A stretch of 64,000 bases of DNA from assembly GCF_002101295.1 (NCBI RefSeq), contig NZ_CP020778.1, positions 971,001 through 1,035,000 on the forward strand. Reading direction: 5' to 3'. The position numbers and the translations under genes were made by a program. The notes below the pieces were generated by a model. It saw only the letters and a program-made list of their open reading frames with translations. It did not search any database and was not told the DNA's origin. Source of the stretch: Candidatus Pelagibacter sp. RS40 (GTDB lineage: Bacteria > Pseudomonadota > Alphaproteobacteria > Pelagibacterales > Pelagibacteraceae). Below are positions 1-64,000 of this stretch, piece by piece (the stretch's first letter is position 1; every line of letters starts with the position of its first letter).

Positions 1-1
1 A

Positions 2-244
2 GTTTCAATAAGACCAGAGAGAGCTTTAATAAATCCTGAAAACAAAATGGATAACAATCATGCTGGAACAATTGAAGAAGTAATTTATCATGGCGACCAT
101 ACACGAGTTAGATTAAATTTATTGGGCAATTCTGAATTTATTTTAAAAGTTCCAAACAGTTCAAAAAATTTAGATATTAAACTTGGCAATAAAATTAATA
201 TTGGCTGGAATAGCCAGGATGCCAGAGCATTAGATCCAAAATAA
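2..244 (+). CDS. potA: ABC importer ATPase, C-terminal part (PotA-like), cut by window start
   Basis: Partial gene. The reading frame is open from base 2 and continues into the first ATG at 47, so that ATG is internal and not the start. The visible 80 residues begin with VSIRPERALI, the hallmark SIRPE segment that opens the C-terminal TOBE domain of PotA/FbpC/MalK-type ATPases, followed by a small beta-barrel-like sequence. The TOBE domain helps substrate-dependent regulation of these importers; the nucleotide-binding domain lies outside the window. The next genes are a binding protein and two permeases of the spermidine/putrescine family, so this is very probably the ATPase of the same importer. 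Substrate is not determinable from this fragment. Confidence 0.85.
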   Translation, partial: VSIRPERALINPENKMDNNHAGTIEEVIYHGDHTRVRLNLLGNSEFILKVPNSSKNLDIKLGNKINIGWNSQDARALDPK

Positions 245-275
245 CTTTCACTTTATATATCGTAAAAATGAGCTG

Positions 276-304
276 TTGACTTCATCAGCCCTATTTGTTG
301 TACT
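276..304 (+). promoter_or_regulatory. Putative sigma70-type promoter for the binding-protein gene
   Basis: TTGACT at 276-281, a 17-nt spacer and TGTACT at 299-304 lie upstream of the binding protein gene. The -35 is good and the -10 is weak (4 of 6 consensus bases). A separate promoter after the ATPase gene would fit the high expression expected of a binding protein. This is sequence inference only. Confidence 0.3.
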
Positions 305-350
305 TTTGGTTATATAAATTAATTTATATTAACGTTTAAACGGAGGAAAA

Positions 351-1475
351 ATGAAAAAACTTAGTAAATTATTACTTGCGCTTTCTTTTGTTCTTTCAGT
401 AACTACATCATCTTACGCAGTAACAGTTGCGTCTTGGGGTGGAGCTTATACTGAGTCTCAAAAGTTAGGGTACGGTGATCCTACTGCTAAAAAATTGGGT
501 ATCGAGATCAACTGGGTAGACTACTCAGGTGGATTATCTGAAATTAAAGCTCAAAAAGAAGCAGGAGCAATTACTTGGGATATTATAGACTTATTTGCAT
601 TCGATACTATTAACGGATGTGACGAAGGTTTATTTGTTGAATTTGATTTTGACAAAGACTTCCCAGCTGCTCCAGATGGAACACCTGCAAGTGAAGATTT
701 TTTCACAGACATGCCTAGTAAATGTGCTGTAGGAAATATTTTATATTCTTGGAACTATGCTTACGACACAAGAGCTTGGGGTGGAAAAAAAGCTCCTAAA
801 AAAATTAAGGACTTTTTTAATACTAAAAAATTCCCAGGCAAAAGAGCTATCTACAAAAGCGCTTTAACAAACTTAGAGATCGCTTTAGCTGCAGATGGTG
901 TAAAAATGGGTAAAGGTGGAGCATTAATCTACAAGAGACTTGAAGAAGAAGGTGGAGTAGATAGAGCAATGAACAAGATCAAAAAACTTTGCACAGATCC
1001 AAATGGAGGATGTGTATTCTGGTCTGCTGGTGCTCAACCACCAGAACTATTAGTTGCTGGAGAAGTTGTTATGGCAACTGGCTGGAATGGAAGATTCTTT
1101 AACGCTGAAGTTGGAGAGAACGCGCCAATAGCACAAGTATGGGATGGTCAAGGTCTTGACTATGAGTATTTCGCACTTGTTAAAGGTGGTCCAGATGAAG
1201 CAAATGCTAAAAAAGCTTTAGCAATGATGACTAACACTGAAATGTTAGCTGGAAGTGCTAAATACATTGCATATGCTCCTTGGAGAAAATCTTCTCTAGA
1301 TATCATCAAAGCAGGTGAGCCTTGGTACAAAGATGGTAAAACAGAAATGATGCCTCAAATGCCTACAGCTCCTGCTAATACTAAAAACTACTTCCTAGTT
1401 GATCCATTCTATTGGGCTGATAATGGCACTGAGATTGGTGAAAAATGGGAAGCAATGAAAGCAACTTTAAATTAA
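351..1475 (+). CDS. ABC importer periplasmic binding protein (PotD-like, polyamine/opine family)
   Basis: The 374-aa product has a clear Sec signal peptide (Lys-rich start, hydrophobic core, cleavage around SSYA-VTVAS) and the N-terminal motif VASWGGAYTESQ typical of PotD-like solute-binding proteins. It should bind an amine-type solute in the periplasm and deliver it to the two permeases downstream. A strong ribosome-binding site, GGAGG at 342-346, is placed 4 nt before the ATG. This is the best Shine-Dalgarno seen in the first kilobases and is consistent with high expression. A hairpin terminator follows directly. Ligand identity (polyamine, opine, taurine-like or another cation) cannot be read from sequence. 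Confidence 0.9.
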   Translation: MKKLSKLLLALSFVLSVTTSSYAVTVASWGGAYTESQKLGYGDPTAKKLGIEINWVDYSGGLSEIKAQKEAGAITWDIIDLFAFDTINGCDEGLFVEFDFDKDFPAAPDGTPASEDFFTDMPSKCAVGNILYSWNYAYDTRAWGGKKAPKKIKDFFNTKKFPGKRAIYKSALTNLEIALAADGVKMGKGGALIYKRLEEEGGVDRAMNKIKKLCTDPNGGCVFWSAGAQPPELLVAGEVVMATGWNGRFFNAEVGENAPIAQVWDGQGLDYEYFALVKGGPDEANAKKALAMMTNTEMLAGSAKYIAYAPWRKSSLDIIKAGEPWYKDGKTEMMPQMPTAPANTKNYFLVDPFYWADNGTEIGEKWEAMKATLN

Positions 1476-1511
1476 AAATTTAATTTAAAGAAAAATAAGA
1501 TATATATTTAA

Positions 1512-1538
1512 GGGCGGTTTAATAGCCGCCCTTTTTTT
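1512..1538 (+). terminator. Intrinsic terminator/attenuator between binding protein and permease genes
   Basis: GGGCGG (1512-1517), loop, CCGCCC (1526-1531) and a run of seven T. The T-run ends directly against the ATG of the next gene at 1539, so permease expression probably depends on read-through, which would keep the binding protein in excess of the membrane subunits. Confidence 0.85.
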
Positions 1539-2801
1539 ATGAGCAGCGAAACACAACAGATTTTAACGACTGATGGTATTCCTCTTTCAGTAAGTTTGAA
1601 AAAAGCTGAAAGAAAAAATAAAATAAAAGCTTTTTTACTAGTCGTACCATTATTACTATTTTTAATTATTACTTACATCCTTCCCATTGGCGATATGTTT
1701 ATGAGAAGCATAGACGATAAGATGGTAACAAACATGTTACCTAAAACATTTACTGCTATGGAAAAATGGGATGGTAAAGAAATGCCCCCAGAGGAGGTTT
1801 TCGCAGGATTTTATTCAGACTTTAAAATCTTAGTTCAGAATAAAGAACACGGAAAGTTAGCCCAAAGATTAAATAAAGAAAAAAATGGATTTAATTCGAT
1901 TATTAAAAAACTATTTAGACAAGTTCAAAGAAACAAAATTGATGAGGGGCAAAGTATTAAAGAACAAATAATGAAAGTTCACAAAAGATGGAGAGATGTT
2001 GAATATTGGCAGGCGATAAAAAGAACAGCACCACCTTACACAACTGCAAAATATCTGAAAGGAATGGATATGTATTATGGTCCTGATGGAAATATCATGC
2101 AGGTTGAGGAGGACAGAAGAATACATAGAATTTTATGGTTAAGGACTTTAGAAATTGCTTTCTTTGTTACTTTATTCAGTTTTTTAATGGGCTATCCAAT
2201 TGCACATTTGCTTGCAACATTGCCCATGAAGTACAGCAACCTTTTAATGATTTGTGTGTTGTTGCCGTTCTGGACTTCATTACTAGTAAGAACTGCAAGT
2301 TGGATGATTTTATTGCAACAGCAGGGGATAGTTAATGATTTCTTTGTAATGATAGGACTTGTTGCAGACGATAACAGGCCGGAGATGATGTATAATAAAG
2401 TAGGCACCTACGTTGCAATGACCCAGATTTTATTGCCATTTATGGTGCTTCCTCTTTATAGCGTTATGAAAACAATTTCACCAAGCTTAATGAGAGCTGG
2501 TAAATCTTTAGGTGGAACTCCGTTCGTTGCTTTTTGGAAAATATACTTTCCATTAACTATTCCAGGAATTGGAGCAGGTTGCTTATTAGTATTTATTCTT
2601 GCAATTGGGTATTACATAACTCCCGCATTAGTTGGAGGAGCCTCTGGAACATTGATTAGTAACCAAATTGCTTATCACATGAAGACAACATTAGATTGGA
2701 GTTTTGCATCTGCAATGGGACTAATGTTGCTAACAGGAGTTTTAGTTGTTTACTGGATATATAATAAATTAGTTGGAGTTGATAATATTAAATTAGGATA
2801 A
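1539..2801 (+). CDS. potB: ABC importer permease 1 (PotB-like) with enlarged periplasmic loop
   Basis: The 420-aa inner-membrane permease has TM1 at about residues 28-50, then a hydrophilic stretch of roughly 140 residues, then a standard block of five more membrane helices. The EAA loop motif (about residues 320-340, RAGKSLGGTPFVAFWKIYFP) contacts the ATPase. PotB proteins are usually near 280-300 aa, so the first periplasmic loop carries about 100 extra residues. The ATG abuts the terminator T-run and no Shine-Dalgarno is visible, so the start is the least certain part. The next upstream in-frame start would lie within the terminator. It pairs with the next permease, 2 nt downstream. Confidence 0.88.
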   Translation: MSSETQQILTTDGIPLSVSLKKAERKNKIKAFLLVVPLLLFLIITYILPIGDMFMRSIDDKMVTNMLPKTFTAMEKWDGKEMPPEEVFAGFYSDFKILVQNKEHGKLAQRLNKEKNGFNSIIKKLFRQVQRNKIDEGQSIKEQIMKVHKRWRDVEYWQAIKRTAPPYTTAKYLKGMDMYYGPDGNIMQVEEDRRIHRILWLRTLEIAFFVTLFSFLMGYPIAHLLATLPMKYSNLLMICVLLPFWTSLLVRTASWMILLQQQGIVNDFFVMIGLVADDNRPEMMYNKVGTYVAMTQILLPFMVLPLYSVMKTISPSLMRAGKSLGGTPFVAFWKIYFPLTIPGIGAGCLLVFILAIGYYITPALVGGASGTLISNQIAYHMKTTLDWSFASAMGLMLLTGVLVVYWIYNKLVGVDNIKLG

Positions 2802-2803
2802 TT

Positions 2804-3658
2804 ATGGCTTTACCAAAATACACAGAAACACGTTATAGAGTTTGGCATTATTCTTATTTGTTTATTTGTGCGTGTGTTTTTATATTTTTAATAGCACCAT
2901 TATTTGTAATTTTTCCATTATCTTTTAATGCAGAAGAATTTTTAGTTTTCTCTGAAGGGATGAAAAATTTAGACCCAGATGCTTTTTCATTAAGATGGTA
3001 TAAAGACATGATCTATGGAACTAAAAACCCATGGGGTCTAGCTGCAAAAAATAGTTTCATCATTGCAATTTTTGCAACGATAGGATCAATCATATTAGGA
3101 ACTCTCGCTGCATTAGGTTTAAGCAGTAGATACATGCCTTATAAAGGAATTATCATGGCAACTTTAATTTCACCAATGATCGTTCCATTGATTATTTCTG
3201 GTGTTGCAATATTTTTCTTTATGGCAAAAGCTGGATTAGCTGCAACGCACACAGGAATAGTGCTAGCACATATTATTTTGGGAACACCATTTGTAGTAAT
3301 AACAGTTACTGCAACTCTTACAGGTTTTGATCACAGTGTTACAAGAGCTGCTTCAAGTCTTGGAAGCAATCCTGTAAATACTTTTATGAAAATTACACTT
3401 CCATTAATTTTACCAGGTGTAATTTCAGGTGGATTATTTGCATTTGTTACATCTTTTGATGAAGTGGTGGTTGTATTGTTCCTTGCGGGTTTAGAAAATA
3501 CCACAATTCCAATACAGATGTGGACTGGACTAAGAGAACAATTAAGCCCAACCATATTGGCGGTTGCAACTTGTTTAATTGTTTTATCAACTTTAATTCT
3601 TGTGAGTGCTGAACTTTTAAGACGAAGATCTGAGAGATTAAGAGGAATTAATAGATAA
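2804..3658 (+). CDS. potC: ABC importer permease 2 (PotC-like)
   Basis: The 284-aa inner-membrane permease has six predicted helices and the EAA motif RAASSLGSNPVNTFMKITLP (about residues 182-201). It starts 2 nt after the first permease stops, so the two are translated together, and it closes the importer operon. It converges on the minus-strand catabolic operon with only 8 nt between the stops. It belongs to the PotC family (second permease of spermidine/putrescine-type importers); the actual substrate is unknown. Confidence 0.92.
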   Translation: MALPKYTETRYRVWHYSYLFICACVFIFLIAPLFVIFPLSFNAEEFLVFSEGMKNLDPDAFSLRWYKDMIYGTKNPWGLAAKNSFIIAIFATIGSIILGTLAALGLSSRYMPYKGIIMATLISPMIVPLIISGVAIFFFMAKAGLAATHTGIVLAHIILGTPFVVITVTATLTGFDHSVTRAASSLGSNPVNTFMKITLPLILPGVISGGLFAFVTSFDEVVVVLFLAGLENTTIPIQMWTGLREQLSPTILAVATCLIVLSTLILVSAELLRRRSERLRGINR

Positions 3659-3666
3659 AATTTTAA

Positions 3667-4545
3667 TTACTCTTTTCCAACTAATTTTTCATAACTGGAA
3701 GATAAATCTAAAATTAGATCACAAACTTCAAATTTGTGATCTTGAATACTTGCAATGGGAGTTATTTCAGCTGCCGTACCTGTAATAAAACATCCAGTAA
3801 AATTTTGTAATTCATCTGGTGAAATTTTTCTCTCATTAACTTTTATATTTTTAGACTTTGCAATATCAATTACTGTTTTTCTTGTAATACCATCTAAAAA
3901 CGAGTCTGGTATTGGAGTATTTAATTCATTGTTTTTATCTTTAAAAAAAACATTTGCACTTGTTGCTTCTGCAATATTTCCTTCATGATCGAGCATCAAA
4001 CTGTCTGTAAAACCTTTTTTTTCAGCCTCATGTTTGGACAATGTACAAATCATGTACAAACCTGCAGCTTTACTGTTCCAAGGAGATGAATTTTGTGGAG
4101 GTCTTTGCCATCTAGAAATATTTAACTTTATGCCTTTTTTCTTTAATTCTGGATCAAAATAGGCTGGCCAATCCCATATTGCTATTGCAACGTTTATCTT
4201 TGTTTTTTGTGCAGAAACACCCATCATCTCACTTCCTCTCCAAATAAAAGGTCTAATGTATCCATTTACTATATTTTGGTTTTCCACAAGTTCCCTTGTT
4301 GCAATATTCATCTCATCTTCTGAATAGGGAACGTTCATGTCCATGATATTTGCTGAGTGAAACAATCTTTTTGTGTGTTCCTCTAATTTAAATATTTTTT
4401 TATTATAAATTCGAATACCTTCAAAAACTAAACTTGCGTAATGCATTCCATGACTAATTACATGCACTTTGGTATCTTGCCATTCAACAAGTTCACCATT
4501 AAACCAAATTTTTCCAGATCGTTTATCGAATGGGATATGTTCCAT
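3667..4545 (-). CDS. ilvE: Branched-chain amino acid aminotransferase (class IV, IlvE-like)
   Basis: This is a PLP-dependent fold-type IV transaminase of 292 aa, counting from ATG at 4545. That start was chosen because the longer frame (to 4602) would run through the end of the thiolase gene and begin with a non-homologous Cys/Tyr-rich stretch, while the chosen start lies 5 nt after the thiolase stop. Visible family motifs are SHGMHYASLVFEGIR near the N-terminus, the catalytic lysine in WNSKAAGLY, and the C-terminal FITGTAAEITPIASI segment typical of IlvE. It interconverts branched-chain 2-oxo acids and amino acids. As the last gene of the eight-gene operon it could act on a pathway product rather than in biosynthesis. 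Confidence 0.85.
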   Translation of the reverse strand: MEHIPFDKRSGKIWFNGELVEWQDTKVHVISHGMHYASLVFEGIRIYNKKIFKLEEHTKRLFHSANIMDMNVPYSEDEMNIATRELVENQNIVNGYIRPFIWRGSEMMGVSAQKTKINVAIAIWDWPAYFDPELKKKGIKLNISRWQRPPQNSSPWNSKAAGLYMICTLSKHEAEKKGFTDSLMLDHEGNIAEATSANVFFKDKNNELNTPIPDSFLDGITRKTVIDIAKSKNIKVNERKISPDELQNFTGCFITGTAAEITPIASIQDHKFEVCDLILDLSSSYEKLVGKE

Positions 4546-4550
4546 TAATG

Positions 4551-5675
4551 TTACTGAACAGTTTCTATGATAGTAGCAATACCCATACCCAATCCTATAC
4601 ATTGGGTAGATAACGCGTATTTTTTATTTTCTCTGATCAACAGCTCAGATGCTTTACCTGTAATTCTTGATCCAGTTGCACCTAAGGGGTGACCTAAAGC
4701 TAGAGCACCACCATCTAAGTTTACTTTTTTAAGATCAATTCCTAAATCTTTTACACATGCAATTGATTGAGATGCAAAAGCTTCATTAATCTCGACAATA
4801 TCGATTTTATCAATTGTTAAGTTTGCTCTTTGTAAAGCTTTTTTAGATGCACCAATTGGACCTAACCCCATATAATCTGGCTTACATCCTTCAACAGCAG
4901 TAGATACAATTCTACCTAAAATTTCTAAATTATTTTCTTTTGCGTAATTTTCTTCACATATTAAAACTGCAGATGCTCCATCTGTCAGTGGTGAAGAAGT
5001 TGCAGCTGTTACTGTACCTTCTTGATCAAAAGCTAATTTTAATACATCTAATTTTTCTTGTGTACTGTTCGGTCTTATATTTCCATCAACATCACAGTCA
5101 CCAATTGGTACAATTTCATTTTTAAACTTTCCACTTGATTGAGCTTCATGTGCTTTTGTATGACTTTGAATTGCAAACTCTTGTTGTTCTTTTCTTGAAA
5201 TATTATATTTTTTTGCAACATTTTCAGCAGTTGTACCCATTGAAAAATAAACATTAGGATTATCTTTGCCGTCATACGGATACGGTAAAGAGTCAAAACC
5301 AGTATTTACTCTAGTCATGCTTTCAACGCCTCCACAAATAAAAACTTTTCCTGAACCCATTGCAATCTTTCCAGCAGCAATGTGAATTGCTTCCATCGAG
5401 GATCCACACCATCTGTCTACAGTCATACCAGATGTTTGAATTTTCATATCTGTTAGAAACGTAACTAATTTTCCAATATTAAAACATTGTTCACCTACTT
5501 GAAATGCGCAACCAATTACAATATCTTCAATATCTTCTTTATTAATATTTGATTTAGCAACGAGACTTTTTACAACTTCTGCAAGCATGTTAACTGGCTT
5601 TACATCTATAAGCGCACCTTTTCTTGCCATTGTAAAAGGGGATCTTGAGTAACCTGCGATAACTGCTTTAAACAT
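4551..5675 (-). CDS. Thiolase (acetyl-CoA acetyltransferase family)
   Basis: The 374-aa thiolase is cytosolic. The nucleophilic cysteine lies in VDRWCGSSMEAI (about residue 89), the catalytic histidine in ALALGHPLGATG and the second cysteine in STQCIGLGMG. The last motif normally reads CxGGG(M)G; here it is CIGLGMG, a minor change. INEAFASQ is also present. The enzyme would cleave or form a 3-ketoacyl-CoA. Its place in an operon with a TPP enzyme, a 2-hydroxyacid dehydrogenase and an aminotransferase points to catabolism of a carboxylic acid skeleton. The chain length preference is not readable. Confidence 0.9.
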   Translation of the reverse strand: MFKAVIAGYSRSPFTMARKGALIDVKPVNMLAEVVKSLVAKSNINKEDIEDIVIGCAFQVGEQCFNIGKLVTFLTDMKIQTSGMTVDRWCGSSMEAIHIAAGKIAMGSGKVFICGGVESMTRVNTGFDSLPYPYDGKDNPNVYFSMGTTAENVAKKYNISRKEQQEFAIQSHTKAHEAQSSGKFKNEIVPIGDCDVDGNIRPNSTQEKLDVLKLAFDQEGTVTAATSSPLTDGASAVLICEENYAKENNLEILGRIVSTAVEGCKPDYMGLGPIGASKKALQRANLTIDKIDIVEINEAFASQSIACVKDLGIDLKKVNLDGGALALGHPLGATGSRITGKASELLIRENKKYALSTQCIGLGMGIATIIETVQ

Positions 5676-5701
5676 TTTTTTAAGTAAATTTTTATATATT
5701 T

Positions 5702-6847
5702 TTATTGAGGAAATGGCAAAGTGGTAATAGTTCCACTCTTTTTTTCTCCATTTAACATTTGGACAATAATATTTTCACCAATCTCCCAATAGTCTTTTAA
5801 AATCATGGATAAACCAATATTCTTTTTTATTCTAGGAGAGTAGATACCAGAAGTTATTTGTCCAATTTTTTTATTTTCATTAGACAAAACTGGTAATGGT
5901 TGACCAATTCCAGTTAAAGGCTCTCCATCAAATAATATTCCTCTAATTTTTTGCTTAACTCCATTTTTTTGAATTTTTTGCAGCGCTTCTTTTCCAATAA
6001 AATAATGATCATCTTCAGTTTTGCAATATTTATCTAAATTACATTCAAGAGGATTGTTTTCACTGGTGAAATCATTTCCATAAGACATTAGTCCTCCCTC
6101 AATTCTATCAATCAAGTTAGGACAACCAGGTGATATATTATATTTTTGACCAGCTTGCCATAAGGTCTTCCAAAGTTCCTCACCCATTTCAACACTATTA
6201 AAATGCTTATCATGAGTTTTAAAATATATTTCAAATCCATCTTGTTTACTGTAACCGGATCTTGCAATGATTTGTTTTGTTCCCATAAAATCCATAACTC
6301 TGTAATTAAAAAACTTTATTTTTTTAATATCTTCTCCAAAAACTGACACCATTAGATCCTCAGATTTTGGTCCCTGAATTGCTAGTGGGTATACATCTGG
6401 TTCTTCAATATTCACATCAAGGTTTAACCCTATCGCATATCCTTTTGCCCATAACAAAATGTCTGAATCTGCAATAGAGATCCAGAACATGTCATCATCT
6501 AGTTTTAACAATACAGGATCATTAATCATCCCTGCACTTTCATTTAGTATTGGAATATAAAAACATTTTCCGGTTTCCATTTTTTGAATTGAGCGAGGCG
6601 TTAATTTTTGAACAAGTTTAGATGCATCTGGTCCACTTATTTGAACTTGTCTTTGACAAGACACATCCCATATCTGAACATCTTTACTTAAATGCCAATA
6701 ATCTGTTTCAACTGTATTTTTAAATCCCTTTGGAAGTAGCATGTGATTTACTACTGTAAAATCAGAAACTCCATGCTCTTCAACCATATTTGTGTAAGGA
6801 GTTCTTCTTATTCTTCGTGACATATTTAATTTAATATTTTTTGACAT
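5702..6847 (-). CDS. DmdA-like tetrahydrofolate-dependent demethylase/aminomethyltransferase (GcvT family)
   Basis: The 381-aa protein belongs to the GcvT superfamily. The N-terminal RRIRRTPYTNMVEEHGV, the VQIWDVSCQRQV segment, PDVYPLAIQGPKS and ARSGYSKQDGFEIY look closer to DMSP demethylase (DmdA) of SAR11 and roseobacters than to the glycine cleavage T-protein. DmdA moves a methyl group from DMSP to tetrahydrofolate. A related demethylase acting on another methylated compound is equally possible, because no other DMSP genes are nearby. A second, more distant GcvT-like protein is encoded at the start of the same operon. Gap to the upstream gene is 15 nt. Tree placement against DmdA clades is needed to decide. 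Confidence 0.75.
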   Translation of the reverse strand: MSKNIKLNMSRRIRRTPYTNMVEEHGVSDFTVVNHMLLPKGFKNTVETDYWHLSKDVQIWDVSCQRQVQISGPDASKLVQKLTPRSIQKMETGKCFYIPILNESAGMINDPVLLKLDDDMFWISIADSDILLWAKGYAIGLNLDVNIEEPDVYPLAIQGPKSEDLMVSVFGEDIKKIKFFNYRVMDFMGTKQIIARSGYSKQDGFEIYFKTHDKHFNSVEMGEELWKTLWQAGQKYNISPGCPNLIDRIEGGLMSYGNDFTSENNPLECNLDKYCKTEDDHYFIGKEALQKIQKNGVKQKIRGILFDGEPLTGIGQPLPVLSNENKKIGQITSGIYSPRIKKNIGLSMILKDYWEIGENIIVQMLNGEKKSGTITTLPFPQ

Positions 6848-6862
6848 AGTTTTATGTTTTTA

Positions 6863-7198
6863 TTATTTAGACCACCAAATAGAATATCCATTTGGTGAAA
6901 TAATAATTGGTATATGATATTTTTTATTAGGATCTTCCATTCTAAATTTTACTGATATTTCCGAAACTATTTTTTTCTCCGAGAAGTAGTCTGCAGTTTT
7001 GCAAATCATCTCGTAATCACATTCGCAATCTTCTTTTGATAAATCAAAATCTTTTAGAATTCTTCCATCTTTACTAGTTTCAGTTTCAAAGAAATTTTTT
7101 TTATCTCCATTAGGATTTATTTGATAAATTATAACTTTAATTCCCTCAGCATGAGTTCCATTAACTGAGTTTAAAAGGTGAGAGGATAAAGTTGCCAT
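6863..7198 (-). CDS. Transthyretin-like / 5-hydroxyisourate hydrolase-family protein with altered C-terminus
   Basis: The 111-aa protein matches the HIUase/transthyretin-like fold: LSSHLLNSVNGTHAEGIKV at the N-terminus (active-site His7), an Arg around residue 46 (GRILKDF) and YHIPIIISPNGYS near the end with the second active-site His. HIUase hydrolyses 5-hydroxyisourate in urate breakdown. The family's C-terminal catalytic tetrapeptide YRGS is replaced here by WWSK, so the substrate may differ. No urate-pathway genes are nearby; instead the gene sits 3 nt after a TPP enzyme in a catabolic operon. Family call is good, reaction is uncertain. Confidence 0.75.
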   Translation of the reverse strand: MATLSSHLLNSVNGTHAEGIKVIIYQINPNGDKKNFFETETSKDGRILKDFDLSKEDCECDYEMICKTADYFSEKKIVSEISVKFRMEDPNKKYHIPIIISPNGYSIWWSK

Positions 7199-7201
7199 AG
7201 T

Positions 7202-8944
7202 TTATTCTATTGATGCTTTATCTCTTTTATCACTTACTGCCGCAACAATTGGACTAATTACACCTTTTGCTTTTACATTGATGCATGCAGTTTTACCACT
7301 TTCGATAGCTCTTTTTAATGCAGGTGCCAACTGCTCTCTTTTTGTTACAAGCTCCCCATGTCCACCAAAGCCTTCAAATATTTTATGAAAAGGTATATCT
7401 CTAAAATCTGTTGCAAAATGTTTGCCGCTTTCAAATAATCTTTCTTGTTGTTGAGATATACAATCGAGACCTCCATTATTATCAATAACAACAATTATTG
7501 GTTTATTTTCTTGAAAAGCAGCTTCAATTGATAATCCTCCCGATAAAAAGGCTCCATCACCACTTATTAAAATTACTTTTGAATTAGGGTTTGTGTTTTT
7601 TGCAGAAAGCGCAAAGGGAACGCCAACACCTAACATGCTAAATGTGCCTGGATGGAGTATTCCTCCCATTTTTTTTCCTTTTGAACCTGCAATGTTTATT
7701 GCAATTTCAGACCAGAAGTGTGTATTTCCCCCATCTATAACTAGCCAATCATTTTCACCAATAGCATCTTGAACGTCTAGAGCTAATTGAAGTGGGTGCA
7801 TTTTCCCACCATTTGCTTCTGCTTCTTTTGTCTCTTTATTTAAATCGCTTAAAGTTTTATCAACCCATTCTTGCTTTTTCTCTCTGTTAAGATCAAACCA
7901 ATCTTTACCCAAAGTCCATTTATTGTTTGCCTTAAGCTTATTAAGGGTATCAAAAAAAACGCCGGGATCGCATAATAAATTTATATCTGCTGCTCTATTA
8001 AGTTCTATTTCCTCATGAGATCCGTTTATACAAACAAGTTTAGTTGTCTTAGGAAATAGTGGAGGGTTTCCGAAATTCATCTGATTGTCTAGTCTTGCAC
8101 CAACCATTAAAACTAAATCAGACTCATGTAATGCAAATTTAGAAGGTGGATACTGATGAATATCAGCAAGACCCATATAAGCATTAGCTTCTTCACCAAG
8201 TAATTTTTGATGATAAGGAATATTAAATATTGGGATATTTAAATTGCTTCCTGCCTCTTCTAGTTTTTTTTCAGATCCAGACCACCAAACTCCATGCCCA
8301 CCAATTAAAACAGGTTTTTTTGAGCTACAAGCAAGCTCTAGCACCTCTGCCATATGAGTTGGATCAGGCCATGCTTTTGCAATTGGTTTAGTTTGATGAG
8401 AAAAAGGTCTCTCTTCAAGTCCTGCATCTTCTGGAAAAGATGAGAACATAATATCAACTGGCATACTTAAGTGAACAGCACCTGGATATCCATTTGTTGC
8501 AATTCTATATGCTTTGTCGACAAACTCTCTTATTCTTGTACCGTCAGTTATACTTGCGCTATATTTTGTTAATGGAGCCGCAATAGCAACATCATCAATT
8601 TCTTTAAATCCACCCGACCCTTGTCTTTTCAAACTACTTGATCCAGTTATAAAAATTACAGGCGATCTCTCTCCCCATGCTTCCATCATAGATGGAACAG
8701 CATTAGCAAATCCTTCTGGACCAACAAGACAAACTGCAGGCTTTCTAGTTATTCTTGTATGTCCGTCTGCAATGTGACCAGCTATTTGTTCATGAGGACA
8801 ATTAATTACTTCCATTTGACATTCCATAAATCCTTCAAGTGCAGGATTACAAAATCCACCTGACAAAGTAAAAACATGTTGAACACCTTTATCTTTTAAT
8901 GCTCGTGCAATTAATGATCCGCCTCTAATTTTTTTTTCTGACAT
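7202..8944 (-). CDS. Thiamine pyrophosphate-dependent enzyme (acetolactate synthase / 2-hydroxyacyl-CoA lyase family)
   Basis: The 580-aa protein shows the three-domain layout of the family. The N-terminal Pyr domain carries the cofactor-activating glutamate in CPHEQIAGHIADG (about residue 52), the central domain follows, and the C-terminal PP domain has the TPP motif GDGAFLSGG ending in IDNNGG. Relatives make acetolactate, decarboxylate 2-oxo acids or oxalyl-CoA, or cleave 2-hydroxyacyl-CoAs. The adjacent FMN-dependent 2-hydroxyacid dehydrogenase would supply a 2-oxo acid, so a decarboxylase or lyase role is attractive, but this is inference. It is not an obvious biosynthetic IlvB because no small regulatory subunit IlvH is adjacent. 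Confidence 0.82.
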   Translation of the reverse strand: MSEKKIRGGSLIARALKDKGVQHVFTLSGGFCNPALEGFMECQMEVINCPHEQIAGHIADGHTRITRKPAVCLVGPEGFANAVPSMMEAWGERSPVIFITGSSSLKRQGSGGFKEIDDVAIAAPLTKYSASITDGTRIREFVDKAYRIATNGYPGAVHLSMPVDIMFSSFPEDAGLEERPFSHQTKPIAKAWPDPTHMAEVLELACSSKKPVLIGGHGVWWSGSEKKLEEAGSNLNIPIFNIPYHQKLLGEEANAYMGLADIHQYPPSKFALHESDLVLMVGARLDNQMNFGNPPLFPKTTKLVCINGSHEEIELNRAADINLLCDPGVFFDTLNKLKANNKWTLGKDWFDLNREKKQEWVDKTLSDLNKETKEAEANGGKMHPLQLALDVQDAIGENDWLVIDGGNTHFWSEIAINIAGSKGKKMGGILHPGTFSMLGVGVPFALSAKNTNPNSKVILISGDGAFLSGGLSIEAAFQENKPIIVVIDNNGGLDCISQQQERLFESGKHFATDFRDIPFHKIFEGFGGHGELVTKREQLAPALKRAIESGKTACINVKAKGVISPIVAAVSDKRDKASIE

Positions 8945-10102
8945 TTAATATTTAAAATCCCTTATAAACCTTTCTGCAATTATATCTGAAGAAATATCTT
9001 TTATATCAGTTAAACCTACTAATCCCAAGGCAGTACTTAATTCGTCTTTAATAATATCAACTACTCTCTTTAAACCTTTCGCTCCATCAGCTCCAATACC
9101 ATACATAAGAGGTCTTCCTACCATTGTAAAATCTGCACCTAGCGCTAAAGCTCTAACAATATCGCTTCCACCTCTTATACCGCTGTCAAATATGATAGGA
9201 AAATCTTTACCCAAAGCATTTCTTATTATTGGAAGTGCTTCTATTGAGGAAGTAGCGCTGTCTAACTGTCTTCCTCCATGATTAGATACTTGAATAGCAT
9301 CAGCCCCTTCAGACTTTATTTTCAAAGCATCTTCTGCAGACATTACTCCTTTAATGATTAGTTTACCTTTCCATTTTTCTCTTATTCTTTTTAATGTATC
9401 CCAATCAGTAGCTCCTCTACTTTCACTTCTAACAAACTTATTCCCTCTCTTTGAAGTTTCATAATTCATTGGTTTTGGAATTCCACCCAACAAGGTAGAT
9501 ATTGACCAGTTTGGATGAGTTGCAAAATCTATAAATTGTTTAACTCCAAGATTAAAAGGGACGGTAAATCCATTTCTATTATCTTTAGCTCTCCTAAATT
9601 GAATAGGCACATCAACAGTAAGAATTGCAACTTTGTATCCTGTTTTTTCAGCTCTTTCTAATAATTCCATCACAAATTCTTCATCTTGGAAATTATAAAG
9701 TTGTAACCAAACATGACCTTTTGAATACTCATACATTTGTTCTAATGAAGTTGATGATGCCATTGAAACACACATAGGTATATTGTTAGATAAACTTTCT
9801 TCAGCTAACATTTTATCTGCACCAGGCCAGGTTAAATTACACATGCCCATAGGAGCAAATCCAAAAGGCTGATCGTATTCAAAACCTAGAATATCTTTTT
9901 TAATAATTCTTTTTTCAACATTCCTTAATACTTTAGGTTGAAGTCTTATTTGATCTAAAGCTTTGCTGTTGTTCTCACATAATTTTTCATCACCAGATGC
10001 ACCATCAACGAAATCAAACATTAATTTAGGTACACGTTTTTTTGCAACTATTCTTGCTTCTTCGACACTATGAATTTTTTTACTTGGGCTGATGTTGGTC
10101 AT
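8945..10102 (-). CDS. FMN-dependent alpha-hydroxy acid dehydrogenase (LldD/glycolate oxidase family)
   Basis: The 385-aa cytosolic or membrane-associated flavoenzyme is a TIM barrel. The signature SNHGGRQLD (about residues 274-282) contains the catalytic His and the substrate-binding Arg; FAPMGMCNL and FDSGIRGGSDIVRALALGA form the FMN site. It oxidises an L-2-hydroxy acid (lactate, glycolate, mandelate or similar) to the 2-oxo acid. It directly abuts the TPP enzyme downstream and overlaps the S51 peptidase upstream by 4 nt (ATGA), so the three are translationally linked. Together they suggest hydroxy acid to oxo acid to decarboxylated/CoA product. Substrate unknown. Confidence 0.88.
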   Translation of the reverse strand: MTNISPSKKIHSVEEARIVAKKRVPKLMFDFVDGASGDEKLCENNSKALDQIRLQPKVLRNVEKRIIKKDILGFEYDQPFGFAPMGMCNLTWPGADKMLAEESLSNNIPMCVSMASSTSLEQMYEYSKGHVWLQLYNFQDEEFVMELLERAEKTGYKVAILTVDVPIQFRRAKDNRNGFTVPFNLGVKQFIDFATHPNWSISTLLGGIPKPMNYETSKRGNKFVRSESRGATDWDTLKRIREKWKGKLIIKGVMSAEDALKIKSEGADAIQVSNHGGRQLDSATSSIEALPIIRNALGKDFPIIFDSGIRGGSDIVRALALGADFTMVGRPLMYGIGADGAKGLKRVVDIIKDELSTALGLVGLTDIKDISSDIIAERFIRDFKY

Positions 10103-10788
10103 AATTTATTTATATACTCATTAAGACTAATTTTACTGTTTTTATCAATGAAATAAGCATCACAACCATTTCTAGCAGCACAAACTTCTTTAGCAGAACC
10201 ATCAACAAATAATACTGCTACACCATCATCAATTGCTATGCCGGGTGGTAACTTACTATTTTTAATATCAGCTTGGTATTGTGACATACGTTCGGACACT
10301 GATGAGTGTGGTGTGCAACTGCCAGATAAAATATTTATACCTCTCAGTGGATTGTAACCAGGTCCTGCAGAATCTGATAAGATCCAATCAAACCAACAAA
10401 CAGCACCAGCACTTATTCCAGACAAAATAATTCCAGAGTTATAAGCATCTTTAAATAATTTTATGAGATTGTTTTTCTCCCAAACTTTAATCATAAACTT
10501 TGTGTTACCACCTCCAATATAAATTATATCTTGTGCCATTAACCATTCTTCAAATCCATTACTTGAGGAACATAATTCAAAGTGTGAGAGTTGAATATTA
10601 TATTTATCTAATTCACTATAAAATAATTTTATTTTATCTTTATTATCTTCGCTAGCAGTTGGTAGAAAACCAAAATTAATTTGTTTTTTTTTACACTGAT
10701 CAATTACAAATTTATCTAAAACTTCATCACTTCTATGAGTAAAACCACCACCGCCTATGGCAATAATTTTTTTTTGATTTTGACCCAT
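10099..10788 (-). CDS. Peptidase S51 family protein (PepE/cyanophycinase-like)
   Basis: The 229-aa protein has a class-I-amidotransferase-like fold. The nucleophilic serine lies in LSGISAGAVCWF (GxSAGA motif, about residue 125), and the preceding IIYIGGGNT segment is also typical. The family includes dipeptidase E, cyanophycinase and many unassigned hydrolases acting on Asp- or Gln-type isopeptides. In this operon it could hydrolyse an amide or a dipeptide entering via the divergent Dpp-type importer. It overlaps the next gene by 4 nt and the GcvT-like gene by one base (TAATG). Confidence 0.8.
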   Translation of the reverse strand: MGQNQKKIIAIGGGGFTHRSDEVLDKFVIDQCKKKQINFGFLPTASEDNKDKIKLFYSELDKYNIQLSHFELCSSSNGFEEWLMAQDIIYIGGGNTKFMIKVWEKNNLIKLFKDAYNSGIILSGISAGAVCWFDWILSDSAGPGYNPLRGINILSGSCTPHSSVSERMSQYQADIKNSKLPPGIAIDDGVAVLFVDGSAKEVCAARNGCDAYFIDKNSKISLNEYINKL

Positions 10789-12014
10789 TAATTATTAGAA
10801 AGGCCTTCCCATGGTTTTGGTTGTGATGGAATATCTGTGTTAACTCCCCTAACTATTTCTCCTTTAGCATCATACATAGGCAGTTTGCAAAGCTCACCTT
10901 TTCTAATATTCCCATCTGTACACTTTACATCTAAAATTGCGCCAGGCCCTAAATCATTATTTTTCATATGAACTATTCCAACTCCACAAACCTGATAAGG
11001 TGACCATGTGCTTGATGTAACTTTTCCAACTAATTTGTCTTTTAAATTAAGACTATTTCCTTTTAGTGCTATTCCATCTTTAATTCTTATTCCCCAAGTT
11101 TTACAATTTTTATCAGCAGCAACTAAAGCTTCTTTTCCAATAAAATTTTCCTTATTTAGATCAACAAATTTTCCAAGACCAACAGAAAATGGATTTGTAT
11201 TTTTATCAAAATCTTGTCCAGCTGATAAAAGTCCAGCCTCAATACGCCTTCCTCTAAATGAGGGAGTAGCGGTTAAGATCATTCCCATTTTCTTTCCTTC
11301 TTCTAAAATTAAATCTCCAATTAATTCAGCGTTGTTTTCAGGTCGTAAATAAAGCTCCCAACCAAGTTCGTTAGTAAAGCCAGTTCTACTTACAATTAGC
11401 TTTTCTCCTTTAATTGTAACTGTTGTCCAATCAAAGTACTTCCAAGTTTTAGCTATGTCTTCATCAATTAAGTGATCTAGTAATTCCATTGATTTAGGAC
11501 CTTGTACTTGGCTGACCCACACATCTGGATCAGTAATATTTACGTTTAATCCATGTGCATTTGCTTTGTACCATGAAAATAAATCACCATCTGCTTGAGC
11601 AAACCAAAATTTATTTTCTTCAATTCTTAATAACAAACCATCTGTAATCATTCCGCCATCGTGATAACATGCAAATTGATAAGAGCATCTTCCAACATTT
11701 ACTTTTGAAATATCTCTTGGAAAAATTTTTTGTAAAAGTTTTAAAGCATCTGGGCCAGCAACTTCATAAGGATATTCACCAGTGTGTCTTAAAATTAATT
11801 CTTGTCTTGTTTTCCAATACATTTCATCTGGTGTTGCATTAGATAATTTTTCAGTTGTTAATCTTCCTGCGTACTGTGAATATTCTGGGTCAAATGGTAG
11901 CTCCTGATACGTTAAAGGATGAACAGGTAAAGTTCTTGCCAATTCAAGAGATCTACCTTTTTCAATCATCGATGGTTTTATTGAAAAACGTACTTTTTTT
12001 AAGGAGTCGTGCAT
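10788..12014 (-). CDS. GcvT-family aminomethyltransferase-like protein (first gene of catabolic operon)
   Basis: The 408-aa GcvT-superfamily protein shows YPYEVAGPDALKLLQ, VWVSQVQGPKSMEL, SRTGFTNELGWELYL and a C-terminal barrel with the WSPY and GELCKLPMYD segments. An N-terminal extension of about 50 residues precedes the folate-binding core. It is clearly different from the DmdA-like protein at 5702-6847, so the operon holds two distinct folate-dependent C1-transfer proteins. Likely role: taking a methyl or methylene group from an O-, S- or N-methylated substrate to tetrahydrofolate. The start ATG faces the divergent importer gene across 133 nt. Substrate unknown. Confidence 0.8.
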   Translation of the reverse strand: MHDSLKKVRFSIKPSMIEKGRSLELARTLPVHPLTYQELPFDPEYSQYAGRLTTEKLSNATPDEMYWKTRQELILRHTGEYPYEVAGPDALKLLQKIFPRDISKVNVGRCSYQFACYHDGGMITDGLLLRIEENKFWFAQADGDLFSWYKANAHGLNVNITDPDVWVSQVQGPKSMELLDHLIDEDIAKTWKYFDWTTVTIKGEKLIVSRTGFTNELGWELYLRPENNAELIGDLILEEGKKMGMILTATPSFRGRRIEAGLLSAGQDFDKNTNPFSVGLGKFVDLNKENFIGKEALVAADKNCKTWGIRIKDGIALKGNSLNLKDKLVGKVTSSTWSPYQVCGVGIVHMKNNDLGPGAILDVKCTDGNIRKGELCKLPMYDAKGEIVRGVNTDIPSQPKPWEGLSNN

Positions 12015-12044
12015 GTAAGTTTCTATTATTACGATAGTTTATAC

Positions 12045-12111
12045 TACGAATTGATAAACAGGAAACCCCAAATAACTCAATAGGTTTTCTATGTTGATAT
12101 CAAAGTTCGTA
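12045..12111. promoter_or_regulatory. Long imperfect inverted repeat in the divergent promoter region
   Basis: Nested arms pair in order: TACGAA (12045-12050) with TTCGTA (12106-12111), TTGATA (12051-12056) with TATCAA (12098-12103), and AGGAAACC (12060-12067) with GGTTTTCT (12083-12090), leaving a 15-nt loop at 12068-12082. It lies between the divergent catabolic operon and the Dpp-type importer. It could be an operator for a shared regulator or a structured 5' leader of the importer transcript. No known riboswitch class was recognised. Confidence 0.45.
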
Positions 12112-12147
12112 CTTGTTAACTTTCTGTTTTAACAAAGGGAAATAATT

Positions 12148-13635
12148 ATGAGAACAATTTGTAAATTGATATCAGTTTCGCTGGTATCGTTGTTATTCTC
12201 TTTTTCATTAGCTAATGCATCAAGTGGAGTATTTAAAATTTCACATGATTTAGGTTTTGGAAAAGACACAAACCTTGATGCAATTTCAAAAGGAAGATTG
12301 TTTCAGGTTGTTATAATGACACAAAACCGTTTAGTAAGAAAAGACCTTAAAGGAGTAACATCTGCTGAGCTTGCAACTGATTGGTCAGCCAATGCTGATG
12401 CAACAGAATGGACTTTCAATCTTCGTAAAGGTGTAAAATTTCATGACGGATCTGATTTTGATGCAGAAGATGTAAAATATTCTTTAATGAGAGTTAAAGA
12501 TCCAGATATTGGATCTCCTGCTAAGAAAAGTATGAGTTCAGTAACAGACATTGAGGTTGTTGACGCACATACAGTAAAAATGAAGTTAAACACTTCTTTT
12601 GCTGACTTTCCATTATTGCTAACTGACTACAGGTTAAGAATGATCCCATCAGGATCTGGAGATACCATTGGTAAAACTGGAGTTGGTACTGGCCCATTTA
12701 TCGTTGATAAATTTGATCCAGAAGGAACAACAATTCTAAAAGCAAACCCTGATTATTGGGAAGGTGCACCAGGATTAGCTGAAGTGCATGTAATCGCAAT
12801 ACCAGATGGTGAAGCTAGAGTTCAAGCTCTTCTTACTGGTCAAATTCATATGAACAGATACGTACCATTTAGCCAAAAGAAAATTTTTGATGGAAATTCA
12901 AAATTTAATGTTTCAGTTGTTCCAACTGGAAACTGGAGAGGAATGGTTATGAGAACAGACACAGCTCCTTTTGATAATCCAAAAGTGAGAAAAGCTGTTC
13001 GTTTAGCTGTAGATAGACAAGAGCTTGTGGATTTAGTTATGGGTGGAGCAGCAACTGTTGCGTGCGATACTCCTGTAGCTCCTTCAGATCAATATCGTTT
13101 GAAAATGAAGTGTCCTCAAAACATAAAAAAAGCTAAAAGTCTTTTAAAGGAAGCTGGATATCCAAACGGAATTGATATGGTAATTCACGTTTCCACAAAA
13201 GAACCAACTTGGCCAACTATTGCTGAAGTTCTTCAACAACAATTAGCAAAAGCAAACATCAAAGCTGAAGTGAAAATGACTCCATCAAAGAGTTATTGGA
13301 AAGAAACTTGGATGAAAAAACCTGTTGCTATGACACGTTGGAATGAAAGACCAGCAGACAGTGCGTTGCATGAAATTTATCACAGTGGCGCAAAATGGAA
13401 CGAGTCATTCTTTAAAAATCCTGCTTTTGATGAAAATTTAGCAAAAGCAAGAGGTGAGCTTAACTTTAATAAAAGAAAAAAAGCTTATCAAAATGCTCAA
13501 AAGACTTTATGGGAAGAATCTGGAACTATGATTCCTTACCACGTATCTAAGTTAGTTGTAACTTCTTCAAATGTTAAAAATTTAGATGAAGTTGAAGTTT
13601 TCTCAGTACGTTGGCATAAAGTAAAAATGAAATAA
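12148..13635 (+). CDS. dppA: ABC importer binding protein, family 5 (DppA-like)
   Basis: The 495-aa periplasmic protein has a Sec signal peptide (cleavage near LANA-SSG). Family-5 (peptide/nickel) hallmarks include WTFNLRKGVKFHDGSDFDAEDVKYSL, GTGPFIVDKFDPEGTTILKANPDYW-type sequence and TAPFDNPKVRKAVRLAVDRQ. It delivers an oligopeptide, glutathione-like or other amphipathic solute to the permeases downstream. A moderately good ribosome-binding site, AAAGGGA, precedes the ATG. The gene is divergent from the eight-gene catabolic operon, so its ligand may be that operon's starting substrate; this is inference from position. Confidence 0.9.
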   Translation: MRTICKLISVSLVSLLFSFSLANASSGVFKISHDLGFGKDTNLDAISKGRLFQVVIMTQNRLVRKDLKGVTSAELATDWSANADATEWTFNLRKGVKFHDGSDFDAEDVKYSLMRVKDPDIGSPAKKSMSSVTDIEVVDAHTVKMKLNTSFADFPLLLTDYRLRMIPSGSGDTIGKTGVGTGPFIVDKFDPEGTTILKANPDYWEGAPGLAEVHVIAIPDGEARVQALLTGQIHMNRYVPFSQKKIFDGNSKFNVSVVPTGNWRGMVMRTDTAPFDNPKVRKAVRLAVDRQELVDLVMGGAATVACDTPVAPSDQYRLKMKCPQNIKKAKSLLKEAGYPNGIDMVIHVSTKEPTWPTIAEVLQQQLAKANIKAEVKMTPSKSYWKETWMKKPVAMTRWNERPADSALHEIYHSGAKWNESFFKNPAFDENLAKARGELNFNKRKKAYQNAQKTLWEESGTMIPYHVSKLVVTSSNVKNLDEVEVFSVRWHKVKMK

Positions 13636-13646
13636 TACTTAATTTA

Positions 13647-13684
13647 TTTACAGGCCTAATTATTTAGGCCTGTAAATTTTCTTC
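13647..13684 (+). terminator. Intrinsic terminator/attenuator after the DppA-like gene
   Basis: A perfect 13-bp stem, TTTACAGGCCTAA at 13647-13659 with TTAGGCCTGTAAA at 13664-13676, closed by a 4-nt loop and followed by TTTTCTT. As in the PotD-like cluster, the hairpin sits between the binding protein and its permeases. Confidence 0.88.
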
Positions 13685-13722
13685 TATCTTTAAAATATTT
13701 TTAATTAGTTTAAATTTAAACA

Positions 13723-14679
13723 ATGTTATTATTAGTATTAAAGAGAATACTTCTAGGTTTTATCACTCTTTTTATAGTCTCTTTAATTACGTTTTCTGGT
13801 GTTGAGGTTTTGCCCGGAGATGCTTGTACAACTTATCTTGAAAGAGAAGCATACGGTGCAGCTTTAGAGGCATGTTATGAAAGATTAGGTTTAAACACAC
13901 CAGCGCATGAACGATATATTTCATGGGCAGCTGGAGTTCTTCAAGGTGATTTTGGTTATTCTTTAAGTGGTGAAATGAGAATAAACGATGTCTTAGGACC
14001 AAGGGTTAAAAACTCTATGGTTCTTGCATCTGCCTCTATACTTATAGGAATTCCTATTGCTTTATTACTTGGAATTATAACTGCTCTTTGGAGAGATAAA
14101 CTTCCAGATATTATAATTTCAACAATTACAATTTTTTCAATGACAATTCCTGAATTTATTAGTGCAACATTATTAATTTTAATTGTTGCTATTTGGTTAG
14201 AGTGGCTTCCTGGAATTGTAATTGTACCAACGGGTGCATCAATTTCAGAATTATTACCCAATATCATTTTACCTGTAATTGCAATTTCAATGATTATGAC
14301 TGCGCACATGGCAAGAATGGTCAGATCAAGTGTTATTCAAGTTATGGCAAGTGACTATGTTCAAATGGCAATTTTAAAAGGAGTTCCATATTGGACAATG
14401 GTATTTAAGCATGTGCTTCCTAACGCTTTACTACCAGCAATAAATGTAGTGGCTCTTACAATTGCATGGTTGTTAGGGGGAGTTGTTGTAACGGAAGTTG
14501 TTTTTAACTACCCAGGTCTTGGTAGATTAGTAATAGAATCTATCTCGAATAGGGATTTGCCCGTTGTTCAAGCTCTAGCAATTATTTTAGCATCAATTTA
14601 TGTGAGCATTAATTTAATTGCAGATCTTATGACGTTAATGCTCAACCCAAGACTTAAATCCCTACAAATTAAAAAATAA
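13723..14679 (+). CDS. dppB: ABC importer permease (DppB-like)
   Basis: The 318-aa inner-membrane permease begins with the typical first helix (VLKRILLGFITLFIVSLITF), then a periplasmic loop with GLNTPAHERYISW and GDFGYSLSG, then five more helices. The C-terminal EAA-type motif (LKGVPYWTMVFKHVLPNALLP, about residues 224-244) docks the ATPase. It is followed with no gap by the second permease. No Shine-Dalgarno is obvious. Substrate follows from the binding protein and is unknown. Confidence 0.92.
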   Translation: MLLLVLKRILLGFITLFIVSLITFSGVEVLPGDACTTYLEREAYGAALEACYERLGLNTPAHERYISWAAGVLQGDFGYSLSGEMRINDVLGPRVKNSMVLASASILIGIPIALLLGIITALWRDKLPDIIISTITIFSMTIPEFISATLLILIVAIWLEWLPGIVIVPTGASISELLPNIILPVIAISMIMTAHMARMVRSSVIQVMASDYVQMAILKGVPYWTMVFKHVLPNALLPAINVVALTIAWLLGGVVVTEVVFNYPGLGRLVIESISNRDLPVVQALAIILASIYVSINLIADLMTLMLNPRLKSLQIKK

Positions 14680-15564
14680 ATGACATTAGAAAAAGAACAA
14701 AAGAAAAATAATCTACAAAAAGTATATGAGGTAATAAAAACTATGGCTTCAAAACCTTCAGGTTTGATTGGTTTAAGTATTTTGTTGTTCCATGTGATAC
14801 TTGCAATAACAAGTCCTTTATATGTACCTTATGATTATAAAGCGATTGATCCTTCGTTAATGCTTCAAGCACCATCATCTGAATATTGGTTTGGAACTGA
14901 TAGTTTAGGAAGAGATGTTTTTACTAGGACCATCTTAGGAGGCAGAACTGCTTTAACAGTTACATTTTTTGGTTCTTTAATTGCGTTACTTTGGGGTGGT
15001 GCATTGGGAATATTTTGTGGACTGGTTGGTGGAAAAATAGATGACGTTGTTATGAGAATTATAGACGCGTTTTTGTCGATTCCATGGATCTTAGCAATGC
15101 TTTTAATTGTTTCTTTATTAGGAACTACTACACTTGTTTTAATTCCAGCGCTCGGTTTCTTTTATGGAAAAGGTATTGTTAGAGTAGCAAGGGCAGCAAC
15201 ACACGATGTGATTGCTAAAGATTTTATAGTTTCAGCAAGGGCAAGAGGTCATAGCAACTTATCAATAATCTGGAATGAAATTTTACCAAATGTAAGAGAT
15301 GCAATTATGGTCGAAGGAGCTATGAGATGGTCATGGATGTTACTTGGATTTAGTTCATTATCTTTTTTAGGATTTGGAGTAAGTCCTCCAACACCAGATT
15401 GGGGTTTAATGATTTCAAATGCAAGAGGATTAATGTCTTTTGCGTACTGGGCAGTGTTAGCTCCAATATTTGGATTAAGTTCATTAATCATTGGAATTAA
15501 TTTAACAGCTGATGCATTTGCAAAAGCACTTGGAATAGACAGATCAACAAAGGCACCCGTTTAA
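14680..15564 (+). CDS. dppC: ABC importer permease (DppC-like)
   Basis: The 294-aa inner-membrane permease has N-terminal helix FHVILAITSPLYVPYDY, the family motif FGTDSLGRDVFTRTILGGRTAL (about residues 70-91) and the EAA-like loop ARARGHSNLSIIWNEILPN. The ATG directly follows the DppB stop. It forms the heterodimeric channel with DppB, energised by the fused ATPase encoded 1 nt downstream. Confidence 0.92.
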   Translation: MTLEKEQKKNNLQKVYEVIKTMASKPSGLIGLSILLFHVILAITSPLYVPYDYKAIDPSLMLQAPSSEYWFGTDSLGRDVFTRTILGGRTALTVTFFGSLIALLWGGALGIFCGLVGGKIDDVVMRIIDAFLSIPWILAMLLIVSLLGTTTLVLIPALGFFYGKGIVRVARAATHDVIAKDFIVSARARGHSNLSIIWNEILPNVRDAIMVEGAMRWSWMLLGFSSLSFLGFGVSPPTPDWGLMISNARGLMSFAYWAVLAPIFGLSSLIIGINLTADAFAKALGIDRSTKAPV

Positions 15565-15565
15565 A

Positions 15566-17599
15566 ATGGATAGTGCGGTTCAAACAATAAATAATCTTAC
15601 AATTGGATTTACAAGTCAAAAAGGAAAACAGATTTCCATTCTAAAAAATATTTCAACCACCATTAAAAAAGGTGAGACTGTTGGGATTGTTGGAGAGTCT
15701 GGCTCAGGAAAAAGTACTCTAGCTTTAGCTATGATGGGCTATGTAAAACACGGCCTTTATACCATTTCTGGAGAGTGCTTATTCCATTCAAATAATCTTC
15801 TAGAAATGAAAAATAAAGATCTAGAAAATATAAGGGGTAGAAAAATAGCAATGATCCCACAAAATGCCGGTCAATCACTTACTCCTAATCTTAAAATTGG
15901 ATATCAAATTGATGAGGCTTTAAAATTACATACAGATTTAAAAAAAGAGGAAAGAGATAAAAAAATATCAGAATTACTGAATAAAGTTAGATTGCCTTCG
16001 CCCGAGATAATGGCCCAAAGATATCCACATGAATTATCAGGCGGACAGCAACAAAGGGTAGCTGTTGCAATGGCTTTAGCAGGTAATCCCGAACTTTTGT
16101 TATTAGATGAACCAACAACGGGATTAGATGTAACAACACAGGCCCATGTATTAGAATTATTAAATTTTATTGCAAAAGATACAGGAACCTCAATGGTTTA
16201 TGTAAGTCATGATCTTGGAGCAATAGCACAAGTTAGCGATAGAGTAATTGTTATGTATTCTGGTGAAATTGTTTTAGATGGTCCAGTAAGAAGTATATTA
16301 AAAAACCCAATTCATCCGTATACATTTGGATTATTAAAGTCTATTCCAAAACTTACCTCTCCAGGTTTACCAGACTCTATGTCAGGTAGCCAACCTCAGC
16401 CAGGAACAATTAAAACAGGGTGTAGTTTTTATGAGAGATGCGATCTTGCAGAAGATAAATGTAAAAATAATTCACCAACTTTAGAATACATTGATGATTT
16501 AAATACGAGCGTTAGATGTTTTAAATATAAAGAATTAATCAACGTAAAAGAAACAAATCTAGACACTGTAAAATCAATAAACAATGATGTTTTGCAAAAC
16601 GAAATTTTAGATATTTCAAAAGTTTCAATTAGTTATGCTAAACAAAAGTTTATCGATCAGTTGTTAAATAAAATTGATGATAGCAATCCAACAGTCCAAG
16701 ATATTAATATCAATATTAACAAAGGAGAAACTCTCGCGCTAGTAGGGGAGTCTGGTAGTGGGAAATCAACGATATTAAAATCAATTGCAGGATTATTAAA
16801 AACAAAAGATGGAATGATAAAGTTTGATAAAGATAAAGTTTTATCAAATGATATAAAAATGAGAGATCCAGGTTTTTTAAGAGCAATTCAATTGATATTT
16901 CAAAATCCAGATGAATCTTTAAATCCAAATCATACTGTTGAAGAAATAGTATCACAGCCTTTAAGATTATATTTTGGATTAAAGGGAGACGAACTAAAAC
17001 AAAAAATTATAGAAGTGCTTGAAAAAGTTAGACTTGGGGAATTTTATTTAACAAGATACCCAAGACAATTATCAGGAGGTGAAAAACAAAGAGTTGCTGT
17101 TGCAAGAGCATTTGCTGCAAAACCAGATATTATTCTTTGTGATGAAGTAACCTCTGCACTTGATGTTTCAGTTCAAGCAGCTGTATTAAACTTACTTCAA
17201 GAATTAAAAGAGGATTTTGGTACAACTTATATATTTGTATCTCACGATCTAGCAGTTGTAAGAGCAATTAGTGATAGAGTTGCAGTTTTATATCAAGGAA
17301 GACTATGTGAAATTGGTCCTTCAAAAAATGTTTATCAATTACCATCACATCCGTATACTGAAGTTCTATTAGGTGCAGTTTTAGAGCCTGATCCAGATGT
17401 AAAACCAAAATTAGTTGCTGAAGATATAGTTGAAGAGAAGCCACCCGAAAAAGGCTGCTCTTTTCAAGGCAGATGTCCCAGAATCCTTGGTGATATTTGT
17501 AAAAACGAGGTCCCACCATGGCAAATTGGTGAAAATGGAAACTCAATACGTTGCCATATAAAAGTAGAGGATTTAAAAAAACAACAAAATATCAATTAG
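15566..17599 (+). CDS. Fused double ABC ATPase (DppD-DppF-like)
   Basis: The 677-aa cytosolic protein has two complete nucleotide-binding domains. In the first, Walker A is GESGSGKST (about residue 43), the signature LSGGQQQR and Walker B LLLLDEPTTGLD. In the second, Walker A is GESGSGKST (about residue 394), the signature LSGGEKQR and Walker B IILCDEVTSALD. Each half ends in the Cys-rich oligopeptide-transporter C-terminal segment (GCSFYERCDLAEDKC and GCSFQGRCPRILGDIC), which in relatives binds an iron-sulfur cluster. Fusion of DppD and DppF into one chain is common in this family and saves space. It energises the DppBC permease pair. Confidence 0.92.
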   Translation: MDSAVQTINNLTIGFTSQKGKQISILKNISTTIKKGETVGIVGESGSGKSTLALAMMGYVKHGLYTISGECLFHSNNLLEMKNKDLENIRGRKIAMIPQNAGQSLTPNLKIGYQIDEALKLHTDLKKEERDKKISELLNKVRLPSPEIMAQRYPHELSGGQQQRVAVAMALAGNPELLLLDEPTTGLDVTTQAHVLELLNFIAKDTGTSMVYVSHDLGAIAQVSDRVIVMYSGEIVLDGPVRSILKNPIHPYTFGLLKSIPKLTSPGLPDSMSGSQPQPGTIKTGCSFYERCDLAEDKCKNNSPTLEYIDDLNTSVRCFKYKELINVKETNLDTVKSINNDVLQNEILDISKVSISYAKQKFIDQLLNKIDDSNPTVQDINININKGETLALVGESGSGKSTILKSIAGLLKTKDGMIKFDKDKVLSNDIKMRDPGFLRAIQLIFQNPDESLNPNHTVEEIVSQPLRLYFGLKGDELKQKIIEVLEKVRLGEFYLTRYPRQLSGGEKQRVAVARAFAAKPDIILCDEVTSALDVSVQAAVLNLLQELKEDFGTTYIFVSHDLAVVRAISDRVAVLYQGRLCEIGPSKNVYQLPSHPYTEVLLGAVLEPDPDVKPKLVAEDIVEEKPPEKGCSFQGRCPRILGDICKNEVPPWQIGENGNSIRCHIKVEDLKKQQNIN

Positions 17600-17649
17600 G
17601 ACAATTTTTTTGTTACACACAAAATTAAATCTTATATAAAAGTTTTTTT

Positions 17650-19872
17650 ATGAAAATTAATAATGTAGTTGTCATTGGCTCAGGAACGATGGGCAGTGGA
17701 ATAGCAGCGCAACTATGTAATGCAAATATTCCAGTAACTTTATTAGATTTAAAAACAGAGATCAGTCAAAAAGCCAAAGAGAGAATAGAAAAATCAAGAC
17801 CCCCACTATTAATTGATAAATCAAAAATAGATGGGATTAAAGTTGGAAATATTAATGATGATTTTAATATTGTATCAGAGGCTGATTGGATTGTTGAGGC
17901 AGTCGTAGAACGTATTGATATTAAACATGATATCTATGACAAAATTTTTAAGCAAAGAAAGAAAGGCTCTATAGTTTCATCAAATACTTCGTCAATTCCG
18001 ATAAGCGTTTTATCTGAGAAATTGACAGAGGATGATAAAAAAGATTTTTGTATCACTCACTTCTTCAATCCTGTTCGATATATGGATTTACTCGAAATTG
18101 TAAAAAACGAGAATACTGATTTAGATAAAATTCAAAAACTCAAACTATTTTGTGAAGAAGATTTAGGAAAAGGAGCTATTGTTTGTAATGATACTCCAGG
18201 TTTTTTAGGAAATAGAATTGGCGTTTATGCAATGCAAATTGCAATGACAGAAGCATTTAAAATGAAGCTTACCATAGAAGAAGCAGATGCAGTTTTTGGT
18301 AGACCTATGGGAATACCAAAGACAGGAGTTTTTGGTCTTTATGATCTAATTGGTATTGATCTAATGGCAGACGTATTAAAAAGTTTCATCAAAGAGCTTC
18401 CAGAAAATGATAACTTTCAAGAAGTAGCTAAAGAAATTCCTTTAATAAGAAAACTAATTGATACTGGATATACAGGTCGAAAAGGCAAAGGTGGTTTCTA
18501 TAGAATGAACAAAGTTGATAATACAAAAATTCTAGAGGCTATAAATTTAGAAACAGGAGAATATTCACCATCACAAAAAATAGATATTAAATCAGAAAAA
18601 GTTGATTTATTAAAATTAATAAACAGAGGTGATAAATACGGAGATTATGCATGGTCGGTTATTTCAAAGATTATTAAATATGCATCGTCTCTAGTTCCAG
18701 GAATTACAGATAAGTTTAACGATATAGATGAAGCTATGCGTTTAGGTTTCAATTGGTCAAGAGGGCCTTTTGAAATGTTAAAAGAAATTGGTGTCAGTAA
18801 CTTTTTTGAAAAATTAGATGGTTTTGAAAACAATAAATTTTTAGAGGAACTTTCAAAATCTAAAAATGAAGATTTTTATGGAGAAAGACAAAAATATACT
18901 GAAATAGAGACTTTAGGAAAAATTAAACCCAAAGCAATAAAGTTAGATGGAAATAATTCAGCAGAGATTTATAGATTTAATGATTTTAATATAGTTGAGT
19001 TTACAACTAAAGCTAACGCATTAGATTACGACTCGATGGATGCATTAAAGAAAGCAACCGATAAGCCTTTAATTATTATTAATGAAAGTATGCAATTTTC
19101 TGCAGGTGTAAATTTAACTTACACAATGAATTTTGCAGAAAAGGGTGATTACAGTTCGATCGAAAAATTCGTTAAATACTTCCAAGATACCTGTAAAGAA
19201 CTTAAATATTCAAAATATCCAGTTGTTTCAGCTCCTTCAGGACTAACATTAGGAGGTGGATTTGAAGTTCTGGTGCAAAGTAATTTTGTGGCTTCCCATA
19301 CCAATATTGTTGTTGGGCTAGTTGAAACTATGGTTGGTTTAGTTCCAGCAGGGGGAGGATGTAAAGAAATGTTATGGAGATGGTCGCAAACTGAGGAAGC
19401 AAAAAATGATCCAGATTATGCACCATTAAAAGTTTTTGATATTATAGGTTACGGTAAAACAGCAACTTCACCAGTTGAGGCAGAACCTCTTAAATACTTG
19501 CTTCCTGAAAATAAAAAAATCATGAGTAGAAATAGTTTATTGAATGTTTCAAGATCTATCTTGGAGGAGAACAAAGATTTTACCCCTCCAGCTGAAGCAA
19601 CTTTTAAATTAGCAGGAAAACCGTTAAAGGAAAAAATGGTTAAATTGTTGGAAAAATTATACAACGACAAAGTAATTTTAGATCACGGAATGGTCGTTGG
19701 TAGTGAGCTTGCAAACGTATTAAGTGGAGGGGACACTACAATTGATAAAACTTTGTCAGAGGATGATTTATATAAACTAGAATTAAATTCCTTTATGAAT
19801 TTAATTGAAACTCAAAAAACTAAAGACAGAATTAAGCACACACTTTCTAAAGGTAAACCTTTAGTTAATTAG
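17650..19872 (+). CDS. 3-hydroxyacyl-CoA dehydrogenase / enoyl-CoA hydratase fusion (FadN-like)
   Basis: The 740-aa beta-oxidation enzyme has the dehydrogenase half first: Rossmann motif VIGSGTMGSGIAAQL, catalytic His in THFFNPVRYMDL and NDTPGFLGNRIGVY, with the C-terminal helical domains following to about residue 425. The C-terminal crotonase half has oxyanion-hole segments QFSAGVNL and GLTLGGGFEV and the acidic residue in VGLVETMVG. This order, dehydrogenase then hydratase, is that of FadN and opposite to FadB/FadJ. It converts enoyl-CoA to 3-ketoacyl-CoA, which the thiolase encoded at 4551-5675 could cleave. It is 50 nt downstream of the importer and probably has its own promoter. Confidence 0.9.
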   Translation: MKINNVVVIGSGTMGSGIAAQLCNANIPVTLLDLKTEISQKAKERIEKSRPPLLIDKSKIDGIKVGNINDDFNIVSEADWIVEAVVERIDIKHDIYDKIFKQRKKGSIVSSNTSSIPISVLSEKLTEDDKKDFCITHFFNPVRYMDLLEIVKNENTDLDKIQKLKLFCEEDLGKGAIVCNDTPGFLGNRIGVYAMQIAMTEAFKMKLTIEEADAVFGRPMGIPKTGVFGLYDLIGIDLMADVLKSFIKELPENDNFQEVAKEIPLIRKLIDTGYTGRKGKGGFYRMNKVDNTKILEAINLETGEYSPSQKIDIKSEKVDLLKLINRGDKYGDYAWSVISKIIKYASSLVPGITDKFNDIDEAMRLGFNWSRGPFEMLKEIGVSNFFEKLDGFENNKFLEELSKSKNEDFYGERQKYTEIETLGKIKPKAIKLDGNNSAEIYRFNDFNIVEFTTKANALDYDSMDALKKATDKPLIIINESMQFSAGVNLTYTMNFAEKGDYSSIEKFVKYFQDTCKELKYSKYPVVSAPSGLTLGGGFEVLVQSNFVASHTNIVVGLVETMVGLVPAGGGCKEMLWRWSQTEEAKNDPDYAPLKVFDIIGYGKTATSPVEAEPLKYLLPENKKIMSRNSLLNVSRSILEENKDFTPPAEATFKLAGKPLKEKMVKLLEKLYNDKVILDHGMVVGSELANVLSGGDTTIDKTLSEDDLYKLELNSFMNLIETQKTKDRIKHTLSKGKPLVN

Positions 19873-20515
19873 CATTTAACATTTTAAAAGAGTTAATAAA
19901 ATCAGGCCTAAGCACGTATATTGCTTTATTGCCTGTTTTTATTCTCTCTAAAATATCTAAACCATATATCACTTTACCAAGCGGAGTATATTCACCTTGA
20001 TAAATAGGTATTTCTTTTAGTGTAATAAAAAACTCACTATCCTCTGTATTAAATTCTGTTGATCTTGCAAATCCAACACTACCTTCCGTAAACTCAAAAT
20101 CGTCATTCAGTTCCGATTTAAGGGTTCCAAGTTTTGATTTACCACTTCCTATTTTTGAATAATCCAAATATTCTTTTTTTCCATATTCTAAATCTCCTGC
20201 CTGTACTAAAGTATTTTCAATAACTTTATAAAAAGCTGACCCATCATATAGACCTTTGTTAATTAAAGTTTTAAATCTTTCAACAGAGTTAGGTGAAATT
20301 TCAGGATATAATTCAATCACCACATTCCCACACTCAACATTCATAATTGCTATATTTTCAGGATCAGGAAAATTTACTTTTTCTAAATTTACTTCTTTAA
20401 CGGATAGACATTTATTTTTTAGTAAAAAAAAAGATGTAACAGCAAAAATACCAAGACAAATTAAAAACATAAATAATATTTTTTCTGAAAGTGATGCCTT
20501 AACCGCTTTGATCAT
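19865..20515 (-). CDS. Membrane-anchored cyclophilin-type peptidyl-prolyl isomerase
   Basis: The 216-aa protein has one N-terminal membrane helix (about residues 13-32) and a periplasmic cyclophilin domain with CGNVVIELYPEISPNSVERF, GSVGFARS and SEFFITLKE. The usual catalytic motif FHRVI reads FYKVI here (Arg to Lys, His to Tyr) and SQFFI reads SEFFI, so isomerase activity may be weak or lost and a chaperone role is possible. It overlaps the 3' end of the convergent FadN-like gene by 8 nt and the upstream HExxH gene by 4 nt (ATGA). Confidence 0.8.
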   Translation of the reverse strand: MIKAVKASLSEKILFMFLICLGIFAVTSFFLLKNKCLSVKEVNLEKVNFPDPENIAIMNVECGNVVIELYPEISPNSVERFKTLINKGLYDGSAFYKVIENTLVQAGDLEYGKKEYLDYSKIGSGKSKLGTLKSELNDDFEFTEGSVGFARSTEFNTEDSEFFITLKEIPIYQGEYTPLGKVIYGLDILERIKTGNKAIYVLRPDFINSFKMLNAN

Positions 20516-21240
20516 AAAATATTGTTATCAATTTTAGATAATCCAGACTTAATTAACTCAACTTTATTTTTTAAAATATTGTCCTTCTGTGTAATTTCGT
20601 TAACTTTAGATTTATTAGTCATTAAAAAAGAAAAAATTTCTGCCATATCCTCAGATGGAATTGACATTGAATATTCAGTTAAAAATCCCTTTGTATTTTC
20701 ATATAAATCTAAATTAAGTCTATTGGAACAGGTAGAGCATTCAGCATAAGTGAAGTTTGGCTCATTAAAATTTGAAAATAATTCTTCATCAAAGTAATTT
20801 CGGTGACTGCTTTGAATCATATGAAATATTTCATGATGGATCATTCTTTCAAAATACTTTTGATTAAAATTTATATCCAATATAAGTGTTCTTTTCTGAG
20901 CATCAGGTATTCCGCCAGTATTTATCTCTGAAATAAATAGATCCTCACACAAAACTATATATTTTAGCTGAATTTTTTTTAGAAAATTTGAATTATATAA
21001 ACTAAGATTTTTTTCAATAACTGGAAATTTTTTATCTAAATTAATTTTTTTTGTCTTTTTACAAGTAATGTTGTCATCTACACCAATTTTAAAATCATTA
21101 TTTGTATTTAAATATCGAATATTATTTTTACTTTTTAATTTGAAAATTTCTAAATTTGGTATCTTAAGCAAGTTATAAATTTCATCAGCATTTACGTAAG
21201 TAATATTTAAACAAAACAACAATAATATTAAAATTCTCAT
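20512..21240 (-). CDS. Secreted HExxH protein, putative zinc metallopeptidase of unknown family
   Basis: The 242-aa protein has a Sec signal peptide (MRILILLLFCLNITYVNADE). The zinc-binding motif HHEIFHMIQ lies near residue 139 and an acidic helix, PSEDMAEIFSF, follows about 60 residues later and could give the third metal ligand. A CSTCSN pair near residue 170 may form a disulfide or bind metal. I do not recognise the family. The following cyclophilin gene overlaps by 4 nt, so the two are probably co-translated and both act in the periplasm. Peptidase activity is inferred from the motif only. Confidence 0.7.
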   Translation of the reverse strand: MRILILLLFCLNITYVNADEIYNLLKIPNLEIFKLKSKNNIRYLNTNNDFKIGVDDNITCKKTKKINLDKKFPVIEKNLSLYNSNFLKKIQLKYIVLCEDLFISEINTGGIPDAQKRTLILDINFNQKYFERMIHHEIFHMIQSSHRNYFDEELFSNFNEPNFTYAECSTCSNRLNLDLYENTKGFLTEYSMSIPSEDMAEIFSFLMTNKSKVNEITQKDNILKNKVELIKSGLSKIDNNIL

Positions 21241-21293
21241 TAATTAATTATAGACGAATTAGACAAGATAATATTATCTTAGATTTTTATAAA

Positions 21294-22253
21294 ATGAAAA
21301 AAGAAAGAAATAAAAATCCAGTTCAACCAGTTAGTGGAACAAAAGTTCCAAGGTATGCAGGACCAAGCACATTTGCAAGATTACCAGAATTAAGAGATGT
21401 TGAAAGTTGTGATGTTGCAATTGTTGGAATTCCATTTGATAGTGGAACAAGTTACAGACCGGGCGCAAGATTTGGACCTCAAAGTATTCGACAAGCCTCA
21501 AGACATTTAAGAACTAATTATCACCCAAGTTATGATGTTGAGCCGTTTAAGGTTCAACAAGTTGCAGATGCAGGCGATATAGCTTGTAACCCATTTAATA
21601 TTGATGAAGCCATTAAACAAATTGAGGTTGGTGCAACAGATTTATTGAATAAAGTGGGTGGAATTATTAGTCTTGGTGGTGATCATACAATTGCAGTGCC
21701 ACTATTAAGAGCTGCAAACAAAAAGAATAACGGTCCAGTATCTTTGGTACATTTTGATGCTCATTTAGATACTTGGGATACTTATTTTGGTGCACCCTAC
21801 ACACATGGAACTCCTTTTAGAAGAGCCCGAGAAGAAAATTTATTTCTAGATGATGCCTCTATGCATGTTGGTATAAGAGGTCCGTTATACAGTAGAGATG
21901 ACATAAAGAATGATGAAAGTTTTGGATTTAAAATTATTCATTGTGACGAATTTCAAACAGAGGGAACAGATAAAATTGCAGAAAGAATTAAAAAAAGAGT
22001 TGGAGATAATGCTTTGTACTTATCTATTGATATTGACGTGCTTGATCCAGCCTTTGCACCAGGAACAGGAACACCTGAAATAGCAGGGATGACCACTAGA
22101 GAAATGGTTAATGTCCTAAGAGGATTGTCAGGTTTAAATTTGATCTCGGCAGATGTCGTAGAAGTTGCACCTGCATATGATCATGCTGAAGTTACTTCTC
22201 TTGCTGCTGCTACAATTGTTTACGAATTAACAAATTTATTTGCAAAATCATAA
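21294..22253 (+). CDS. speB: Agmatinase-family ureohydrolase (SpeB-like)
   Basis: The 319-aa manganese enzyme of the arginase/agmatinase family has the metal ligands in GGDHTIAVP, HFDAHLDTWD and SIDIDVLDPAFAPGTGTPE. It hydrolyses a guanidino compound to an amine and urea. SpeB relatives include agmatinase, guanidinobutyrase, guanidinopropionase and guanidine hydrolase, which cannot be separated by eye. The aldehyde dehydrogenase 14 nt downstream suggests a catabolic route in which the released amine is oxidised to an aldehyde and then an acid. It is divergent from the HExxH gene with 53 nt between starts. Confidence 0.88.
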   Translation: MKKERNKNPVQPVSGTKVPRYAGPSTFARLPELRDVESCDVAIVGIPFDSGTSYRPGARFGPQSIRQASRHLRTNYHPSYDVEPFKVQQVADAGDIACNPFNIDEAIKQIEVGATDLLNKVGGIISLGGDHTIAVPLLRAANKKNNGPVSLVHFDAHLDTWDTYFGAPYTHGTPFRRAREENLFLDDASMHVGIRGPLYSRDDIKNDESFGFKIIHCDEFQTEGTDKIAERIKKRVGDNALYLSIDIDVLDPAFAPGTGTPEIAGMTTREMVNVLRGLSGLNLISADVVEVAPAYDHAEVTSLAAATIVYELTNLFAKS

Positions 22254-22267
22254 AGAAGGGATAATTT

Positions 22268-23707
22268 GTGCGCATGATTGAAAAGAAAAATTTTTATATT
22301 AATGGTTCGTGGGTTGCACCAAAAAATCCAAAAGATATTCAAGTTATAAATCCTGCAACTGAAAAAAGTTGTGCAGTTATTTCCTTAGGTGGAAAAGAAG
22401 ATGTTAATGATGCAGTGTTAGCTGCTAAAGAAGCTTTTAAAACTTGGGGATTTTCCTCAAAAGAGGAGCGATTAAGTTTATTAGAAAGCTTTTACGCACT
22501 TTATAAAAAAAGATGGAACGATATTACGGATGCAATTATTCAGGAAATGGGAGCACCAAAAGATTTTGCATTAAAACTTCAGACAGGGACTGGCGCTAGT
22601 CACACAAAATCATTCATTCGTTATTTAAAAGAATTTGAATTTGAAAAACCACTAGGTGAACACGCAAAAAATCAAAGATTGATATATGAACCAAAAGGTG
22701 TTTGTGCATTAATTACACCATGGAACTGGCCAATTAACCAAGTTACATTGAAAGTTATTCCAGCTTTGGCCTCTGGATGCACAATGGTTTTAAAACCATC
22801 AGAGTTAGCACCCTTATCTGCTATGATTATTGCAGAATTAATAGATGAAGCAAAATTTCCAAAAGGTGTATTTAATTTGGTAAATGGAGACGGCGCAACT
22901 ACTGGCGATGCCTTAACAAGTCATCCAGATGTAAATATGATTTCATTTACCGGTTCAACAAGAGCAGGGGCTTTAATTTCCCAAAATGCAGCAAAAGATT
23001 TTAAAAGAGTAAGTTTAGAATTAGGTGGAAAAGGTGCAAACATTATATTCAAAGATGCAGATGCAGAAGCTATTGAAAGAGGTGCTTTAAGATGTTTTAG
23101 AAACTCAGGACAATCTTGCAATGCTCCAACAAGAATGTTGGTTGAAAAACCAATTTACGATGAAGCTGTTGAAAGATTAAGAAAGTATGCAAGTGAATTT
23201 AAAGTAGACGATCCAAATAAAGAGGGCGAACACATAGGTCCAGTTATTTCAGAAACACAATTTAATAAAATCCAAGGACTTATCCAAAAAGGAATTGATG
23301 AGGGAGCAAAATTAGTTGCTGGTGGACCAGGAAAACCCGATGGATTAAATGATGGTTACTATGTAAAACCTACAGTATTTGCAGATGTTAATAATGACAT
23401 GGAAATTGCAAGAACTGAAATTTTTGGTCCAGTTTTATCTGTTATTCCATTTGAAACTGAGGAGGAAGCTATTCAGATTGCAAATGATACTGATTATGGA
23501 TTAACAAATTATATTCAAACCCAAGATAACGATAAAGTTCAAAGAGTAGCAAGAAAACTTAGATCAGGAATGGTAGATGTTAACGGTGCTGGTATTGCAG
23601 TGGATGCTCCATTTGGTGGCTTTAAACATTCTGGTATTGGTAGAGAGGCTGGTAAAGAGGGTTTACTTGAATTTTTGGAAGTTAAATCGGTTGGTGGTTG
23701 GAACTAA
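22268..23707 (+). CDS. NAD(P)-dependent aldehyde dehydrogenase
   Basis: The 479-aa enzyme of the ALDH superfamily shows TPWNWPINQ, SFTGSTRAG, the general base in LELGGKGAN and the catalytic cysteine in NSGQSCNAPTRM (about residue 284). A GTG start at 22268 is preferred over ATG at 22274 because AAGAAGGG lies 7 nt before the GTG. It is coupled to the ureohydrolase gene, so an omega-amino or guanidino aldehyde is a reasonable substrate guess. It overlaps the convergent M20 deacylase gene by 4 nt at the stops. Confidence 0.9.
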   Translation: MRMIEKKNFYINGSWVAPKNPKDIQVINPATEKSCAVISLGGKEDVNDAVLAAKEAFKTWGFSSKEERLSLLESFYALYKKRWNDITDAIIQEMGAPKDFALKLQTGTGASHTKSFIRYLKEFEFEKPLGEHAKNQRLIYEPKGVCALITPWNWPINQVTLKVIPALASGCTMVLKPSELAPLSAMIIAELIDEAKFPKGVFNLVNGDGATTGDALTSHPDVNMISFTGSTRAGALISQNAAKDFKRVSLELGGKGANIIFKDADAEAIERGALRCFRNSGQSCNAPTRMLVEKPIYDEAVERLRKYASEFKVDDPNKEGEHIGPVISETQFNKIQGLIQKGIDEGAKLVAGGPGKPDGLNDGYYVKPTVFADVNNDMEIARTEIFGPVLSVIPFETEEEAIQIANDTDYGLTNYIQTQDNDKVQRVARKLRSGMVDVNGAGIAVDAPFGGFKHSGIGREAGKEGLLEFLEVKSVGGWN

Positions 23708-24882
23708 TTTATAGATTTATTTTTCACACCCTCTAAAAACTTAAGACATTTTTTTAATTCATTCAGTTCTATAAATTCATCAATTTTATGCGCTTGTTCA
23801 ATTGAACCTGGTCCACAAACGACAGTACTAATACCTACCTCTTGAAATAAACCAGCTTCAGTTCCAAAGGATACAACTTGTCTTGAATTATCTCCTGTAA
23901 TACTTGATACAAACTCACAAGCTTCAGACTGATCTAATCTATCAAACCCAATAACTTCACCAATTACTTCTTTTTTAATAAATGAATTTGGAAATACTTT
24001 TTTCATTTCAGGCAATAAAATTTCATTAGCATATTTATCAATTTCTTGAGTTACAAAATCTGCATCTTTTTTTACAACTGGTCTTGTTTCCCATTCAACA
24101 CTGCACTTATCTGCAATAACATTGTGAGCTATACCTCCTTTAATCCCTCCAACAGATAAAGTTGAATGTGGTGGATCAAAGATGCAATCTTTTGGTCCTC
24201 TTTGTTTTAAGCTTTCTCTAATTTCTAAAAGTTTATTTACATATCTTGATGCATATTCAACTGCACTTACTCCTAAGTGAGGTTTAGAACTGTGACCAGC
24301 AAGTCCTCCAAAATGAACTGTATATTCATTCATGCCCTTATGAGCATCGATGATTTTCATATTTGTGGGCTCGCCAATGATACAAATACCATCTTTAATA
24401 TCTCTCTTTTTTAATTCTTTAATTAATAAAGGCGCACCAATACAAGCCGTCTCTTCATCAAATGTATAACAAAAATGAATATCTCTATCTAAATCACTAT
24501 CTTTAAAAATGGGCGCATAAGCAAGTGTGCATGCAATAAAACCTTTCATATCACACGAACCTCTCCCATAAAGTTTATCCCCTTTTATAGTTGCAACAAA
24601 TGGATCGCTAGACCAACCTTTTGAAACTGGAACAACATCAGTATGACCAGAGAGAATTATTGGTTTTTTGCCGTTAGTTTTTTTTGCTTTTAACGTTCCA
24701 AATAAATTTACCCTTTTATTATCATCATCGAACACTTTAAAAGTTGTAGCCCCAATGCCATTTAGAATTTTTTCACAGTAACTGATTAATTCGCTGTTAT
24801 CTTGACCTGATACAGTTTTAAATCCAATTAGATCAGTTAAAATCTTGATTGATTTTTCGTATAAATTGTTTTCTATACTCAT
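23704..24882 (-). CDS. argE: M20 metallopeptidase, acetylornithine deacetylase-like (ArgE)
   Basis: The 392-aa binuclear zinc hydrolase of the M20 family has metal ligands and a catalytic acid in SGHTDVVP, YGRGSCDMKGF and FDEETACIGA, plus the dimerisation domain around GLAGHSSKPHLG. ArgE removes the acetyl group from N-acetylornithine in arginine synthesis; related enzymes act on other N-acyl amino acids. Its position beside a guanidino-compound hydrolase would also fit arginine-related catabolism. The divergent CsaA gene starts 24 nt away. Confidence 0.85.
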   Translation of the reverse strand: MSIENNLYEKSIKILTDLIGFKTVSGQDNSELISYCEKILNGIGATTFKVFDDDNKRVNLFGTLKAKKTNGKKPIILSGHTDVVPVSKGWSSDPFVATIKGDKLYGRGSCDMKGFIACTLAYAPIFKDSDLDRDIHFCYTFDEETACIGAPLLIKELKKRDIKDGICIIGEPTNMKIIDAHKGMNEYTVHFGGLAGHSSKPHLGVSAVEYASRYVNKLLEIRESLKQRGPKDCIFDPPHSTLSVGGIKGGIAHNVIADKCSVEWETRPVVKKDADFVTQEIDKYANEILLPEMKKVFPNSFIKKEVIGEVIGFDRLDQSEACEFVSSITGDNSRQVVSFGTEAGLFQEVGISTVVCGPGSIEQAHKIDEFIELNELKKCLKFLEGVKNKSIN

Positions 24883-24906
24883 ACTTTTAACTTAACATAT
24901 TTTATA

Positions 24907-25251
24907 ATGATTAAAGAACAAATAACCTACGACATTTTTGACAAAGTCGATATTAGAATTGGAACAGTTATATCTGTAAAGAAAAATGAAAAAGCAAGAA
25001 AACCATCTTTAGTGGTTGAGGTTGATTTTGGTAATGAAATCGGCATTAAACAGTCTTCTGCACAGATAACTCACTATTACAATGAAGAAAATTTAAAAGG
25101 CAAACAAGTAATTGCGGTTTGTAATTTTCCAGAAAAAAATATAGCTGGAGTGGTTTCGCAAGTTTTAGTTTTAGGAGCAATTGATGCTGATGGAAAAGTA
25201 ACTTTAGTTCATCCCTCTCAAAAAGCTGAAAATGGTCTACCGATTGCATAA
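24907..25251 (+). CDS. csaA: tRNA-binding domain protein (CsaA-like)
   Basis: The 114-aa single-domain OB-fold protein shows VDIRIGTVISV, KPSLVVEVDFG, QITHYYNEENLKGKQVIAVCNFPEKNIAG and the C-terminal KAENGLPIA. This matches CsaA, a dimeric tRNA-binding protein with proposed chaperone activity related to the C-terminal domain of methionyl-tRNA synthetase. It starts a run of eight tightly packed plus-strand genes. Confidence 0.88.
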   Translation: MIKEQITYDIFDKVDIRIGTVISVKKNEKARKPSLVVEVDFGNEIGIKQSSAQITHYYNEENLKGKQVIAVCNFPEKNIAGVVSQVLVLGAIDADGKVTLVHPSQKAENGLPIA

Positions 25252-25256
25252 TAAGT

Positions 25257-25847
25257 ATGCATCCAGAAATATTATCAATAGCTCTTTTTTGGTTTGTTGC
25301 CGCCTTTACGCCTGGTCCAAATAACGTAGTTGCATCATATTCTGGATTTAATTTTGGAATTACAAAAACAATTCCTCTTATCTTAGGTGTTACCCTTGGA
25401 TTTACTTCATTAATATTTTTTCTAACCATTGGTCTGATAAATGTTTTCAAGATTTTTCCTATTTTACAAAATATTCTTAAATACCTTGGAACCTTATTTT
25501 TGCTATATTTAGCTTATAAGATCTCTCTTTCTAAAAGTTCGAAAGAAGAAGAAAAAAAAAATCCAGTTACATTTTTTGATACTTATTTCTTTCAATTTTT
25601 AAATCCAAAAGGAGTTTTGTTTGGAATAATTATTGTTTCAACTTATTTAGAGCTTGGAGAAAACTATTTAAGTTATGCGATTCAAATCGTTTTACTTGCC
25701 TTTATTTTCTCAAGCACGAGTATTACTTTATGGACATTTATAGGTAAATTTTTAAGGAAATTCGCGACAAATGATAAATTTATAAATTACTTTAATTATG
25801 CTATGTCACTGCTTCTTTTGCTAAGCATTGTAACTATTTATATATAA
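25257..25847 (+). CDS. LysE/RhtB-family amino acid exporter
   Basis: The 196-aa inner-membrane protein has about six hydrophobic segments and the family start WFVAAFTPGPNNVVASYSG, with the TPGPN motif in the first helix. LysE/RhtB proteins export amino acids or related solutes. It starts 5 nt after CsaA and ends 2 nt before aconitase. Cargo is not readable. Confidence 0.85.
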   Translation: MHPEILSIALFWFVAAFTPGPNNVVASYSGFNFGITKTIPLILGVTLGFTSLIFFLTIGLINVFKIFPILQNILKYLGTLFLLYLAYKISLSKSSKEEEKKNPVTFFDTYFFQFLNPKGVLFGIIIVSTYLELGENYLSYAIQIVLLAFIFSSTSITLWTFIGKFLRKFATNDKFINYFNYAMSLLLLLSIVTIYI

Positions 25848-25849
25848 AC

Positions 25850-28519
25850 ATGAAACCAGGATCAAAAAACTCTTATAACTCTTTATCTGATTTAGAAATC
25901 GGTGGAAAAAAATATAAATATTATTCAATTAAAGCTGCTGAAAACAATGGTCTTGATGGGGTAAGCAAACTTCCAAAATCTCTTAAAGTATTATTAGAAA
26001 ATTTATTAAGATATGAAGATGATTTAAGTGTTACTAAAAATCAAATTGAAGCTATTAAAGAATGGCTTAAAACAAAAAAATCTAAAACTGAAATAGCTTA
26101 CAGACCTGCAAGAGTTTTACTTCAAGATTATACTGGTATTCCAGCAGTTGCTGATCTTGCTGCAATGAGGGAAGCTGTTAAAGAAAAAAATAAAGATCCA
26201 AATACCATAAATCCTTTATCTTCAGTTGATCTTGTAATAGATCACTCGGTTCAGGTTGATAAATTTGCAAGTACAAATTCTTTAAAAGAAAATGTAGATA
26301 TTGAATTTAATAGAAATTCTGAGAGATATTCTTTTTTAAAGTGGGGACAGCAAGCATTTAATAATTTTAGAATAGTTCCTCCAGGAACAGGAATTTGTCA
26401 CCAGGTAAACTTAGAATATTTATCAAAAGTTGTTTGGTCAGAAAAATATAAAGATGAAGATTATATTTTTCCAGATACATTAGTTGGAACAGACAGTCAT
26501 ACTACAATGGTAAATGGCTTGTCAGTTTTAGGATGGGGAGTTGGAGGAATTGAAGCAGAAGCGGGCATGTTAGGTCAGCCAATATCAATGCTTATTCCAG
26601 AAGTAATTGGTTTTGAATTAACTAATAAGCTTCCAGAGGGAACTACTGCAACTGATTTAGTTTTAACAGTTGTTAAAATGCTAAGAGATAAAGGAGTTGT
26701 TGGTAAGTTTGTTGAATTTTATGGCGAAGGTTTAAAAAATCTTACCCTTGCAGATCGTGCAACTATTGCAAACATGGCACCAGAATACGGTGCAACTTGT
26801 GGATTTTTCCCAATTGATGATGAAACTTTAAAATATTTAAACTTTTCAGGAAGAAATAAACAAACAGTAGATATTGTTGAAGCTTATGCAAAAGAACAGG
26901 GATTATGGGCGAGTGATGGAATTGAATTTACTGATACAGTTTCTTTAGATATGTCAAAAGTGGTTCCAACTATATCTGGCCCAAAGAGACCGCAAGATAA
27001 AGTTTTATTAACCGAAGCATCTTCAAATTTTAAAAAAGTTTATGAGGAAATAACTAAAAAGAAAGAACCAAGTTCTGCAAAAGTAAGTGGAGAAGATTAT
27101 AATTTAGAAGATGGAAATATTGTAATTGCAGCAATTACATCTTGCACCAATACTTCAAATCCAAGTGTTTTAATTGGAGCAGGTTTACTTGCAAAAAAAG
27201 CAATTGAAAAAGGACTTACCACAAAGCCTTGGGTTAAAACATCATTAGCGCCAGGCTCACAAGTCGTAACAGATTACCTAGCAAAAGCAGGTTTAAATAC
27301 TTATCTCGATCAACTTGGATTTAACTTAGTTGGTTATGGTTGTACTACTTGTATTGGAAATTCAGGTCCATTACCTGATAATATTTCTGATGCAATTAAA
27401 GATAAAAATATTTATGCAGTTTCAGTTTTATCTGGCAATAGAAACTTTGAAGGAAGAATTTCGCCTTTAGTAAAAGCAAATTACTTAGCATCACCCCCAT
27501 TAGTTGTTGCTTACGCAATTGCTGGATCTATGAACAAAGATTTATACAAAGACCCACTTGGAAAAGATAAAGATGGTAATGATGTTTTCTTAAAAGATAT
27601 TTGGCCAACAAATCAAGAGATAGAAGATACTTTACAAAAATCTTTAAATGCTGAAATGTTTATTAAAAGATATTCAAATGTTTCAGAAGGACCTGAACAA
27701 TGGCAAAAAATTAAAACAGAGGAAAGCAGTATTTATAATTGGGAAGATACTTCAACATATGTAAAGAAACCCCCGTTCTTTGATAATCTTTCTGATGAAC
27801 CAGAAGGATTTAAGGAAATAAAAGATGCAAGACCTCTTTTAATTTTAGGAGATAGTGTCACAACAGACCATATTTCTCCAGCAGGCTCTATTCAAAAAGA
27901 AAGTCCAACAGGTGAATATTTTATGAAACACCAAATTCTACCGAAAGATTATAACTCTTACGGTTCAAGAAGAGGAAATCATGAAGTTATGATGAGAGGA
28001 ACTTTTGCAAATATTAGAATTAGAAATGAGATGGCACCCGGAACTGAAGGTGGGTTTACAAAATTATATCCAGAGGAAAAAGTAATGCCTGTTTATGATG
28101 CGGTGGTTGAATATAAAAAAAGAGGAACTGATTTAGTTGTTATTGGTGGAAAAGAATACGGCACAGGTTCTTCAAGAGATTGGGCAGCTAAGGGCACAAA
28201 ACTTTTAGGTGTTAAAGCAGTTCTCGCTGAAAGCTTTGAAAGAATTCATAGATCAAATTTAATAGGAATGGGAGTTTTACCTTTACAGTTTATCGGTGAT
28301 ATGAATAGGGAGAATTTAAACTTAAAAGGATCTGAACTTATTTCAATAATTGATATTGAGAAAGGCATTAACCCAAGAGATGAGGTTGAAGTTGAATTTA
28401 AATATCAATCTGGAGATATTAAAAAGATCAAAATGTTATGTAGAATAGACACTAAAAATGAATTGGAATATTATAAAAATGGTGGCATTTTACAGTACGT
28501 TTTAAGGAACATGATTTAA
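25850..28519 (+). CDS. acnA: Aconitate hydratase A
   Basis: This 889-aa TCA-cycle enzyme interconverts citrate and isocitrate. The three 4Fe-4S cluster cysteines lie in TSCTNTSNPS (about residue 433) and YGCTTCIGNSGPL (about residues 499-502). LVGTDSHTTMVNGLSVLGWGVGGIEAE and the C-terminal GSSRDWAAKG and ILGDSVTTDHISPAGSI segments are also present. Length matches AcnA rather than AcnB. Its stop overlaps the next start (TAATG). Confidence 0.96.
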   Translation: MKPGSKNSYNSLSDLEIGGKKYKYYSIKAAENNGLDGVSKLPKSLKVLLENLLRYEDDLSVTKNQIEAIKEWLKTKKSKTEIAYRPARVLLQDYTGIPAVADLAAMREAVKEKNKDPNTINPLSSVDLVIDHSVQVDKFASTNSLKENVDIEFNRNSERYSFLKWGQQAFNNFRIVPPGTGICHQVNLEYLSKVVWSEKYKDEDYIFPDTLVGTDSHTTMVNGLSVLGWGVGGIEAEAGMLGQPISMLIPEVIGFELTNKLPEGTTATDLVLTVVKMLRDKGVVGKFVEFYGEGLKNLTLADRATIANMAPEYGATCGFFPIDDETLKYLNFSGRNKQTVDIVEAYAKEQGLWASDGIEFTDTVSLDMSKVVPTISGPKRPQDKVLLTEASSNFKKVYEEITKKKEPSSAKVSGEDYNLEDGNIVIAAITSCTNTSNPSVLIGAGLLAKKAIEKGLTTKPWVKTSLAPGSQVVTDYLAKAGLNTYLDQLGFNLVGYGCTTCIGNSGPLPDNISDAIKDKNIYAVSVLSGNRNFEGRISPLVKANYLASPPLVVAYAIAGSMNKDLYKDPLGKDKDGNDVFLKDIWPTNQEIEDTLQKSLNAEMFIKRYSNVSEGPEQWQKIKTEESSIYNWEDTSTYVKKPPFFDNLSDEPEGFKEIKDARPLLILGDSVTTDHISPAGSIQKESPTGEYFMKHQILPKDYNSYGSRRGNHEVMMRGTFANIRIRNEMAPGTEGGFTKLYPEEKVMPVYDAVVEYKKRGTDLVVIGGKEYGTGSSRDWAAKGTKLLGVKAVLAESFERIHRSNLIGMGVLPLQFIGDMNRENLNLKGSELISIIDIEKGINPRDEVEVEFKYQSGDIKKIKMLCRIDTKNELEYYKNGGILQYVLRNMI

Positions 28520-29160
28520 TGGACGAAGAAATAGATATTATAAATACCAATACTCGTAACGAAAGAATTAAGAATTTTTTTATTAATAATAGAAAATCTC
28601 TTATCTCAGTTTTTGTTGTTTTAATCTTGATTTTGTGTGGTTACTTTCTTTATGAAGAGCTTCAAACAAGAAAAAAAGCAAAACTTGCTGATCAATATAA
28701 TTTAGCAGTAATAAAATATGAAAGTGGTCAAACAGATGTTCTTGAGGAATTAAAAACAATTATTAATGAAAAAGATAGTACTTACTCACCTTTAGCTTTT
28801 TATTTCTTAATTGATAATCAGCTCATAACTTCAAATGAGGAAATAAACCAATATTTTGATGTTATTATTAATGACAGTGGATTAGACAAAGAAACAAAAA
28901 ATTTAAACATCTTCAAAAAGGGTTTATTTAATTCAGATTTTGCAAATGAAAATGAGCTTTTAAATATTTTAAATCCTGTAATTAAGTCGGAAAGTATTTG
29001 GAAGCCTCATGGTTTATATTTAATGGCAGAATATTATTTTGCAAACAATCAAAAACAAAAATCTAAAGAGTTTTTTCAACAATTAGCAAACTTAGAAAAT
29101 GCTAGTCAAAAAATTAAAACAGAAGCGCTAAAAAGATTACGTGTAGACTTTGGTGAATAA
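28519..29160 (+). CDS. YfgM-like single-helix TPR protein
   Basis: The 213-aa protein has a short cytoplasmic N-terminus, one membrane helix at about residues 28-46 (SVFVVLILILCGYFLYEEL) and a periplasmic alpha-helical domain with TPR-like repeats. This is the layout of YfgM, which associates with the Sec translocon and is usually encoded directly before BamB, as here. Sequence is divergent and the assignment rests mainly on topology and neighbour. Confidence 0.7.
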   Translation: MDEEIDIINTNTRNERIKNFFINNRKSLISVFVVLILILCGYFLYEELQTRKKAKLADQYNLAVIKYESGQTDVLEELKTIINEKDSTYSPLAFYFLIDNQLITSNEEINQYFDVIINDSGLDKETKNLNIFKKGLFNSDFANENELLNILNPVIKSESIWKPHGLYLMAEYYFANNQKQKSKEFFQQLANLENASQKIKTEALKRLRVDFGE

Positions 29161-30427
29161 GTTTTTTTTATATCTTGTTTTACTTTTATTTTTATCGAAT
29201 TGTGGTTTTAAGGATAAAAAGGTTGAAGAAAATCCAAATGCAATAACTTTATTTGAAAAATCAAAACCAATAGAACAAGAATTAAATCCTACTTTAAATA
29301 TTAAAATATCAACAATTACAAAGGGTGAGCCCTTTTTATCAAGTAATTCAAACAACAGTGGAAATTCAGACTTTAACTCAAATTTTGAAAACGCTTTTTC
29401 ATATAAATTTTCAACTATTGATCAATTTAAATTTAATCAACCTGAAATATTATTTACCGAAGATAACAGTTTAGTATTTTTTACAGGCAAAGGAGAGATC
29501 TTTAAAACTTCAACAGATTTTGAAGAATATTGGAAAGTAAATCACTACACAAAAAAAGAGAAAAAATTAAAACCAATTTTATATTTTGCACAATCTGGAT
29601 CTGATATATTGGTTCTTGATAATCTTTCAAAAGTTTATTCTATAAAATTAGAAACTGGAGAATTAAATTGGAACATTGAAAGTAAAGTTGGATTTAATTC
29701 AAATGCAAAAATTATTAAAAATAGTGTTGTCGCTGTTGACTTTGATAATGTAATACGAGCTTTTTCAGTAAAAGATGGAAAAGAGCTTTGGAATTTTGAT
29801 ACTGATAACCCATTTATTAAATCTCAGAAAAAATTATCTCTTGTTACAAAAGGAGAAGTAGTATTTTTCATAAATAGTATTGGTGATGTAACTGCTTTAA
29901 ATGCAAATGATGGAAGTTTAGTTTGGCAAACACCTACACAAAGTACATTAATTTTTCAAGATGCGTTTACATTAGAAAATTCAGATATTATTTTTGCAAA
30001 TGATACAATTTACTTTTCAAATAATAGAAATGAGTTTTTTGCAATTGATGCAAGATCAGGTGTTTTAAAATACAAACAAACTATCAATTCAAGCCTAAGA
30101 CCAACTGTTATTGAGGATTATGTTTTCTCAATTTCAAAAGAAGGTTTTTTATTTGTAATCGATGATAAAACTGGAAATGTTTTAAGAATTACAAATATAT
30201 TTAAAAATATTGAAAATAAGAAAAATCAAATTGAACCAACTGGATTTATCCTTGCGCAAAATAAGATTTATGTCTCTTTAAATAATGGAAAATTGATAAA
30301 GTTGAATGCTGTTTCAGGAAATGAGGAGGGGTTTTATAAAATAGGAAAATCTAAAATTAATAGACCAAACGTTTTTGATGATGGCATGTTCATTTTAAAG
30401 AGTAATGCTATTATTAAAGTTGAATAA
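29153..30427 (+). CDS. bamB: BamB-like outer-membrane assembly lipoprotein (PQQ-type beta-propeller)
   Basis: The product is about 424 aa. A lipoprotein signal peptide ends in the lipobox LSNC (about residue 18). Repeated propeller blades carry the W motif (GELNWNIES, GKELWNFDTD, GSLVWQTPT). BamB supports insertion of outer-membrane beta-barrels by the BAM complex. GTG at 29153 is preferred as start; a TTG one codon upstream is the alternative. It overlaps the YfgM-like gene by 8 nt, an arrangement seen in many proteobacteria. Confidence 0.82.
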   Translation: MNKFFLYLVLLLFLSNCGFKDKKVEENPNAITLFEKSKPIEQELNPTLNIKISTITKGEPFLSSNSNNSGNSDFNSNFENAFSYKFSTIDQFKFNQPEILFTEDNSLVFFTGKGEIFKTSTDFEEYWKVNHYTKKEKKLKPILYFAQSGSDILVLDNLSKVYSIKLETGELNWNIESKVGFNSNAKIIKNSVVAVDFDNVIRAFSVKDGKELWNFDTDNPFIKSQKKLSLVTKGEVVFFINSIGDVTALNANDGSLVWQTPTQSTLIFQDAFTLENSDIIFANDTIYFSNNRNEFFAIDARSGVLKYKQTINSSLRPTVIEDYVFSISKEGFLFVIDDKTGNVLRITNIFKNIENKKNQIEPTGFILAQNKIYVSLNNGKLIKLNAVSGNEEGFYKIGKSKINRPNVFDDGMFILKSNAIIKVE

Positions 30428-30858
30428 TGTTGTTAAAATTACTTGAAAAGTTAGGGCGAAAAAAGGTTGTTTTAGATAGAGGCCCTTCACATCCAAATTA
30501 TGATCAAGCAAAACCTTGGATGAATAGGTATTATATTTTATTTAGAAATAGACCTAGATGGTTTCCATTTAATATTTTAATTCATGAAATGCTAGATGAT
30601 GATCATGGAGATGGTGTTCATAATCATTTATTTCCTTATATGACAATCATAATTAGAGGAGGTTATTGGGAAACTACAATTAAAGGTAAGTTTTGGAGAA
30701 GACCAGGTTACATTGGTTTTAGATCTGCTAATGCATTTCATAGGGTTGATCTTGAACCAGGGACAAGACCAATGACAATTTTTATTTCAGGTCCATTTGG
30801 TTTAAGAAAAGGACCAAGATCAGAGTACGGTATTGATTTTAAAACTAAAAAAAATTAA
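30427..30858 (+). CDS. Cupin-like protein of unknown function
   Basis: The 143-aa cytosolic protein has the centre of a cupin barrel: HGDGVHNHLFPYMTIIIRGGYWE gives possible metal-binding histidines, and a second cupin-like strand set follows around SANAFHRVDLEPGTRPMTIFISG. No specific family was recognised. Both junctions are TAATG overlaps, so it is translationally coupled to BamB-like and ZapE-like genes. Confidence 0.6.
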   Translation: MLLKLLEKLGRKKVVLDRGPSHPNYDQAKPWMNRYYILFRNRPRWFPFNILIHEMLDDDHGDGVHNHLFPYMTIIIRGGYWETTIKGKFWRRPGYIGFRSANAFHRVDLEPGTRPMTIFISGPFGLRKGPRSEYGIDFKTKKN

Positions 30859-31907
30859 TGCCAAAGACATTTGAGAAAGATTTTATATCTTATTGTAATA
30901 ATCAAGAACTAGAGGTTAACCCTAATCAAATTGCAGTTATAAAAAAACTAGAGCAATATCATCAATCAAATTTTAAATCCTTTTTTTCAAAGATATTTTC
31001 AAAACAAAATTTCAAAAAAGGTTTTTATTTATTTGGAGGGGTGGGTGTTGGAAAAACGATGATTTTAAATTTTTATTTTGATCAAATAGATCAAAAAAAA
31101 TTAAGACAACACTTTAATGAGTTTATGTTAAGTTTTCACAATTTTGTTCATGAACGAAAAGATAAAAATGAAGAAAATGTAATAAATCAATTTGTTAAAA
31201 ATATTAAATCAAAAGCGTCATTAATTTATTTTGATGAGTTTCAAGTAACCAATATTGTAGATGCAATGATTTTAGGGAAATTATTTGATCAAATATTTAA
31301 AGAGGATATAAAAATTATTGTAACTTCAAACACCAAAATCTCAGAATTATATAAAGACGGTCTTCAGCAAGATCAGTTTAAACCTTTCATAAAAATTATG
31401 GAAGATCAATCAATTGAACACGAACTTAAAATTGAGGATGATTATAGAAAATCTAACGATAATCAAAAACAAAGATATTTTTATCCTCTAAACCAGGAGA
31501 CAAACTTTAAGATTAATAAATTTTTCAGAACAATTACAAAAGATAAAAATCAATCTAAAATTACAGTCAATGTAAAGGGAAGAGATTTTAAAATAGAAAA
31601 TTTTTATGAAGGAATTGCAAGATTTAATTTCAATGATCTTTGTGATCAAAATCTAGGTGCAGAAGATTATTTAGAAATAATTAAAAACTGCAAATTTATC
31701 GTAATAGATCAAATTCCACAATTTAATGATACTAATTCAAATCAACAACAGAGATTTATTACTCTACTAGATGTAATTTATGATAAAGATATTTCAATTG
31801 CAGTAACAAGTAATCAAAGTTTAGATGAGTTTACTTCATCAAGATTATTAGAAAAACCATTTAAACGTACCATTAGTCGTTTATATGAACTGACATCTAG
31901 AGAATAA
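30858..31907 (+). CDS. zapE: ZapE/AFG1-family ATPase
   Basis: The 349-aa AAA-type P-loop ATPase has Walker A FGGVGVGKTM (about residue 58) and Walker B LIYFDEFQVTN (about residue 123). The AFG1/ZapE family, named for cell-division and mitochondrial protein-quality roles, shares the HFNEFMLSFHNFVHE segment seen here. Cytosolic, possibly membrane-associated. Ends 5 nt before YjbQ. Confidence 0.88.
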   Translation: MPKTFEKDFISYCNNQELEVNPNQIAVIKKLEQYHQSNFKSFFSKIFSKQNFKKGFYLFGGVGVGKTMILNFYFDQIDQKKLRQHFNEFMLSFHNFVHERKDKNEENVINQFVKNIKSKASLIYFDEFQVTNIVDAMILGKLFDQIFKEDIKIIVTSNTKISELYKDGLQQDQFKPFIKIMEDQSIEHELKIEDDYRKSNDNQKQRYFYPLNQETNFKINKFFRTITKDKNQSKITVNVKGRDFKIENFYEGIARFNFNDLCDQNLGAEDYLEIIKNCKFIVIDQIPQFNDTNSNQQQRFITLLDVIYDKDISIAVTSNQSLDEFTSSRLLEKPFKRTISRLYELTSRE

Positions 31908-31912
31908 TATTT

Positions 31913-32332
31913 ATGAAACAGGAATTTTTTAACCTTCAAGTAAACACAAATGGACAAAAGTTATATGAATTTACCGATGAAACTATTAATTGGATAAGTA
32001 AAAATAATTTTAAAAATGGAATGTTGAATTTAAGTATTCAGCACACCAGTGCATCCCTAATTGTTCAAGAAAATGCAGATCCAGATGTTCAAACAGATTT
32101 AATTAATTATTTTGATAAATTAGCTCCTATGGATAACAAATTATATGTTCATACCACTGAAGGAAAAGATGATATGCCTGCTCATATAAAATCTGCATTA
32201 ACTAATAATCAAATATCATTAAGTATTAAAAATAGTGAGTTGCTACTTGGAACTTGGCAGGGTTTGTATTTATTTGAGCATCGTCTTCATCCTCAAAAAA
32301 GATCGATAATTCATCACTTTCTAGGTGAATAA
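31913..32332 (+). CDS. yjbQ: YjbQ/UPF0047 family protein
   Basis: The 139-aa protein has the family signature LSIQHTSASLIVQENADPDVQ and GTWQGLYLFEHR with conserved histidines. YjbQ proteins have been linked to low thiamine-phosphate synthase-like activity but their physiological role is unsettled. Last gene of the plus-strand housekeeping run; the secretion-locus regulator follows after 72 nt. Confidence 0.88.
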   Translation: MKQEFFNLQVNTNGQKLYEFTDETINWISKNNFKNGMLNLSIQHTSASLIVQENADPDVQTDLINYFDKLAPMDNKLYVHTTEGKDDMPAHIKSALTNNQISLSIKNSELLLGTWQGLYLFEHRLHPQKRSIIHHFLGE

Positions 32333-32343
32333 TAGAACTGACA

Positions 32344-32359
32344 TAAATCATCTGATTTA
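32344..32359. repeat. Short inverted repeat upstream of the regulator gene
   Basis: TAAATCA (32344-32350), 2-nt spacer, TGATTTA (32353-32359). There is no T-run, so it is not a convincing terminator for YjbQ. It could be an operator in the regulator's promoter region. Confidence 0.35.
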
Positions 32360-32378
32360 ATTTAACTTTACAAACGAC

Positions 32379-32388
32379 CATATTGGGC
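32379..32388 (+). promoter_or_regulatory. Secretion-locus motif copy 1 (CATATTGGGC)
   Basis: One of five near-identical ten-base sites found only in the promoter regions of this locus. Here it ends 16 nt before the regulator's ATG, a position suited to autoregulation. Flanks resemble the other copies (CGAC before, AT-rich after). Confidence 0.55.
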
Positions 32389-32404
32389 ATATTAAGCTTT
32401 GTTG

Positions 32405-33343
32405 ATGACCAATGAAGAACAAGAAATAACTAAAATAATTAATAAAAATTATAAAGAATATAATAAATTTCATTACCCACTTTCGTATCAAATTTTGTAC
32501 CTTTGGAAAAACTATCTAGGCAAAGATTTAGAGACAAATTTAATTCTCTCTAATTTAACGATTAAAGCTCTTAGAATTTATAACCAAAATAACAAAAAAA
32601 AATCTTACAAAGAATTTATAAAAACAAAACAAATCAGCATTGGAAAAGTAAAAAAAGCTGAATTATCAAGAGAATTATTAATTCCAAGAGAAACAATTAG
32701 ACGAAAATTAGAAGATCTTAAAAAAGAAAATTTTATTGATATGGTTGATGGCAATATAGATATTAATAGGAAATCATTTGAAATAAAAGATTTAGATACA
32801 ATAATAAATAAATATTCAAAATGTTTGAACATTATTGTGGATAATTTAAGTGACGACAAAACAATTACCAAAAAAAGTATAACTGAAGATTGCTTGTTAA
32901 ATAATTTTTCAAAATGTTGGATTAATTTGATGTCAATGATGATAGAATTATCCTTAATTTGGAGAAAATTTCTAAAGTCCATGGAAAATTGGTTCATTTT
33001 TGGAACTTGTGGTTTAAATCAAATGTATAACTTAAAAGACTCTAAAAATTTTAGAGATCTTCATCCTGATAACACTGAAAATTTCTTTTTGAATTTAACA
33101 AGAGAAGAGACAAGTAGAGGTTTAAACCCAACAACTATCTCTGATTTGACGGGTATTCCAAGACAAACAGTTATTAGAAATTTAAAAAATTTAACAAAGT
33201 CAAAAGCACTTGAAAAAGATACTAGGAGAAATCTTTTTTATGTTCCAAAAAACACAAGTCAACAAAAATCAATCGTAGAAACATTAAAAAAAATACAATT
33301 AGTGATTTCCCAAAACGTAAATAAAACTTTAATAGCAATATAA
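32405..33343 (+). CDS. DNA-binding regulator with two winged-helix segments, candidate regulator of the giant-protein locus
   Basis: The 312-aa cytosolic protein carries two helix-turn-helix segments of similar form: one at about residues 82-106 (ELSRELLIPRETIRRKLEDL) and one at about residues 242-265 (TISDLTGIPRQTVIRNLKNL), the second followed by a wing-like strand (DTRRNLFYVP). The family was not recognised; HTHs of this form occur in MarR-, Crp- and GntR-type regulators. ATG at 32405 is preferred over TTG codons at 32399 and 32402. It lies at the edge of the secretion locus, convergent with the small Lys-rich gene (1 nt apart), and a copy of the locus-specific motif sits in its own promoter. 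Control of the locus is inference. Confidence 0.7.
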   Translation: MTNEEQEITKIINKNYKEYNKFHYPLSYQILYLWKNYLGKDLETNLILSNLTIKALRIYNQNNKKKSYKEFIKTKQISIGKVKKAELSRELLIPRETIRRKLEDLKKENFIDMVDGNIDINRKSFEIKDLDTIINKYSKCLNIIVDNLSDDKTITKKSITEDCLLNNFSKCWINLMSMMIELSLIWRKFLKSMENWFIFGTCGLNQMYNLKDSKNFRDLHPDNTENFFLNLTREETSRGLNPTTISDLTGIPRQTVIRNLKNLTKSKALEKDTRRNLFYVPKNTSQQKSIVETLKKIQLVISQNVNKTLIAI

Positions 33344-33344
33344 A

Positions 33345-33590
33345 CTATTTTTTAGGTTTTGAAATTTTACCAGATATTGACTGGCCAGGTTTTACGTTAT
33401 GAGTATTATTTTTCTTTTTATTAAAATCGATTTTACCAGATAAAGTTTGTCCTACTTTTATAGTTGGATTATTTGATACTACTGGTTTTGGCTTAAACAA
33501 GTTGCCCTCAGCTTTACCGGTTTTTGCATCAATTTTTATATTAATATTCTTTTGAGAGCTTATAAATTTTTTAATGTCGTCTTTACTCAT
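33345..33590 (-). CDS. Small Lys-rich protein sharing a module with the TolC-like protein's tail
   Basis: The 81-aa, strongly basic protein has no signal peptide. It begins SKDDIKKFISSQKN, which resembles two segments in the tail of the upstream TolC-like protein (STEEINDLIKNQEKKN and SDEEIAKFIKKQEKKN). The C-terminal half contains two copies of a VGQ/PGQ-x-[LI]SGKI motif. Its ATG overlaps the TolC-like stop by one base (TAATG), so the two are co-translated. Function unknown; a cytosolic or periplasmic partner of the TolC-like extension is plausible. Confidence 0.65.
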   Translation of the reverse strand: MSKDDIKKFISSQKNINIKIDAKTGKAEGNLFKPKPVVSNNPTIKVGQTLSGKIDFNKKKNNTHNVKPGQSISGKISKPKK

Positions 33591-36082
33591 TAATTTAATT
33601 TACTTATTTTCAATTTTTTAGCTTTTTTCTTTGCTTCTTTCTTTTTAATTTTATCTAATTTCTTTCTTAGCTTTTTGTTCTTTTTTTCTTGTTTCTTTAT
33701 AAATTTTGCAATTTCTTCATCCGAATATAATTTATAATTACTTCCATTTTTCTCTTCAGCTTTTAAATAAACATTTAAATAATTTTCTGGATCTGTTGAT
33801 ACAATACTTTTTACCATTTCTTTTGGTGTCTCTAACACAGGTTCAGTTTTCTTTATTACCTTTTCTTTTTTTATTTTTTTCTTTTTATTCTTTTTCTTCT
33901 CTAGTTTAGCTCTTTCTTTTTCTTCTTTTTTCTTAATTTTCGCTAATTTTTTTCTTAATTTTTTATTTTTCTTTTCTTGGTTTTTAATAAGATCATTGAT
34001 CTCTTCAGTACTAAAGAAGGTAAATTGATTTCCATCTTTTATAGTTACTCTTTCATTTAAATCAAAAGTTTTTAATTCCTTAGCTTTTTTCTCAGCAAGT
34101 TTTTTTGCTTTAAGTTTTGCTTTTTTCTCTTTTAATTTCTGCGCTTTTAATTTCTTCTCTTTTTCTTTCTTACGTTTTTCAGCAAGTCTTTTCTCTTCTT
34201 TCTTACGTTTTTCGGCTAACTCTTTTTCTTCTTTAATCCTTTTTTCTTTTGCCAGCCTTTCTTTTCTTAGATCTGGATCAACTACTAATGTAAAAGTATC
34301 TTCAGTTGCTGTATTTATGTTTCTAGCACTGACGGTAAGGTCAATTTCTTCAATATTTCCCTTATTTTTTCTATCAATTAAGAAAGTTCTTTGAGATGGT
34401 AAAAAAGTTATCCATTCAGGAAGAGGGGCGTTATTACTTAATTTGGCACTGTATTGAACTCTGCCTTTTCCATCTAATTTGAATGTATTTTTTGCAAATT
34501 CAAAACTTGAAATATTTAAATCATCGTTTGTTACTACAGGCTTTTGTTTGTTAATTGGTTTTTTAACAATTGCTTTAAAATTCTTACCTGTATCTTTAAA
34601 ATTCTTTTTAATTATTTCTGCAAATTCTTTTGTTCCTATTTGTAAACTTTCTCTTGTTGTTACATCAACACCAACAGAGGTATAAACTTGTGCTACACTG
34701 AATTGAACTTTTGAAAACGCAATATCTCTTCTAAGTTCTGCAACCAACAAACTTGCTTCTTCTCTTATTAATTCTAATTCACCAAATCTTGCAATCTTTT
34801 GCGCATTTCTAACTTGCTCTGTAATTTTTCTTGAAACATCATAATAACGATCAGCTGTTTCATATTCCTCTAATGCCATTTGATATTCTATATTTGATAT
34901 ATGAACTTGTGATAATACTGCCATTGATAAAGCCAGTCTTTGCTCCTTAATAATTTCAGTATTCATTTCATTTACTTCTTTTAATCTTGGAGCTCTAAAT
35001 ACATTTAATAAATTTGCACCAATTGATGAACCATACTCAAAGTTAGTTTTATTCATTAAATAATCATTTGATGAACTTGTCCATGCTGCATTAAAATTTA
35101 ATCCAGGCAATAACGATCTCATACCTGCTTTTGTTTCTGCAATTGATATTCTTTCTTCGTAATGATTTTCAATTAATTCTGGTCTATTAACTAAAGCATG
35201 TTTTTCCATATGCTTTAATTTCATATTTAATTCGTTTAATGGTTGATCTGTTTGAACAAGTACAAATTTTTCGTTTGGAAGAAGTCCCATTAGGGCACCT
35301 AATTCTATTTTAGCGTTAATAAAGCTTTGTTTCTGGCTTTGAAGAGCTCTTTGAATATCTAATAATTCTTTTTGATATAAAAGAGCATCCATTGGTTTTT
35401 GTAACAAAAGCTCTTCTATTTTTTGACTATCGTTTAATGCATTATTTACTTTAATTAATAATGGATCATATTTTTTAATTAATTTTTCTGCCGATAATGC
35501 ATTCCAATAAGCTCTTATTACATCTTTTGTAATATTATTTGCTGCTTTTTTTTCTAATTCTTTTGATATTAAAAACTTATCTGAGCTTTGTCCTGCTCTT
35601 ATATATGAAAGACCAAAATCAAGTGCATTCCATGAAAAACCGACATCTTGTTCATTAACATCTCTATCTCTTGAGGTTGAATATGAGGATCCAATACTTC
35701 CCGCTAAGTCAGTACTTGGTACTGTTGCACTTGCTGTAGTTTTATATCTATCGCTTCCAGTATAACCTGCATTTGCTGCCATCGTTGGAAGCATTTCAAA
35801 CTCTACATCTTCTATTTTTCTATTAGCAAGTGATGTTTCTAAAAGTTTGACTTTTAAATCTTTGTTATTTTCAATTGCAAGAGCGATTGCTGTATATAAA
35901 TCTATTTTTAAATCTTTATTAAAAAGATCATTTTGCTCTTTAATCTCTTGTATTTTAGCCAAATCATCTTCTGCAGATTTTATAAAATCTTCAGATGTAA
36001 TAGGTTCAGGATTTCGCTTTGCACACGAAACAACCACCCCAAGAGATAAAACTAACAATATTTTTAATAAATATTTTAACAT
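33590..36082 (-). CDS. TolC-like outer-membrane lipoprotein with cadherin-like domain and Lys-rich coiled-coil tail
   Basis: The 830-aa product has a lipoprotein signal peptide with lipobox VVSC (Cys20). Residues about 55-495 form an outer-membrane efflux (TolC/OEP-type) domain, with two related halves of long helices and beta-strand segments (AYWNALSAEKLI and SNIEYQMALEEYETADRYYDV). Residues about 520-600 resemble a dystroglycan-type cadherin-like domain (APLPEWITFLPSQRTFLID), the same type found near the C-termini of the giant proteins. From about residue 604 a very Lys/Glu-rich coiled coil contains two copies of an S-[TD]-EEI-x-x-[LF]-I-K-x-QEKKN module. Ordinary TolC proteins are about 450-500 aa, so the extension of over 300 residues is exceptional. 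It is divergent from giant gene 1. Likely role: outer-membrane exit channel for the giant proteins. Confidence 0.8.
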   Translation of the reverse strand: MLKYLLKILLVLSLGVVVSCAKRNPEPITSEDFIKSAEDDLAKIQEIKEQNDLFNKDLKIDLYTAIALAIENNKDLKVKLLETSLANRKIEDVEFEMLPTMAANAGYTGSDRYKTTASATVPSTDLAGSIGSSYSTSRDRDVNEQDVGFSWNALDFGLSYIRAGQSSDKFLISKELEKKAANNITKDVIRAYWNALSAEKLIKKYDPLLIKVNNALNDSQKIEELLLQKPMDALLYQKELLDIQRALQSQKQSFINAKIELGALMGLLPNEKFVLVQTDQPLNELNMKLKHMEKHALVNRPELIENHYEERISIAETKAGMRSLLPGLNFNAAWTSSSNDYLMNKTNFEYGSSIGANLLNVFRAPRLKEVNEMNTEIIKEQRLALSMAVLSQVHISNIEYQMALEEYETADRYYDVSRKITEQVRNAQKIARFGELELIREEASLLVAELRRDIAFSKVQFSVAQVYTSVGVDVTTRESLQIGTKEFAEIIKKNFKDTGKNFKAIVKKPINKQKPVVTNDDLNISSFEFAKNTFKLDGKGRVQYSAKLSNNAPLPEWITFLPSQRTFLIDRKNKGNIEEIDLTVSARNINTATEDTFTLVVDPDLRKERLAKEKRIKEEKELAEKRKKEEKRLAEKRKKEKEKKLKAQKLKEKKAKLKAKKLAEKKAKELKTFDLNERVTIKDGNQFTFFSTEEINDLIKNQEKKNKKLRKKLAKIKKKEEKERAKLEKKKNKKKKIKKEKVIKKTEPVLETPKEMVKSIVSTDPENYLNVYLKAEEKNGSNYKLYSDEEIAKFIKKQEKKNKKLRKKLDKIKKKEAKKKAKKLKISKLN

Positions 36083-36130
36083 TAAATTGTTATTAAATTA
36101 TTTAGAGTCCTGGTCTATTTCATATACGTC

Positions 36131-36140
36131 CATTATGGGT
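36131..36140 (+). promoter_or_regulatory. Secretion-locus motif copy 2 (CATTATGGGT)
   Basis: Lies 48 nt from the TolC-like start codon in the divergent region. With the preceding C it forms the near-palindrome CCATTATGG, so either strand may be read. Spaced 63 bp (about six helical turns) from copy 3. Confidence 0.55.
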
Positions 36141-36193
36141 CTTTTATAGTCAATTTTTTTTTTCATTTTGGAAGTATTCTTTACTTATGTGCT

Positions 36194-36203
36194 CATTATG
36201 GGC
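36194..36203 (+). promoter_or_regulatory. Secretion-locus motif copy 3 (CATTATGGGC)
   Basis: Lies 53 nt upstream of the GTG start of giant gene 1, about the same distance as copy 2 from the TolC-like start and copy 5 from giant gene 2. This constant spacing suggests an activator or promoter element. Confidence 0.55.
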
Positions 36204-36256
36204 AATTTTTAAAACAGTTTTTACAAAATTTTTTCTTATCTTTTAAACTTTTTTTT

Positions 36257-39200
36257 GTGAATAAATTTAAGAAAAAAAAAATTATAAAAAATAAGAAAGT
36301 ATTCATTGAGCCTTTAGAACAAAGGATCATGCTTGATGGTGCAGGATCGTCTACTTTTCTAGATCTAATAGATGAAAGATCACAAGCTGACAATTCAAAT
36401 AAAAGTATTCAAGAAGTTAAAAAATTTAAAGAGTTAAAAAGTGAAAATGGATCAAAAGAACTTCCATTTACTAATGTTCCAAGAGATCAATTAAAAAGAA
36501 AACAAATCGTATTCATTGATAAACAAGTTCCAGATTTTGAAAAATTAGCAAAGTCATTTAGAAAAAATGTTGAAATTCACTTTATTGAAACAAACGAAGA
36601 TGGATTTAAAAAAATTGAGCAAACTTTAGTAAACGGAAAAAAATATTCAGCCATACATATAATTGGGCATGGTAGTGCAGGGCAAATTTTATTTGGAAAT
36701 GCACTCCTAACAAATGAAAGTATTGAAAATTACAAATCAACTTTAGGTAGTATTGGTGAAAGTTTAACAAAAAAAGGCGATATCCTTTTTTATGGTTGCA
36801 ACATTGCAGCAAACGATAAAGGGGAAGCTTTATTAAAAAAAATATCCAATTTTACAAAAGCAGATATTGCAGCATCCAATGATTTAACGGGTAAAGTTGG
36901 GGATTGGGATTTAGAGAAAAAATATGGAATAGTTGAAACTAAAAATGTTCAAGTAGTAGATTATAAATCTTATCTCTTAATCTCTAAAAATACTGTTGGT
37001 GAAGATGGAATTGCAAGCGTAAGTGGAGGTTATGTTACAGCTTATACAGGTAGCCATACAATAAAGGATCTAAGATCAAACACCGAAGGTAACTCAAAAA
37101 CATATTCAGGTTGGTGGAATGTTACAAGAGAAAAAGCAGGAATAAGCTCAGGAAAAATTCAGGCTGGTGACGGTGATATTAGATTTGCGAGTGGCTCACC
37201 TCTTACAGCAAGCACCAGTACTCAATATGACAGTTACATTCTTTTTTTAAATGCAAAAAGAAATGATAAATCAGACAGAAATAATGTGGCTACCGTAACC
37301 TTTGATAATAATATTAAAGCAGTGATGTATGGACAAGAAACAGGAAAAAAAACAGTTGGAACAATGAATTTTGAGGTAAGTGGTTATACTTATGGTGGCT
37401 CAGAATCAAAGAGAGGTTTTGAAGATGGTGGTTCATCACAAACAACACAAGATGATTGGTTTTCGTTTTCAGGCAAAACTATTACTTGTGGTGCAAAAAA
37501 TAAAGATCCTGGTGACTATCTGCGAATTATAGTTGATGCTGCATCTCCTCCTGCTGTAAATAAAGATCCTGTTGCATCTAATAGCACTCAATCAGTAACT
37601 GAAAATGAATACGCAGCTCTTAATGGAGGTTATGGAGATGTTATAACAGGCAACGAAGATCCTGATGGTGATACAGTAACGATTACAAAAATTAAATATG
37701 ATAAATTTACAGACTCTAACAGTAATGACAAAGTAGATTCAGGTGAGATTGAAATTGGCAAAGAACAGGATTTAACCTCGGGTTGGAATTCTGTTAATAC
37801 AAAGTATGGAAATTTGTTTATTCATCAATCAACTGGTAAGTATGCATTTAATGCTGTAAGACAATCATCTCCTGATATCGAAAAGTACGATGATAATGAA
37901 AAATCTTTATCTTATACAGGTTGGGGTGTAAATAAGGCTCAATTTAACGAGGTAAATACAATTAATGCTGGAGAAAGTAAAACGGTATCATTCACCTATA
38001 CAATTGATGATCGTAATGGTGGTACCGATACTGGAACAATAACAATTACCATAAATGGAGCAAATGATACACCTATTGCAGTAAACGATTCCGCTTCAAC
38101 AATTGAAGGTGGAACAATTTCGACCTCAGATAATTTACTCAACAATGACATCGATAGAGACTCAAATGATAGTTTTGGGAATGGTTTTTATATTTCTGAA
38201 ATAAAAGCAGGGGAAGATGAGAATCATGCTTCATCTGGAAGCGAATTATCAGCTACGGTTACACAACAAACAGTGACAGGTAACTATGGAAATTTAACAG
38301 TTAATAGAGATGGAACATATACTTATACAGCTTTCACAGACTCCGGTCTAGCAGCAGGAGAAGAAGTAGAGGATCATTTCACCTATATACTTAAAGATGA
38401 TAGCAACGAAGCAAATATTGGAACGCTACAACAGGGCAGACCAATTGAAACTCCAGTGGATAAAAATAGTATTGGAAAATTAAGTATAGAAGTTGTTGGT
38501 GTTGCAGATGCTAATAATGCACCCGACTTAAAAGCTGATACAGGTTATGTTTATGAAGATTTTACTTTAACAGTTGCAGATGGTGCAAGCGCCAATGATG
38601 GTTTAGATTCATCTCCATTTACAGGGGATCAAGAGATTGCAGCAGACTCTGATTTTAATAGTAATCATGGAGATCATACGGGAGATCTATTAGGAAATGA
38701 TGTTGATGATGATGGAGATACTTTATCAATTAATGGAGTAAGACTTGCAAGTTATGTAGATACATTGGCTGATCCACCAAGTTTTACTACTGTATCTGGT
38801 TCAACAAGTATTACAGGAACTTATGGAGTTCTTACAATTAATCCTAATGGCTCTTATAGTTATGCTGCAACAAATACCAATACAGATGAATTGGATTTGA
38901 ATGATACGGTTGTTGATAAATTTGATTATAAAGCAACAGATGGAACTGATGAAGCATATACTAGACTAACAATTACTATAAAAGGTATCAATGATGATCC
39001 TGTAGGTGTTGTAAATACTGATTCAGTTACACTTGGCTCATCTCTAAATAGAACTGATGGATCTAGTTACGATATATTAGGTAACGATACCGATGTTGAT
39101 GGTGATGATGATGAAAATGATTTTACAATTACAAGTATCACAGCAACAACAGCTGGCGGTTCAGCTCAAACAACTTTTTCTAGTAATACAGAGACTGTTT

Positions 39201-42200
39201 CAGGACAATACGGAACATTAGTTTTAAACTCTAATGGAAGCTACACATATGATCCAACTGGTAATGCAAATACCATAGCGCTTGCAGATGGTGAAACTGC
39301 CGATGATGTATTCACTTATATATTTAATGATGGAACTTCAAAATTAACTGAGCATAGCAGTGGATCTTTAAAAACAAACCCAAGTGGAACATCTACTTTA
39401 ACAATTACAGTTACTGGCAGAACTCCAAGTGCAGCCGATGATACAGGAAGAATAAATGCAGGCTCAACATTAACTGTTACTGATGGATCATCTGGTGAAG
39501 ATGGAAGTGATACTGATAAAGATAACGAGAGTGGAGACCATACAGGAGATGTTTTGGAAAACGATACAGGATCTTCAACAGCTGTTACTGGTATTCAATT
39601 AGGATCTGAAAGTGCTCCAGGTGCATCTGGTACAATAGGCTCTGTTTTTCAAGGAAATTATGGTGATTTAACAATAAATGCGGATGGTTCTTATACTTAC
39701 AATGCTAATAATGCTGGAACATTGTTGGCTGGTCAAACTGCAACTGAAACATTTACTTATACAGTAACTGATGGCACTGGTAAAACTGATACCGCAACAA
39801 TTACTATTACAATTTTAGGAGTTGATGATGCTCCTGCAGCAGTTAATGACACTGGTTATATTCAAGAGGCATCTACTTTAACTGTTGAGGCAGATGAAGG
39901 TGTAGATGGTACCGATGATAACAATAATAATGAAAGTGGTGACACATCAGGCGGTGCTTTAGAAAACGATTCTGATGCAGATGGTGATAGCACAATGTCA
40001 ATAACATCATATGAGCACACTTCAGGAACTAATACTTCTGGAGGCGCTTTAGCTAGTAATAGTAATAGTGGTGAAGCAGGATCAAGTTCAGTTGTTGGAA
40101 TATATGGAACTTTAACTTTGGCAGCTGATGGATCTTATACTTACGCTGCAAACGAAGATATAAGCACACTCGATAGTGGTGAGACTGTTACAGATGTTTT
40201 TACTTACACTCTTACAGATAGTGATGGAGATACTGCAGACGATACTGCAACAATTACAATAACAATTGTTGGAATAAGCGCACCTTCTGCTGCAGATAAT
40301 ATTGCGACAGTAGAGGAAAATAGCACTTTAACAGTTGCAGATGGTGCAGGCGTTAATGCTGAAACAGCAGCAACACATGCTGGTGGTTCAGATTCTTTTG
40401 CAGTTCATGCACAAGAAAATGATGGAACTGGAATTAGTTTTAGTAGCGATGGTAAGAAGATGTATATTACAGGACATGCTCAAAACAAAATTTATCAATG
40501 GGATTTAAGTACTGCATTTGATCCCTCAACAAAATCAAATCTAGTATCCAAAAGCACTAATTGGAACGGTGTAGATAATTCAGGTGATGACGATTTTAGT
40601 AATGATCAGGGAGATTGGACAAGAGGTCATGTATGGAATGTTGATGGTACTAAACTTTTTGTACTTAATTGGGATGGAGGTGTCGCTGGTGATAGCACTG
40701 CTTCTTACCGTATATGTTCATATGATGCCTCATCTCCTTTTGAAGTTTCATCATTAACAATAGCAGCACCAACATCTTCAACAAGCTTTGATACAGGATA
40801 CACGGACGCACATTTAAATTTAAGTGTAAGTAATGATGGTAAAAAATTTCATATAATTGATAGAGGAGATAAAGTATTAAAACAGATAAAATTAACAACT
40901 GCATATGATTTATCAACTGCATCTTATGAAACTGGGTATTCTTTAGCTGCTGCAGTTAGTGGACCAAGAAGTTTTACATTTAGCGCTGATGGAAAAAGAT
41001 TTTTTGTAGGCTGCCAGTCTAATGATAAAATATATCAGTTTTCATTAGATAATGCTTTTGACGTAACACCAGGATCTGTAACTCTAGATGGAAATATAAA
41101 TTTATTAAATAGTGGTACGATGCCATTTGGAATAACATTTGGTGCCGGTGGTACTAAAATGTTTGTTCATGAAATAGATGGTAACGATACTGTTGAAGAG
41201 TATGCTTTAAGAACACCATACAATTTAATTGATTTAGATGGAGAGCATGACGGAGATGTTTTAGAGGATGACACAGATACAGATGGTGGTACTTTAACAG
41301 TTTCTTCAGTTAGAACAGGATCAACAGAGGGGTCTGGTACAGCAGGAACTTTAGGGCAAGCTCTTACAGGGACTTATGGAGATCTTACATTAAATGCTAA
41401 TGGATCGTACAATTATACAGCAAATACAGGCATTTCAGCTACAGAAGCATTGGATGCGGGTGATATTGTTTATGACTATTTCAATTACACCGTTTCTGAT
41501 GGAACTGGAACGGACACCGCTTTAATCACAATAAAAGTAATTGGAGTAAACGATGCTCCATCTGCAACAAATGATACTGGGTATATTCATGAAGGTGGAA
41601 CATTAACAGTTTCAAATGGTGGATCAGCTGTTTCTGGAACCTCAACAGGAAGTAATACAGGGGATGTGTTATTAAATGATACAGATGTTGATGCAAATGA
41701 TACATTAATTGTTGTTGGAACAGTTACACAAAACGGTGGAACGAATACAGCGGGCGCATCAGTTGCGAAGAATAATGAGACGGCAGATGTTGGTGCTAAA
41801 ATAGATGGACTTTACGGAGACTTAACTTTAAATGCAGATGGATCTTATAGCTATATAGCAAACGATGCTGCATCTCTCAATAACGGTGAAACTGTTACAG
41901 ATATATTTACATTTACTACAAGTGATACTCAAGGAGGAACAGATACATCTACTTTAACAATTACAATTATTGGTAAAGGAGTAGATCTTACAAATGACAC
42001 AGATGCAGTAAATGAAGATGCAAACATCACTGTAAGTGATGGTGATGATGAAGACTTATTAGTAGATGATTTTGGTGTATCTACAGTTACGAGTGTTGCA
42101 CATACAAGTGGAACAGATGGAAATGGAACTGCTCTTTCGAGCACTGGTAATTCGGCGTCTGCAGGCTCTGCTGTTATTGGTCGGTATGGTACTTTAACGG

Positions 42201-44941
42201 TTGCTGCAGATGGTTCATATGTTTATTTAACAGATTTAGACAATAATGAGGATGCTCTTGTTGTAGGAGCTACTGCAACGGATGTATTTACTTACACTGC
42301 AGGAGGTGAAACTGCAACTTTAACAATTACAATTACTGGACTTGGTCCATTAGCAGCGAATGACACAGCAGCATTTACTGAAGGAGGCTCTGCTGCAACT
42401 GGTACAGCTGGCGTTTCTGGAACAGGTGTTTTAGGCAATGATGATAATGGTGGATCGTCCTATGAGGCAGAGCATGCATCATTAAGAGTAACACAAGCAA
42501 AACCAGATGGAGGATCTTATACAACAGTTGCTTCAGGAGGATCTTCAGATATTACTGGAACTTATGGAACCCTAACACTTTATAGTACAGGTGAATATTC
42601 TTATACAGCCGATCAATCTGCAGCAGAAACGATCACAAAAGATGCAACAGTAACAGATACATTTGTTTACGAAATTAAAGATGATGATGATGTTAACGCT
42701 TCTACAGCTAACATAGTAATTACAATTACTGGTATAAACGATGATATTATAGCAGTAGATGATACTGATAGTGTTACAGAAGGTGCAACAGTTAAAAGAG
42801 GATACGACTCTACTTATTCATTAGATTATGATGATACAGATGTAGACACAGCGAATACTTACTTAACACATCAAATTACTGCAATAAGATTAGGAGATAC
42901 TGAGGGAGCTGGAACAGCTGGAACAATAGGAGATCCACTAGAAGGCACTTATGGAAAACTTACTGTTTTTGCAGACGGTTCATATACCTATCAAGCAAAT
43001 AATGACATTGAAGTATCAGGTTCAAGATTAATTAGTGGCCAAACGGTTACTGATACCTTTAATTACACAGTTTCAGATACAGACGGTGACACAGATATTG
43101 CAGTTTTAACAATTACAATTAATGGAACAAATGAGCCTCCGAAAGCAAGAGATGACTATGATCAAATTACTGTTGGTGGGCCTTCAATCTCAAAAAACTC
43201 AACAAATGGTACTACTTCGAATGATAATGATGTTGAGGGATCGAGTTTAACTGTAAATGGAGTTAAAACAGGAACAGAGGAGGGATCTGGAACTGAAGGG
43301 ACTGTTGGATCATCATTAACAGGAACTTATGGAACTTTAATATTAAATTCAGATGGAAGCTATACATATGAATTAGATCCAAACAGTGAAGATTTAAAAA
43401 AACTACCAGCTGGTGAATACATTTATGAAACGTTTACTTACACAATTACAGATGACACAGGTCAAACTGATACTGCAGAAATTAAAATTCGTATTAATGG
43501 AGTTAATGATGCTCCAGAAGCTGTAGATGATAAAGAAACATTAGACCTAGATACAAATACAGAATTAGAGCATTTTGACGATGAAAATAAATACTTAAAA
43601 TATAATGATATTGATCATGACCGTTTCGATAATATTACACTGAACTCTATAAGAACTGGAAAATCAAGTGAGACTGGATCAACAATTTCTTTTGGTACTG
43701 AATATACAACTAACTACGGCAGAATAACTTTTTATAATGATGGAGGTTACAACTTTATATCTAATTCTGGTTTAAGAGATACCTTAAAACCAGGAGAAAA
43801 ATTATATGAATATTTTACTTATACAATTAGTGATATAAGCGGTCTTACAGCAAGCGCACAGTTTACAATTGAAATATTTGGAACCACAAACTATCCAGGT
43901 GCAGTTTTAGATGATGGATTTAGATCATTAGTTCAAAGAGCATCCTTAAATGAATTAGATCCTTATCTTTTGCCAGATAGAGAACCTCTACCATTTACAA
44001 ATTTTTATGAAGGACAATTTAAAATATTAAGATTTAATGAAGCTTTAAAACTAATTGATCTTCGAGCTCAATTTATAGATAAAGATGGAAACTATACTAC
44101 ATTTTCTGAGGGTAACCCCGAGGATACTTTGGTTCTACAGTTTTCAGTATTTAATGATCCAGGTGTTAAACTTGTAAAATACAAAGGTGAGATGAAAGAT
44201 GGTAGTGAATTACCAAGTTGGATAAAAGTAAATCCAAAAACAGGTGTTGTTGTTGCTGAAATTCCATTTGATGTAGATTTATTAGAATTTAAAGTAATCG
44301 GAATTGATGAAAAGAATAATGAATATGAAATTGCAGTTCTAATTGATGCTAGTCAATTAAGACAAAATAGAGAACTTGCAAGAGAGTTTGCAGGTGAAAT
44401 TGAAGAAAGAATTTCAGTCAATCAAGATGGAAATGTAGAAATTCAATCTGATGAGGAACAAACAAATAATGAAACAGAAAATAAATCAATAAATGGCAAC
44501 GATGCAAAATTAAAATCTAAAAAATTAATTGAAAAAATTGTAAAAGGTGAAGTTTTAAAACCAAAACCTTATATTAGAGATAATAAATATATTATTGATT
44601 TACCTGATGAAATTAAATCAAATCTTGAAAAAGGAATTGCTGTTTTAAGAAATGGAGACAAAATTCCTAAATGGGTAAAAGTTGATACAGATAAGGGTGA
44701 ATTAATTTTAAATCCTCCAAAAAATTTAAAACATTTAAATCTTTCAATTATTTCAATTGATGCAGATGGAAATAAAATTAAAAACGATATCAAAGGAAAG
44801 ATTAATAAACGTTCTGCCGAAAGGTTTGCAAAGCAAATTGAAATTAAAGAGCAAACAAGATTTGTATCTTTAACTGAGCAAGTTGGTGTTGAGGCAAATA
44901 TTCAAGATGATTATGGTTCTGATATCATAAACCGTCTATAG
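36257..44941 (+). CDS. Giant repeat surface protein 1 (DUF4347, VCBS repeats, nested propeller)
   Basis: The 2,894-aa product uses a GTG start with no clear Shine-Dalgarno. The N-terminus is Lys-rich and has no Sec signal; residues 17-30 read IEPLEQRIMLDGAG, like the LEPR-type N-terminal motif of other giant exported proteins. A DUF4347-type domain follows (about residues 85-230) with H138 in IIGHGSAG and C181 in LFYGCN. Next come a beta-rich domain ending GDYLRIIVDA (to about 433), then about 13 VCBS/cadherin-like repeats (to about 2550), one carrying an inserted five-repeat propeller-like module. A C-terminal region has two dystroglycan-like cadherin segments and ends DDYGSDIINRL. No RTX nonapeptides were seen. 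Likely a secreted adhesin or surface-layer protein carried by the adjacent export genes; role inferred. Confidence 0.85.
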   Translation: MNKFKKKKIIKNKKVFIEPLEQRIMLDGAGSSTFLDLIDERSQADNSNKSIQEVKKFKELKSENGSKELPFTNVPRDQLKRKQIVFIDKQVPDFEKLAKSFRKNVEIHFIETNEDGFKKIEQTLVNGKKYSAIHIIGHGSAGQILFGNALLTNESIENYKSTLGSIGESLTKKGDILFYGCNIAANDKGEALLKKISNFTKADIAASNDLTGKVGDWDLEKKYGIVETKNVQVVDYKSYLLISKNTVGEDGIASVSGGYVTAYTGSHTIKDLRSNTEGNSKTYSGWWNVTREKAGISSGKIQAGDGDIRFASGSPLTASTSTQYDSYILFLNAKRNDKSDRNNVATVTFDNNIKAVMYGQETGKKTVGTMNFEVSGYTYGGSESKRGFEDGGSSQTTQDDWFSFSGKTITCGAKNKDPGDYLRIIVDAASPPAVNKDPVASNSTQSVTENEYAALNGGYGDVITGNEDPDGDTVTITKIKYDKFTDSNSNDKVDSGEIEIGKEQDLTSGWNSVNTKYGNLFIHQSTGKYAFNAVRQSSPDIEKYDDNEKSLSYTGWGVNKAQFNEVNTINAGESKTVSFTYTIDDRNGGTDTGTITITINGANDTPIAVNDSASTIEGGTISTSDNLLNNDIDRDSNDSFGNGFYISEIKAGEDENHASSGSELSATVTQQTVTGNYGNLTVNRDGTYTYTAFTDSGLAAGEEVEDHFTYILKDDSNEANIGTLQQGRPIETPVDKNSIGKLSIEVVGVADANNAPDLKADTGYVYEDFTLTVADGASANDGLDSSPFTGDQEIAADSDFNSNHGDHTGDLLGNDVDDDGDTLSINGVRLASYVDTLADPPSFTTVSGSTSITGTYGVLTINPNGSYSYAATNTNTDELDLNDTVVDKFDYKATDGTDEAYTRLTITIKGINDDPVGVVNTDSVTLGSSLNRTDGSSYDILGNDTDVDGDDDENDFTITSITATTAGGSAQTTFSSNTETVSGQYGTLVLNSNGSYTYDPTGNANTIALADGETADDVFTYIFNDGTSKLTEHSSGSLKTNPSGTSTLTITVTGRTPSAADDTGRINAGSTLTVTDGSSGEDGSDTDKDNESGDHTGDVLENDTGSSTAVTGIQLGSESAPGASGTIGSVFQGNYGDLTINADGSYTYNANNAGTLLAGQTATETFTYTVTDGTGKTDTATITITILGVDDAPAAVNDTGYIQEASTLTVEADEGVDGTDDNNNNESGDTSGGALENDSDADGDSTMSITSYEHTSGTNTSGGALASNSNSGEAGSSSVVGIYGTLTLAADGSYTYAANEDISTLDSGETVTDVFTYTLTDSDGDTADDTATITITIVGISAPSAADNIATVEENSTLTVADGAGVNAETAATHAGGSDSFAVHAQENDGTGISFSSDGKKMYITGHAQNKIYQWDLSTAFDPSTKSNLVSKSTNWNGVDNSGDDDFSNDQGDWTRGHVWNVDGTKLFVLNWDGGVAGDSTASYRICSYDASSPFEVSSLTIAAPTSSTSFDTGYTDAHLNLSVSNDGKKFHIIDRGDKVLKQIKLTTAYDLSTASYETGYSLAAAVSGPRSFTFSADGKRFFVGCQSNDKIYQFSLDNAFDVTPGSVTLDGNINLLNSGTMPFGITFGAGGTKMFVHEIDGNDTVEEYALRTPYNLIDLDGEHDGDVLEDDTDTDGGTLTVSSVRTGSTEGSGTAGTLGQALTGTYGDLTLNANGSYNYTANTGISATEALDAGDIVYDYFNYTVSDGTGTDTALITIKVIGVNDAPSATNDTGYIHEGGTLTVSNGGSAVSGTSTGSNTGDVLLNDTDVDANDTLIVVGTVTQNGGTNTAGASVAKNNETADVGAKIDGLYGDLTLNADGSYSYIANDAASLNNGETVTDIFTFTTSDTQGGTDTSTLTITIIGKGVDLTNDTDAVNEDANITVSDGDDEDLLVDDFGVSTVTSVAHTSGTDGNGTALSSTGNSASAGSAVIGRYGTLTVAADGSYVYLTDLDNNEDALVVGATATDVFTYTAGGETATLTITITGLGPLAANDTAAFTEGGSAATGTAGVSGTGVLGNDDNGGSSYEAEHASLRVTQAKPDGGSYTTVASGGSSDITGTYGTLTLYSTGEYSYTADQSAAETITKDATVTDTFVYEIKDDDDVNASTANIVITITGINDDIIAVDDTDSVTEGATVKRGYDSTYSLDYDDTDVDTANTYLTHQITAIRLGDTEGAGTAGTIGDPLEGTYGKLTVFADGSYTYQANNDIEVSGSRLISGQTVTDTFNYTVSDTDGDTDIAVLTITINGTNEPPKARDDYDQITVGGPSISKNSTNGTTSNDNDVEGSSLTVNGVKTGTEEGSGTEGTVGSSLTGTYGTLILNSDGSYTYELDPNSEDLKKLPAGEYIYETFTYTITDDTGQTDTAEIKIRINGVNDAPEAVDDKETLDLDTNTELEHFDDENKYLKYNDIDHDRFDNITLNSIRTGKSSETGSTISFGTEYTTNYGRITFYNDGGYNFISNSGLRDTLKPGEKLYEYFTYTISDISGLTASAQFTIEIFGTTNYPGAVLDDGFRSLVQRASLNELDPYLLPDREPLPFTNFYEGQFKILRFNEALKLIDLRAQFIDKDGNYTTFSEGNPEDTLVLQFSVFNDPGVKLVKYKGEMKDGSELPSWIKVNPKTGVVVAEIPFDVDLLEFKVIGIDEKNNEYEIAVLIDASQLRQNRELAREFAGEIEERISVNQDGNVEIQSDEEQTNNETENKSINGNDAKLKSKKLIEKIVKGEVLKPKPYIRDNKYIIDLPDEIKSNLEKGIAVLRNGDKIPKWVKVDTDKGELILNPPKNLKHLNLSIISIDADGNKIKNDIKGKINKRSAERFAKQIEIKEQTRFVSLTEQVGVEANIQDDYGSDIINRL
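37570..43890 (+). repeat. VCBS-type repeat array in giant protein 1 (about 13 units)
   Basis: Units of about 100-170 residues recur. Each has TLTV-x-DG, a G-x-H-x-GDVL-x-NDxD segment, GTYGxLTxNxDGSYxY, an FTYTVxDxxGxTDT strand and the ending ITITIxGxNDAP. Such domains usually bind calcium and form long extended stalks. Units are diverged at protein level rather than recently duplicated. Confidence 0.85.
40380..41235 (+). repeat. Five-repeat propeller-like module nested inside a VCBS unit (giant protein 1)
   Basis: Five repeats of F-x-x-DG-KKMYI-type strands followed by IYQWDLSTAFD-type strands interrupt a VCBS unit between its TLTVADGAG strand and its DGEHDGDVLEDD strand. The same type of module occurs twice in giant protein 2 at the equivalent position. 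Confidence 0.75.
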
Positions 44942-44954
44942 CCTCTAAATCGTT

Positions 44955-44964
44955 CATATTGGGT
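44955..44964 (+). promoter_or_regulatory. Secretion-locus motif copy 4 (CATATTGGGT)
   Basis: In the 121-nt gap between the giant genes, 98 nt before giant gene 2. Flanked by CGTT and AT-rich sequence as in other copies. Spaced 51 bp from copy 5. Confidence 0.5.
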
Positions 44965-45005
44965 TTAATATTTATAATTCGTGACGTTTTGACAGTACAA
45001 AAACT

Positions 45006-45015
45006 CAAAATGGGC
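45006..45015 (+). promoter_or_regulatory. Secretion-locus motif copy 5 (CAAAATGGGC)
   Basis: Lies 47 nt upstream of the start of giant gene 2. It differs from the consensus at positions 3-5 but keeps the CA...TGGGC core and the approximately 50-nt distance to the start codon. Confidence 0.45.
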
Positions 45016-45062
45016 AATGGTAAAGGTTTAAATTTTCAATATTCGTTTAGAACTTTAAATAA

Positions 45063-48000
45063 ATGGACAAAAAAAGTAAAAATATAAGAAGTCAAAAGAT
45101 TTTTATTGAGCCTTTAGAGCAAAGAATAATGCTTGATGGAGCAGGTGCTTCTACATTTTTAGATTTAATTGATGAGAGAAATCAACAAGAAATAAAAAAA
45201 AATTCCAAAAATAAAGATATATATAAAGAGGGAACCCAATCTAACACTGAAATCCCTTTTACAACTGTTGCTAGAGAGGCAAGAAACGACAGAAAAAATA
45301 TTGTTTTTATTGATAGCCAGGTAAAAGATTACAGAGAAATAACTAAATCCTTTAGAGAAAACACAGAAGTATATTTAATTAGTTCTAATGAAGATGGATT
45401 TAAGAGAATTAATCAAATTTTACAGGATAGAGAAAATATTAATGCCCTTCATTTAATTGGTCATGGTTCTGCAGGACAAATTTTATTTGGAAATGCATTT
45501 TTAAATAATGAAACAATAGATAATTACAAATCAACCCTTTCATCAATTGGTCAATCATTAACTGATAAAGGAGATATTCTCTTTTATGGATGTAATGTTG
45601 CATCAACAGATCAAGGTCAATTATTAATTAAAAAAATTTCAGAAATTACAAAAGCCGATATTGCAGCATCAGATGATATTACAGGTAAAGGCGGAGATTG
45701 GGAATTAGAAAAACAGTTTGGTTTAATTAGTGAGGAAGAACTTAAAGTTAAAAATTATAACCATGCCCTTGGATCATTATCTACAACTGGAGTTCTTTCT
45801 GGCTCAGGAGTTACTCATATTGATAGCAATGTTACAATGATGAATTCTGGCAATGTTGGACTTGGTGCTTCAGGAGCTTATGCAACAGTTGGTTCTGATT
45901 TTGGTTTGGCCGTAGAAGAATTAAATGTTTCTGTTTCTAGTGGAGACTTAATTTCGAATGTTGACGTTGATTCAACATATATTTGGAATGACGATAACAA
46001 TACTGGAAATGCTGAATTGCAAAATGGAGCTAATCAAAATGCCTCAAGTAATATTACAGTAAATTCGTATCTAATGTTTCTTGTAGATAACCTAAATAAA
46101 AGAACAAGTACTTCAGCTGGAGAAGTTGTTTTTGACGGTGAAATAGTTGGAATATTTTTTGATCAAGCAAAAACTCGAGCAGAAAATGTTGATGGTAACA
46201 CATATCATAGCAGTAGTTTAATTTATGCAATGAGTGGTAGCGGGGGTGGTAGTAATTCTGCAGATAGCGACGGTGGTAGAATGCCAGAGGGTAAAAAACC
46301 GAGCTCTGGTATGACTAACTTCTTTAATTCTACTCAGTCCCATGGTTCAGGTGGTGTTGCGGATAGTAGCAATGGTTCTGATTGGGTTTCTGTTTCAAAT
46401 CATGGAAGTGGAACAAATAATCTTTTACAATTTGGAGCGCAAAATGCGAATTCTTCCGCTGGAGATTATATAAGAATTCTTGTTATACCAAACGCAACAA
46501 ACACTGCACCTGCTGCAGCAGATAACATTGGAACCGTAAAAGAAGATGCAACGTTAACTGTTTCAAACGGAGCTACTTCAAATAGTATTACAGGTGCTTC
46601 TTTTGTTGATAGTTTTGATCTTTCTTCTCAAGAGTCTAACCCTCAAGGGGTAGCTTTTAATGAAGATGGTACAAAAATGTTTATTGTTGGAAGAGATGGA
46701 GATGAGGTTAATGAATATACTTTATCTACTGGGTATGATGTTTCCACTGCCTCTTATGATAGCAACTTTAGTGTTGCTTCCCAAGACACTATTCCGCAAG
46801 ACATAGTTTTTAACGCTGACGGTACAAAAATGTTTATTTTGGGAGAGGGAAATGGCGCAGTTTATGCATACAATCTCTCTACAGGCTTTGATGTATCCAC
46901 CGCATCATTTATTAACAACTTTAGTGTTGCCTCTCAAGAAAATTCCCCTCAAGGATTAGCATTTAATAATGATGGCACGAAAATGTTTATTACAGGAGGT
47001 GGTGGAAGAGATGTTAATGAATATACTTTGGCTAGCGCGTTTAATACAGCAACGGCATCTTTTGTCGATAGTTTTGATATTAGTTCTCAAGATACTTTAC
47101 CCAATGGTTTAGTATTTAACAGCGATGGAACTAAAATGTTTGTTACTGGCAATCAAGGTAATGATATTAACGAATATACGCTCTCTACTGGTTTCGATGT
47201 ATCCACTGCTTCCTTTGTTGGAAACATTAGCGTCTCTTCGCAAGATACTACTCCGGGGGGTATAAAATTTAATAACGATGGTACTAAATTATTTATGGTG
47301 GGAGTTGCTGGTGCAGATATTAATGAATACACTCTTACTACTCCTTTCAGTTTAGTAAATATATCAGGTGAACATGACGGTGATGTTTTATTAGATGATA
47401 CAGATGCAGATAGTGATACTTTAACAGTCACTCAAATAGCCGTAACTGGAGAGTCTAATTCATCTGTTTCAAGCAGTAGTTCATATAACTCAAGTGGAAC
47501 ATCAAAAACTGGTACTTATGGTACTTTAAGAATAGGTGCTGATGGATCATATGATTATGTAGCAGATCAAGCTGCTGCTGATGTATTAGATCCTGGTGCT
47601 GTTGTAACGGATAGTTTTACTTACACAGTCTCAGATGGAAATGGTGGAACTGATACAGCAACTTTAATAATCACTGTCGTAGGTGTGAATGATGATCCAG
47701 TAGGTGTTGCTGACACAGACTCAGTTGCAACAAGTAATACAGTTACAGATGCAACAAATAGTGCTGGAACAGTTATATCAGATGATACTGATGCTGATGC
47801 AAGTTCTTCTTTAACAGTAACAGCTATTCAGCATAGCGGAGCGGGTAGCGCAACTTCTGTTTCTGCAGGCACAACTAGAGCAGATGGTGCATCAAGTAGT
47901 GGTACTTATGGTACCTTAACAATTGGTGCAGACGGCTCTTATTCTTATGTTGCAGGATCAAGCGCTGGAACAGATGAATTTACTTATACAGTTTCTGATG

Positions 48001-51000
48001 GAACAGCAACAACAATTACAACTTTAACAATTACAGTTGGAGCCAGTAATAACGCTCCTTCAGCAGTTGCAGATACAGATAGTGTAAATGAAGACGCAAC
48101 AGTTACCCAAAGTTCTGGTTCAGGTTTATTAAGTGCAGATGATACCGATGGTGATGGTGATAGTTTAACAGTAACACAAATTAAAAAGGATGGTGGTACC
48201 AACTCAGCTGTATCTGGTGGAAGTTCTTATAATTCAAGCGGAACCTCTGTTACAGGAACTTATGGAACATTAACTGTTGGAGCTGATGGAACATATACAT
48301 ATGTTGCAGATCAAGCAGCTGCTGATGCTTTAGATGCAAGTGATATTGTTACAGACGTATTTACTTATACTATTTCAGACGGTAATGGTGGAACTGATAC
48401 TGCAAACTTAACCGTTACAGTTACTGGAGTTAACGATGCGCCAGTTGCTCAAAATGATACAGGAACTGTAAATGAAGATGCCACACTAAATGTTTCTAAC
48501 GATGCTACAAGCGTTACCGGAGTTTCTCAAGATACTGGTTCACCTTACTCACTTAGCGCAGGTACAGCACGTTCCGTAGCATTTAATCATGATGGTACTA
48601 AAATGTTTGTTGTTCATGCTCCCGGCACAGCAACAATCTCTGAACATGCTTTAACAACTGCTTTTGATATAAATACTGCTTCTCAAAGCACTACATATGA
48701 TATTTCTTCTCACATAAGTGAACCACGTGGTATCAGATTTAATAGTGATGGTACTAAACTTTATATAATCAGTAGTGCAGGTGGTAATAAAAAGATTCAT
48801 GAATATTCTTTATCTACAGCTTATGATGTATCTTCGTTACCAACTCCTTCTTCAACAGTAATTAGCAGCCAAGACGGTGGTCCTAGAGGTTTTACTTTTA
48901 ATACTGATGGAACTAAAATGTTTTTACTTGGAGACACCAACCACCATGTTTATGAATATTCTCTATCAACAGCTTTTGATACCACAACAATATCATACAC
49001 AAGTAGAAGTTTAGATTTTAGTTCAAGAGAAGTTACACCAAGAGGTATTTCATTTAATCCAACAGGTTCAAAATTATTTATTACAGGTCAAAGTAGTGAT
49101 GAAATTTTAGAATACGATCTTAGTACTGGTTTTAACTTATCTACTGCAACATTTAATGGTGCATTTGATGTGGGTAGCTTTGCTAATAAACCTAATGATA
49201 TTGTATTTAATAATGATGGAAGTAAAGCATTTTTAGCTCGAGCAAATTCAAATGCAGTCTTATCTTTTTCACTTTCAAGTCCATACAGTTTTGTTGATAT
49301 AACAGGTGAACACACTGGAGATGTAATAGATACAAGTTCAAGTTCTAATTCAGATTCTGATGCAGATGCAAGCTCATCTTTAACAATTTCAGCAATAAGA
49401 GCAGGCTCAAGTGAAGGAAATGGAAACCCAGGTTCAGTTGGATCTGCCTTAGATGGAACCTATGGTCAATTAACAATCAATGCTAACGGTTCTTATTCAT
49501 ATGTTGCAAATAAAGATGCAGCCGACGCACTTGACCCAGGTGATATAGTTACAGACAGTTTTAACTATACAGTCTCTGATGGAACAGCTACAGATATAGG
49601 CGTTATTACTATAACGGTAGTAGGTGTAAATGATGCTCCAACAGCATCAAACAATACTATTACAACTAATGAAGATACAAACCATGTATTTTCAACAAGT
49701 GAATTCAATTTTAGTGATACTGATGATAGCGGAAGTTTAAATAAAATTAAAATTACATCTTTAGAAAATAATGGTGCGTTACAATATTATAATGGATCTT
49801 CATGGGTTGATGTGACTTTAAACCAAGAAATTACAGCTCTCGATATTTCAAATGGATACTTAAGATTTAAGCCCGATTCTAATGAAAATGGAAGTTCATA
49901 TACTTCATTTGGATTTCAAGTAAATGATGGAACTGCTTATAGCTCATCTAAGACTATGACTGTCAATGTAACTGCAGTAAATGATACGCCAACAGCAACT
50001 GATGATACTGCAAGTGTAACAGACGGATCTAGCGTTACAGTATCAAATGCATCAAGCGGTGTAATTGATGATAATGATACAGATCCTGACAGCTCAGATA
50101 CATTAGTAATAACAAATATTTCTCACACAAATGGAAATAGTAGCAATGTTACATCCGCAACAACATATTCTAATGGAACATCAATAGCTGGAACATATGG
50201 AACGTTAACAATTGGAGCAGATGGAACATATACCTACACTCCAAATGGCTCTTTGGATACTGGTGAGTCCGGTAATGATGTGTTTACCTACACAGTTTCA
50301 GATGGATCAGCCACAGATACAGCAACTATTACAATTTCGGTTACAGGTGCAAACGATGCCCCAGCTGCATCAAACGATAGTAACACAATCGATATATCTA
50401 CAAACTCAACTTTAACAGTTACAGATGGTTCCATTAAGGACGTATTAACCAATGATACCGATGCTGATACCAACGATACTATTAGTGTAACAGAAATTAG
50501 AACAGGTGCCTTAGAGGGAGCAGGAACTTCAGGCGTAGTTGGATCTTCACTTACTGGAACATATGGAACATTAATAATAAACTCAAATGGAAGTTATACT
50601 TACATTGTTAATACTGGACTAGATGATACTTTAAATAAAGGTCAAATTGTATTTGAATATTTCAATTACACTGTATCAGATGGAACTACAACTGACACAG
50701 GCTCTATAGTTATTAAACTTCAAAATGGTGGACAGGTCGTTAAAGAAATTAGAGAAAAAAAAGCTGAAAGATTAATTAAGAGGGAAAGTAAAAGAAATGA
50801 AAAATCAAATAAATCAAATTTTAATTTACCAAAAATTGAAAGTAATTTTGAATTAAATTTAAATCAAATTGATCTTCCAAAACAAAATAAAAAAGCAGAT
50901 TTTTCACAAGGTCTTAAATTAACTGATCTTGTTGCAGAAACTAACTCAATTGAAGTTAAAGAAAAATTAAAAGACGTACCAGATGTTTTTGCAGATAAAG

Positions 51001-51833
51001 TAAAAGTTAAAGTTAAAAATGATAGTTTAAATCTTAAATTTAAAATTTTTAATGAATCAGGTTTTGATATTATTAAATACGAAGGAGTAATGAAAGATGG
51101 ATCACCTTTACCTGATTGGATCAAGGTAGATCCAAAGACAGGAGCTACCAAAACCAATATTCCTGATGGCGTGGAAAATGTAGAAATTATAATTATTGCA
51201 ACAGATAGTCAAAATGAGAGAAGAGAAATAAGTGTTAAAATTGATCCAGAACAAATTCTAAATGATAAGCAAATAATAAAACGAGCAAAAAAACAAAATG
51301 CAAGTATAAGTGTTGATGAAAGTGGCAATGTAAACTTGATTAAAAATAATCAAGATGGATCAGTAAATCAAAATTCTACAAGTATTTTAAATTTTAATAA
51401 TAAATCAGATATTTTAGATATCCTTCAATCAAAAAGATCTGATACTCTTTATACTTTAAAACCAAAAATTATTGATACAAATTTGGTTATAAATTTGCCA
51501 AGTGAACTATCACAAAAATTTGAAAGATCTAAACTTGTATTAAAAGATGGTTCTGAAATACCTGAGTGGTTAAGTTACGATCCTAACTCAGGAAAAATAA
51601 TTGCAGAACCGCCAGAAGATATTTCCAAATTAGACTTAAAACTTATTATCGAAAGAGATGGTGAAATAATTGTTAAAGATTTATCTATTGAATTTGGTGA
51701 TGATGATACTGCGCGAATTGACGAGTTAAATAACGAAAAAATCGACAATAAATTTGTAAGTTTAAAAGACCAATTAGATAAACAGTTTACTAGTTGGGAT
51801 GATTATGGTTCAAACGTTATTAATAGATTATAA
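45063..51833 (+). CDS. Giant repeat surface protein 2 (DUF4347, VCBS repeats, two nested propellers)
   Basis: The 2,256-aa paralogue of giant protein 1 has the same order of parts. Residues 15-28 read IEPLEQRIMLDGAG with no Sec signal. The DUF4347-type domain (about residues 80-225) has H134 in LIGHGSAG and C177 in LFYGCN. A beta-rich domain ending GDYIRILVIP follows, then about seven VCBS/cadherin-like repeats, two of which carry five-repeat propeller-like insertions. A Lys-rich linker precedes two dystroglycan-like cadherin segments (DGSPLPDWIKVDPKTG and DGSEIPEWLSYDPNSG) and the end DDYGSNVINRL. The HlyD-like gene begins 16 nt downstream, so the giant gene and the export genes probably share a transcript. 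Probably a secreted surface protein; target unknown. Confidence 0.85.
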   Translation: MDKKSKNIRSQKIFIEPLEQRIMLDGAGASTFLDLIDERNQQEIKKNSKNKDIYKEGTQSNTEIPFTTVAREARNDRKNIVFIDSQVKDYREITKSFRENTEVYLISSNEDGFKRINQILQDRENINALHLIGHGSAGQILFGNAFLNNETIDNYKSTLSSIGQSLTDKGDILFYGCNVASTDQGQLLIKKISEITKADIAASDDITGKGGDWELEKQFGLISEEELKVKNYNHALGSLSTTGVLSGSGVTHIDSNVTMMNSGNVGLGASGAYATVGSDFGLAVEELNVSVSSGDLISNVDVDSTYIWNDDNNTGNAELQNGANQNASSNITVNSYLMFLVDNLNKRTSTSAGEVVFDGEIVGIFFDQAKTRAENVDGNTYHSSSLIYAMSGSGGGSNSADSDGGRMPEGKKPSSGMTNFFNSTQSHGSGGVADSSNGSDWVSVSNHGSGTNNLLQFGAQNANSSAGDYIRILVIPNATNTAPAAADNIGTVKEDATLTVSNGATSNSITGASFVDSFDLSSQESNPQGVAFNEDGTKMFIVGRDGDEVNEYTLSTGYDVSTASYDSNFSVASQDTIPQDIVFNADGTKMFILGEGNGAVYAYNLSTGFDVSTASFINNFSVASQENSPQGLAFNNDGTKMFITGGGGRDVNEYTLASAFNTATASFVDSFDISSQDTLPNGLVFNSDGTKMFVTGNQGNDINEYTLSTGFDVSTASFVGNISVSSQDTTPGGIKFNNDGTKLFMVGVAGADINEYTLTTPFSLVNISGEHDGDVLLDDTDADSDTLTVTQIAVTGESNSSVSSSSSYNSSGTSKTGTYGTLRIGADGSYDYVADQAAADVLDPGAVVTDSFTYTVSDGNGGTDTATLIITVVGVNDDPVGVADTDSVATSNTVTDATNSAGTVISDDTDADASSSLTVTAIQHSGAGSATSVSAGTTRADGASSSGTYGTLTIGADGSYSYVAGSSAGTDEFTYTVSDGTATTITTLTITVGASNNAPSAVADTDSVNEDATVTQSSGSGLLSADDTDGDGDSLTVTQIKKDGGTNSAVSGGSSYNSSGTSVTGTYGTLTVGADGTYTYVADQAAADALDASDIVTDVFTYTISDGNGGTDTANLTVTVTGVNDAPVAQNDTGTVNEDATLNVSNDATSVTGVSQDTGSPYSLSAGTARSVAFNHDGTKMFVVHAPGTATISEHALTTAFDINTASQSTTYDISSHISEPRGIRFNSDGTKLYIISSAGGNKKIHEYSLSTAYDVSSLPTPSSTVISSQDGGPRGFTFNTDGTKMFLLGDTNHHVYEYSLSTAFDTTTISYTSRSLDFSSREVTPRGISFNPTGSKLFITGQSSDEILEYDLSTGFNLSTATFNGAFDVGSFANKPNDIVFNNDGSKAFLARANSNAVLSFSLSSPYSFVDITGEHTGDVIDTSSSSNSDSDADASSSLTISAIRAGSSEGNGNPGSVGSALDGTYGQLTINANGSYSYVANKDAADALDPGDIVTDSFNYTVSDGTATDIGVITITVVGVNDAPTASNNTITTNEDTNHVFSTSEFNFSDTDDSGSLNKIKITSLENNGALQYYNGSSWVDVTLNQEITALDISNGYLRFKPDSNENGSSYTSFGFQVNDGTAYSSSKTMTVNVTAVNDTPTATDDTASVTDGSSVTVSNASSGVIDDNDTDPDSSDTLVITNISHTNGNSSNVTSATTYSNGTSIAGTYGTLTIGADGTYTYTPNGSLDTGESGNDVFTYTVSDGSATDTATITISVTGANDAPAASNDSNTIDISTNSTLTVTDGSIKDVLTNDTDADTNDTISVTEIRTGALEGAGTSGVVGSSLTGTYGTLIINSNGSYTYIVNTGLDDTLNKGQIVFEYFNYTVSDGTTTDTGSIVIKLQNGGQVVKEIREKKAERLIKRESKRNEKSNKSNFNLPKIESNFELNLNQIDLPKQNKKADFSQGLKLTDLVAETNSIEVKEKLKDVPDVFADKVKVKVKNDSLNLKFKIFNESGFDIIKYEGVMKDGSPLPDWIKVDPKTGATKTNIPDGVENVEIIIIATDSQNERREISVKIDPEQILNDKQIIKRAKKQNASISVDESGNVNLIKNNQDGSVNQNSTSILNFNNKSDILDILQSKRSDTLYTLKPKIIDTNLVINLPSELSQKFERSKLVLKDGSEIPEWLSYDPNSGKIIAEPPEDISKLDLKLIIERDGEIIVKDLSIEFGDDDTARIDELNNEKIDNKFVSLKDQLDKQFTSWDDYGSNVINRL
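46600..47350 (+). repeat. Five-repeat propeller-like module A in giant protein 2
   Basis: Five repeats of about 48-50 residues share the pattern FNxDGTKMFI-x4-7-EYTLSTGFDVSTASF. They are inserted between a VCBS TLTVSNGA strand and SGEHDGDVLLDDTDAD. The repeats are close to each other in sequence, suggesting recent amplification. Confidence 0.8.
48520..49300 (+). repeat. Five-repeat propeller-like module B in giant protein 2
   Basis: Five more repeats of the same type (FNHDGTKMFVV, FNSDGTKLYII, FNTDGTKMFLL, FNPTGSKLFIT, FNNDGSKAFLA) are inserted between LNVSNDAT and TGEHTGDVI. They are more diverged from each other than module A. Confidence 0.8.
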
Positions 51834-51849
51834 ATAACACAATAAAATC

Positions 51850-52566
51850 ATGAAAAAATTTCTTTTTACAATCTTAATTTCTTATTTATTCTTAAATTTT
51901 ACTCATGCAGAAGAGATTAGAGAGGCCAGAGCTTTAGTAACTGCAACCGAAAAAGTATCAATATCAAGTGAATTAGCAGCGAGAGTTGAAAATATTAATT
52001 TTCTGTTAGGAGATCCTTTTAAAAAAGGTGACGTTTTAATTAGTTTTGATTGCAAAATCTATAAAGCTCAAAAAGAAGTAATCCAGGCAAATTATGATAG
52101 TGCAAATATTCAATTAAAAAATGATAAAGAATTATTGGAGATGAGATCAATTGGAAAACTCCAATATCAACTATCAGAATCTGCACTTAAAAAAGCAAAA
52201 GCTGAATTAAATATTGCAAAACTAAATGTAGATAGATGCGAAATTGTAGCTCCATACAACGGAAAAGTTATGGATGTTTATACAAGTATTTTTTCTACCA
52301 TAGAGCAAAGACAGCCCTTAATGGATATTGTTGGAGATGGTTTGTTAGAGGCTGAAATAGTTGTTCCTAGTAATTGGTTGAGATGGTTAAAAAAGGGTCA
52401 CGAGGTAAAAATTTTAATTGATGAAACAGGTGAAACTTTAGATGCAAAAGTAATTAGTCTTGGAGCAACAGTTGATGCAGTTAGTCAAACAATAGAATTG
52501 AAAGCTCAATTTAATGAAAAATATGAGTCTTTAATTCCAGGAATGAGTGGGATTGTTAAGTTTTGA
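51850..52566 (+). CDS. Short periplasmic HlyD/RND-type adaptor protein
   Basis: The 238-aa product has a Sec signal peptide (cleavage near THA-EE). The lipoyl-like half-motifs flank a coiled-coil hairpin (VSISSELAARVENINFLLGDPFKKGDVLISFD and CEIVAPYNGKVMDVYTSI), followed by a beta-barrel domain. It is shorter than normal membrane-fusion proteins (350-450 aa) and has no membrane helix. It likely bridges the inner-membrane proteins encoded next and the TolC-like channel. It overlaps the next gene by 4 nt. Confidence 0.82.
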   Translation: MKKFLFTILISYLFLNFTHAEEIREARALVTATEKVSISSELAARVENINFLLGDPFKKGDVLISFDCKIYKAQKEVIQANYDSANIQLKNDKELLEMRSIGKLQYQLSESALKKAKAELNIAKLNVDRCEIVAPYNGKVMDVYTSIFSTIEQRQPLMDIVGDGLLEAEIVVPSNWLRWLKKGHEVKILIDETGETLDAKVISLGATVDAVSQTIELKAQFNEKYESLIPGMSGIVKF

Positions 52567-53894
52567 GCGAAGATAAAAATATTAAAATAGCAAGATTAAT
52601 TGGTTTAGAAAAAAAAACTCGTGAAGCTAAAACACAGGACGAATTAAATTTTGTTGTAGCAAATGAAACAAGACAAATCATCGATTATATTAATTCATTT
52701 CTGTTATTAAAAGCTCCAACAGATAAGTTTCAAGTAAAAGCAACTTCAGATCTTGCAACAGTTGATAGAACTGCTCCATTAATTACGTTTATTGAAAATA
52801 TTATAAATGAATCAGGGCACAACTTTAAAGAAATTCAAAATTTAGATGTAGATAAAGTTTCCAAAAAAATAAAAGTAAAAAAACCTAAAAATTTACCAGA
52901 TAACATATTATGTATTCCCATTCTAAGTCCTCAAAAAGGTTTACAAGGCTATTTAATTTTATCGAGAAATGAAAAATTTATTGAAAATGAAATTGAATTA
53001 TCAAGACACTTATCAGTAACTTATGGACATGCTTTCAATTCATTCTTAACAGATTTTTCAATTAAAAATTTTTTAAAAAAACATTTATTTGGATCAAGAG
53101 CATGGATAGTAATTATTATAATTATATTTGTTTCAATTATCCCAATTAAAATAACGAGTACTGCTCCTGTTGAAGTAGTCCCAAAAAATCCAATTTTAAT
53201 TACATCTCCTTTTGATGGAGTAGTTAAAAATATAGTTGCTAATAATAATGATCAAATAAACTCTGGTGATTTGTTGGTTATGTTGGAAGACACCGATCTT
53301 TCAAATAATTATAATTTATCAAAACAATCTCTACAAGTAGCAGAAAAGGAACTGCTCAGAAGCAGACAATCCTCATTTACCGACAATAAAGAAAAAGCAA
53401 GATTAGCGGAATTAGTTGCTCAAGTTGATTTAAAAAAAGCGGAAGTAGAGTCTACAGGTGAGAAATTAAAAAATACAAAACTTTATGCTAGCCAAAAAGG
53501 AATTGCGATAGTTGACCAAAAAAATGATTGGCAAGGAAGACCAGTTTCTGTTGGTGAAAAAATAATGACCATAGCAAACCCTAATAATGTTGAGTTTTTA
53601 GTTTGGTTACCTGTCAAAGACTCATTGATTATTAAGGAAAATTCAAATGTTAAAGTATTTTTAGATATAAACCCAATCAAGCCATTAAAAGGCAAGTTGC
53701 TTAGAGCATCCTACGAGCCATCATTGTCACCTGAAGAAGTTTTATCCTATAAAATTGGAGTAAGTTATGAAGGTGAAGTCCCCCCAAGAATTGGTTTAAG
53801 AGGAACAGCCAAAATTTATGGCTCAAGAGTTACATTGTTTTATTACTTATTTAGAAAACCTATCACATTTGTAAGACAACTAATTGGTATATGA
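52563..53894 (+). CDS. Membrane-fusion (HlyD-like) protein with N-terminal GAF-like domain
   Basis: The 443-aa product uses a TTG start at 52563 that overlaps the previous stop. Residues about 1-165 look like a cytosolic GAF-type domain (VANETRQIIDYINSFLLL, CIPILSPQKGLQGYLILSR). One membrane helix follows at about 182-198, then a periplasmic lipoyl/coiled-coil/barrel HlyD region (TSPFDGVVKNIVANNNDQINSGDLLVMLED). A sensory domain on a membrane-fusion protein is unusual and may gate export by a cytosolic signal. It overlaps the protease gene by 4 nt (ATGA). Confidence 0.78.
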   Translation: MSEDKNIKIARLIGLEKKTREAKTQDELNFVVANETRQIIDYINSFLLLKAPTDKFQVKATSDLATVDRTAPLITFIENIINESGHNFKEIQNLDVDKVSKKIKVKKPKNLPDNILCIPILSPQKGLQGYLILSRNEKFIENEIELSRHLSVTYGHAFNSFLTDFSIKNFLKKHLFGSRAWIVIIIIIFVSIIPIKITSTAPVEVVPKNPILITSPFDGVVKNIVANNNDQINSGDLLVMLEDTDLSNNYNLSKQSLQVAEKELLRSRQSSFTDNKEKARLAELVAQVDLKKAEVESTGEKLKNTKLYASQKGIAIVDQKNDWQGRPVSVGEKIMTIANPNNVEFLVWLPVKDSLIIKENSNVKVFLDINPIKPLKGKLLRASYEPSLSPEEVLSYKIGVSYEGEVPPRIGLRGTAKIYGSRVTLFYYLFRKPITFVRQLIGI

Positions 53895-55993
53895 TAATCC
53901 CATACTTAAGACAGGATTTAGAAATATTTAGAGGTAATAGTCGTGAAGATGGTGCACCTGCGTGGTTACTTTATGATGCTGTTAGGAATAAATATTTTAC
54001 TCTCGGATTAACTGCTTTTAAACTAATTAAAAATTGGAGAGGTGGGGAAGATATTCAAAATTTTGAGAAAAAAATCAATTCAGATGGAATTGAAACCAAC
54101 AGTGATGAAATAAAAAGTTTTATAGGTTTTCTTCAACAGAATAATTTAATTGTTCAACCTCCAGGACAAAATGTAAATTATTTATTGCAACAAAAAAACA
54201 GCATGAAAAAAAACTGGTTGCTTAATCTTGTACATAGTTATTTATTTTTTAAAATTCCTCTTTTTAAGCCAGATGAATGGTTAGAAAGAAATTTAAATAA
54301 AGTAAAAAGTTTAGGATCAGCAAAATTTAGAAATATAATATATATCTTAGGATTTATTGGCATCTGTCTTGTCATCCAACAATTTGCTGTATTTAAAAAA
54401 ACATTTTTATATTTTTTTACATTCAATGGATTGATGCTTTATTTTGCAACTTTAGTGATAGTAAAGTGCCTGCATGAATTAGGTCATGCTTTTGTTGCAA
54501 AAAACTATGGTTGTAGAGTTTCTGCAATAGGAATTGCCTTTTTAGTATTTTTTCCTTTTTTATATACTGATACAACAGATGCCTGGCGACTTAGAAATCA
54601 TAAAGAAAGACTTCTAATTAATTTTGCAGGAATACTTACAGAATTACATTTAGCATTAATTGCAACTTTTATTTGGGGAATTTTACCTGAAGGTGGAATG
54701 AAAAGCGTAATGTTTTTTATTGCAACCACTTCTTGGATATCATCACTATTAATAAATGTAAGTCCATTTATGAGATTTGATGGATATTATGTTTTTTCTG
54801 ATTGGCTAAAAGCTGAAAATTTACAACCAAGATCATTTGCTCTAGCGAGATGGAAAATAAGAGAGACTCTTTTTGGATTTAATCACAAACCACCAGAGGA
54901 AATTAATCCAACGAGAAGATGGACATTTATAATATATGCTTGGGCAACCTGGCTTTACAGATTTTTCTTATTTATTGGAATAGCATTACTTGTTTATCAT
55001 TTAGCGTTTAAAGTTTTAGGTATTATTTTATTTGTTATTGAAATTTATTGGTTCATTATGCTTCCAATTATTAAAGAAATTAAAAACTGGTACATGATGA
55101 AGTCTGAAATGAAACTAAATAGACAAACTGTAAGAACAATAGCAATTCTGACAGTTTTAACTATGATTGTTGTACTACCATGGAAATCATCTTTAAAAAT
55201 TCCCGCTGTATATATCTCTGAAAAATATTCAAAAGTTTATTCACCTTATCCAGGTAAAATAAAACAGATATTTGTAACTAAAGACGCTGAAGTAGAAAAA
55301 GGCCAAGAATTATTAGAACTCTATTCACCAGATTTAGATAAAAAAATAAATTCATTAAGAACGAAAATTAAACTTACAAAAACTAAGATTAATAGATTAA
55401 GTGATAGCGCTGGTAATATGGATCAATATATTACTCTTCAACAAAGATTGCTTGCACTACAAAGTGAGGTTCGTGGATTAACTAATATAAAGAGTAAGCT
55501 AATTTTAAAGTCGCCAATTAAAGGCAAAATTAAAGATTTTTCAGGGCTAAGTGAAGAAATGTGGGTTAGTAATACCGACCAATTATTAGGGATTGTGCAT
55601 TATGGAACAGGTCAGGTTAAAGGCTTAATTAAAGAGGAGCAAATTGATAGGTTCAAAGAAAAATCTCCCGCAGTATTTATTCCAAATGATGGTGAACATA
55701 AAAAAATACATTTAATTTCAAGCACTTTAGATTTATCAGCTGTACAAAATTTACCTTACATATCTTTAAGTTCATTACACAATGGACCAATTGCAATTAG
55801 AAATTTTACATCTGGAGAATTTAAATACAGACCCGAAACTGCTCATTATCTTGCAGACTTTAATTTAATAAATAACAGTTCAATACAATTTGAATTACCA
55901 GGTTACGTTCATATTGAGGGTAGCAGATATAGCCCATTTATAAAATTCTTTAAAAATATAATTGCTCTTCTCGTAAGAGAGAGTGGATTTTAA
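53891..55993 (+). CDS. M50 site-2-type metalloprotease fused to a lipoyl/HlyD-like domain
   Basis: The 700-aa polytopic inner-membrane protein has an N-terminal cytosolic segment (about 1-125: DGAPAWLLYDAVRNKYFTLG) that may be a PqqD-like peptide-binding fold. The intramembrane zinc site is HELGH at 195-199, with the second motif FDGYYVF and D297 as third ligand. Further helices run to about residue 430, followed by a periplasmic part with a split lipoyl motif (SPYPGKIKQIFVTKDAEVEKG, LKSPIKGKIKDF) and a coiled coil. Related M50-HlyD proteins occur beside membrane-fusion genes in other bacteria. It could cleave and hand over the giant proteins in place of an ABC exporter. Last gene of the locus; it overlaps the photolyase stop by 4 nt. 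Confidence 0.82.
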   Translation: MIIPYLRQDLEIFRGNSREDGAPAWLLYDAVRNKYFTLGLTAFKLIKNWRGGEDIQNFEKKINSDGIETNSDEIKSFIGFLQQNNLIVQPPGQNVNYLLQQKNSMKKNWLLNLVHSYLFFKIPLFKPDEWLERNLNKVKSLGSAKFRNIIYILGFIGICLVIQQFAVFKKTFLYFFTFNGLMLYFATLVIVKCLHELGHAFVAKNYGCRVSAIGIAFLVFFPFLYTDTTDAWRLRNHKERLLINFAGILTELHLALIATFIWGILPEGGMKSVMFFIATTSWISSLLINVSPFMRFDGYYVFSDWLKAENLQPRSFALARWKIRETLFGFNHKPPEEINPTRRWTFIIYAWATWLYRFFLFIGIALLVYHLAFKVLGIILFVIEIYWFIMLPIIKEIKNWYMMKSEMKLNRQTVRTIAILTVLTMIVVLPWKSSLKIPAVYISEKYSKVYSPYPGKIKQIFVTKDAEVEKGQELLELYSPDLDKKINSLRTKIKLTKTKINRLSDSAGNMDQYITLQQRLLALQSEVRGLTNIKSKLILKSPIKGKIKDFSGLSEEMWVSNTDQLLGIVHYGTGQVKGLIKEEQIDRFKEKSPAVFIPNDGEHKKIHLISSTLDLSAVQNLPYISLSSLHNGPIAIRNFTSGEFKYRPETAHYLADFNLINNSSIQFELPGYVHIEGSRYSPFIKFFKNIIALLVRESGF

Positions 55994-57411
55994 TTTTTCT
56001 TTAATGATTGAAAAGCACTTAAAGCCGCTGCTCTTGCCTCTTCATGAATTACAATCGGTTTTGGATAATTTTTTCCAATAACAGTATTTATTGCTTCTTG
56101 ATATTTTAATTCCATCTCCCAAGGCTTATGAATAAATTTTGAAGGAACTTTACTTAATTCTGGTACCCATTTTTTTACGTATAATCCTTCTTTGTCAAAT
56201 TTTTCTCCCTGAAGAATTGGATTAAATATTCTAAAGTAAGGAGCTGCATCAGCACCACATCCTGCAACCCATTGCCACTGAGCAACATTGTTAGCCTCAT
56301 TAAAATCTAATAAACAATTTCTAAAATATTTTTCACCTTCTTTCCAATTAATTCTTAAATGTTTAACTAAAAATGATCCAACTACCATTCTAATTCTATT
56401 ATGCATCCAACCTGTCTCATAAAGTTCTCGCATTCCAGCATCAACAATTGGATAACCGGTCATACCTTGTTTCCATGCTTTAAGATTTTTAGAATTTTTT
56501 TCCCATGGAAATCTATCAAATTCCTTCCTTAAGTTTCCTTTTAACATTTGAGGAAAATAATTAATTAAACTGTGAGAAAATTCTCTCCATCCCAGTTCAT
56601 TAATATATTTTCTAATACTTATATTTTTTTTAATATCCTTTGAGCTTTTTTCATATATTGCAGCTACGTGTATTTGACCGTTTCTAATATAGGGAGATAA
56701 TTTTGAAGATCCATTTATTGATGGGTAATCTCTATCAACACTATATTTTGAAATCCTGTTACTAATAAATTCTTTTAAGTTTTTGTGAGCTTCATCCTCA
56801 GATGGCTTCCAGTATTGATCAAACTTTTTAAACCAATCTTTCTTAGGCATAATTTGTTTAAAAGTATTCTTTGAATTGAATAAGGTTTTTTTACTTTTTA
56901 ACTTTTTTATCTCTGAAGTTTTTTGTGGCACTGCATCTAGAAATACTTGTTCTGCATTTCTCCAAAAGGGACTGAAAACCTTAAAGGGCGTTCCATCATT
57001 TTTAGTAATTGATTGATATTCGTTTAAAACATTTCCCTTAAAAAATTTAAATGGAATATTTTTTTTTTCTAAAATTTTTTCAATTTCTTTATCTAACTTT
57101 AAATGATCTGGTTCATAAACTTTATTCCAATAAATCGATATTTTATCTTTTGTCTTTAATTTTGAATAAAATGAAGTTTCATCAGAAATAATTATCTCTA
57201 ACTTGATATTAAATTTTTCTAGATCATTTGAAAAACTCTCCAGTGATTTACTTATCCACCATCTTTGAGCTTCTCTTTTTCCATCAAAATACTCTTTATT
57301 ATGTATGTAAATAACTGTTACAGCATCATGATTTTTACATGCGAAAGATAAAGCATGATTATTTCTAATTCTAAAATCATCCCTAATCCAAACAACTGCA
57401 CAATCAGACAT
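55990..57411 (-). CDS. phrB: Deoxyribodipyrimidine photolyase (class I)
   Basis: The 473-aa FAD enzyme repairs UV-induced cyclobutane dimers with light. The N-terminal antenna-binding domain begins VVWIRDDFRIRNNHAL. The C-terminal FAD domain shows ELGWREFSH, GYPIVDAGMRELYETGWMHNRIRM, LLDFNEANNVAQWQWVAGCGADAAPYFRIFNP and the conserved tryptophans. It closes the minus-strand nitrogen operon, 2 nt after the ammonia-lyase-like gene; such UV repair genes are expected in surface-ocean bacteria. Confidence 0.93.
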   Translation of the reverse strand: MSDCAVVWIRDDFRIRNNHALSFACKNHDAVTVIYIHNKEYFDGKREAQRWWISKSLESFSNDLEKFNIKLEIIISDETSFYSKLKTKDKISIYWNKVYEPDHLKLDKEIEKILEKKNIPFKFFKGNVLNEYQSITKNDGTPFKVFSPFWRNAEQVFLDAVPQKTSEIKKLKSKKTLFNSKNTFKQIMPKKDWFKKFDQYWKPSEDEAHKNLKEFISNRISKYSVDRDYPSINGSSKLSPYIRNGQIHVAAIYEKSSKDIKKNISIRKYINELGWREFSHSLINYFPQMLKGNLRKEFDRFPWEKNSKNLKAWKQGMTGYPIVDAGMRELYETGWMHNRIRMVVGSFLVKHLRINWKEGEKYFRNCLLDFNEANNVAQWQWVAGCGADAAPYFRIFNPILQGEKFDKEGLYVKKWVPELSKVPSKFIHKPWEMELKYQEAINTVIGKNYPKPIVIHEEARAAALSAFQSLKKN

Positions 57412-57413
57412 AA

Positions 57414-58553
57414 CTAGATCTTTTTTAAACCTTGAGATAAAAGCTTATTATATAGTGTAGCATCTGCATTACCTTCACATCCCATAACGAGTACATTTGA
57501 TTTTTCATTAAGCTCCAAAAGATTTTTAATTTTTTTATCGTTACATGCAGCAATCAAACTAATTATTCCAGGTGTTGCACACTCGCCACCTATAATTTTT
57601 TTATTACTGAACTTTGCTTTAGCTAACATTGCAACTGTATTTGATACTTTTGAATCATCTATAGTTATACAATGATTTGTAGATTTATTTAAAATGTTCC
57701 AAGGTACCAGGGACATTTCGTTACACGACATGCCTCCCATAATACTCTCTTTTTTTATTTTAATTTTTTTCATTTTTTTTGCTTCAATACTTTTTAAAAC
57801 ACAGGCTGCCTCTTTAGGTTCAACTACAATTATTTTTGGAATTCTTTTAAAATATCTTGCAATCCCCGCTACGGATCCAGCTGCCATTCCTCCAACACCT
57901 GCTTGGAGAAAAACGTGGGTAATATACTGATTTGTTTGCTTGGATATTTCTTTAATCATAATTGAATAACCAGCCATTGTAAGTTGCGGCACATATTTAT
58001 AATTTTTATTAGAGACATCTTGAACAATATGCCACTTATTTTTTTTAGTTTGTCTTATGCATTCGTTTAAGGAACTCTCATAATCACCTTTAACTTTAGT
58101 GACAGTAGCTCCAAATTTTTCTATTTCTTTAACTCTTGTTTCACTAACGTACTGACTAACAAATATTCTACAATCTAATCCTAATCTTTGAGCTCCCCAG
58201 GCAACAGATCGTCCATGGTTTCCTGCTGTTGCTGAAGAAATTACAATATTTTTTTTTCCTTTTGAGATATCTTCAACTGCATAAGCTCCACCTAATGCTT
58301 TAAAAGATTTTAAATGAAATCTTTTAGACTCGTCTTTATAAAAAATATTTTTAAGCTTAAGATTTTTATTCAGTTTATTTAATTTGATTAGCGGGGTAGG
58401 AGAGTATCCTTTCCACTTTGATATTTTATTATAAGCTTTATCTATAAATTGTTTGGATAAATGTTTTAGAACTTGCTTTCTTGAAAAATTATATCTTTTA
58501 TTGGATAAAAATTTTGAATATTTCCAAGAAGAAATTTTAGCCAATTTCTTCAT
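57414..58553 (-). CDS. PLP-dependent ammonia-lyase, diaminopropionate ammonia-lyase-like
   Basis: The 379-aa fold-type II PLP enzyme has KGYSPTPLIKLNKL, the cofactor lysine in FHLKSFKALGGAYAV (about residue 83), the phosphate-binding glycine-rich loop QAGVGGMAAG and a C-terminal MGCEGNADATLY segment. This pattern fits diaminopropionate ammonia-lyase (YgeX/DpaL) better than threonine dehydratase. It would release ammonia from a diamino acid, consistent with its place 1 nt after a glutamine synthetase-family gene. Substrate is unproven. Confidence 0.78.
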   Translation of the reverse strand: MKKLAKISSWKYSKFLSNKRYNFSRKQVLKHLSKQFIDKAYNKISKWKGYSPTPLIKLNKLNKNLKLKNIFYKDESKRFHLKSFKALGGAYAVEDISKGKKNIVISSATAGNHGRSVAWGAQRLGLDCRIFVSQYVSETRVKEIEKFGATVTKVKGDYESSLNECIRQTKKNKWHIVQDVSNKNYKYVPQLTMAGYSIMIKEISKQTNQYITHVFLQAGVGGMAAGSVAGIARYFKRIPKIIVVEPKEAACVLKSIEAKKMKKIKIKKESIMGGMSCNEMSLVPWNILNKSTNHCITIDDSKVSNTVAMLAKAKFSNKKIIGGECATPGIISLIAACNDKKIKNLLELNEKSNVLVMGCEGNADATLYNKLLSQGLKKI

Positions 58554-58554
58554 G

Positions 58555-59880
58555 TTAACAGTCTAATGTGTTAGCTCTTTCCCAATGTGTAATAGGTTTT
58601 CTTTTATTAAATACTTCTTTTCTTTTAAAATTTGATAGCTCTGTTCTTTTTAATTTTAGATAACTTTTAATAACATCTTTACCAAAGGCATTATTTAACA
58701 TTTTGCTTTTTTCTAACATTGCTAAAGCTTGACCTACATCATTTGGAAGTTTTGCAAGTTTTGGATATTTTTTATAATCTGTATACATATTGCAATGTAG
58801 AGGTTTACCAGGATTAATTTTTTTATTAATTCCCTCTATTCCTGCCGCCAATACACCTGCTTGCAATAAGTATGGATTTGCTGATCCATCCATTAATCTT
58901 AATTCAAATCTCCCCTGATCTGGAACTCTAATCATATGTGTTCTGTTGTTGCCGGTATAAGAAATACTACTTGGAGACCAAGTTGCACCTGACTTTGTTG
59001 GGGGTGCATTTATTCTTCTATAGCTGTTGATAGTTGGGTTAAAAAAAGCTGATAAAGGTTGAGCATTTTTAATTAAACCACCAAGAAAGTTATAAGCTAA
59101 TTTACTAAGTCCTAATTTATCTTTTTTATCTAAAAATTTATTTACCCCACCACTCCAAACAGAGACATGAGCATGACAACCATTTCCAGTCAAATTGTTA
59201 AACGGTTTTGGCATGAAAGTAGCTCTTAATCCATGTTTCTCAGCAAGATTTTTTACCATGAATTTAAAGAACACATGTCTATCTGCAGTAACAAGACTAT
59301 CAGAGTAATCCCAGTTCATTTCAAATTGACCATTCGCATCTTCATGATCGTTTTGGTATGGCTTCCATCCAAGTTCAATCATACTGTCACAAATTTCTTT
59401 AATTAGATCATATCTTCTCATCAATGCAGATTGATCATAACAAGGTTTTGACTGTATATCTCTTGGATCAGCTATTGATAAGCCATCTTCAGAAATTAAA
59501 AAATATTCACATTCAACACCTGACTTCATCTGAAGTTTTTTTGCTTTTAGTTTCTGGATTTGGTTTTTAAGCATTACTCTCGGTGAAGCTTCAACTGGTT
59601 TTCCATCCATATATAAATCAGATGCTAACCATCCAATTTCTTTATTCCAAGGTAATTGAATTAAACTATTAGGATCAGGTATTGCAAACATATCACTATC
59701 TGCAGGTGTCATGTCCAACCAAGTAGCAAATCCAGCAAATCCTGCACCATTCTTTTGCATTTCAGCAATTGCATGAGTAGGTACTAATTTTGATCTTAAT
59801 ACTCCAAACAAGTCCACAAAACTTATTAAAAAGTATTTTATTTTTTTTTGTTTAGCAATTTGTGAAAGATTTTTTGGCAT
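58555..59880 (-). CDS. glnT: Glutamine synthetase-family ligase (GlnT / gamma-glutamylmethylamide synthetase-like)
   Basis: The 441-aa cytosolic enzyme has the catalytic glutamates in SGVECEYFLI and ANGQFEMNWDY, the histidine in NGCHAHVSVW, the arginine region NRTHMIRVPDQGRFELRLMDGSANPYL and the N-terminal FVDLFGVLRSK. It belongs to the glutamine synthetase superfamily of the alphaproteobacterial GlnT/GmaS type, not the main GlnA. It joins glutamate to ammonia or to methylamine. The three GlxBCD-type subunits 30 nt upstream could use its product. Confidence 0.8.
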   Translation of the reverse strand: MPKNLSQIAKQKKIKYFLISFVDLFGVLRSKLVPTHAIAEMQKNGAGFAGFATWLDMTPADSDMFAIPDPNSLIQLPWNKEIGWLASDLYMDGKPVEASPRVMLKNQIQKLKAKKLQMKSGVECEYFLISEDGLSIADPRDIQSKPCYDQSALMRRYDLIKEICDSMIELGWKPYQNDHEDANGQFEMNWDYSDSLVTADRHVFFKFMVKNLAEKHGLRATFMPKPFNNLTGNGCHAHVSVWSGGVNKFLDKKDKLGLSKLAYNFLGGLIKNAQPLSAFFNPTINSYRRINAPPTKSGATWSPSSISYTGNNRTHMIRVPDQGRFELRLMDGSANPYLLQAGVLAAGIEGINKKINPGKPLHCNMYTDYKKYPKLAKLPNDVGQALAMLEKSKMLNNAFGKDVIKSYLKLKRTELSNFKRKEVFNKRKPITHWERANTLDC

Positions 59881-59910
59881 ATTAAAAGCTATTAGAATTC
59901 AAATTCTTAA

Positions 59911-61230
59911 TCAATCTTTTTCTTTAAATCCAGGTATCCAATTAGTTCCAGCTAATGGAACTCTTGCCATGGCAGCTGCTTCAACTGTTAAAGCAACTAA
60001 ATCTTCAGGCTCTAAATTTCTTACATCAGACTTACCATTTGCTCTTGCTAAGGTCTGCAACTCTAACGTTAAAGTAGTCAAATAATTTTTTAATTGTCTT
60101 CCACCTTCTTTTGGATCTAGTCTTTTCTCAAGTTTAGGATCTTGTGTTGCAACACCTACAGGACATCTACCTGTATGACAGTGATGACAGTAGCCAGGTT
60201 CTGTTCCAAGTTTTTCATAATCTTTTCTGTATAAGTCCGCATTGCAATTCAATGCCATCATAGCAGCAGAACCAATTGATACTGCGTCCGCTCCCATAGC
60301 AAGTGCTTTTGCAACATCCGCTCCTGTTCTAATTCCACCAGAAACAATTAGTTGAACTTTACGGTGCATATTTAATTCTTTTAATGCATCAACTGCTTCT
60401 CTTAATGCGCCTAAAGTTGGAATTCCAACATGTTCAATAAACACATCTTGTGTTGCAGCAGTACCTCCCTGCATTCCATCTAATACAACGACATCTGCAC
60501 CTGCTTTAACTGCAAGCGCAGTGTCATAATAAGATCTTGCTGCACCTACTTTAATATAAATAGGTTTTTCCCAATTTGTTATTTCTCTTAACTCTTGAAT
60601 TTTAATCTCTAAATCATCTGGTCCAGTCCAATCAGGATGACGGCATGCACTTCTTTGATCTATTCCCTCTGGTAGCGTTCTCATTCCTGCAACTCTTTTA
60701 TTAATTTTTTGACCTAACAGCATACCTCCACCACCTGGTTTTGCACCTTGTCCAACTACAACTTCAATTGCATCAGCTTTTCTTAAATCATCAGGATTCA
60801 TGCCGTATCTAGAAGGAAGCAATTGGTAAACTAAATACTTAGATGAACCTCTTTCTTCTTTTGTCATTCCTCCATCACCTGTTGTGGTTGAAGTTCCCAT
60901 TGAGGATGCACCTCTTCCTAATGCATCTTTGGCATTAGCACCTAACGCACCAAAACTCATTCCAGCTATAGTAATAGGTATGTCTAACTTTAAGGGTTTC
61001 TTTGCAAATCTGTCTCCAAGCACAACTGAAGTGTTACATTTTTCCCTATATCCTTCCAAAGGATATCTAGACATTGAAGCACCCAAGAAAACTAGATCAT
61101 CAAAGTCAGGAACTTTTCTCTTAGCACCTAACCCTCGTATCTGATAAATTCCTTCTTTAGCTGCTCTTTGAATTTCATTAATAGTTGATTGAGGAAATGT
61201 TTTAAATTCTTTTAAGCCTTTTTTTTTCAT
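59911..61230 (-). CDS. glxD: FMN/Fe-S glutamate synthase-like subunit (GlxD/MgsC-like)
   Basis: The 439-aa protein corresponds to the FMN-binding TIM-barrel domain of glutamate synthase. FMN/substrate segments are AGMSFGALGANAKDAL, GQGAKPGGGGMLLGQKI and VSGGIRTGADVAKALAMGADAVSIG. The Fe-S ligands lie in CHHCHTGRCPVGVATQ (about residues 345-360). It should condense ammonia or methylamine, channelled from the amidotransferase subunit, with 2-oxoglutarate to make glutamate or N-methylglutamate. It follows GlxC with no gap. Confidence 0.88.
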   Translation of the reverse strand: MKKKGLKEFKTFPQSTINEIQRAAKEGIYQIRGLGAKRKVPDFDDLVFLGASMSRYPLEGYREKCNTSVVLGDRFAKKPLKLDIPITIAGMSFGALGANAKDALGRGASSMGTSTTTGDGGMTKEERGSSKYLVYQLLPSRYGMNPDDLRKADAIEVVVGQGAKPGGGGMLLGQKINKRVAGMRTLPEGIDQRSACRHPDWTGPDDLEIKIQELREITNWEKPIYIKVGAARSYYDTALAVKAGADVVVLDGMQGGTAATQDVFIEHVGIPTLGALREAVDALKELNMHRKVQLIVSGGIRTGADVAKALAMGADAVSIGSAAMMALNCNADLYRKDYEKLGTEPGYCHHCHTGRCPVGVATQDPKLEKRLDPKEGGRQLKNYLTTLTLELQTLARANGKSDVRNLEPEDLVALTVEAAAMARVPLAGTNWIPGFKEKD

Positions 61231-61911
61231 TTAATACGCTCCTGCATTATCAATTTTAAAATTATAAAGTTTTCTAGCAGAGCCATATCTTTTAAAATTT
61301 TTGGGATTTTCAGAAATATTTAAATCTTTAAATATTTTTTTTAATTCATTAATACTCTTTTCATCCATTTTTTTTTCAACACAATCTGCGCCTAAACTTT
61401 TTACTTTGCCCTTAACAAAGATTTTTGCCTCATAAATACTATCTCCCAAATCTTCATCTGCATCACCAAAAATAATTAAGTTTCCCTTTTGAGCCATAAA
61501 CGCTGACATATGACCAACAGATCCTTTAACAATAATATTAATTCCTTTCATAGAAATTCCACATCTTGAACTCGCATCACCCTCAATAACAAGATTTCCA
61601 CCATGACCAGTAGCACCAGCAGATTGTGAAGCATTTCCTTTAACAAATACCTTTCCAGACATCATATTTTCAGCGACACCTGTTCCAACATTTCCGTGAA
61701 TAGTAACAGATGCCTTTTGGTTCATTCCAGCACAATAGTAACCAGTATGCCCATTTATAGTTACATCAATATCATCTTTTAAACCTGCACATATTGCATG
61801 ATGACCTGAAGGATTCTCTATTTTAAATTTTCTGATATTACTTTTTCTATCTATATTTTGAAGATATTTGTTAATGTCGGATAGTTTTTTTTTACTTAGA
61901 TCAAAATTCAT
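61231..61911 (-). CDS. glxC: GXGXG-domain glutamate synthase-like subunit (GlxC/MgsB-like)
   Basis: The 226-aa right-handed beta-helix protein corresponds to the C-terminal GXGXG domain of glutamate synthase (repeats such as GHTGYYCAGM, GNVGTGVAENM, GNASQSAGATGHGGNLVIEGDAS-like). It is structural and joins the amidotransferase and FMN subunits of a split enzyme. Coding by separate genes in the order B-C-D matches rhizobial glxBCD and the mgsABC N-methylglutamate synthase genes. Confidence 0.88.
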   Translation of the reverse strand: MNFDLSKKKLSDINKYLQNIDRKSNIRKFKIENPSGHHAICAGLKDDIDVTINGHTGYYCAGMNQKASVTIHGNVGTGVAENMMSGKVFVKGNASQSAGATGHGGNLVIEGDASSRCGISMKGINIIVKGSVGHMSAFMAQKGNLIIFGDADEDLGDSIYEAKIFVKGKVKSLGADCVEKKMDEKSINELKKIFKDLNISENPKNFKRYGSARKLYNFKIDNAGAY

Positions 61912-61913
61912 AA

Positions 61914-62792
61914 TTACCAGTTATAGACAACACCAGGTTTTGGTTCAAAAATCTTAGCAGAATTTACATTTGGCAAATGAGCCATTGCTTGAAATTCTGA
62001 AGCAACAGCAACATAGTCTTTTGTTTCAGCAACAACTGCTGGTTTACATGCAATCTCATCTCTCAATAAGGCAAAACCATCTTTAGTACCTGCAATAAAA
62101 GTATAAAAACCATCCAAGTTTTTTAGACTACTTGTTAAAGTGTTTTTTAAATTATTTCCTTCAGAAATTTTGTTTGAAATATATCCAGCTGCAACCTCAG
62201 TATCATTTTCTGATTTAAATTCTTGTCCTTTTTTAATTAAATCTCTTCTTACATTATTATGATTAGATAATGAGCCATTGTGAACTAAACATTCATCCTC
62301 AGCAGTAGAATAGGGATGCGACCCTTCAGTTGTGATAGCACTTTCAGTTGCCATTCTAGTATGACCGATACCATGAGTTCCAGAAAAGGATGATAATTTA
62401 AACTTTTTAACTACATCTTTAGGATTGCCAGTTTGCTTAAAAATATTAATACTTTTACCGTATCCAACGATTGCAACTTCTTTAATTTTCTCATTAATTA
62501 CTTTTATTACTTCATTAGGTTCATCTTTCATTTCCATTATTACATGGTCAGAGTATTTTATAATTTTTATTTTCTTAAAATATTTGGATATTTTTTTTTT
62601 AAAATCTTGCTCTGAAAAATTGTTTAAACAAATTGAATATTTAAAATTATTTTTATTTTCTTTTGTGTAAATTGCAAACCCTGCACTATCAGGACCTCTT
62701 GTTGCCATATTGTCCAACATTCCAGATAAAAATTTACCTAAAGACTTTTCGTACTTTTTTGTTTTTAAATATATTCCAACTATTCCACACAT
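61914..62792 (-). CDS. glxB: Class II glutamine amidotransferase subunit (GlxB/MgsA-like)
   Basis: The 292-aa protein starts MCGIVGIYLKT, so Cys2 is the N-terminal nucleophile after Met removal. GTHGIGHTRMATES and the NGSLSNHNNVRRDL oxyanion segment are typical of Ntn glutaminases. It releases ammonia (or methylamine from gamma-glutamylmethylamide) for the GlxD-type subunit. A roughly 60-residue insertion (about residues 55-115) that normal glutaminases lack is visible. First subunit of the split synthase; the 54-aa membrane protein gene ends 14 nt upstream. Confidence 0.88.
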   Translation of the reverse strand: MCGIVGIYLKTKKYEKSLGKFLSGMLDNMATRGPDSAGFAIYTKENKNNFKYSICLNNFSEQDFKKKISKYFKKIKIIKYSDHVIMEMKDEPNEVIKVINEKIKEVAIVGYGKSINIFKQTGNPKDVVKKFKLSSFSGTHGIGHTRMATESAITTEGSHPYSTAEDECLVHNGSLSNHNNVRRDLIKKGQEFKSENDTEVAAGYISNKISEGNNLKNTLTSSLKNLDGFYTFIAGTKDGFALLRDEIACKPAVVAETKDYVAVASEFQAMAHLPNVNSAKIFEPKPGVVYNW

Positions 62793-62806
62793 AAATTTAA
62801 GTGATT

Positions 62807-62971
62807 TTACTTTAACAGATTTAATAAAGCGTCTTTGTAATATAATAAGTTTACTACTACAATAATAATAACAGCGATGATTGCGCCATATTTGGCTTTA
62901 GGCCATGCTAACCTTGCCATCTTACTTGGAGTTTTATTTTCTTGTTGATTGTTATTTTCGGGATTTTGCAT
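62807..62971 (-). CDS. 54-aa single-helix membrane protein between amtB and glxB
   Basis: Found by translating the 225-nt gap between neighbouring genes. ATG at 62971-62969, stop TAA at 62809-62807. The N-terminal half is polar (MQNPENNNQQENKTPSK), then MARLAWPKAKYGA and one hydrophobic helix (IIAVIIIVVVNLLYY). No Shine-Dalgarno is obvious. It lies after the terminator of the amt transcript and 14 nt before the glxB start, so it could be the first gene of the glx transcript. Function unknown. Confidence 0.5.
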   Translation of the reverse strand: MQNPENNNQQENKTPSKMARLAWPKAKYGAIIAVIIIVVVNLLYYKDALLNLLK

Positions 62972-62973
62972 TT

Positions 62974-63013
62974 TTTAAAAAAGAGGGCACATAATTATAT
63001 GTGCCCTCTTTAA
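62974..63013 (-). terminator. Strong hairpin terminator between the amt genes and the glx genes
   Basis: A perfect 14-bp stem, AAAGAGGGCACATA at 62980-62993 with TATGTGCCCTCTTT at 62998-63011, and a 4-nt loop. On the minus strand it is followed by a T-rich run directly before the start of the 54-aa gene. It separates amtB and its small partner from the glx operon, or meters read-through into it. Confidence 0.85.
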
Positions 63014-63017
63014 AGTT

Positions 63018-63239
63018 TTAGCCGTCTGTTATATTGCTTTTCCAGTCATTAGCACCCGGTCTTTTTCTAGCAATTTCATTCATCTTACCATCTTCTTGTT
63101 TAGATGAAATTACATGCCAGCCGACCCAAATGATGATTGCTACAATAACTAGCACTCCTTCTGAGCCAACACCTGGATAAACAGATCCTTGTACCTCAGA
63201 GGCACTTAAATGATCTATCCAATTAGATACTGTTGCCAT
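63018..63239 (-). CDS. 73-aa single-helix membrane protein downstream of amtB
   Basis: The small protein has one membrane helix at about residues 28-45 (GVLVIVAIIIWVGWHVI) and a basic C-terminal tail. It starts 13 nt after amtB and ends just before the terminator, so it belongs to the amtB transcript. A good ribosome-binding site (GGAGG on the minus strand, close to the ATG) supports translation. The family was not recognised; a regulatory or stabilising partner of the ammonium channel is a guess from position. Confidence 0.7.
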   Translation of the reverse strand: MATVSNWIDHLSASEVQGSVYPGVGSEGVLVIVAIIIWVGWHVISSKQEDGKMNEIARKRPGANDWKSNITDG

Positions 63240-63252
63240 TTATATACCTCCT

Positions 63253-64000
63253 TTATCTACTGGCTGAGGCCACAGCTTTTTCGTCATCTTTAGCCTCCTC
63301 CATAATTGTGTAATCAAGTCCTGCAAGCTCTACTTCTTTTGGAATTCTTAATTTACCCATTCCATTTAGAACTTTAGCAATTATATAACCTGGAAGCATA
63401 CCAAGTACAAAAAACATAATTATTGCACCAATAAACATTCCTAAAGGATTAATCGCTGCATAGGTAGTTCCATCCCACATTTCTCCTACACCATAACCAG
63501 ATGAAGGATAACCGTTTAAAACAAAACCACAAATTACAAGACCAACAAACCCAGCATAACCATGTACAGCTACTGCTCCAACTGCATCGTCGATTTTATA
63601 TTTTCTCTCGACCCAGTAATGCATTTTGTAAGCTATAACTACACCTATCATACCGATTATCATTGATTGAATTGGATGATATAAATCATTACCTGCAGAT
63701 GCACAGATTATACCCGCAAGCCCTGATGAATAAGTCCAAAAAGGATCTCCTTTTGATATTACATATCCTGCCAACAATCCTCCAGATAACGACATTAAAA
63801 AGTTCATCGTTATTCCACTAAGTGTTGTTGGAGTTAAGTAGATGTTTGTTGCAGTAAAGAAAGTTACACCTTCCATACCATACTCAGGTCCAAGATCGTA
63901 AATTGGAACATTACAAGCTGCGTAAAAGCCCCAGAAACCTGTATAGATTAAAAATAATCCAACAGTTACTAACCAAGGGTTTCTTGGTCCAATATTTCTT
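63253..64000 (-). CDS. amtB: Ammonium transporter (Amt family), N-terminal part outside the window
   Basis: Partial: the frame is open to the window end, running upstream of the internal Met at 63876 through RNIGPRNPWLVTVG and FYAACNVPIYDLGPEYG. Visible are the last helices of the channel, including DAVGAVAVHGYAGFVGL (the second conserved pore histidine region) and SSGLAGIICASAGNDLYHP, then a cytosolic tail of about 45 residues. Amt proteins conduct ammonium or methylammonium inward, which fits the glx/glnT genes that follow. No PII gene is visible here. Confidence 0.88.
   Translation of the reverse strand, partial: RNIGPRNPWLVTVGLFLIYTGFWGFYAACNVPIYDLGPEYGMEGVTFFTATNIYLTPTTLSGITMNFLMSLSGGLLAGYVISKGDPFWTYSSGLAGIICASAGNDLYHPIQSMIIGMIGVVIAYKMHYWVERKYKIDDAVGAVAVHGYAGFVGLVICGFVLNGYPSSGYGVGEMWDGTTYAAINPLGMFIGAIIMFFVLGMLPGYIIAKVLNGMGKLRIPKEVELAGLDYTIMEEAKDDEKAVASASR

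Follow-up and report, generated by a model that had tools for sequence, protein, structure and literature searches.

Putative leader-directed export of giant surface proteins by an ABC-free cassette in a SAR11-like genome

The window, a stretch of 64,000 nucleotides, harbors a locus at 32405-55993 in which two giant genes are flanked by genes for a TolC-like lipoprotein (OEP), a short HlyD, a GAF-HlyD and an M50-HlyD (also termed RRE-M50-HlyD). All of them are open reading frames of the window at the positions given below, and the composition described in the earlier note agrees with both the reading frames and the Pfam matches. The features are:

33590-36082, minus strand: TolC-like outer-membrane factor, OEP (PF02321, E 7.6e-23)
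36257-44941, plus strand: giant 1, 2894 aa, with leader motif, DUF4347, VCBS/cadherin-like repeats and conserved C-terminus
36314-36343, plus strand: leader motif LEQRIMLDGA of giant 1, LEPR-XLL domain (direct sequence; NF012209)
36497-36952, plus strand: DUF4347 domain of giant 1 (PF14252, E 9.1e-47)
44870-44884, plus strand: C-terminal FxxQL-type motif of giant 1, LTEQV (direct sequence)
45063-51833, plus strand: giant 2, 2256 aa, paralogous to giant 1 at both ends
45114-45143, plus strand: leader motif LEQRIMLDGA of giant 2 (NF012209)
45291-45746, plus strand: DUF4347 domain of giant 2 (PF14252, E 2.7e-50)
51762-51776, plus strand: C-terminal motif of giant 2, LKDQL (direct sequence)
51850-52566, plus strand: short HlyD, RND-type periplasmic adaptor (TIGR01730, 102.7 bits, cut-off 94.9)
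52563-53894, plus strand: GAF-HlyD, with N-terminal GAF-like domain, one transmembrane segment (residues 173-205) and HlyD domain
53891-55993, plus strand: RRE-M50-HlyD, inner-membrane protein (Peptidase_M50 and HlyD in Pfam)
53891-54175, plus strand: RRE/PqqD-like leader-peptide-binding domain, residues 1-95 of M50-HlyD (AlphaFold2, Foldseek)
54473-54487, plus strand: M50 zinc motif HELGH (direct sequence), with its partner D297-G298 of MRFDGYY at 54779-54784
55220-55717, plus strand: C-terminal HlyD/lipoyl adaptor part of M50-HlyD (PF16576/PF13437; MexA/AcrA/MacA/EmrA fold matches)

The OEP carries an N-terminal lipobox (VVSC) and a lysine-rich C-terminal extension; it reaches only 21.5 bits with TIGR01844, and its gene lies divergently upstream of the giant gene, an arrangement shared by relatives. 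It represents the TolC-family outer-membrane factor that type I secretion systems (T1SS) require. The HlyD adaptors, likewise required, are represented by three cassette proteins (Pfam), whose closest models are of the RND-adaptor type. The short HlyD has an apparent signal peptide. The GAF domain of the GAF-HlyD in the window is under Pfam detection, and GAF is matched by 14 of 38 members of this family (best 8.9e-6).

Both giants combine DUF4347 with cadherin-like/Big_9 repeats (Pfam), and both of their ends are conserved. Because no hydrophobic 19-mer occurs anywhere in them (maximum in the first 100 residues 0.48/0.62), they are without a Sec signal by sequence, and Sec export was ruled out on that ground. 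Profile searches gave no match to an RTX family in the giants, so that the earlier description of these proteins as lacking Sec signals and RTX repeats stands. The repeats recall Bap/LapF adhesins: NF045619 (BapA/Bap/LapF large adhesin, cut-off 180) is matched at 399.5 and 222.1 bits, over the repeat region and not the C-terminus. T1SS cargo has an uncleaved C-terminal secretion signal, and RTX repeats are frequent in it, not obligatory. An identity as RTX/T1SS cargo was rejected, given the missing RTX match and the restriction of NF045619 to the repeats. The FxxQL-type motif, which was defined on the same data, is found in 17 of 29 cargo C-termini and in 0.5% of internal windows. A general role of DUF4347 as a cysteine protease was also discarded: the Cys is retained, yet several Nitrospirota copies have lost the His motif.

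Of 80 named loci, most have the cassette. Giant proteins are its neighbors in Proteobacteria, Nitrospirota and Desulfobacterota as well as on E. coli plasmids; it is plasmid-borne in Azospirillum, Variovorax, Kosakonia, Burkholderia, Magnetospirillum and E. coli. Of 64 testable loci, 61 have the GAF-HlyD gene immediately upstream of the M50-HlyD gene, and 49 have all four cassette genes; in the other 15 at least one component is seemingly missing near M50-HlyD, which is partly due to fragmented contigs and the thresholds used. All 10 SAR11 relatives examined in full possess the cassette, and this, together with its recurrence in the 80-locus set, shows that the grouping is not due to chance. 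Within SAR11 this surface-adhesin-like system occurs almost throughout one genus of a sister family and seldom in the host genus. Across 289 alphaproteobacteria, 12 of 14 strong DUF4347 matches fall in genomes with M50-HlyD (P about 1e-15), a co-occurrence that the earlier note had proposed to look for; the two remaining matches are without the leader motif. Giants with this N-terminus are therefore not regularly found without M50-HlyD, which the note had set as its other refuting case.

In agreement with the earlier note, which saw no Walker A protein in the locus, no ATPase family is matched by the proteins of 32399-55993 (Pfam). The nearest ATPases, an AFG1-type AAA protein (30858-31907) and an OppD/F-type importer (15566-17599), are both outside the locus. 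In TolC-dependent export of giant proteins, as known, the energy comes from an ABC exporter. The cassette might accordingly belong to a T1SS whose ABC exporter is encoded elsewhere, with an ATPase borrowed, for example, from MsbA or the PglK-like flippase, and with M50-HlyD only maturing the cargo. The TolC and HlyD parts of the cassette are indeed T1SS parts, and many larger cassette genomes encode T1SS ABC proteins: among 32 cassette genomes, an LssB-type T1SS ABC protein is over the cut-off in 10, and others give full-length weaker matches. (TIGR03375 is unselective at E 0.001 in these 32 genomes, and therefore only cut-offs and coverage were used.) However, when the complete 1.38 Mb host genome was searched family by family, its PF00664 proteins comprised only a PglK-like protein and an MsbA-like one (TIGR02203, 498.6 bits), whose gene adjoins a waaA-like gene. 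No T1SS ABC exporter of the HlyB/LapB/PrtD type is present in the cassette or the host genome, T1SS models scoring far under cut-off, and no C39 peptidase-ABC fusion (PCAT) was found in the locus or among the two PF00664 proteins. The ABC exporter inventory is of the same kind in relatives with and without the cassette, and T1SS ABC genes are not among the conserved neighbors of the cassette in the 80 loci. A consistently accompanying exporter, which had been sought as a refutation of the original proposal, was thus not found, and recruitment of an unlinked ABC protein appears unlikely.

The N-terminal motif LE-x-R-x-x-F/L-D-A/G-A/G is tightly linked to the cassette. It stands at the start of all 28 intact cassette-linked DUF4347 proteins and in none of 9 from cassette-free genomes; it is also found in 10 of 10 held-out relatives, in the giants of six plasmid loci and in two neighbors of the cassette in locus L151 that are not DUF4347 proteins. 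The motif corresponds to the LEPR-XLL domain (NF012209), for which scores over the cut-off occur in 12 of 17 genomes with the cassette and in 10 of 272 without it (P 6e-12). In the giants themselves, the N-terminal stretches score 20.1 and 20.6 bits against a cut-off of 17, whereas the whole proteins score 13.5 and 14.6, probably because of a length effect on this 24-residue model. DUF4347 was rejected as a cassette marker, since cassette-free genomes contain leaderless copies and proteins of other kinds beside the cassette bear the leader. Tail-fibre/collar genes near the cassette were likewise dismissed as additional leader-bearing cargo (motif in 0 of 6 checked). The available part of the source for LEPR-XLL assigns no receptor to the named domain, which is here tied to the RRE-M50-HlyD cassette.

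Full-length M50-HlyD returned only HlyD-type proteins among the best 50 Foldseek matches listed, and its N-terminal domain (residues 1-95) was therefore modelled alone (AlphaFold2, pLDDT 90). The fold of this model is that of RiPP leader-peptide-binding domains (RRE): the six best Foldseek matches in the PDB are lasso-peptide B1 proteins with bound leader (probability 0.96-1.00, TM 0.55-0.69). The E-values are weak (0.03-0.1), as expectable for a domain of 95 residues, and the evidence is therefore at the level of the fold. PqqD is one of two Pfam families that most M50-HlyD members match weakly, and profile searches of PDB sequences gave nothing significant for either the RRE or the GAF domain. 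The residues of the M50 active site (H195, E196, H199, D297, G298) are invariant in 43 sequences. M50-HlyD thus has two features of RRE-fused site-2 proteases, the RRE fold lying N-terminal to an M50 domain with intact site; a third feature of this group, removal of the leader, is predicted for it. With the model of the daptide RRE-M50 protease (NF041824, cut-off 300) it scores 144.3 bits (E 5.2e-42), and the two are homologous but not equivalogs.

The RRE-like domain precedes the first transmembrane segment of M50-HlyD and is most likely in the cytosol. This bears on a two-step route, in which the giants would cross the inner membrane non-classically via Sec or another general translocase, leaving periplasmic passage, the outer membrane and release to the cassette. 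Such a route would fit a cassette without an energy source, and a periplasmic intermediate could be picked up by the adaptors. Against it stand the likely cytosolic place of the leader-binding domain and the giants themselves, which have no hydrophobic segment, whereas the OEP has one at its N-terminus and the short HlyD has its apparent signal peptide; this route is rather improbable. The intact protease site, the GAF domain and the Bap/LapF-like repeats could also suggest a LapD/LapG-like device for regulated retention or release, in which GAF senses a signal, M50 trims the giant close to its N-terminus and export takes another route. This is very unlikely: a motif at the extreme N-terminus together with an RRE better fits leader recognition at entry, the cassette holds a complete adaptor-TolC set, and no other route was found in the genome. 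Finally, RRE and M50 are leader-processing parts of RiPP pathways, and the product could be a short N-terminal peptide freed from the giant. There are no conserved modifying enzymes near the cassette, this peptide would be unmodified, and the giants are conserved at both ends, making such a pathway exceedingly improbable.

Leader-directed, self-contained export of giant surface proteins by an ABC-free cassette is thus the probable reading. The cargo would bear the N-terminal leader LExRxx[F/L]D[A/G][A/G], which the RRE-like domain of RRE-M50-HlyD may capture in the cytosol and the intramembrane M50 protease probably cuts right after the motif. The HlyD parts of the three adaptors and the TolC-like lipoprotein would assemble into a conduit to the cell surface through which the giants are secreted, while the second adaptor, through its GAF domain, probably detects a cytosolic signal. 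ABC exporters would play no part. The cassette encodes no recognised energy-transducing protein, and it might be guessed that energy comes from the proton motive force or a housekeeping motor. The RRE-like domain on M50-HlyD and the strict linkage of motif and cassette greatly strengthen the suggestion that this motif serves as the signal. The earlier interpretation as a whole, with M50-HlyD in place of the ABC exporter, is partly supported; a role of M50-HlyD as the translocator itself is putative, and M50 proteases are not known as protein translocators.

The cassette shares with the T1SS of giant adhesins (LapA/LapBCE, BapA, SiiE) a TolC-family factor, HlyD adaptors and Sec-less, giant, repetitive cargo. 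In contrast to these systems, it has no ABC exporter, and none of T1SS type exists in the complete genome; it has a conserved N-terminal leader and three adaptors, of which one is fused to GAF and another to RRE-M50. The epipeptide M50 protease EpeP works in a Gram-positive host, without an outer-membrane conduit. It is the nearest precedent, thought to combine cleavage and export in one protein, but its substrate is a small peptide rather than a giant (PMC10885120). The daptide proteases MpaP/DapP (NF041824) share the RRE N-terminal to an intramembrane M50, and this type removes a leader of the pattern ELExMEAP, which resembles LEPRxMFDA of the cassette, both leaders being short; the available part of the report describes no HlyD domain or TolC partner, and these proteases act on a short RiPP peptide instead of a giant protein (PMC10036551). 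PCATs likewise recognise an N-terminal leader and cut it off, and those of Gram-negatives cooperate with HlyD/TolC but, unlike the cassette, they employ a C39 cysteine protease and an ATPase, and their cargo is limited to about 10 kDa (PMC8277102).

No earlier description of the cassette system was found in the open-access literature searched. The chances are about even that it constitutes a new type of secretion system, present in at least three phyla and on plasmids, with an ATPase-free RRE/M50/HlyD component in the inner membrane, a dedicated TolC, and LEPR-XLL-guided cargo of hundreds to over a thousand kilodaltons. Such a system would tie a RiPP leader-recognition module to protein secretion and supply a likely function for the LEPR-XLL domain, which has a name but no explanation. 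The host is a SAR11-like ocean bacterium, and many unrelated bacteria share the cassette. It is without an ABC exporter, lies here in a streamlined genome likewise without one of T1SS type, and would serve some of the largest bacterial proteins. The cargo gene of the Variovorax cassette measures 48.7 kb, about 16,240 codons.

The window occupies 971,001-1,035,000 of a complete host genome (1.379 Mb, one contig), which its size, GC and gene content mark as probably SAR11 (Pelagibacter-like). ORF and family searches confirmed the gene content and layout that an earlier note had described for an export locus of giant proteins:

32399-33343, HTH gene for a Crp-like regulator, upstream of the cassette
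33590-36082, minus strand, TolC-like lipoprotein (OEP), divergent from the giants
36257-44941, plus strand, giant 1 (2894 aa)
45063-51833, plus strand, giant 2 (2256 aa), a paralogue of giant 1
51850-52566, plus strand, short HlyD, tightly coupled with the two following genes
52563-53894, plus strand, GAF-HlyD
53891-55993, plus strand, M50-HlyD

The last three genes overlap by 4 bases at each junction. The Crp-like gene is not a conserved part of the cassette (OEP, short HlyD, GAF-HlyD, M50-HlyD) in the relatives examined. A family search of the locus proteins found no ATPase family, in line with the earlier note, which saw no Walker A protein there. The OEP of SAR11 (33590-36082 in the window; loci L194-L203) has about 830-1000 aa, where most other bacteria have roughly 500-640 aa, owing to a long C-terminal extension, which is rich in lysine in the window copy and includes a stretch that resembles the C-terminal LPxWI domains of the giants (BLASTP E 5e-4). 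A glutamine-synthetase-like gene (IAKQKKIKYF..., 58555-59880) adjoins the cassette both here and in the sister family (L194, L195, L200, L201), which suggests a common ancestral position.

Among 150 relatives, M50-HlyD occurs in 41, including 3 genomes of the host genus (the window's genome counted in) and nearly all genomes of one genus of the sister family, and the presence of DUF4347 follows it. All ten fully read loci from relatives contain OEP, a DUF4347 giant, short HlyD, GAF-HlyD and M50-HlyD in identical arrangement. Across 84,980 species genomes, at least 594 relatives were confirmed, of which 80 were kept for comparison (Alpha-, Beta-, Gamma- and Zetaproteobacteria, Nitrospirota, Desulfobacterota). 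In the 64 with sufficient upstream sequence, GAF-HlyD is adjacent to M50-HlyD in 61, short HlyD is present in 56, OEP in 51 and all of them in 49.

The window giants share the N-terminal 490 or so residues and the C-terminal region, and contain DUF4347 and many VCBS/cadherin-like repeats. They contain no hydrophobic segment and no match to an RTX family, which bears out the proposed lack of Sec signals and RTX repeats. DUF4347 (36497-36952 and 45291-45746) recalls clan CD cysteine peptidases: the Cys (YGC) is conserved and the SHG motif mostly kept, the His being lost in several Nitrospirota copies. Repeats of the type FNxDGTKMFxxG...xxEYxLSTxFDVSTASF in giant 2 (residues about 530-760 and 1165-1440) are probably beta-propeller inserts between cadherin-like domains.

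The cargo proteins carry an N-terminal leader motif, LExRxx[F/L]D[A/G][A/G], corresponding to the LEPR-XLL model (NF012209). In the 80 cassette loci it is present in 28/28 DUF4347 proteins with an intact N-terminus (23 fitting the first pattern, and five, in L119, L125, L135, L141 and L144, assigned by eye, one position being alanine; the truncated L097 protein is outside this count). Giants from six plasmid loci have it too, as do 10/10 relatives that played no part in its definition. By contrast, eight genomes without the cassette encode nine DUF4347 proteins that all lack it, and in most of these the domain starts near the start codon. Conversely, locus L151 (genome G414) has the cassette and no DUF4347, and two neighbours of about 970 aa begin with LEKRLMLDAS. 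Judged from these sequences, the leader motif goes with the cassette rather than with DUF4347. The expected co-occurrence of such giants with the cassette was borne out among 289 alphaproteobacteria, M50-HlyD being present in 17 of them (truncated at a contig end in two, interrupted by stops in one): the LEPR-XLL model exceeds its cut-off in 12/17 vs. 10/272 others (P 6e-12) and DUF4347 reaches E ≤1e-40 in 12/17 vs. 2/272 (P 1e-15), whereas weaker DUF4347 matches show no association (P 0.5), phylogeny being ignored throughout. A C-terminal motif, [FL][STDG]xQ[LVIF], lies in the last 60 residues of 17/29 cargo proteins, the same data that defined it; it is absent from the preceding 60-residue stretches and found in 0.5% of internal windows, and held-out relatives match it exactly in 7/10 cases and nearly in the other three.

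The N-terminal 95 residues of M50-HlyD are predicted to fold into three strands followed by three helices (pLDDT 90). The top six Foldseek matches in the PDB are lasso-peptide B1 proteins (5v1u, 6jx3, 5v1v), all described as leader-peptide complexes (probability 0.96-1.00, TM 0.55-0.69); rank seven is unrelated. Because the E-values are 0.03-0.1, the likeness to an RRE, a leader-peptide-binding domain, is fold-level evidence. PqqD is the prototype of such folds and, with one other, the Pfam family that the largest number of members of the domain match, though weakly (3/43, best E 0.029). The model of the daptide RRE-M50 protease aligns with residues 31-391 (E 5.2e-42); the protein is clearly related to that family by this profile match, though under its cut-off. 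Both matches lend independent support to an RRE-like fold. The M50 active site is invariant in 43 sequences, and M50-HlyD has about seven hydrophobic segments. In daptides, a protein of this type joins an RRE to a site-2 protease and cleaves off a leader whose motif is ELExMEAP; another RRE protein of that pathway needs one leucine and one methionine of the motif (PMC10036551). The cargo motif of the cassette has a similar layout.

No ABC gene is a cassette component across the loci examined, and the cassette lacks the ABC exporter that defines a type I secretion system (T1SS). The complete host genome encodes two PF00664 proteins, one MsbA-like (best model TIGR02203, 498.6 bits; adjoining a waaA-like gene) and one best matched by PglK, both far under T1SS cut-offs. 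SAR11 families have a PF00664 protein of about 580 aa plus 0-2 others, and the set in 150 relatives is of the same kind with or without the cassette. In a survey of 32 cassette genomes with the LssB-type model, ten exceed the cut-off and several have weaker full-length T1SS-like matches; in at least the host genome, G454, G456 and G458 the best exporter scores no better than MsbA-like. One Phyllobacterium plasmid carries a T1SS pair within a few kilobases of a cassette.

Linkage, architecture, the RRE-like fold, the intact protease site, the leader-cassette association and the lack of a T1SS ABC exporter in a complete genome form the computed basis of the following model. The cytosolic RRE domain of M50-HlyD would capture the cargo leader, the cargo would enter the membrane at this protein and the leader would be cut just past the motif. 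The three adaptors, of which one is periplasmic and another is anchored and has its GAF domain in the cytosol, may bridge to the TolC-like lipoprotein with their HlyD parts. A precedent is EpeP, an M50 protein thought to both cleave and export its substrate, which is a peptide (PMC10885120). Peptidase-containing ABC exporters do an analogous leader job, but are ATP-driven, and their cargo is below about 10 kDa (PMC8277102). The parts of the cassette are already known; their combination is undescribed in the open-access literature searched. On a minimal reading the cassette is a variant of TolC/HlyD export; if export is confirmed, it would be a distinct kind of secretion system.

The cassette also occurs on plasmids of Azospirillum, Variovorax, Kosakonia, Burkholderia, Magnetospirillum and E. 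coli. The M50-HlyD gene is present in 24/5426 complete E. coli genomes, 21 of its 25 places being plasmids; IncF-type plasmids carry the whole cassette together with an Ig-like giant of 4460 aa (L065, NZ_CP081687.1). In Variovorax (CP063167.1, 19413-68132; L061/L067), a single ORF of 48.7 kb, or about 16,240 codons, lies upstream of the cassette and has ALEARYMFDAA close to its beginning; type II secretion genes lie immediately downstream. Small phage-collar-like "tail fiber" genes (about 205-230 aa) cluster beside the cassette in L063, L064, L068, L070 and L146; none of the six checked has the leader motif. In genome G398 (C1:2116071-2118175), stop codons interrupt M50-HlyD and DUF4347 is matched in two separate pieces, so that the cassette looks decayed there.

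Follow-up and report, generated by a model that had tools for sequence, protein, structure and literature searches.

Organization of the locus

The window, the 64,000-nucleotide stretch of DNA analyzed here, carries an intact open reading frame (ORF) for an 830-aa TolC-like lipoprotein at positions 33590-36082 of the reverse strand. A short, likewise intact ORF encoding an 81-aa protein shares a single base with its stop codon (TAATG), and a gene for a wHTH regulator at 32399-33343 is convergent with this TolC operon. Two genes for giant proteins and three HlyD-type genes lie on the forward strand. The features are listed below with the evidence for each; L023 is a near-identical relative of the window locus.

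33345..33590, reverse strand: small basic protein of 81 aa, core [IV]xGN[IL]F ... VKxGQxIxGKI (homologues, HMM)
33593..33748, reverse strand: EEI module 2, residues 779-830 of the TolC-like protein (internal repeat; identical in L023)
33848..34045, reverse strand: EEI module 1 and the helix after it, residues 680-745 (internal repeat; dN/dS 0.16 versus L023)
34043..34279, reverse strand: Lys/Glu-rich helix, residues 602-680 (AF2 helix 603-667)
34280..34546, reverse strand: CADG/He_PIG-like domain, residues 513-601 (He_PIG 0.045; AF2 beta domain)
34670..35911, reverse strand: TolC/OEP channel, residues 58-471 (Pfam OEP; Foldseek)
36023..36082, reverse strand: signal peptide and lipobox, residues 1-20, VVSC at 17-20 (sequence motif only)
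36257..44941, forward strand: giant 1, with LEPR-XLL-like N-end, DUF4347 and VCBS/cadherin repeats (Pfam, NCBIfam)
44108..44374, forward strand: CADG 1 of giant 1 (CADG profiles)
44600..44782, forward strand: CADG 2 of giant 1 (CADG profiles)
45063..51833, forward strand: giant 2, plan as in giant 1 (DUF4347 match in own-genome search; sequence)
51009..51272, forward strand: CADG 1 of giant 2 (CADG profiles)
51510..51659, forward strand: CADG 2 of giant 2 (CADG profiles)
51850..52566, forward strand: HlyD-family adaptor (HlyD_3 2.6e-14; conserved in the cassette)
52563..53894, forward strand: HlyD-family adaptor with GAF-like N-terminal region (HlyD_3 1.1e-12; conserved in the cassette)
53891..55993, forward strand: M50 site-2-protease-like protein with HlyD domain (Peptidase_M50 1.1e-10, HlyD_D23 1.9e-7; conserved in the cassette)

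A TolC-like channel with a long C-terminal tail

Pfam PF02321 matched the TolC-like protein in two stretches (E=7.6e-23), corresponding to two OEP repeats. These repeats are held in common with the outer-membrane factors TolC, OprM, and CusC, and the lipid anchor is like that of OprM; C20 is invariant among 23 aligned orthologues. The best Foldseek matches of the AF2 model were TolC, ST50, CusC, and OprM. E-values of 6.5e-7 to 3e-4 were obtained to 43 chains, those listed being of the TolC fold, with a query model of modest confidence whose barrel part is low-confidence. The score against TIGR01844, the model for TolC of type I secretion, was 21.5 bits and thus below the cut-off of 225 bits, and the protein also fell far under the curated cut-off of TIGR01845. 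The nearest named record, 97% identical, comes from an uncultured Pelagibacteraceae single-cell genome, which places the window in SAR11.

Unlike TolC, OprM, and CusC, the window protein adds about 360 C-terminal residues with a CADG domain and charged helices. The last channel helix stops at residue 470 in the AF2 model, and the channel ends near residue 471 within the intact ORF. The long extension claimed by the sequence-only reading is real. It is neither a frame artefact nor missing from all close orthologues: the protein is present in 31 Pelagibacterales genomes, purifying selection acts in the tested pair, and the CADG domain and a charged linker are present in all complete orthologues from the Pelagibacterales.

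The He_PIG match of the window CADG domain lies below the Pfam cut-off (E=0.045; 14.6 versus 24 bits), and the same family was over cut-off in most orthologues tested (E 4e-5 to 4e-14). The AF2 model places a beta domain at residues 524-600 (pLDDT about 80-87) and helices at residues 603-667, 692-743, and 788-829. Past the CADG domain, the tail has a net charge of about +48 to +50. The two proposed EEI-x-x-[LF]-I-K-x-QEKKN modules were confirmed as a true internal duplication, near-identical from SxEEI through QEKKNKKLRKKL, and are confined to the window genome and L023. The tail gave no SPOR match with Pfam, its ending matched no wall-binding family, and a search of the whole genome (1.38 Mb, single contig) found no SPOR domain at E<=0.001.

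Comparison of the window protein with L023, a single genome pair, gave dN/dS values of 0.03 for the channel and 0.07-0.22 for the diverged parts of the tail. The tail is therefore under purifying selection between these two genomes. Some stretches are nearly free of synonymous change, which suggests recombination.

Tail endings within the Pelagibacterales

The TolC-like protein was found in 18 of 61 close genomes, its own included, with 0/36 carriers in the first same-genus set and 17/24 in the sister family. A wider draw of 399 same-genus genomes added 12 carriers. Within one genus, L047 and L051 carry the cassette elsewhere in the genome than do L052, L053, L055, and L057, and most members of that genus lack it. 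Scattered sites and frequent absence suggest gain and loss, or mobility, of the cassette.

All complete Pelagibacterales tails keep the CADG domain and the charged linker; the terminal module alone differs, to the point of being unalignable between lineages. Most same-genus tails finish in a helical stretch. The G050 tail ends with a SPOR domain above the Pfam cut-off, and the solved chains closest to this domain, weakly matched, are the SPOR domains of RlpA and DedD. Tails of the sister family end with a domain of about 100 aa that starts with YIKIGSY and is predicted to fold as b-a-b-b-a-b. A direct Pfam SPOR call on this domain gave no match, and Foldseek returned ferredoxin-like matches only, with weak E-values. 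A SPOR profile made of twelve sequences from tails of the TolC family itself matched it at an hhalign probability of 69.5% (E=4.2e-5; four control profiles, 0.18-0.78). Because this family-specific profile matches, we regard the sister-family ending as a divergent SPOR domain.

The charge of the tail is about neutral in most same-genus orthologues, and the linkers are acidic in the SPOR-bearing sister family. Genome-wide absence of SPOR as the cause of its replacement was unsupported; a weak SPOR protein, about 255-290 aa long, occurs in other SAR11 genomes. At the junction of channel and tail, the SAR11 relative L024 (8754-8880) has a short stretch of about 23 residues duplicated in tandem (GQIYTSVGLDVTEDNVK).

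Tails elsewhere in the Pseudomonadota

A search profile consisting of the channel and the CADG domain detected family members in 31 of 385 alphaproteobacterial genomes and, phylum-wide, in 81 of 399. The alphaproteobacterial orthologues L067, L068, and L086 end with SPOR (6e-9 to 1e-5). A CADG domain was recognized by Pfam in L070, L072, L085, and L087 and by inspection in L076. Twenty-six phylum-level tails measuring 100 aa or more, many of them picked for length, were compared: SPOR was over cut-off in nine, OmpA in one, and SH3_3 in one; Cds6_C was present in many, and four had none of these domains. One apparent TolC, in a 2765-aa ORF of L158, was rejected as a giant matched by the CADG part of the profile.

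Among the 78 distinct family members from the class and phylum levels, 27 have a tail shorter than 60 aa; the tail is therefore an add-on, dispensable for the channel. Canonical TolCs recognized by TIGR01844 are mostly 430-580 aa long. The earlier statement that a TolC protein usually has nothing beyond its channel applies to the majority, though TolCs with tails recur in several families of the Pseudomonadota. A few canonical TolC families carry a C-terminal SPOR or OmpA domain or an N-terminal AMIN domain, and the theme is therefore wider than this cassette. N-terminal AMIN was seen on the TolC-family ORFs of L169, L172, L173, and L174, and in L176 both OmpA and SPOR follow the channel.

The putative export cassette

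In SAR11 and across the Pseudomonadota, the TolC gene usually adjoins genes for HlyD, GAF-HlyD, and M50-HlyD proteins and for a LEPR/DUF4347 giant. The name GAF for the N-terminal region at 52563..53894 was assigned by eye, Pfam giving no match. No ABC exporter is found among the cassette genes, and neither type I ABC exporter model, TIGR03375 or TIGR01842, scored over cut-off anywhere in the window's own genome. PADLOC gave no defence-system match. The literature searched contained nothing relevant on tailed TolC, DUF4347, LEPR-XLL, or M50-HlyD cassettes.

LapA/LapE and other giant adhesins of type I secretion combine a giant repeat protein with its own TolC-like channel and HlyD adaptors. 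The same three elements occur here, with the differences that the adaptors include a GAF-like HlyD protein and an M50-HlyD fusion, that no type I ABC exporter is over cut-off, and that the giants have a LEPR-XLL-like N-end and DUF4347. We infer that the giants are exported through this cassette. A broader proposal, which we offer tentatively, is that TolC, HlyD, GAF-HlyD, and M50-HlyD form a secretion machine for LEPR/DUF4347 giants that works without a type I ABC exporter and whose channel is anchored to the wall by exchangeable domains.

Both giants begin with FIEPLEQRIMLDGAG (36257-36350 and 45063-45140), a LEPR-XLL-like motif that is strongly conserved in SAR11 cassettes and is possibly an export or sorting signal; the N-end of giant 1 scored under the NCBIfam cut-off (13.5 versus 17 bits). 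Their C-ends have FVSL..Q...DDYGS.IINRL in common. In L148 (11378-16225), a single ORF seems to join a LEPR/DUF4347/CADG giant to an HlyD adaptor; this fusion could be genuine or artefactual.

The 81-aa protein and the neighboring regulator

The 81-aa protein belongs to a conserved family. Each of the ten same-genus loci whose sequence extends over this flank has a homologue, with E-values of 4e-17 or better against an HMM built from those same members. In three of the ten, the gene is on the opposite strand and adjoins the gene at the wHTH position. The HMM found no relative at the sister-family loci (best match E=0.08).

The 81-aa protein had been read as starting with a third version of the EEI module, and this did not survive comparison. 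Its start (SKDDIKKFISSQKN) scores 34 against the EEI modules, equal to the score of an unrelated ORF (10099-10788). This version is not conserved in the ten homologues outside L023; the top scores of these ten mostly do not rise above those of shuffled sequences (p=0.03-0.97). By inspection, no signal peptide was seen on the 81-aa protein, and a meeting with the tail in the periplasm is therefore unlikely. Our guess is that it acts as a cytoplasmic accessory or a regulator of the cassette. The wHTH regulator at 32399-33343 may likewise control the cassette; a wHTH-like ORF, recognized by eye, is also found at that place in sister-family loci, e.g., at 5316-6380 of L026.

The tail as a candidate cell wall tether

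According to the sequence-only reading, the tail may serve in the periplasm as a dock for cargo, adaptors, or the cell wall. The wall option is strongly supported by comparison, as SPOR, OmpA, or SH3_3 domains occupy the same tail position in relatives; cargo docking is left with the kinship of the CADG domains. The C-terminus of TolC is located in the equatorial region. In Escherichia coli, the equatorial domain of TolC has been proposed to touch peptidoglycan, and the cell wall sits between TolC and AcrA (PMC13082787). A tail that exits at the level of the wall, together with endings of peptidoglycan-binding families in relatives, makes a wall tether the simplest reading. We assign a probability of roughly 55% to the tail being a periplasmic tether that holds the giant-export channel to the cell wall. 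For the window protein itself, whose own ending is no recognized binder, this reading is drawn from position and orthology.

The tether would operate as follows. The channel, a TolC/OEP lipoprotein, would belong to a conserved cassette for the export of giant cadherin-repeat proteins of the LEPR/DUF4347 type. The tail would leave the channel beside the equatorial domain, which is where peptidoglycan is located in TolC pumps, and the CADG domain and the long charged helix would lead to an exchangeable end module that anchors the channel to the wall. Such an anchor could steady the channel during the passage of proteins of 2,000-3,000 residues. In the window genome, the two Lys-rich EEI modules would have replaced the anchoring end domain and would bind the anionic wall by charge, which is plausible. 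Several observations count against the tether: the ending of the window protein matches no wall-binding family, its Lys-rich charge is not conserved among orthologues, tails under 60 aa are found in 27 of the 78 family members, and many long tails end with Cds6_C NTF2-like domains.

Two known systems offer comparisons. SPOR-domain proteins (PF05036), such as FtsN, DedD, and RlpA, share with the orthologues the SPOR or divergent SPOR domain at the tail ends; the window protein differs in having no SPOR, and its tail would anchor an export channel, not a division protein. In E. coli TolC-YbjP, too, the TolC channel is supplemented by a periplasmic element (PMC13082787, PMC13016604). YbjP, however, is a separate lipoprotein that may provide a lipid anchor and is not reported to bind peptidoglycan avidly, whereas the window tail is fused to its channel.

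The main rival is that the tail docks cargo, with the TolC CADG domain pairing with or holding the C-end CADG domains of the giants and thereby gating or retaining them, as LapA-type retention modules do. The earlier claim that the channel shares a domain type with the giants (LPEWITFLPS against LPSWIKVNPK and LPDWIKVDPK) was borne out by profile searches and hhalign, but its list missed the second CADG domains (IPKWVKVDTD and IPEWLSYDPN). The TolC CADG profile picks up the C-terminal domains of the giants at hhalign probabilities of 95% (CADG 1) and 97% (CADG 2), and the domains are judged to be related by sequence; the two CADG domains of the giants are nearer to each other than to that of TolC. 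The arrangement is constant across Pelagibacterales loci, with one CADG domain in the channel protein and each complete giant having two at its C-end. Nevertheless, CADG is a common stacking domain, CADG-tailed TolCs occur without an adjoining giant in the alphaproteobacterial L091, L092, and L098, and in most cassettes elsewhere the TolC has no CADG domain. We consider cargo docking unlikely.

It is less probable again that the ending is fast-drifting, weakly constrained Lys-rich filler, with the CADG domain alone being functional. Such drift would fit the lack of alignment between terminal modules of different lineages and the restriction of the EEI modules to two genomes, but not the purifying selection that acts along the tail in the single pair tested or the recurrence of wall-binding-family domains at the same place in relatives. 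Least probable is a reach arm that touches the three HlyD-type adaptors, one of them M50-fused, and sets the periplasmic distance, for although the long helices stand beside a three-adaptor cassette in a genome with no recognized type I ABC exporter over curated cut-off, the same adaptors occur with a nearly tailless TolC in L153, L155, L159, and L160, and tail length and charge vary freely.

TolC is usually pictured as a bare pipe, passive toward peptidoglycan. With modules of wall-binding families recurring on the pipe itself, this family would open the question of how envelope-spanning exporters are fixed to the wall to direct tests by domain deletion. The findings also point to an apparently undescribed cassette for giant-protein export in SAR11 and much of the Pseudomonadota.
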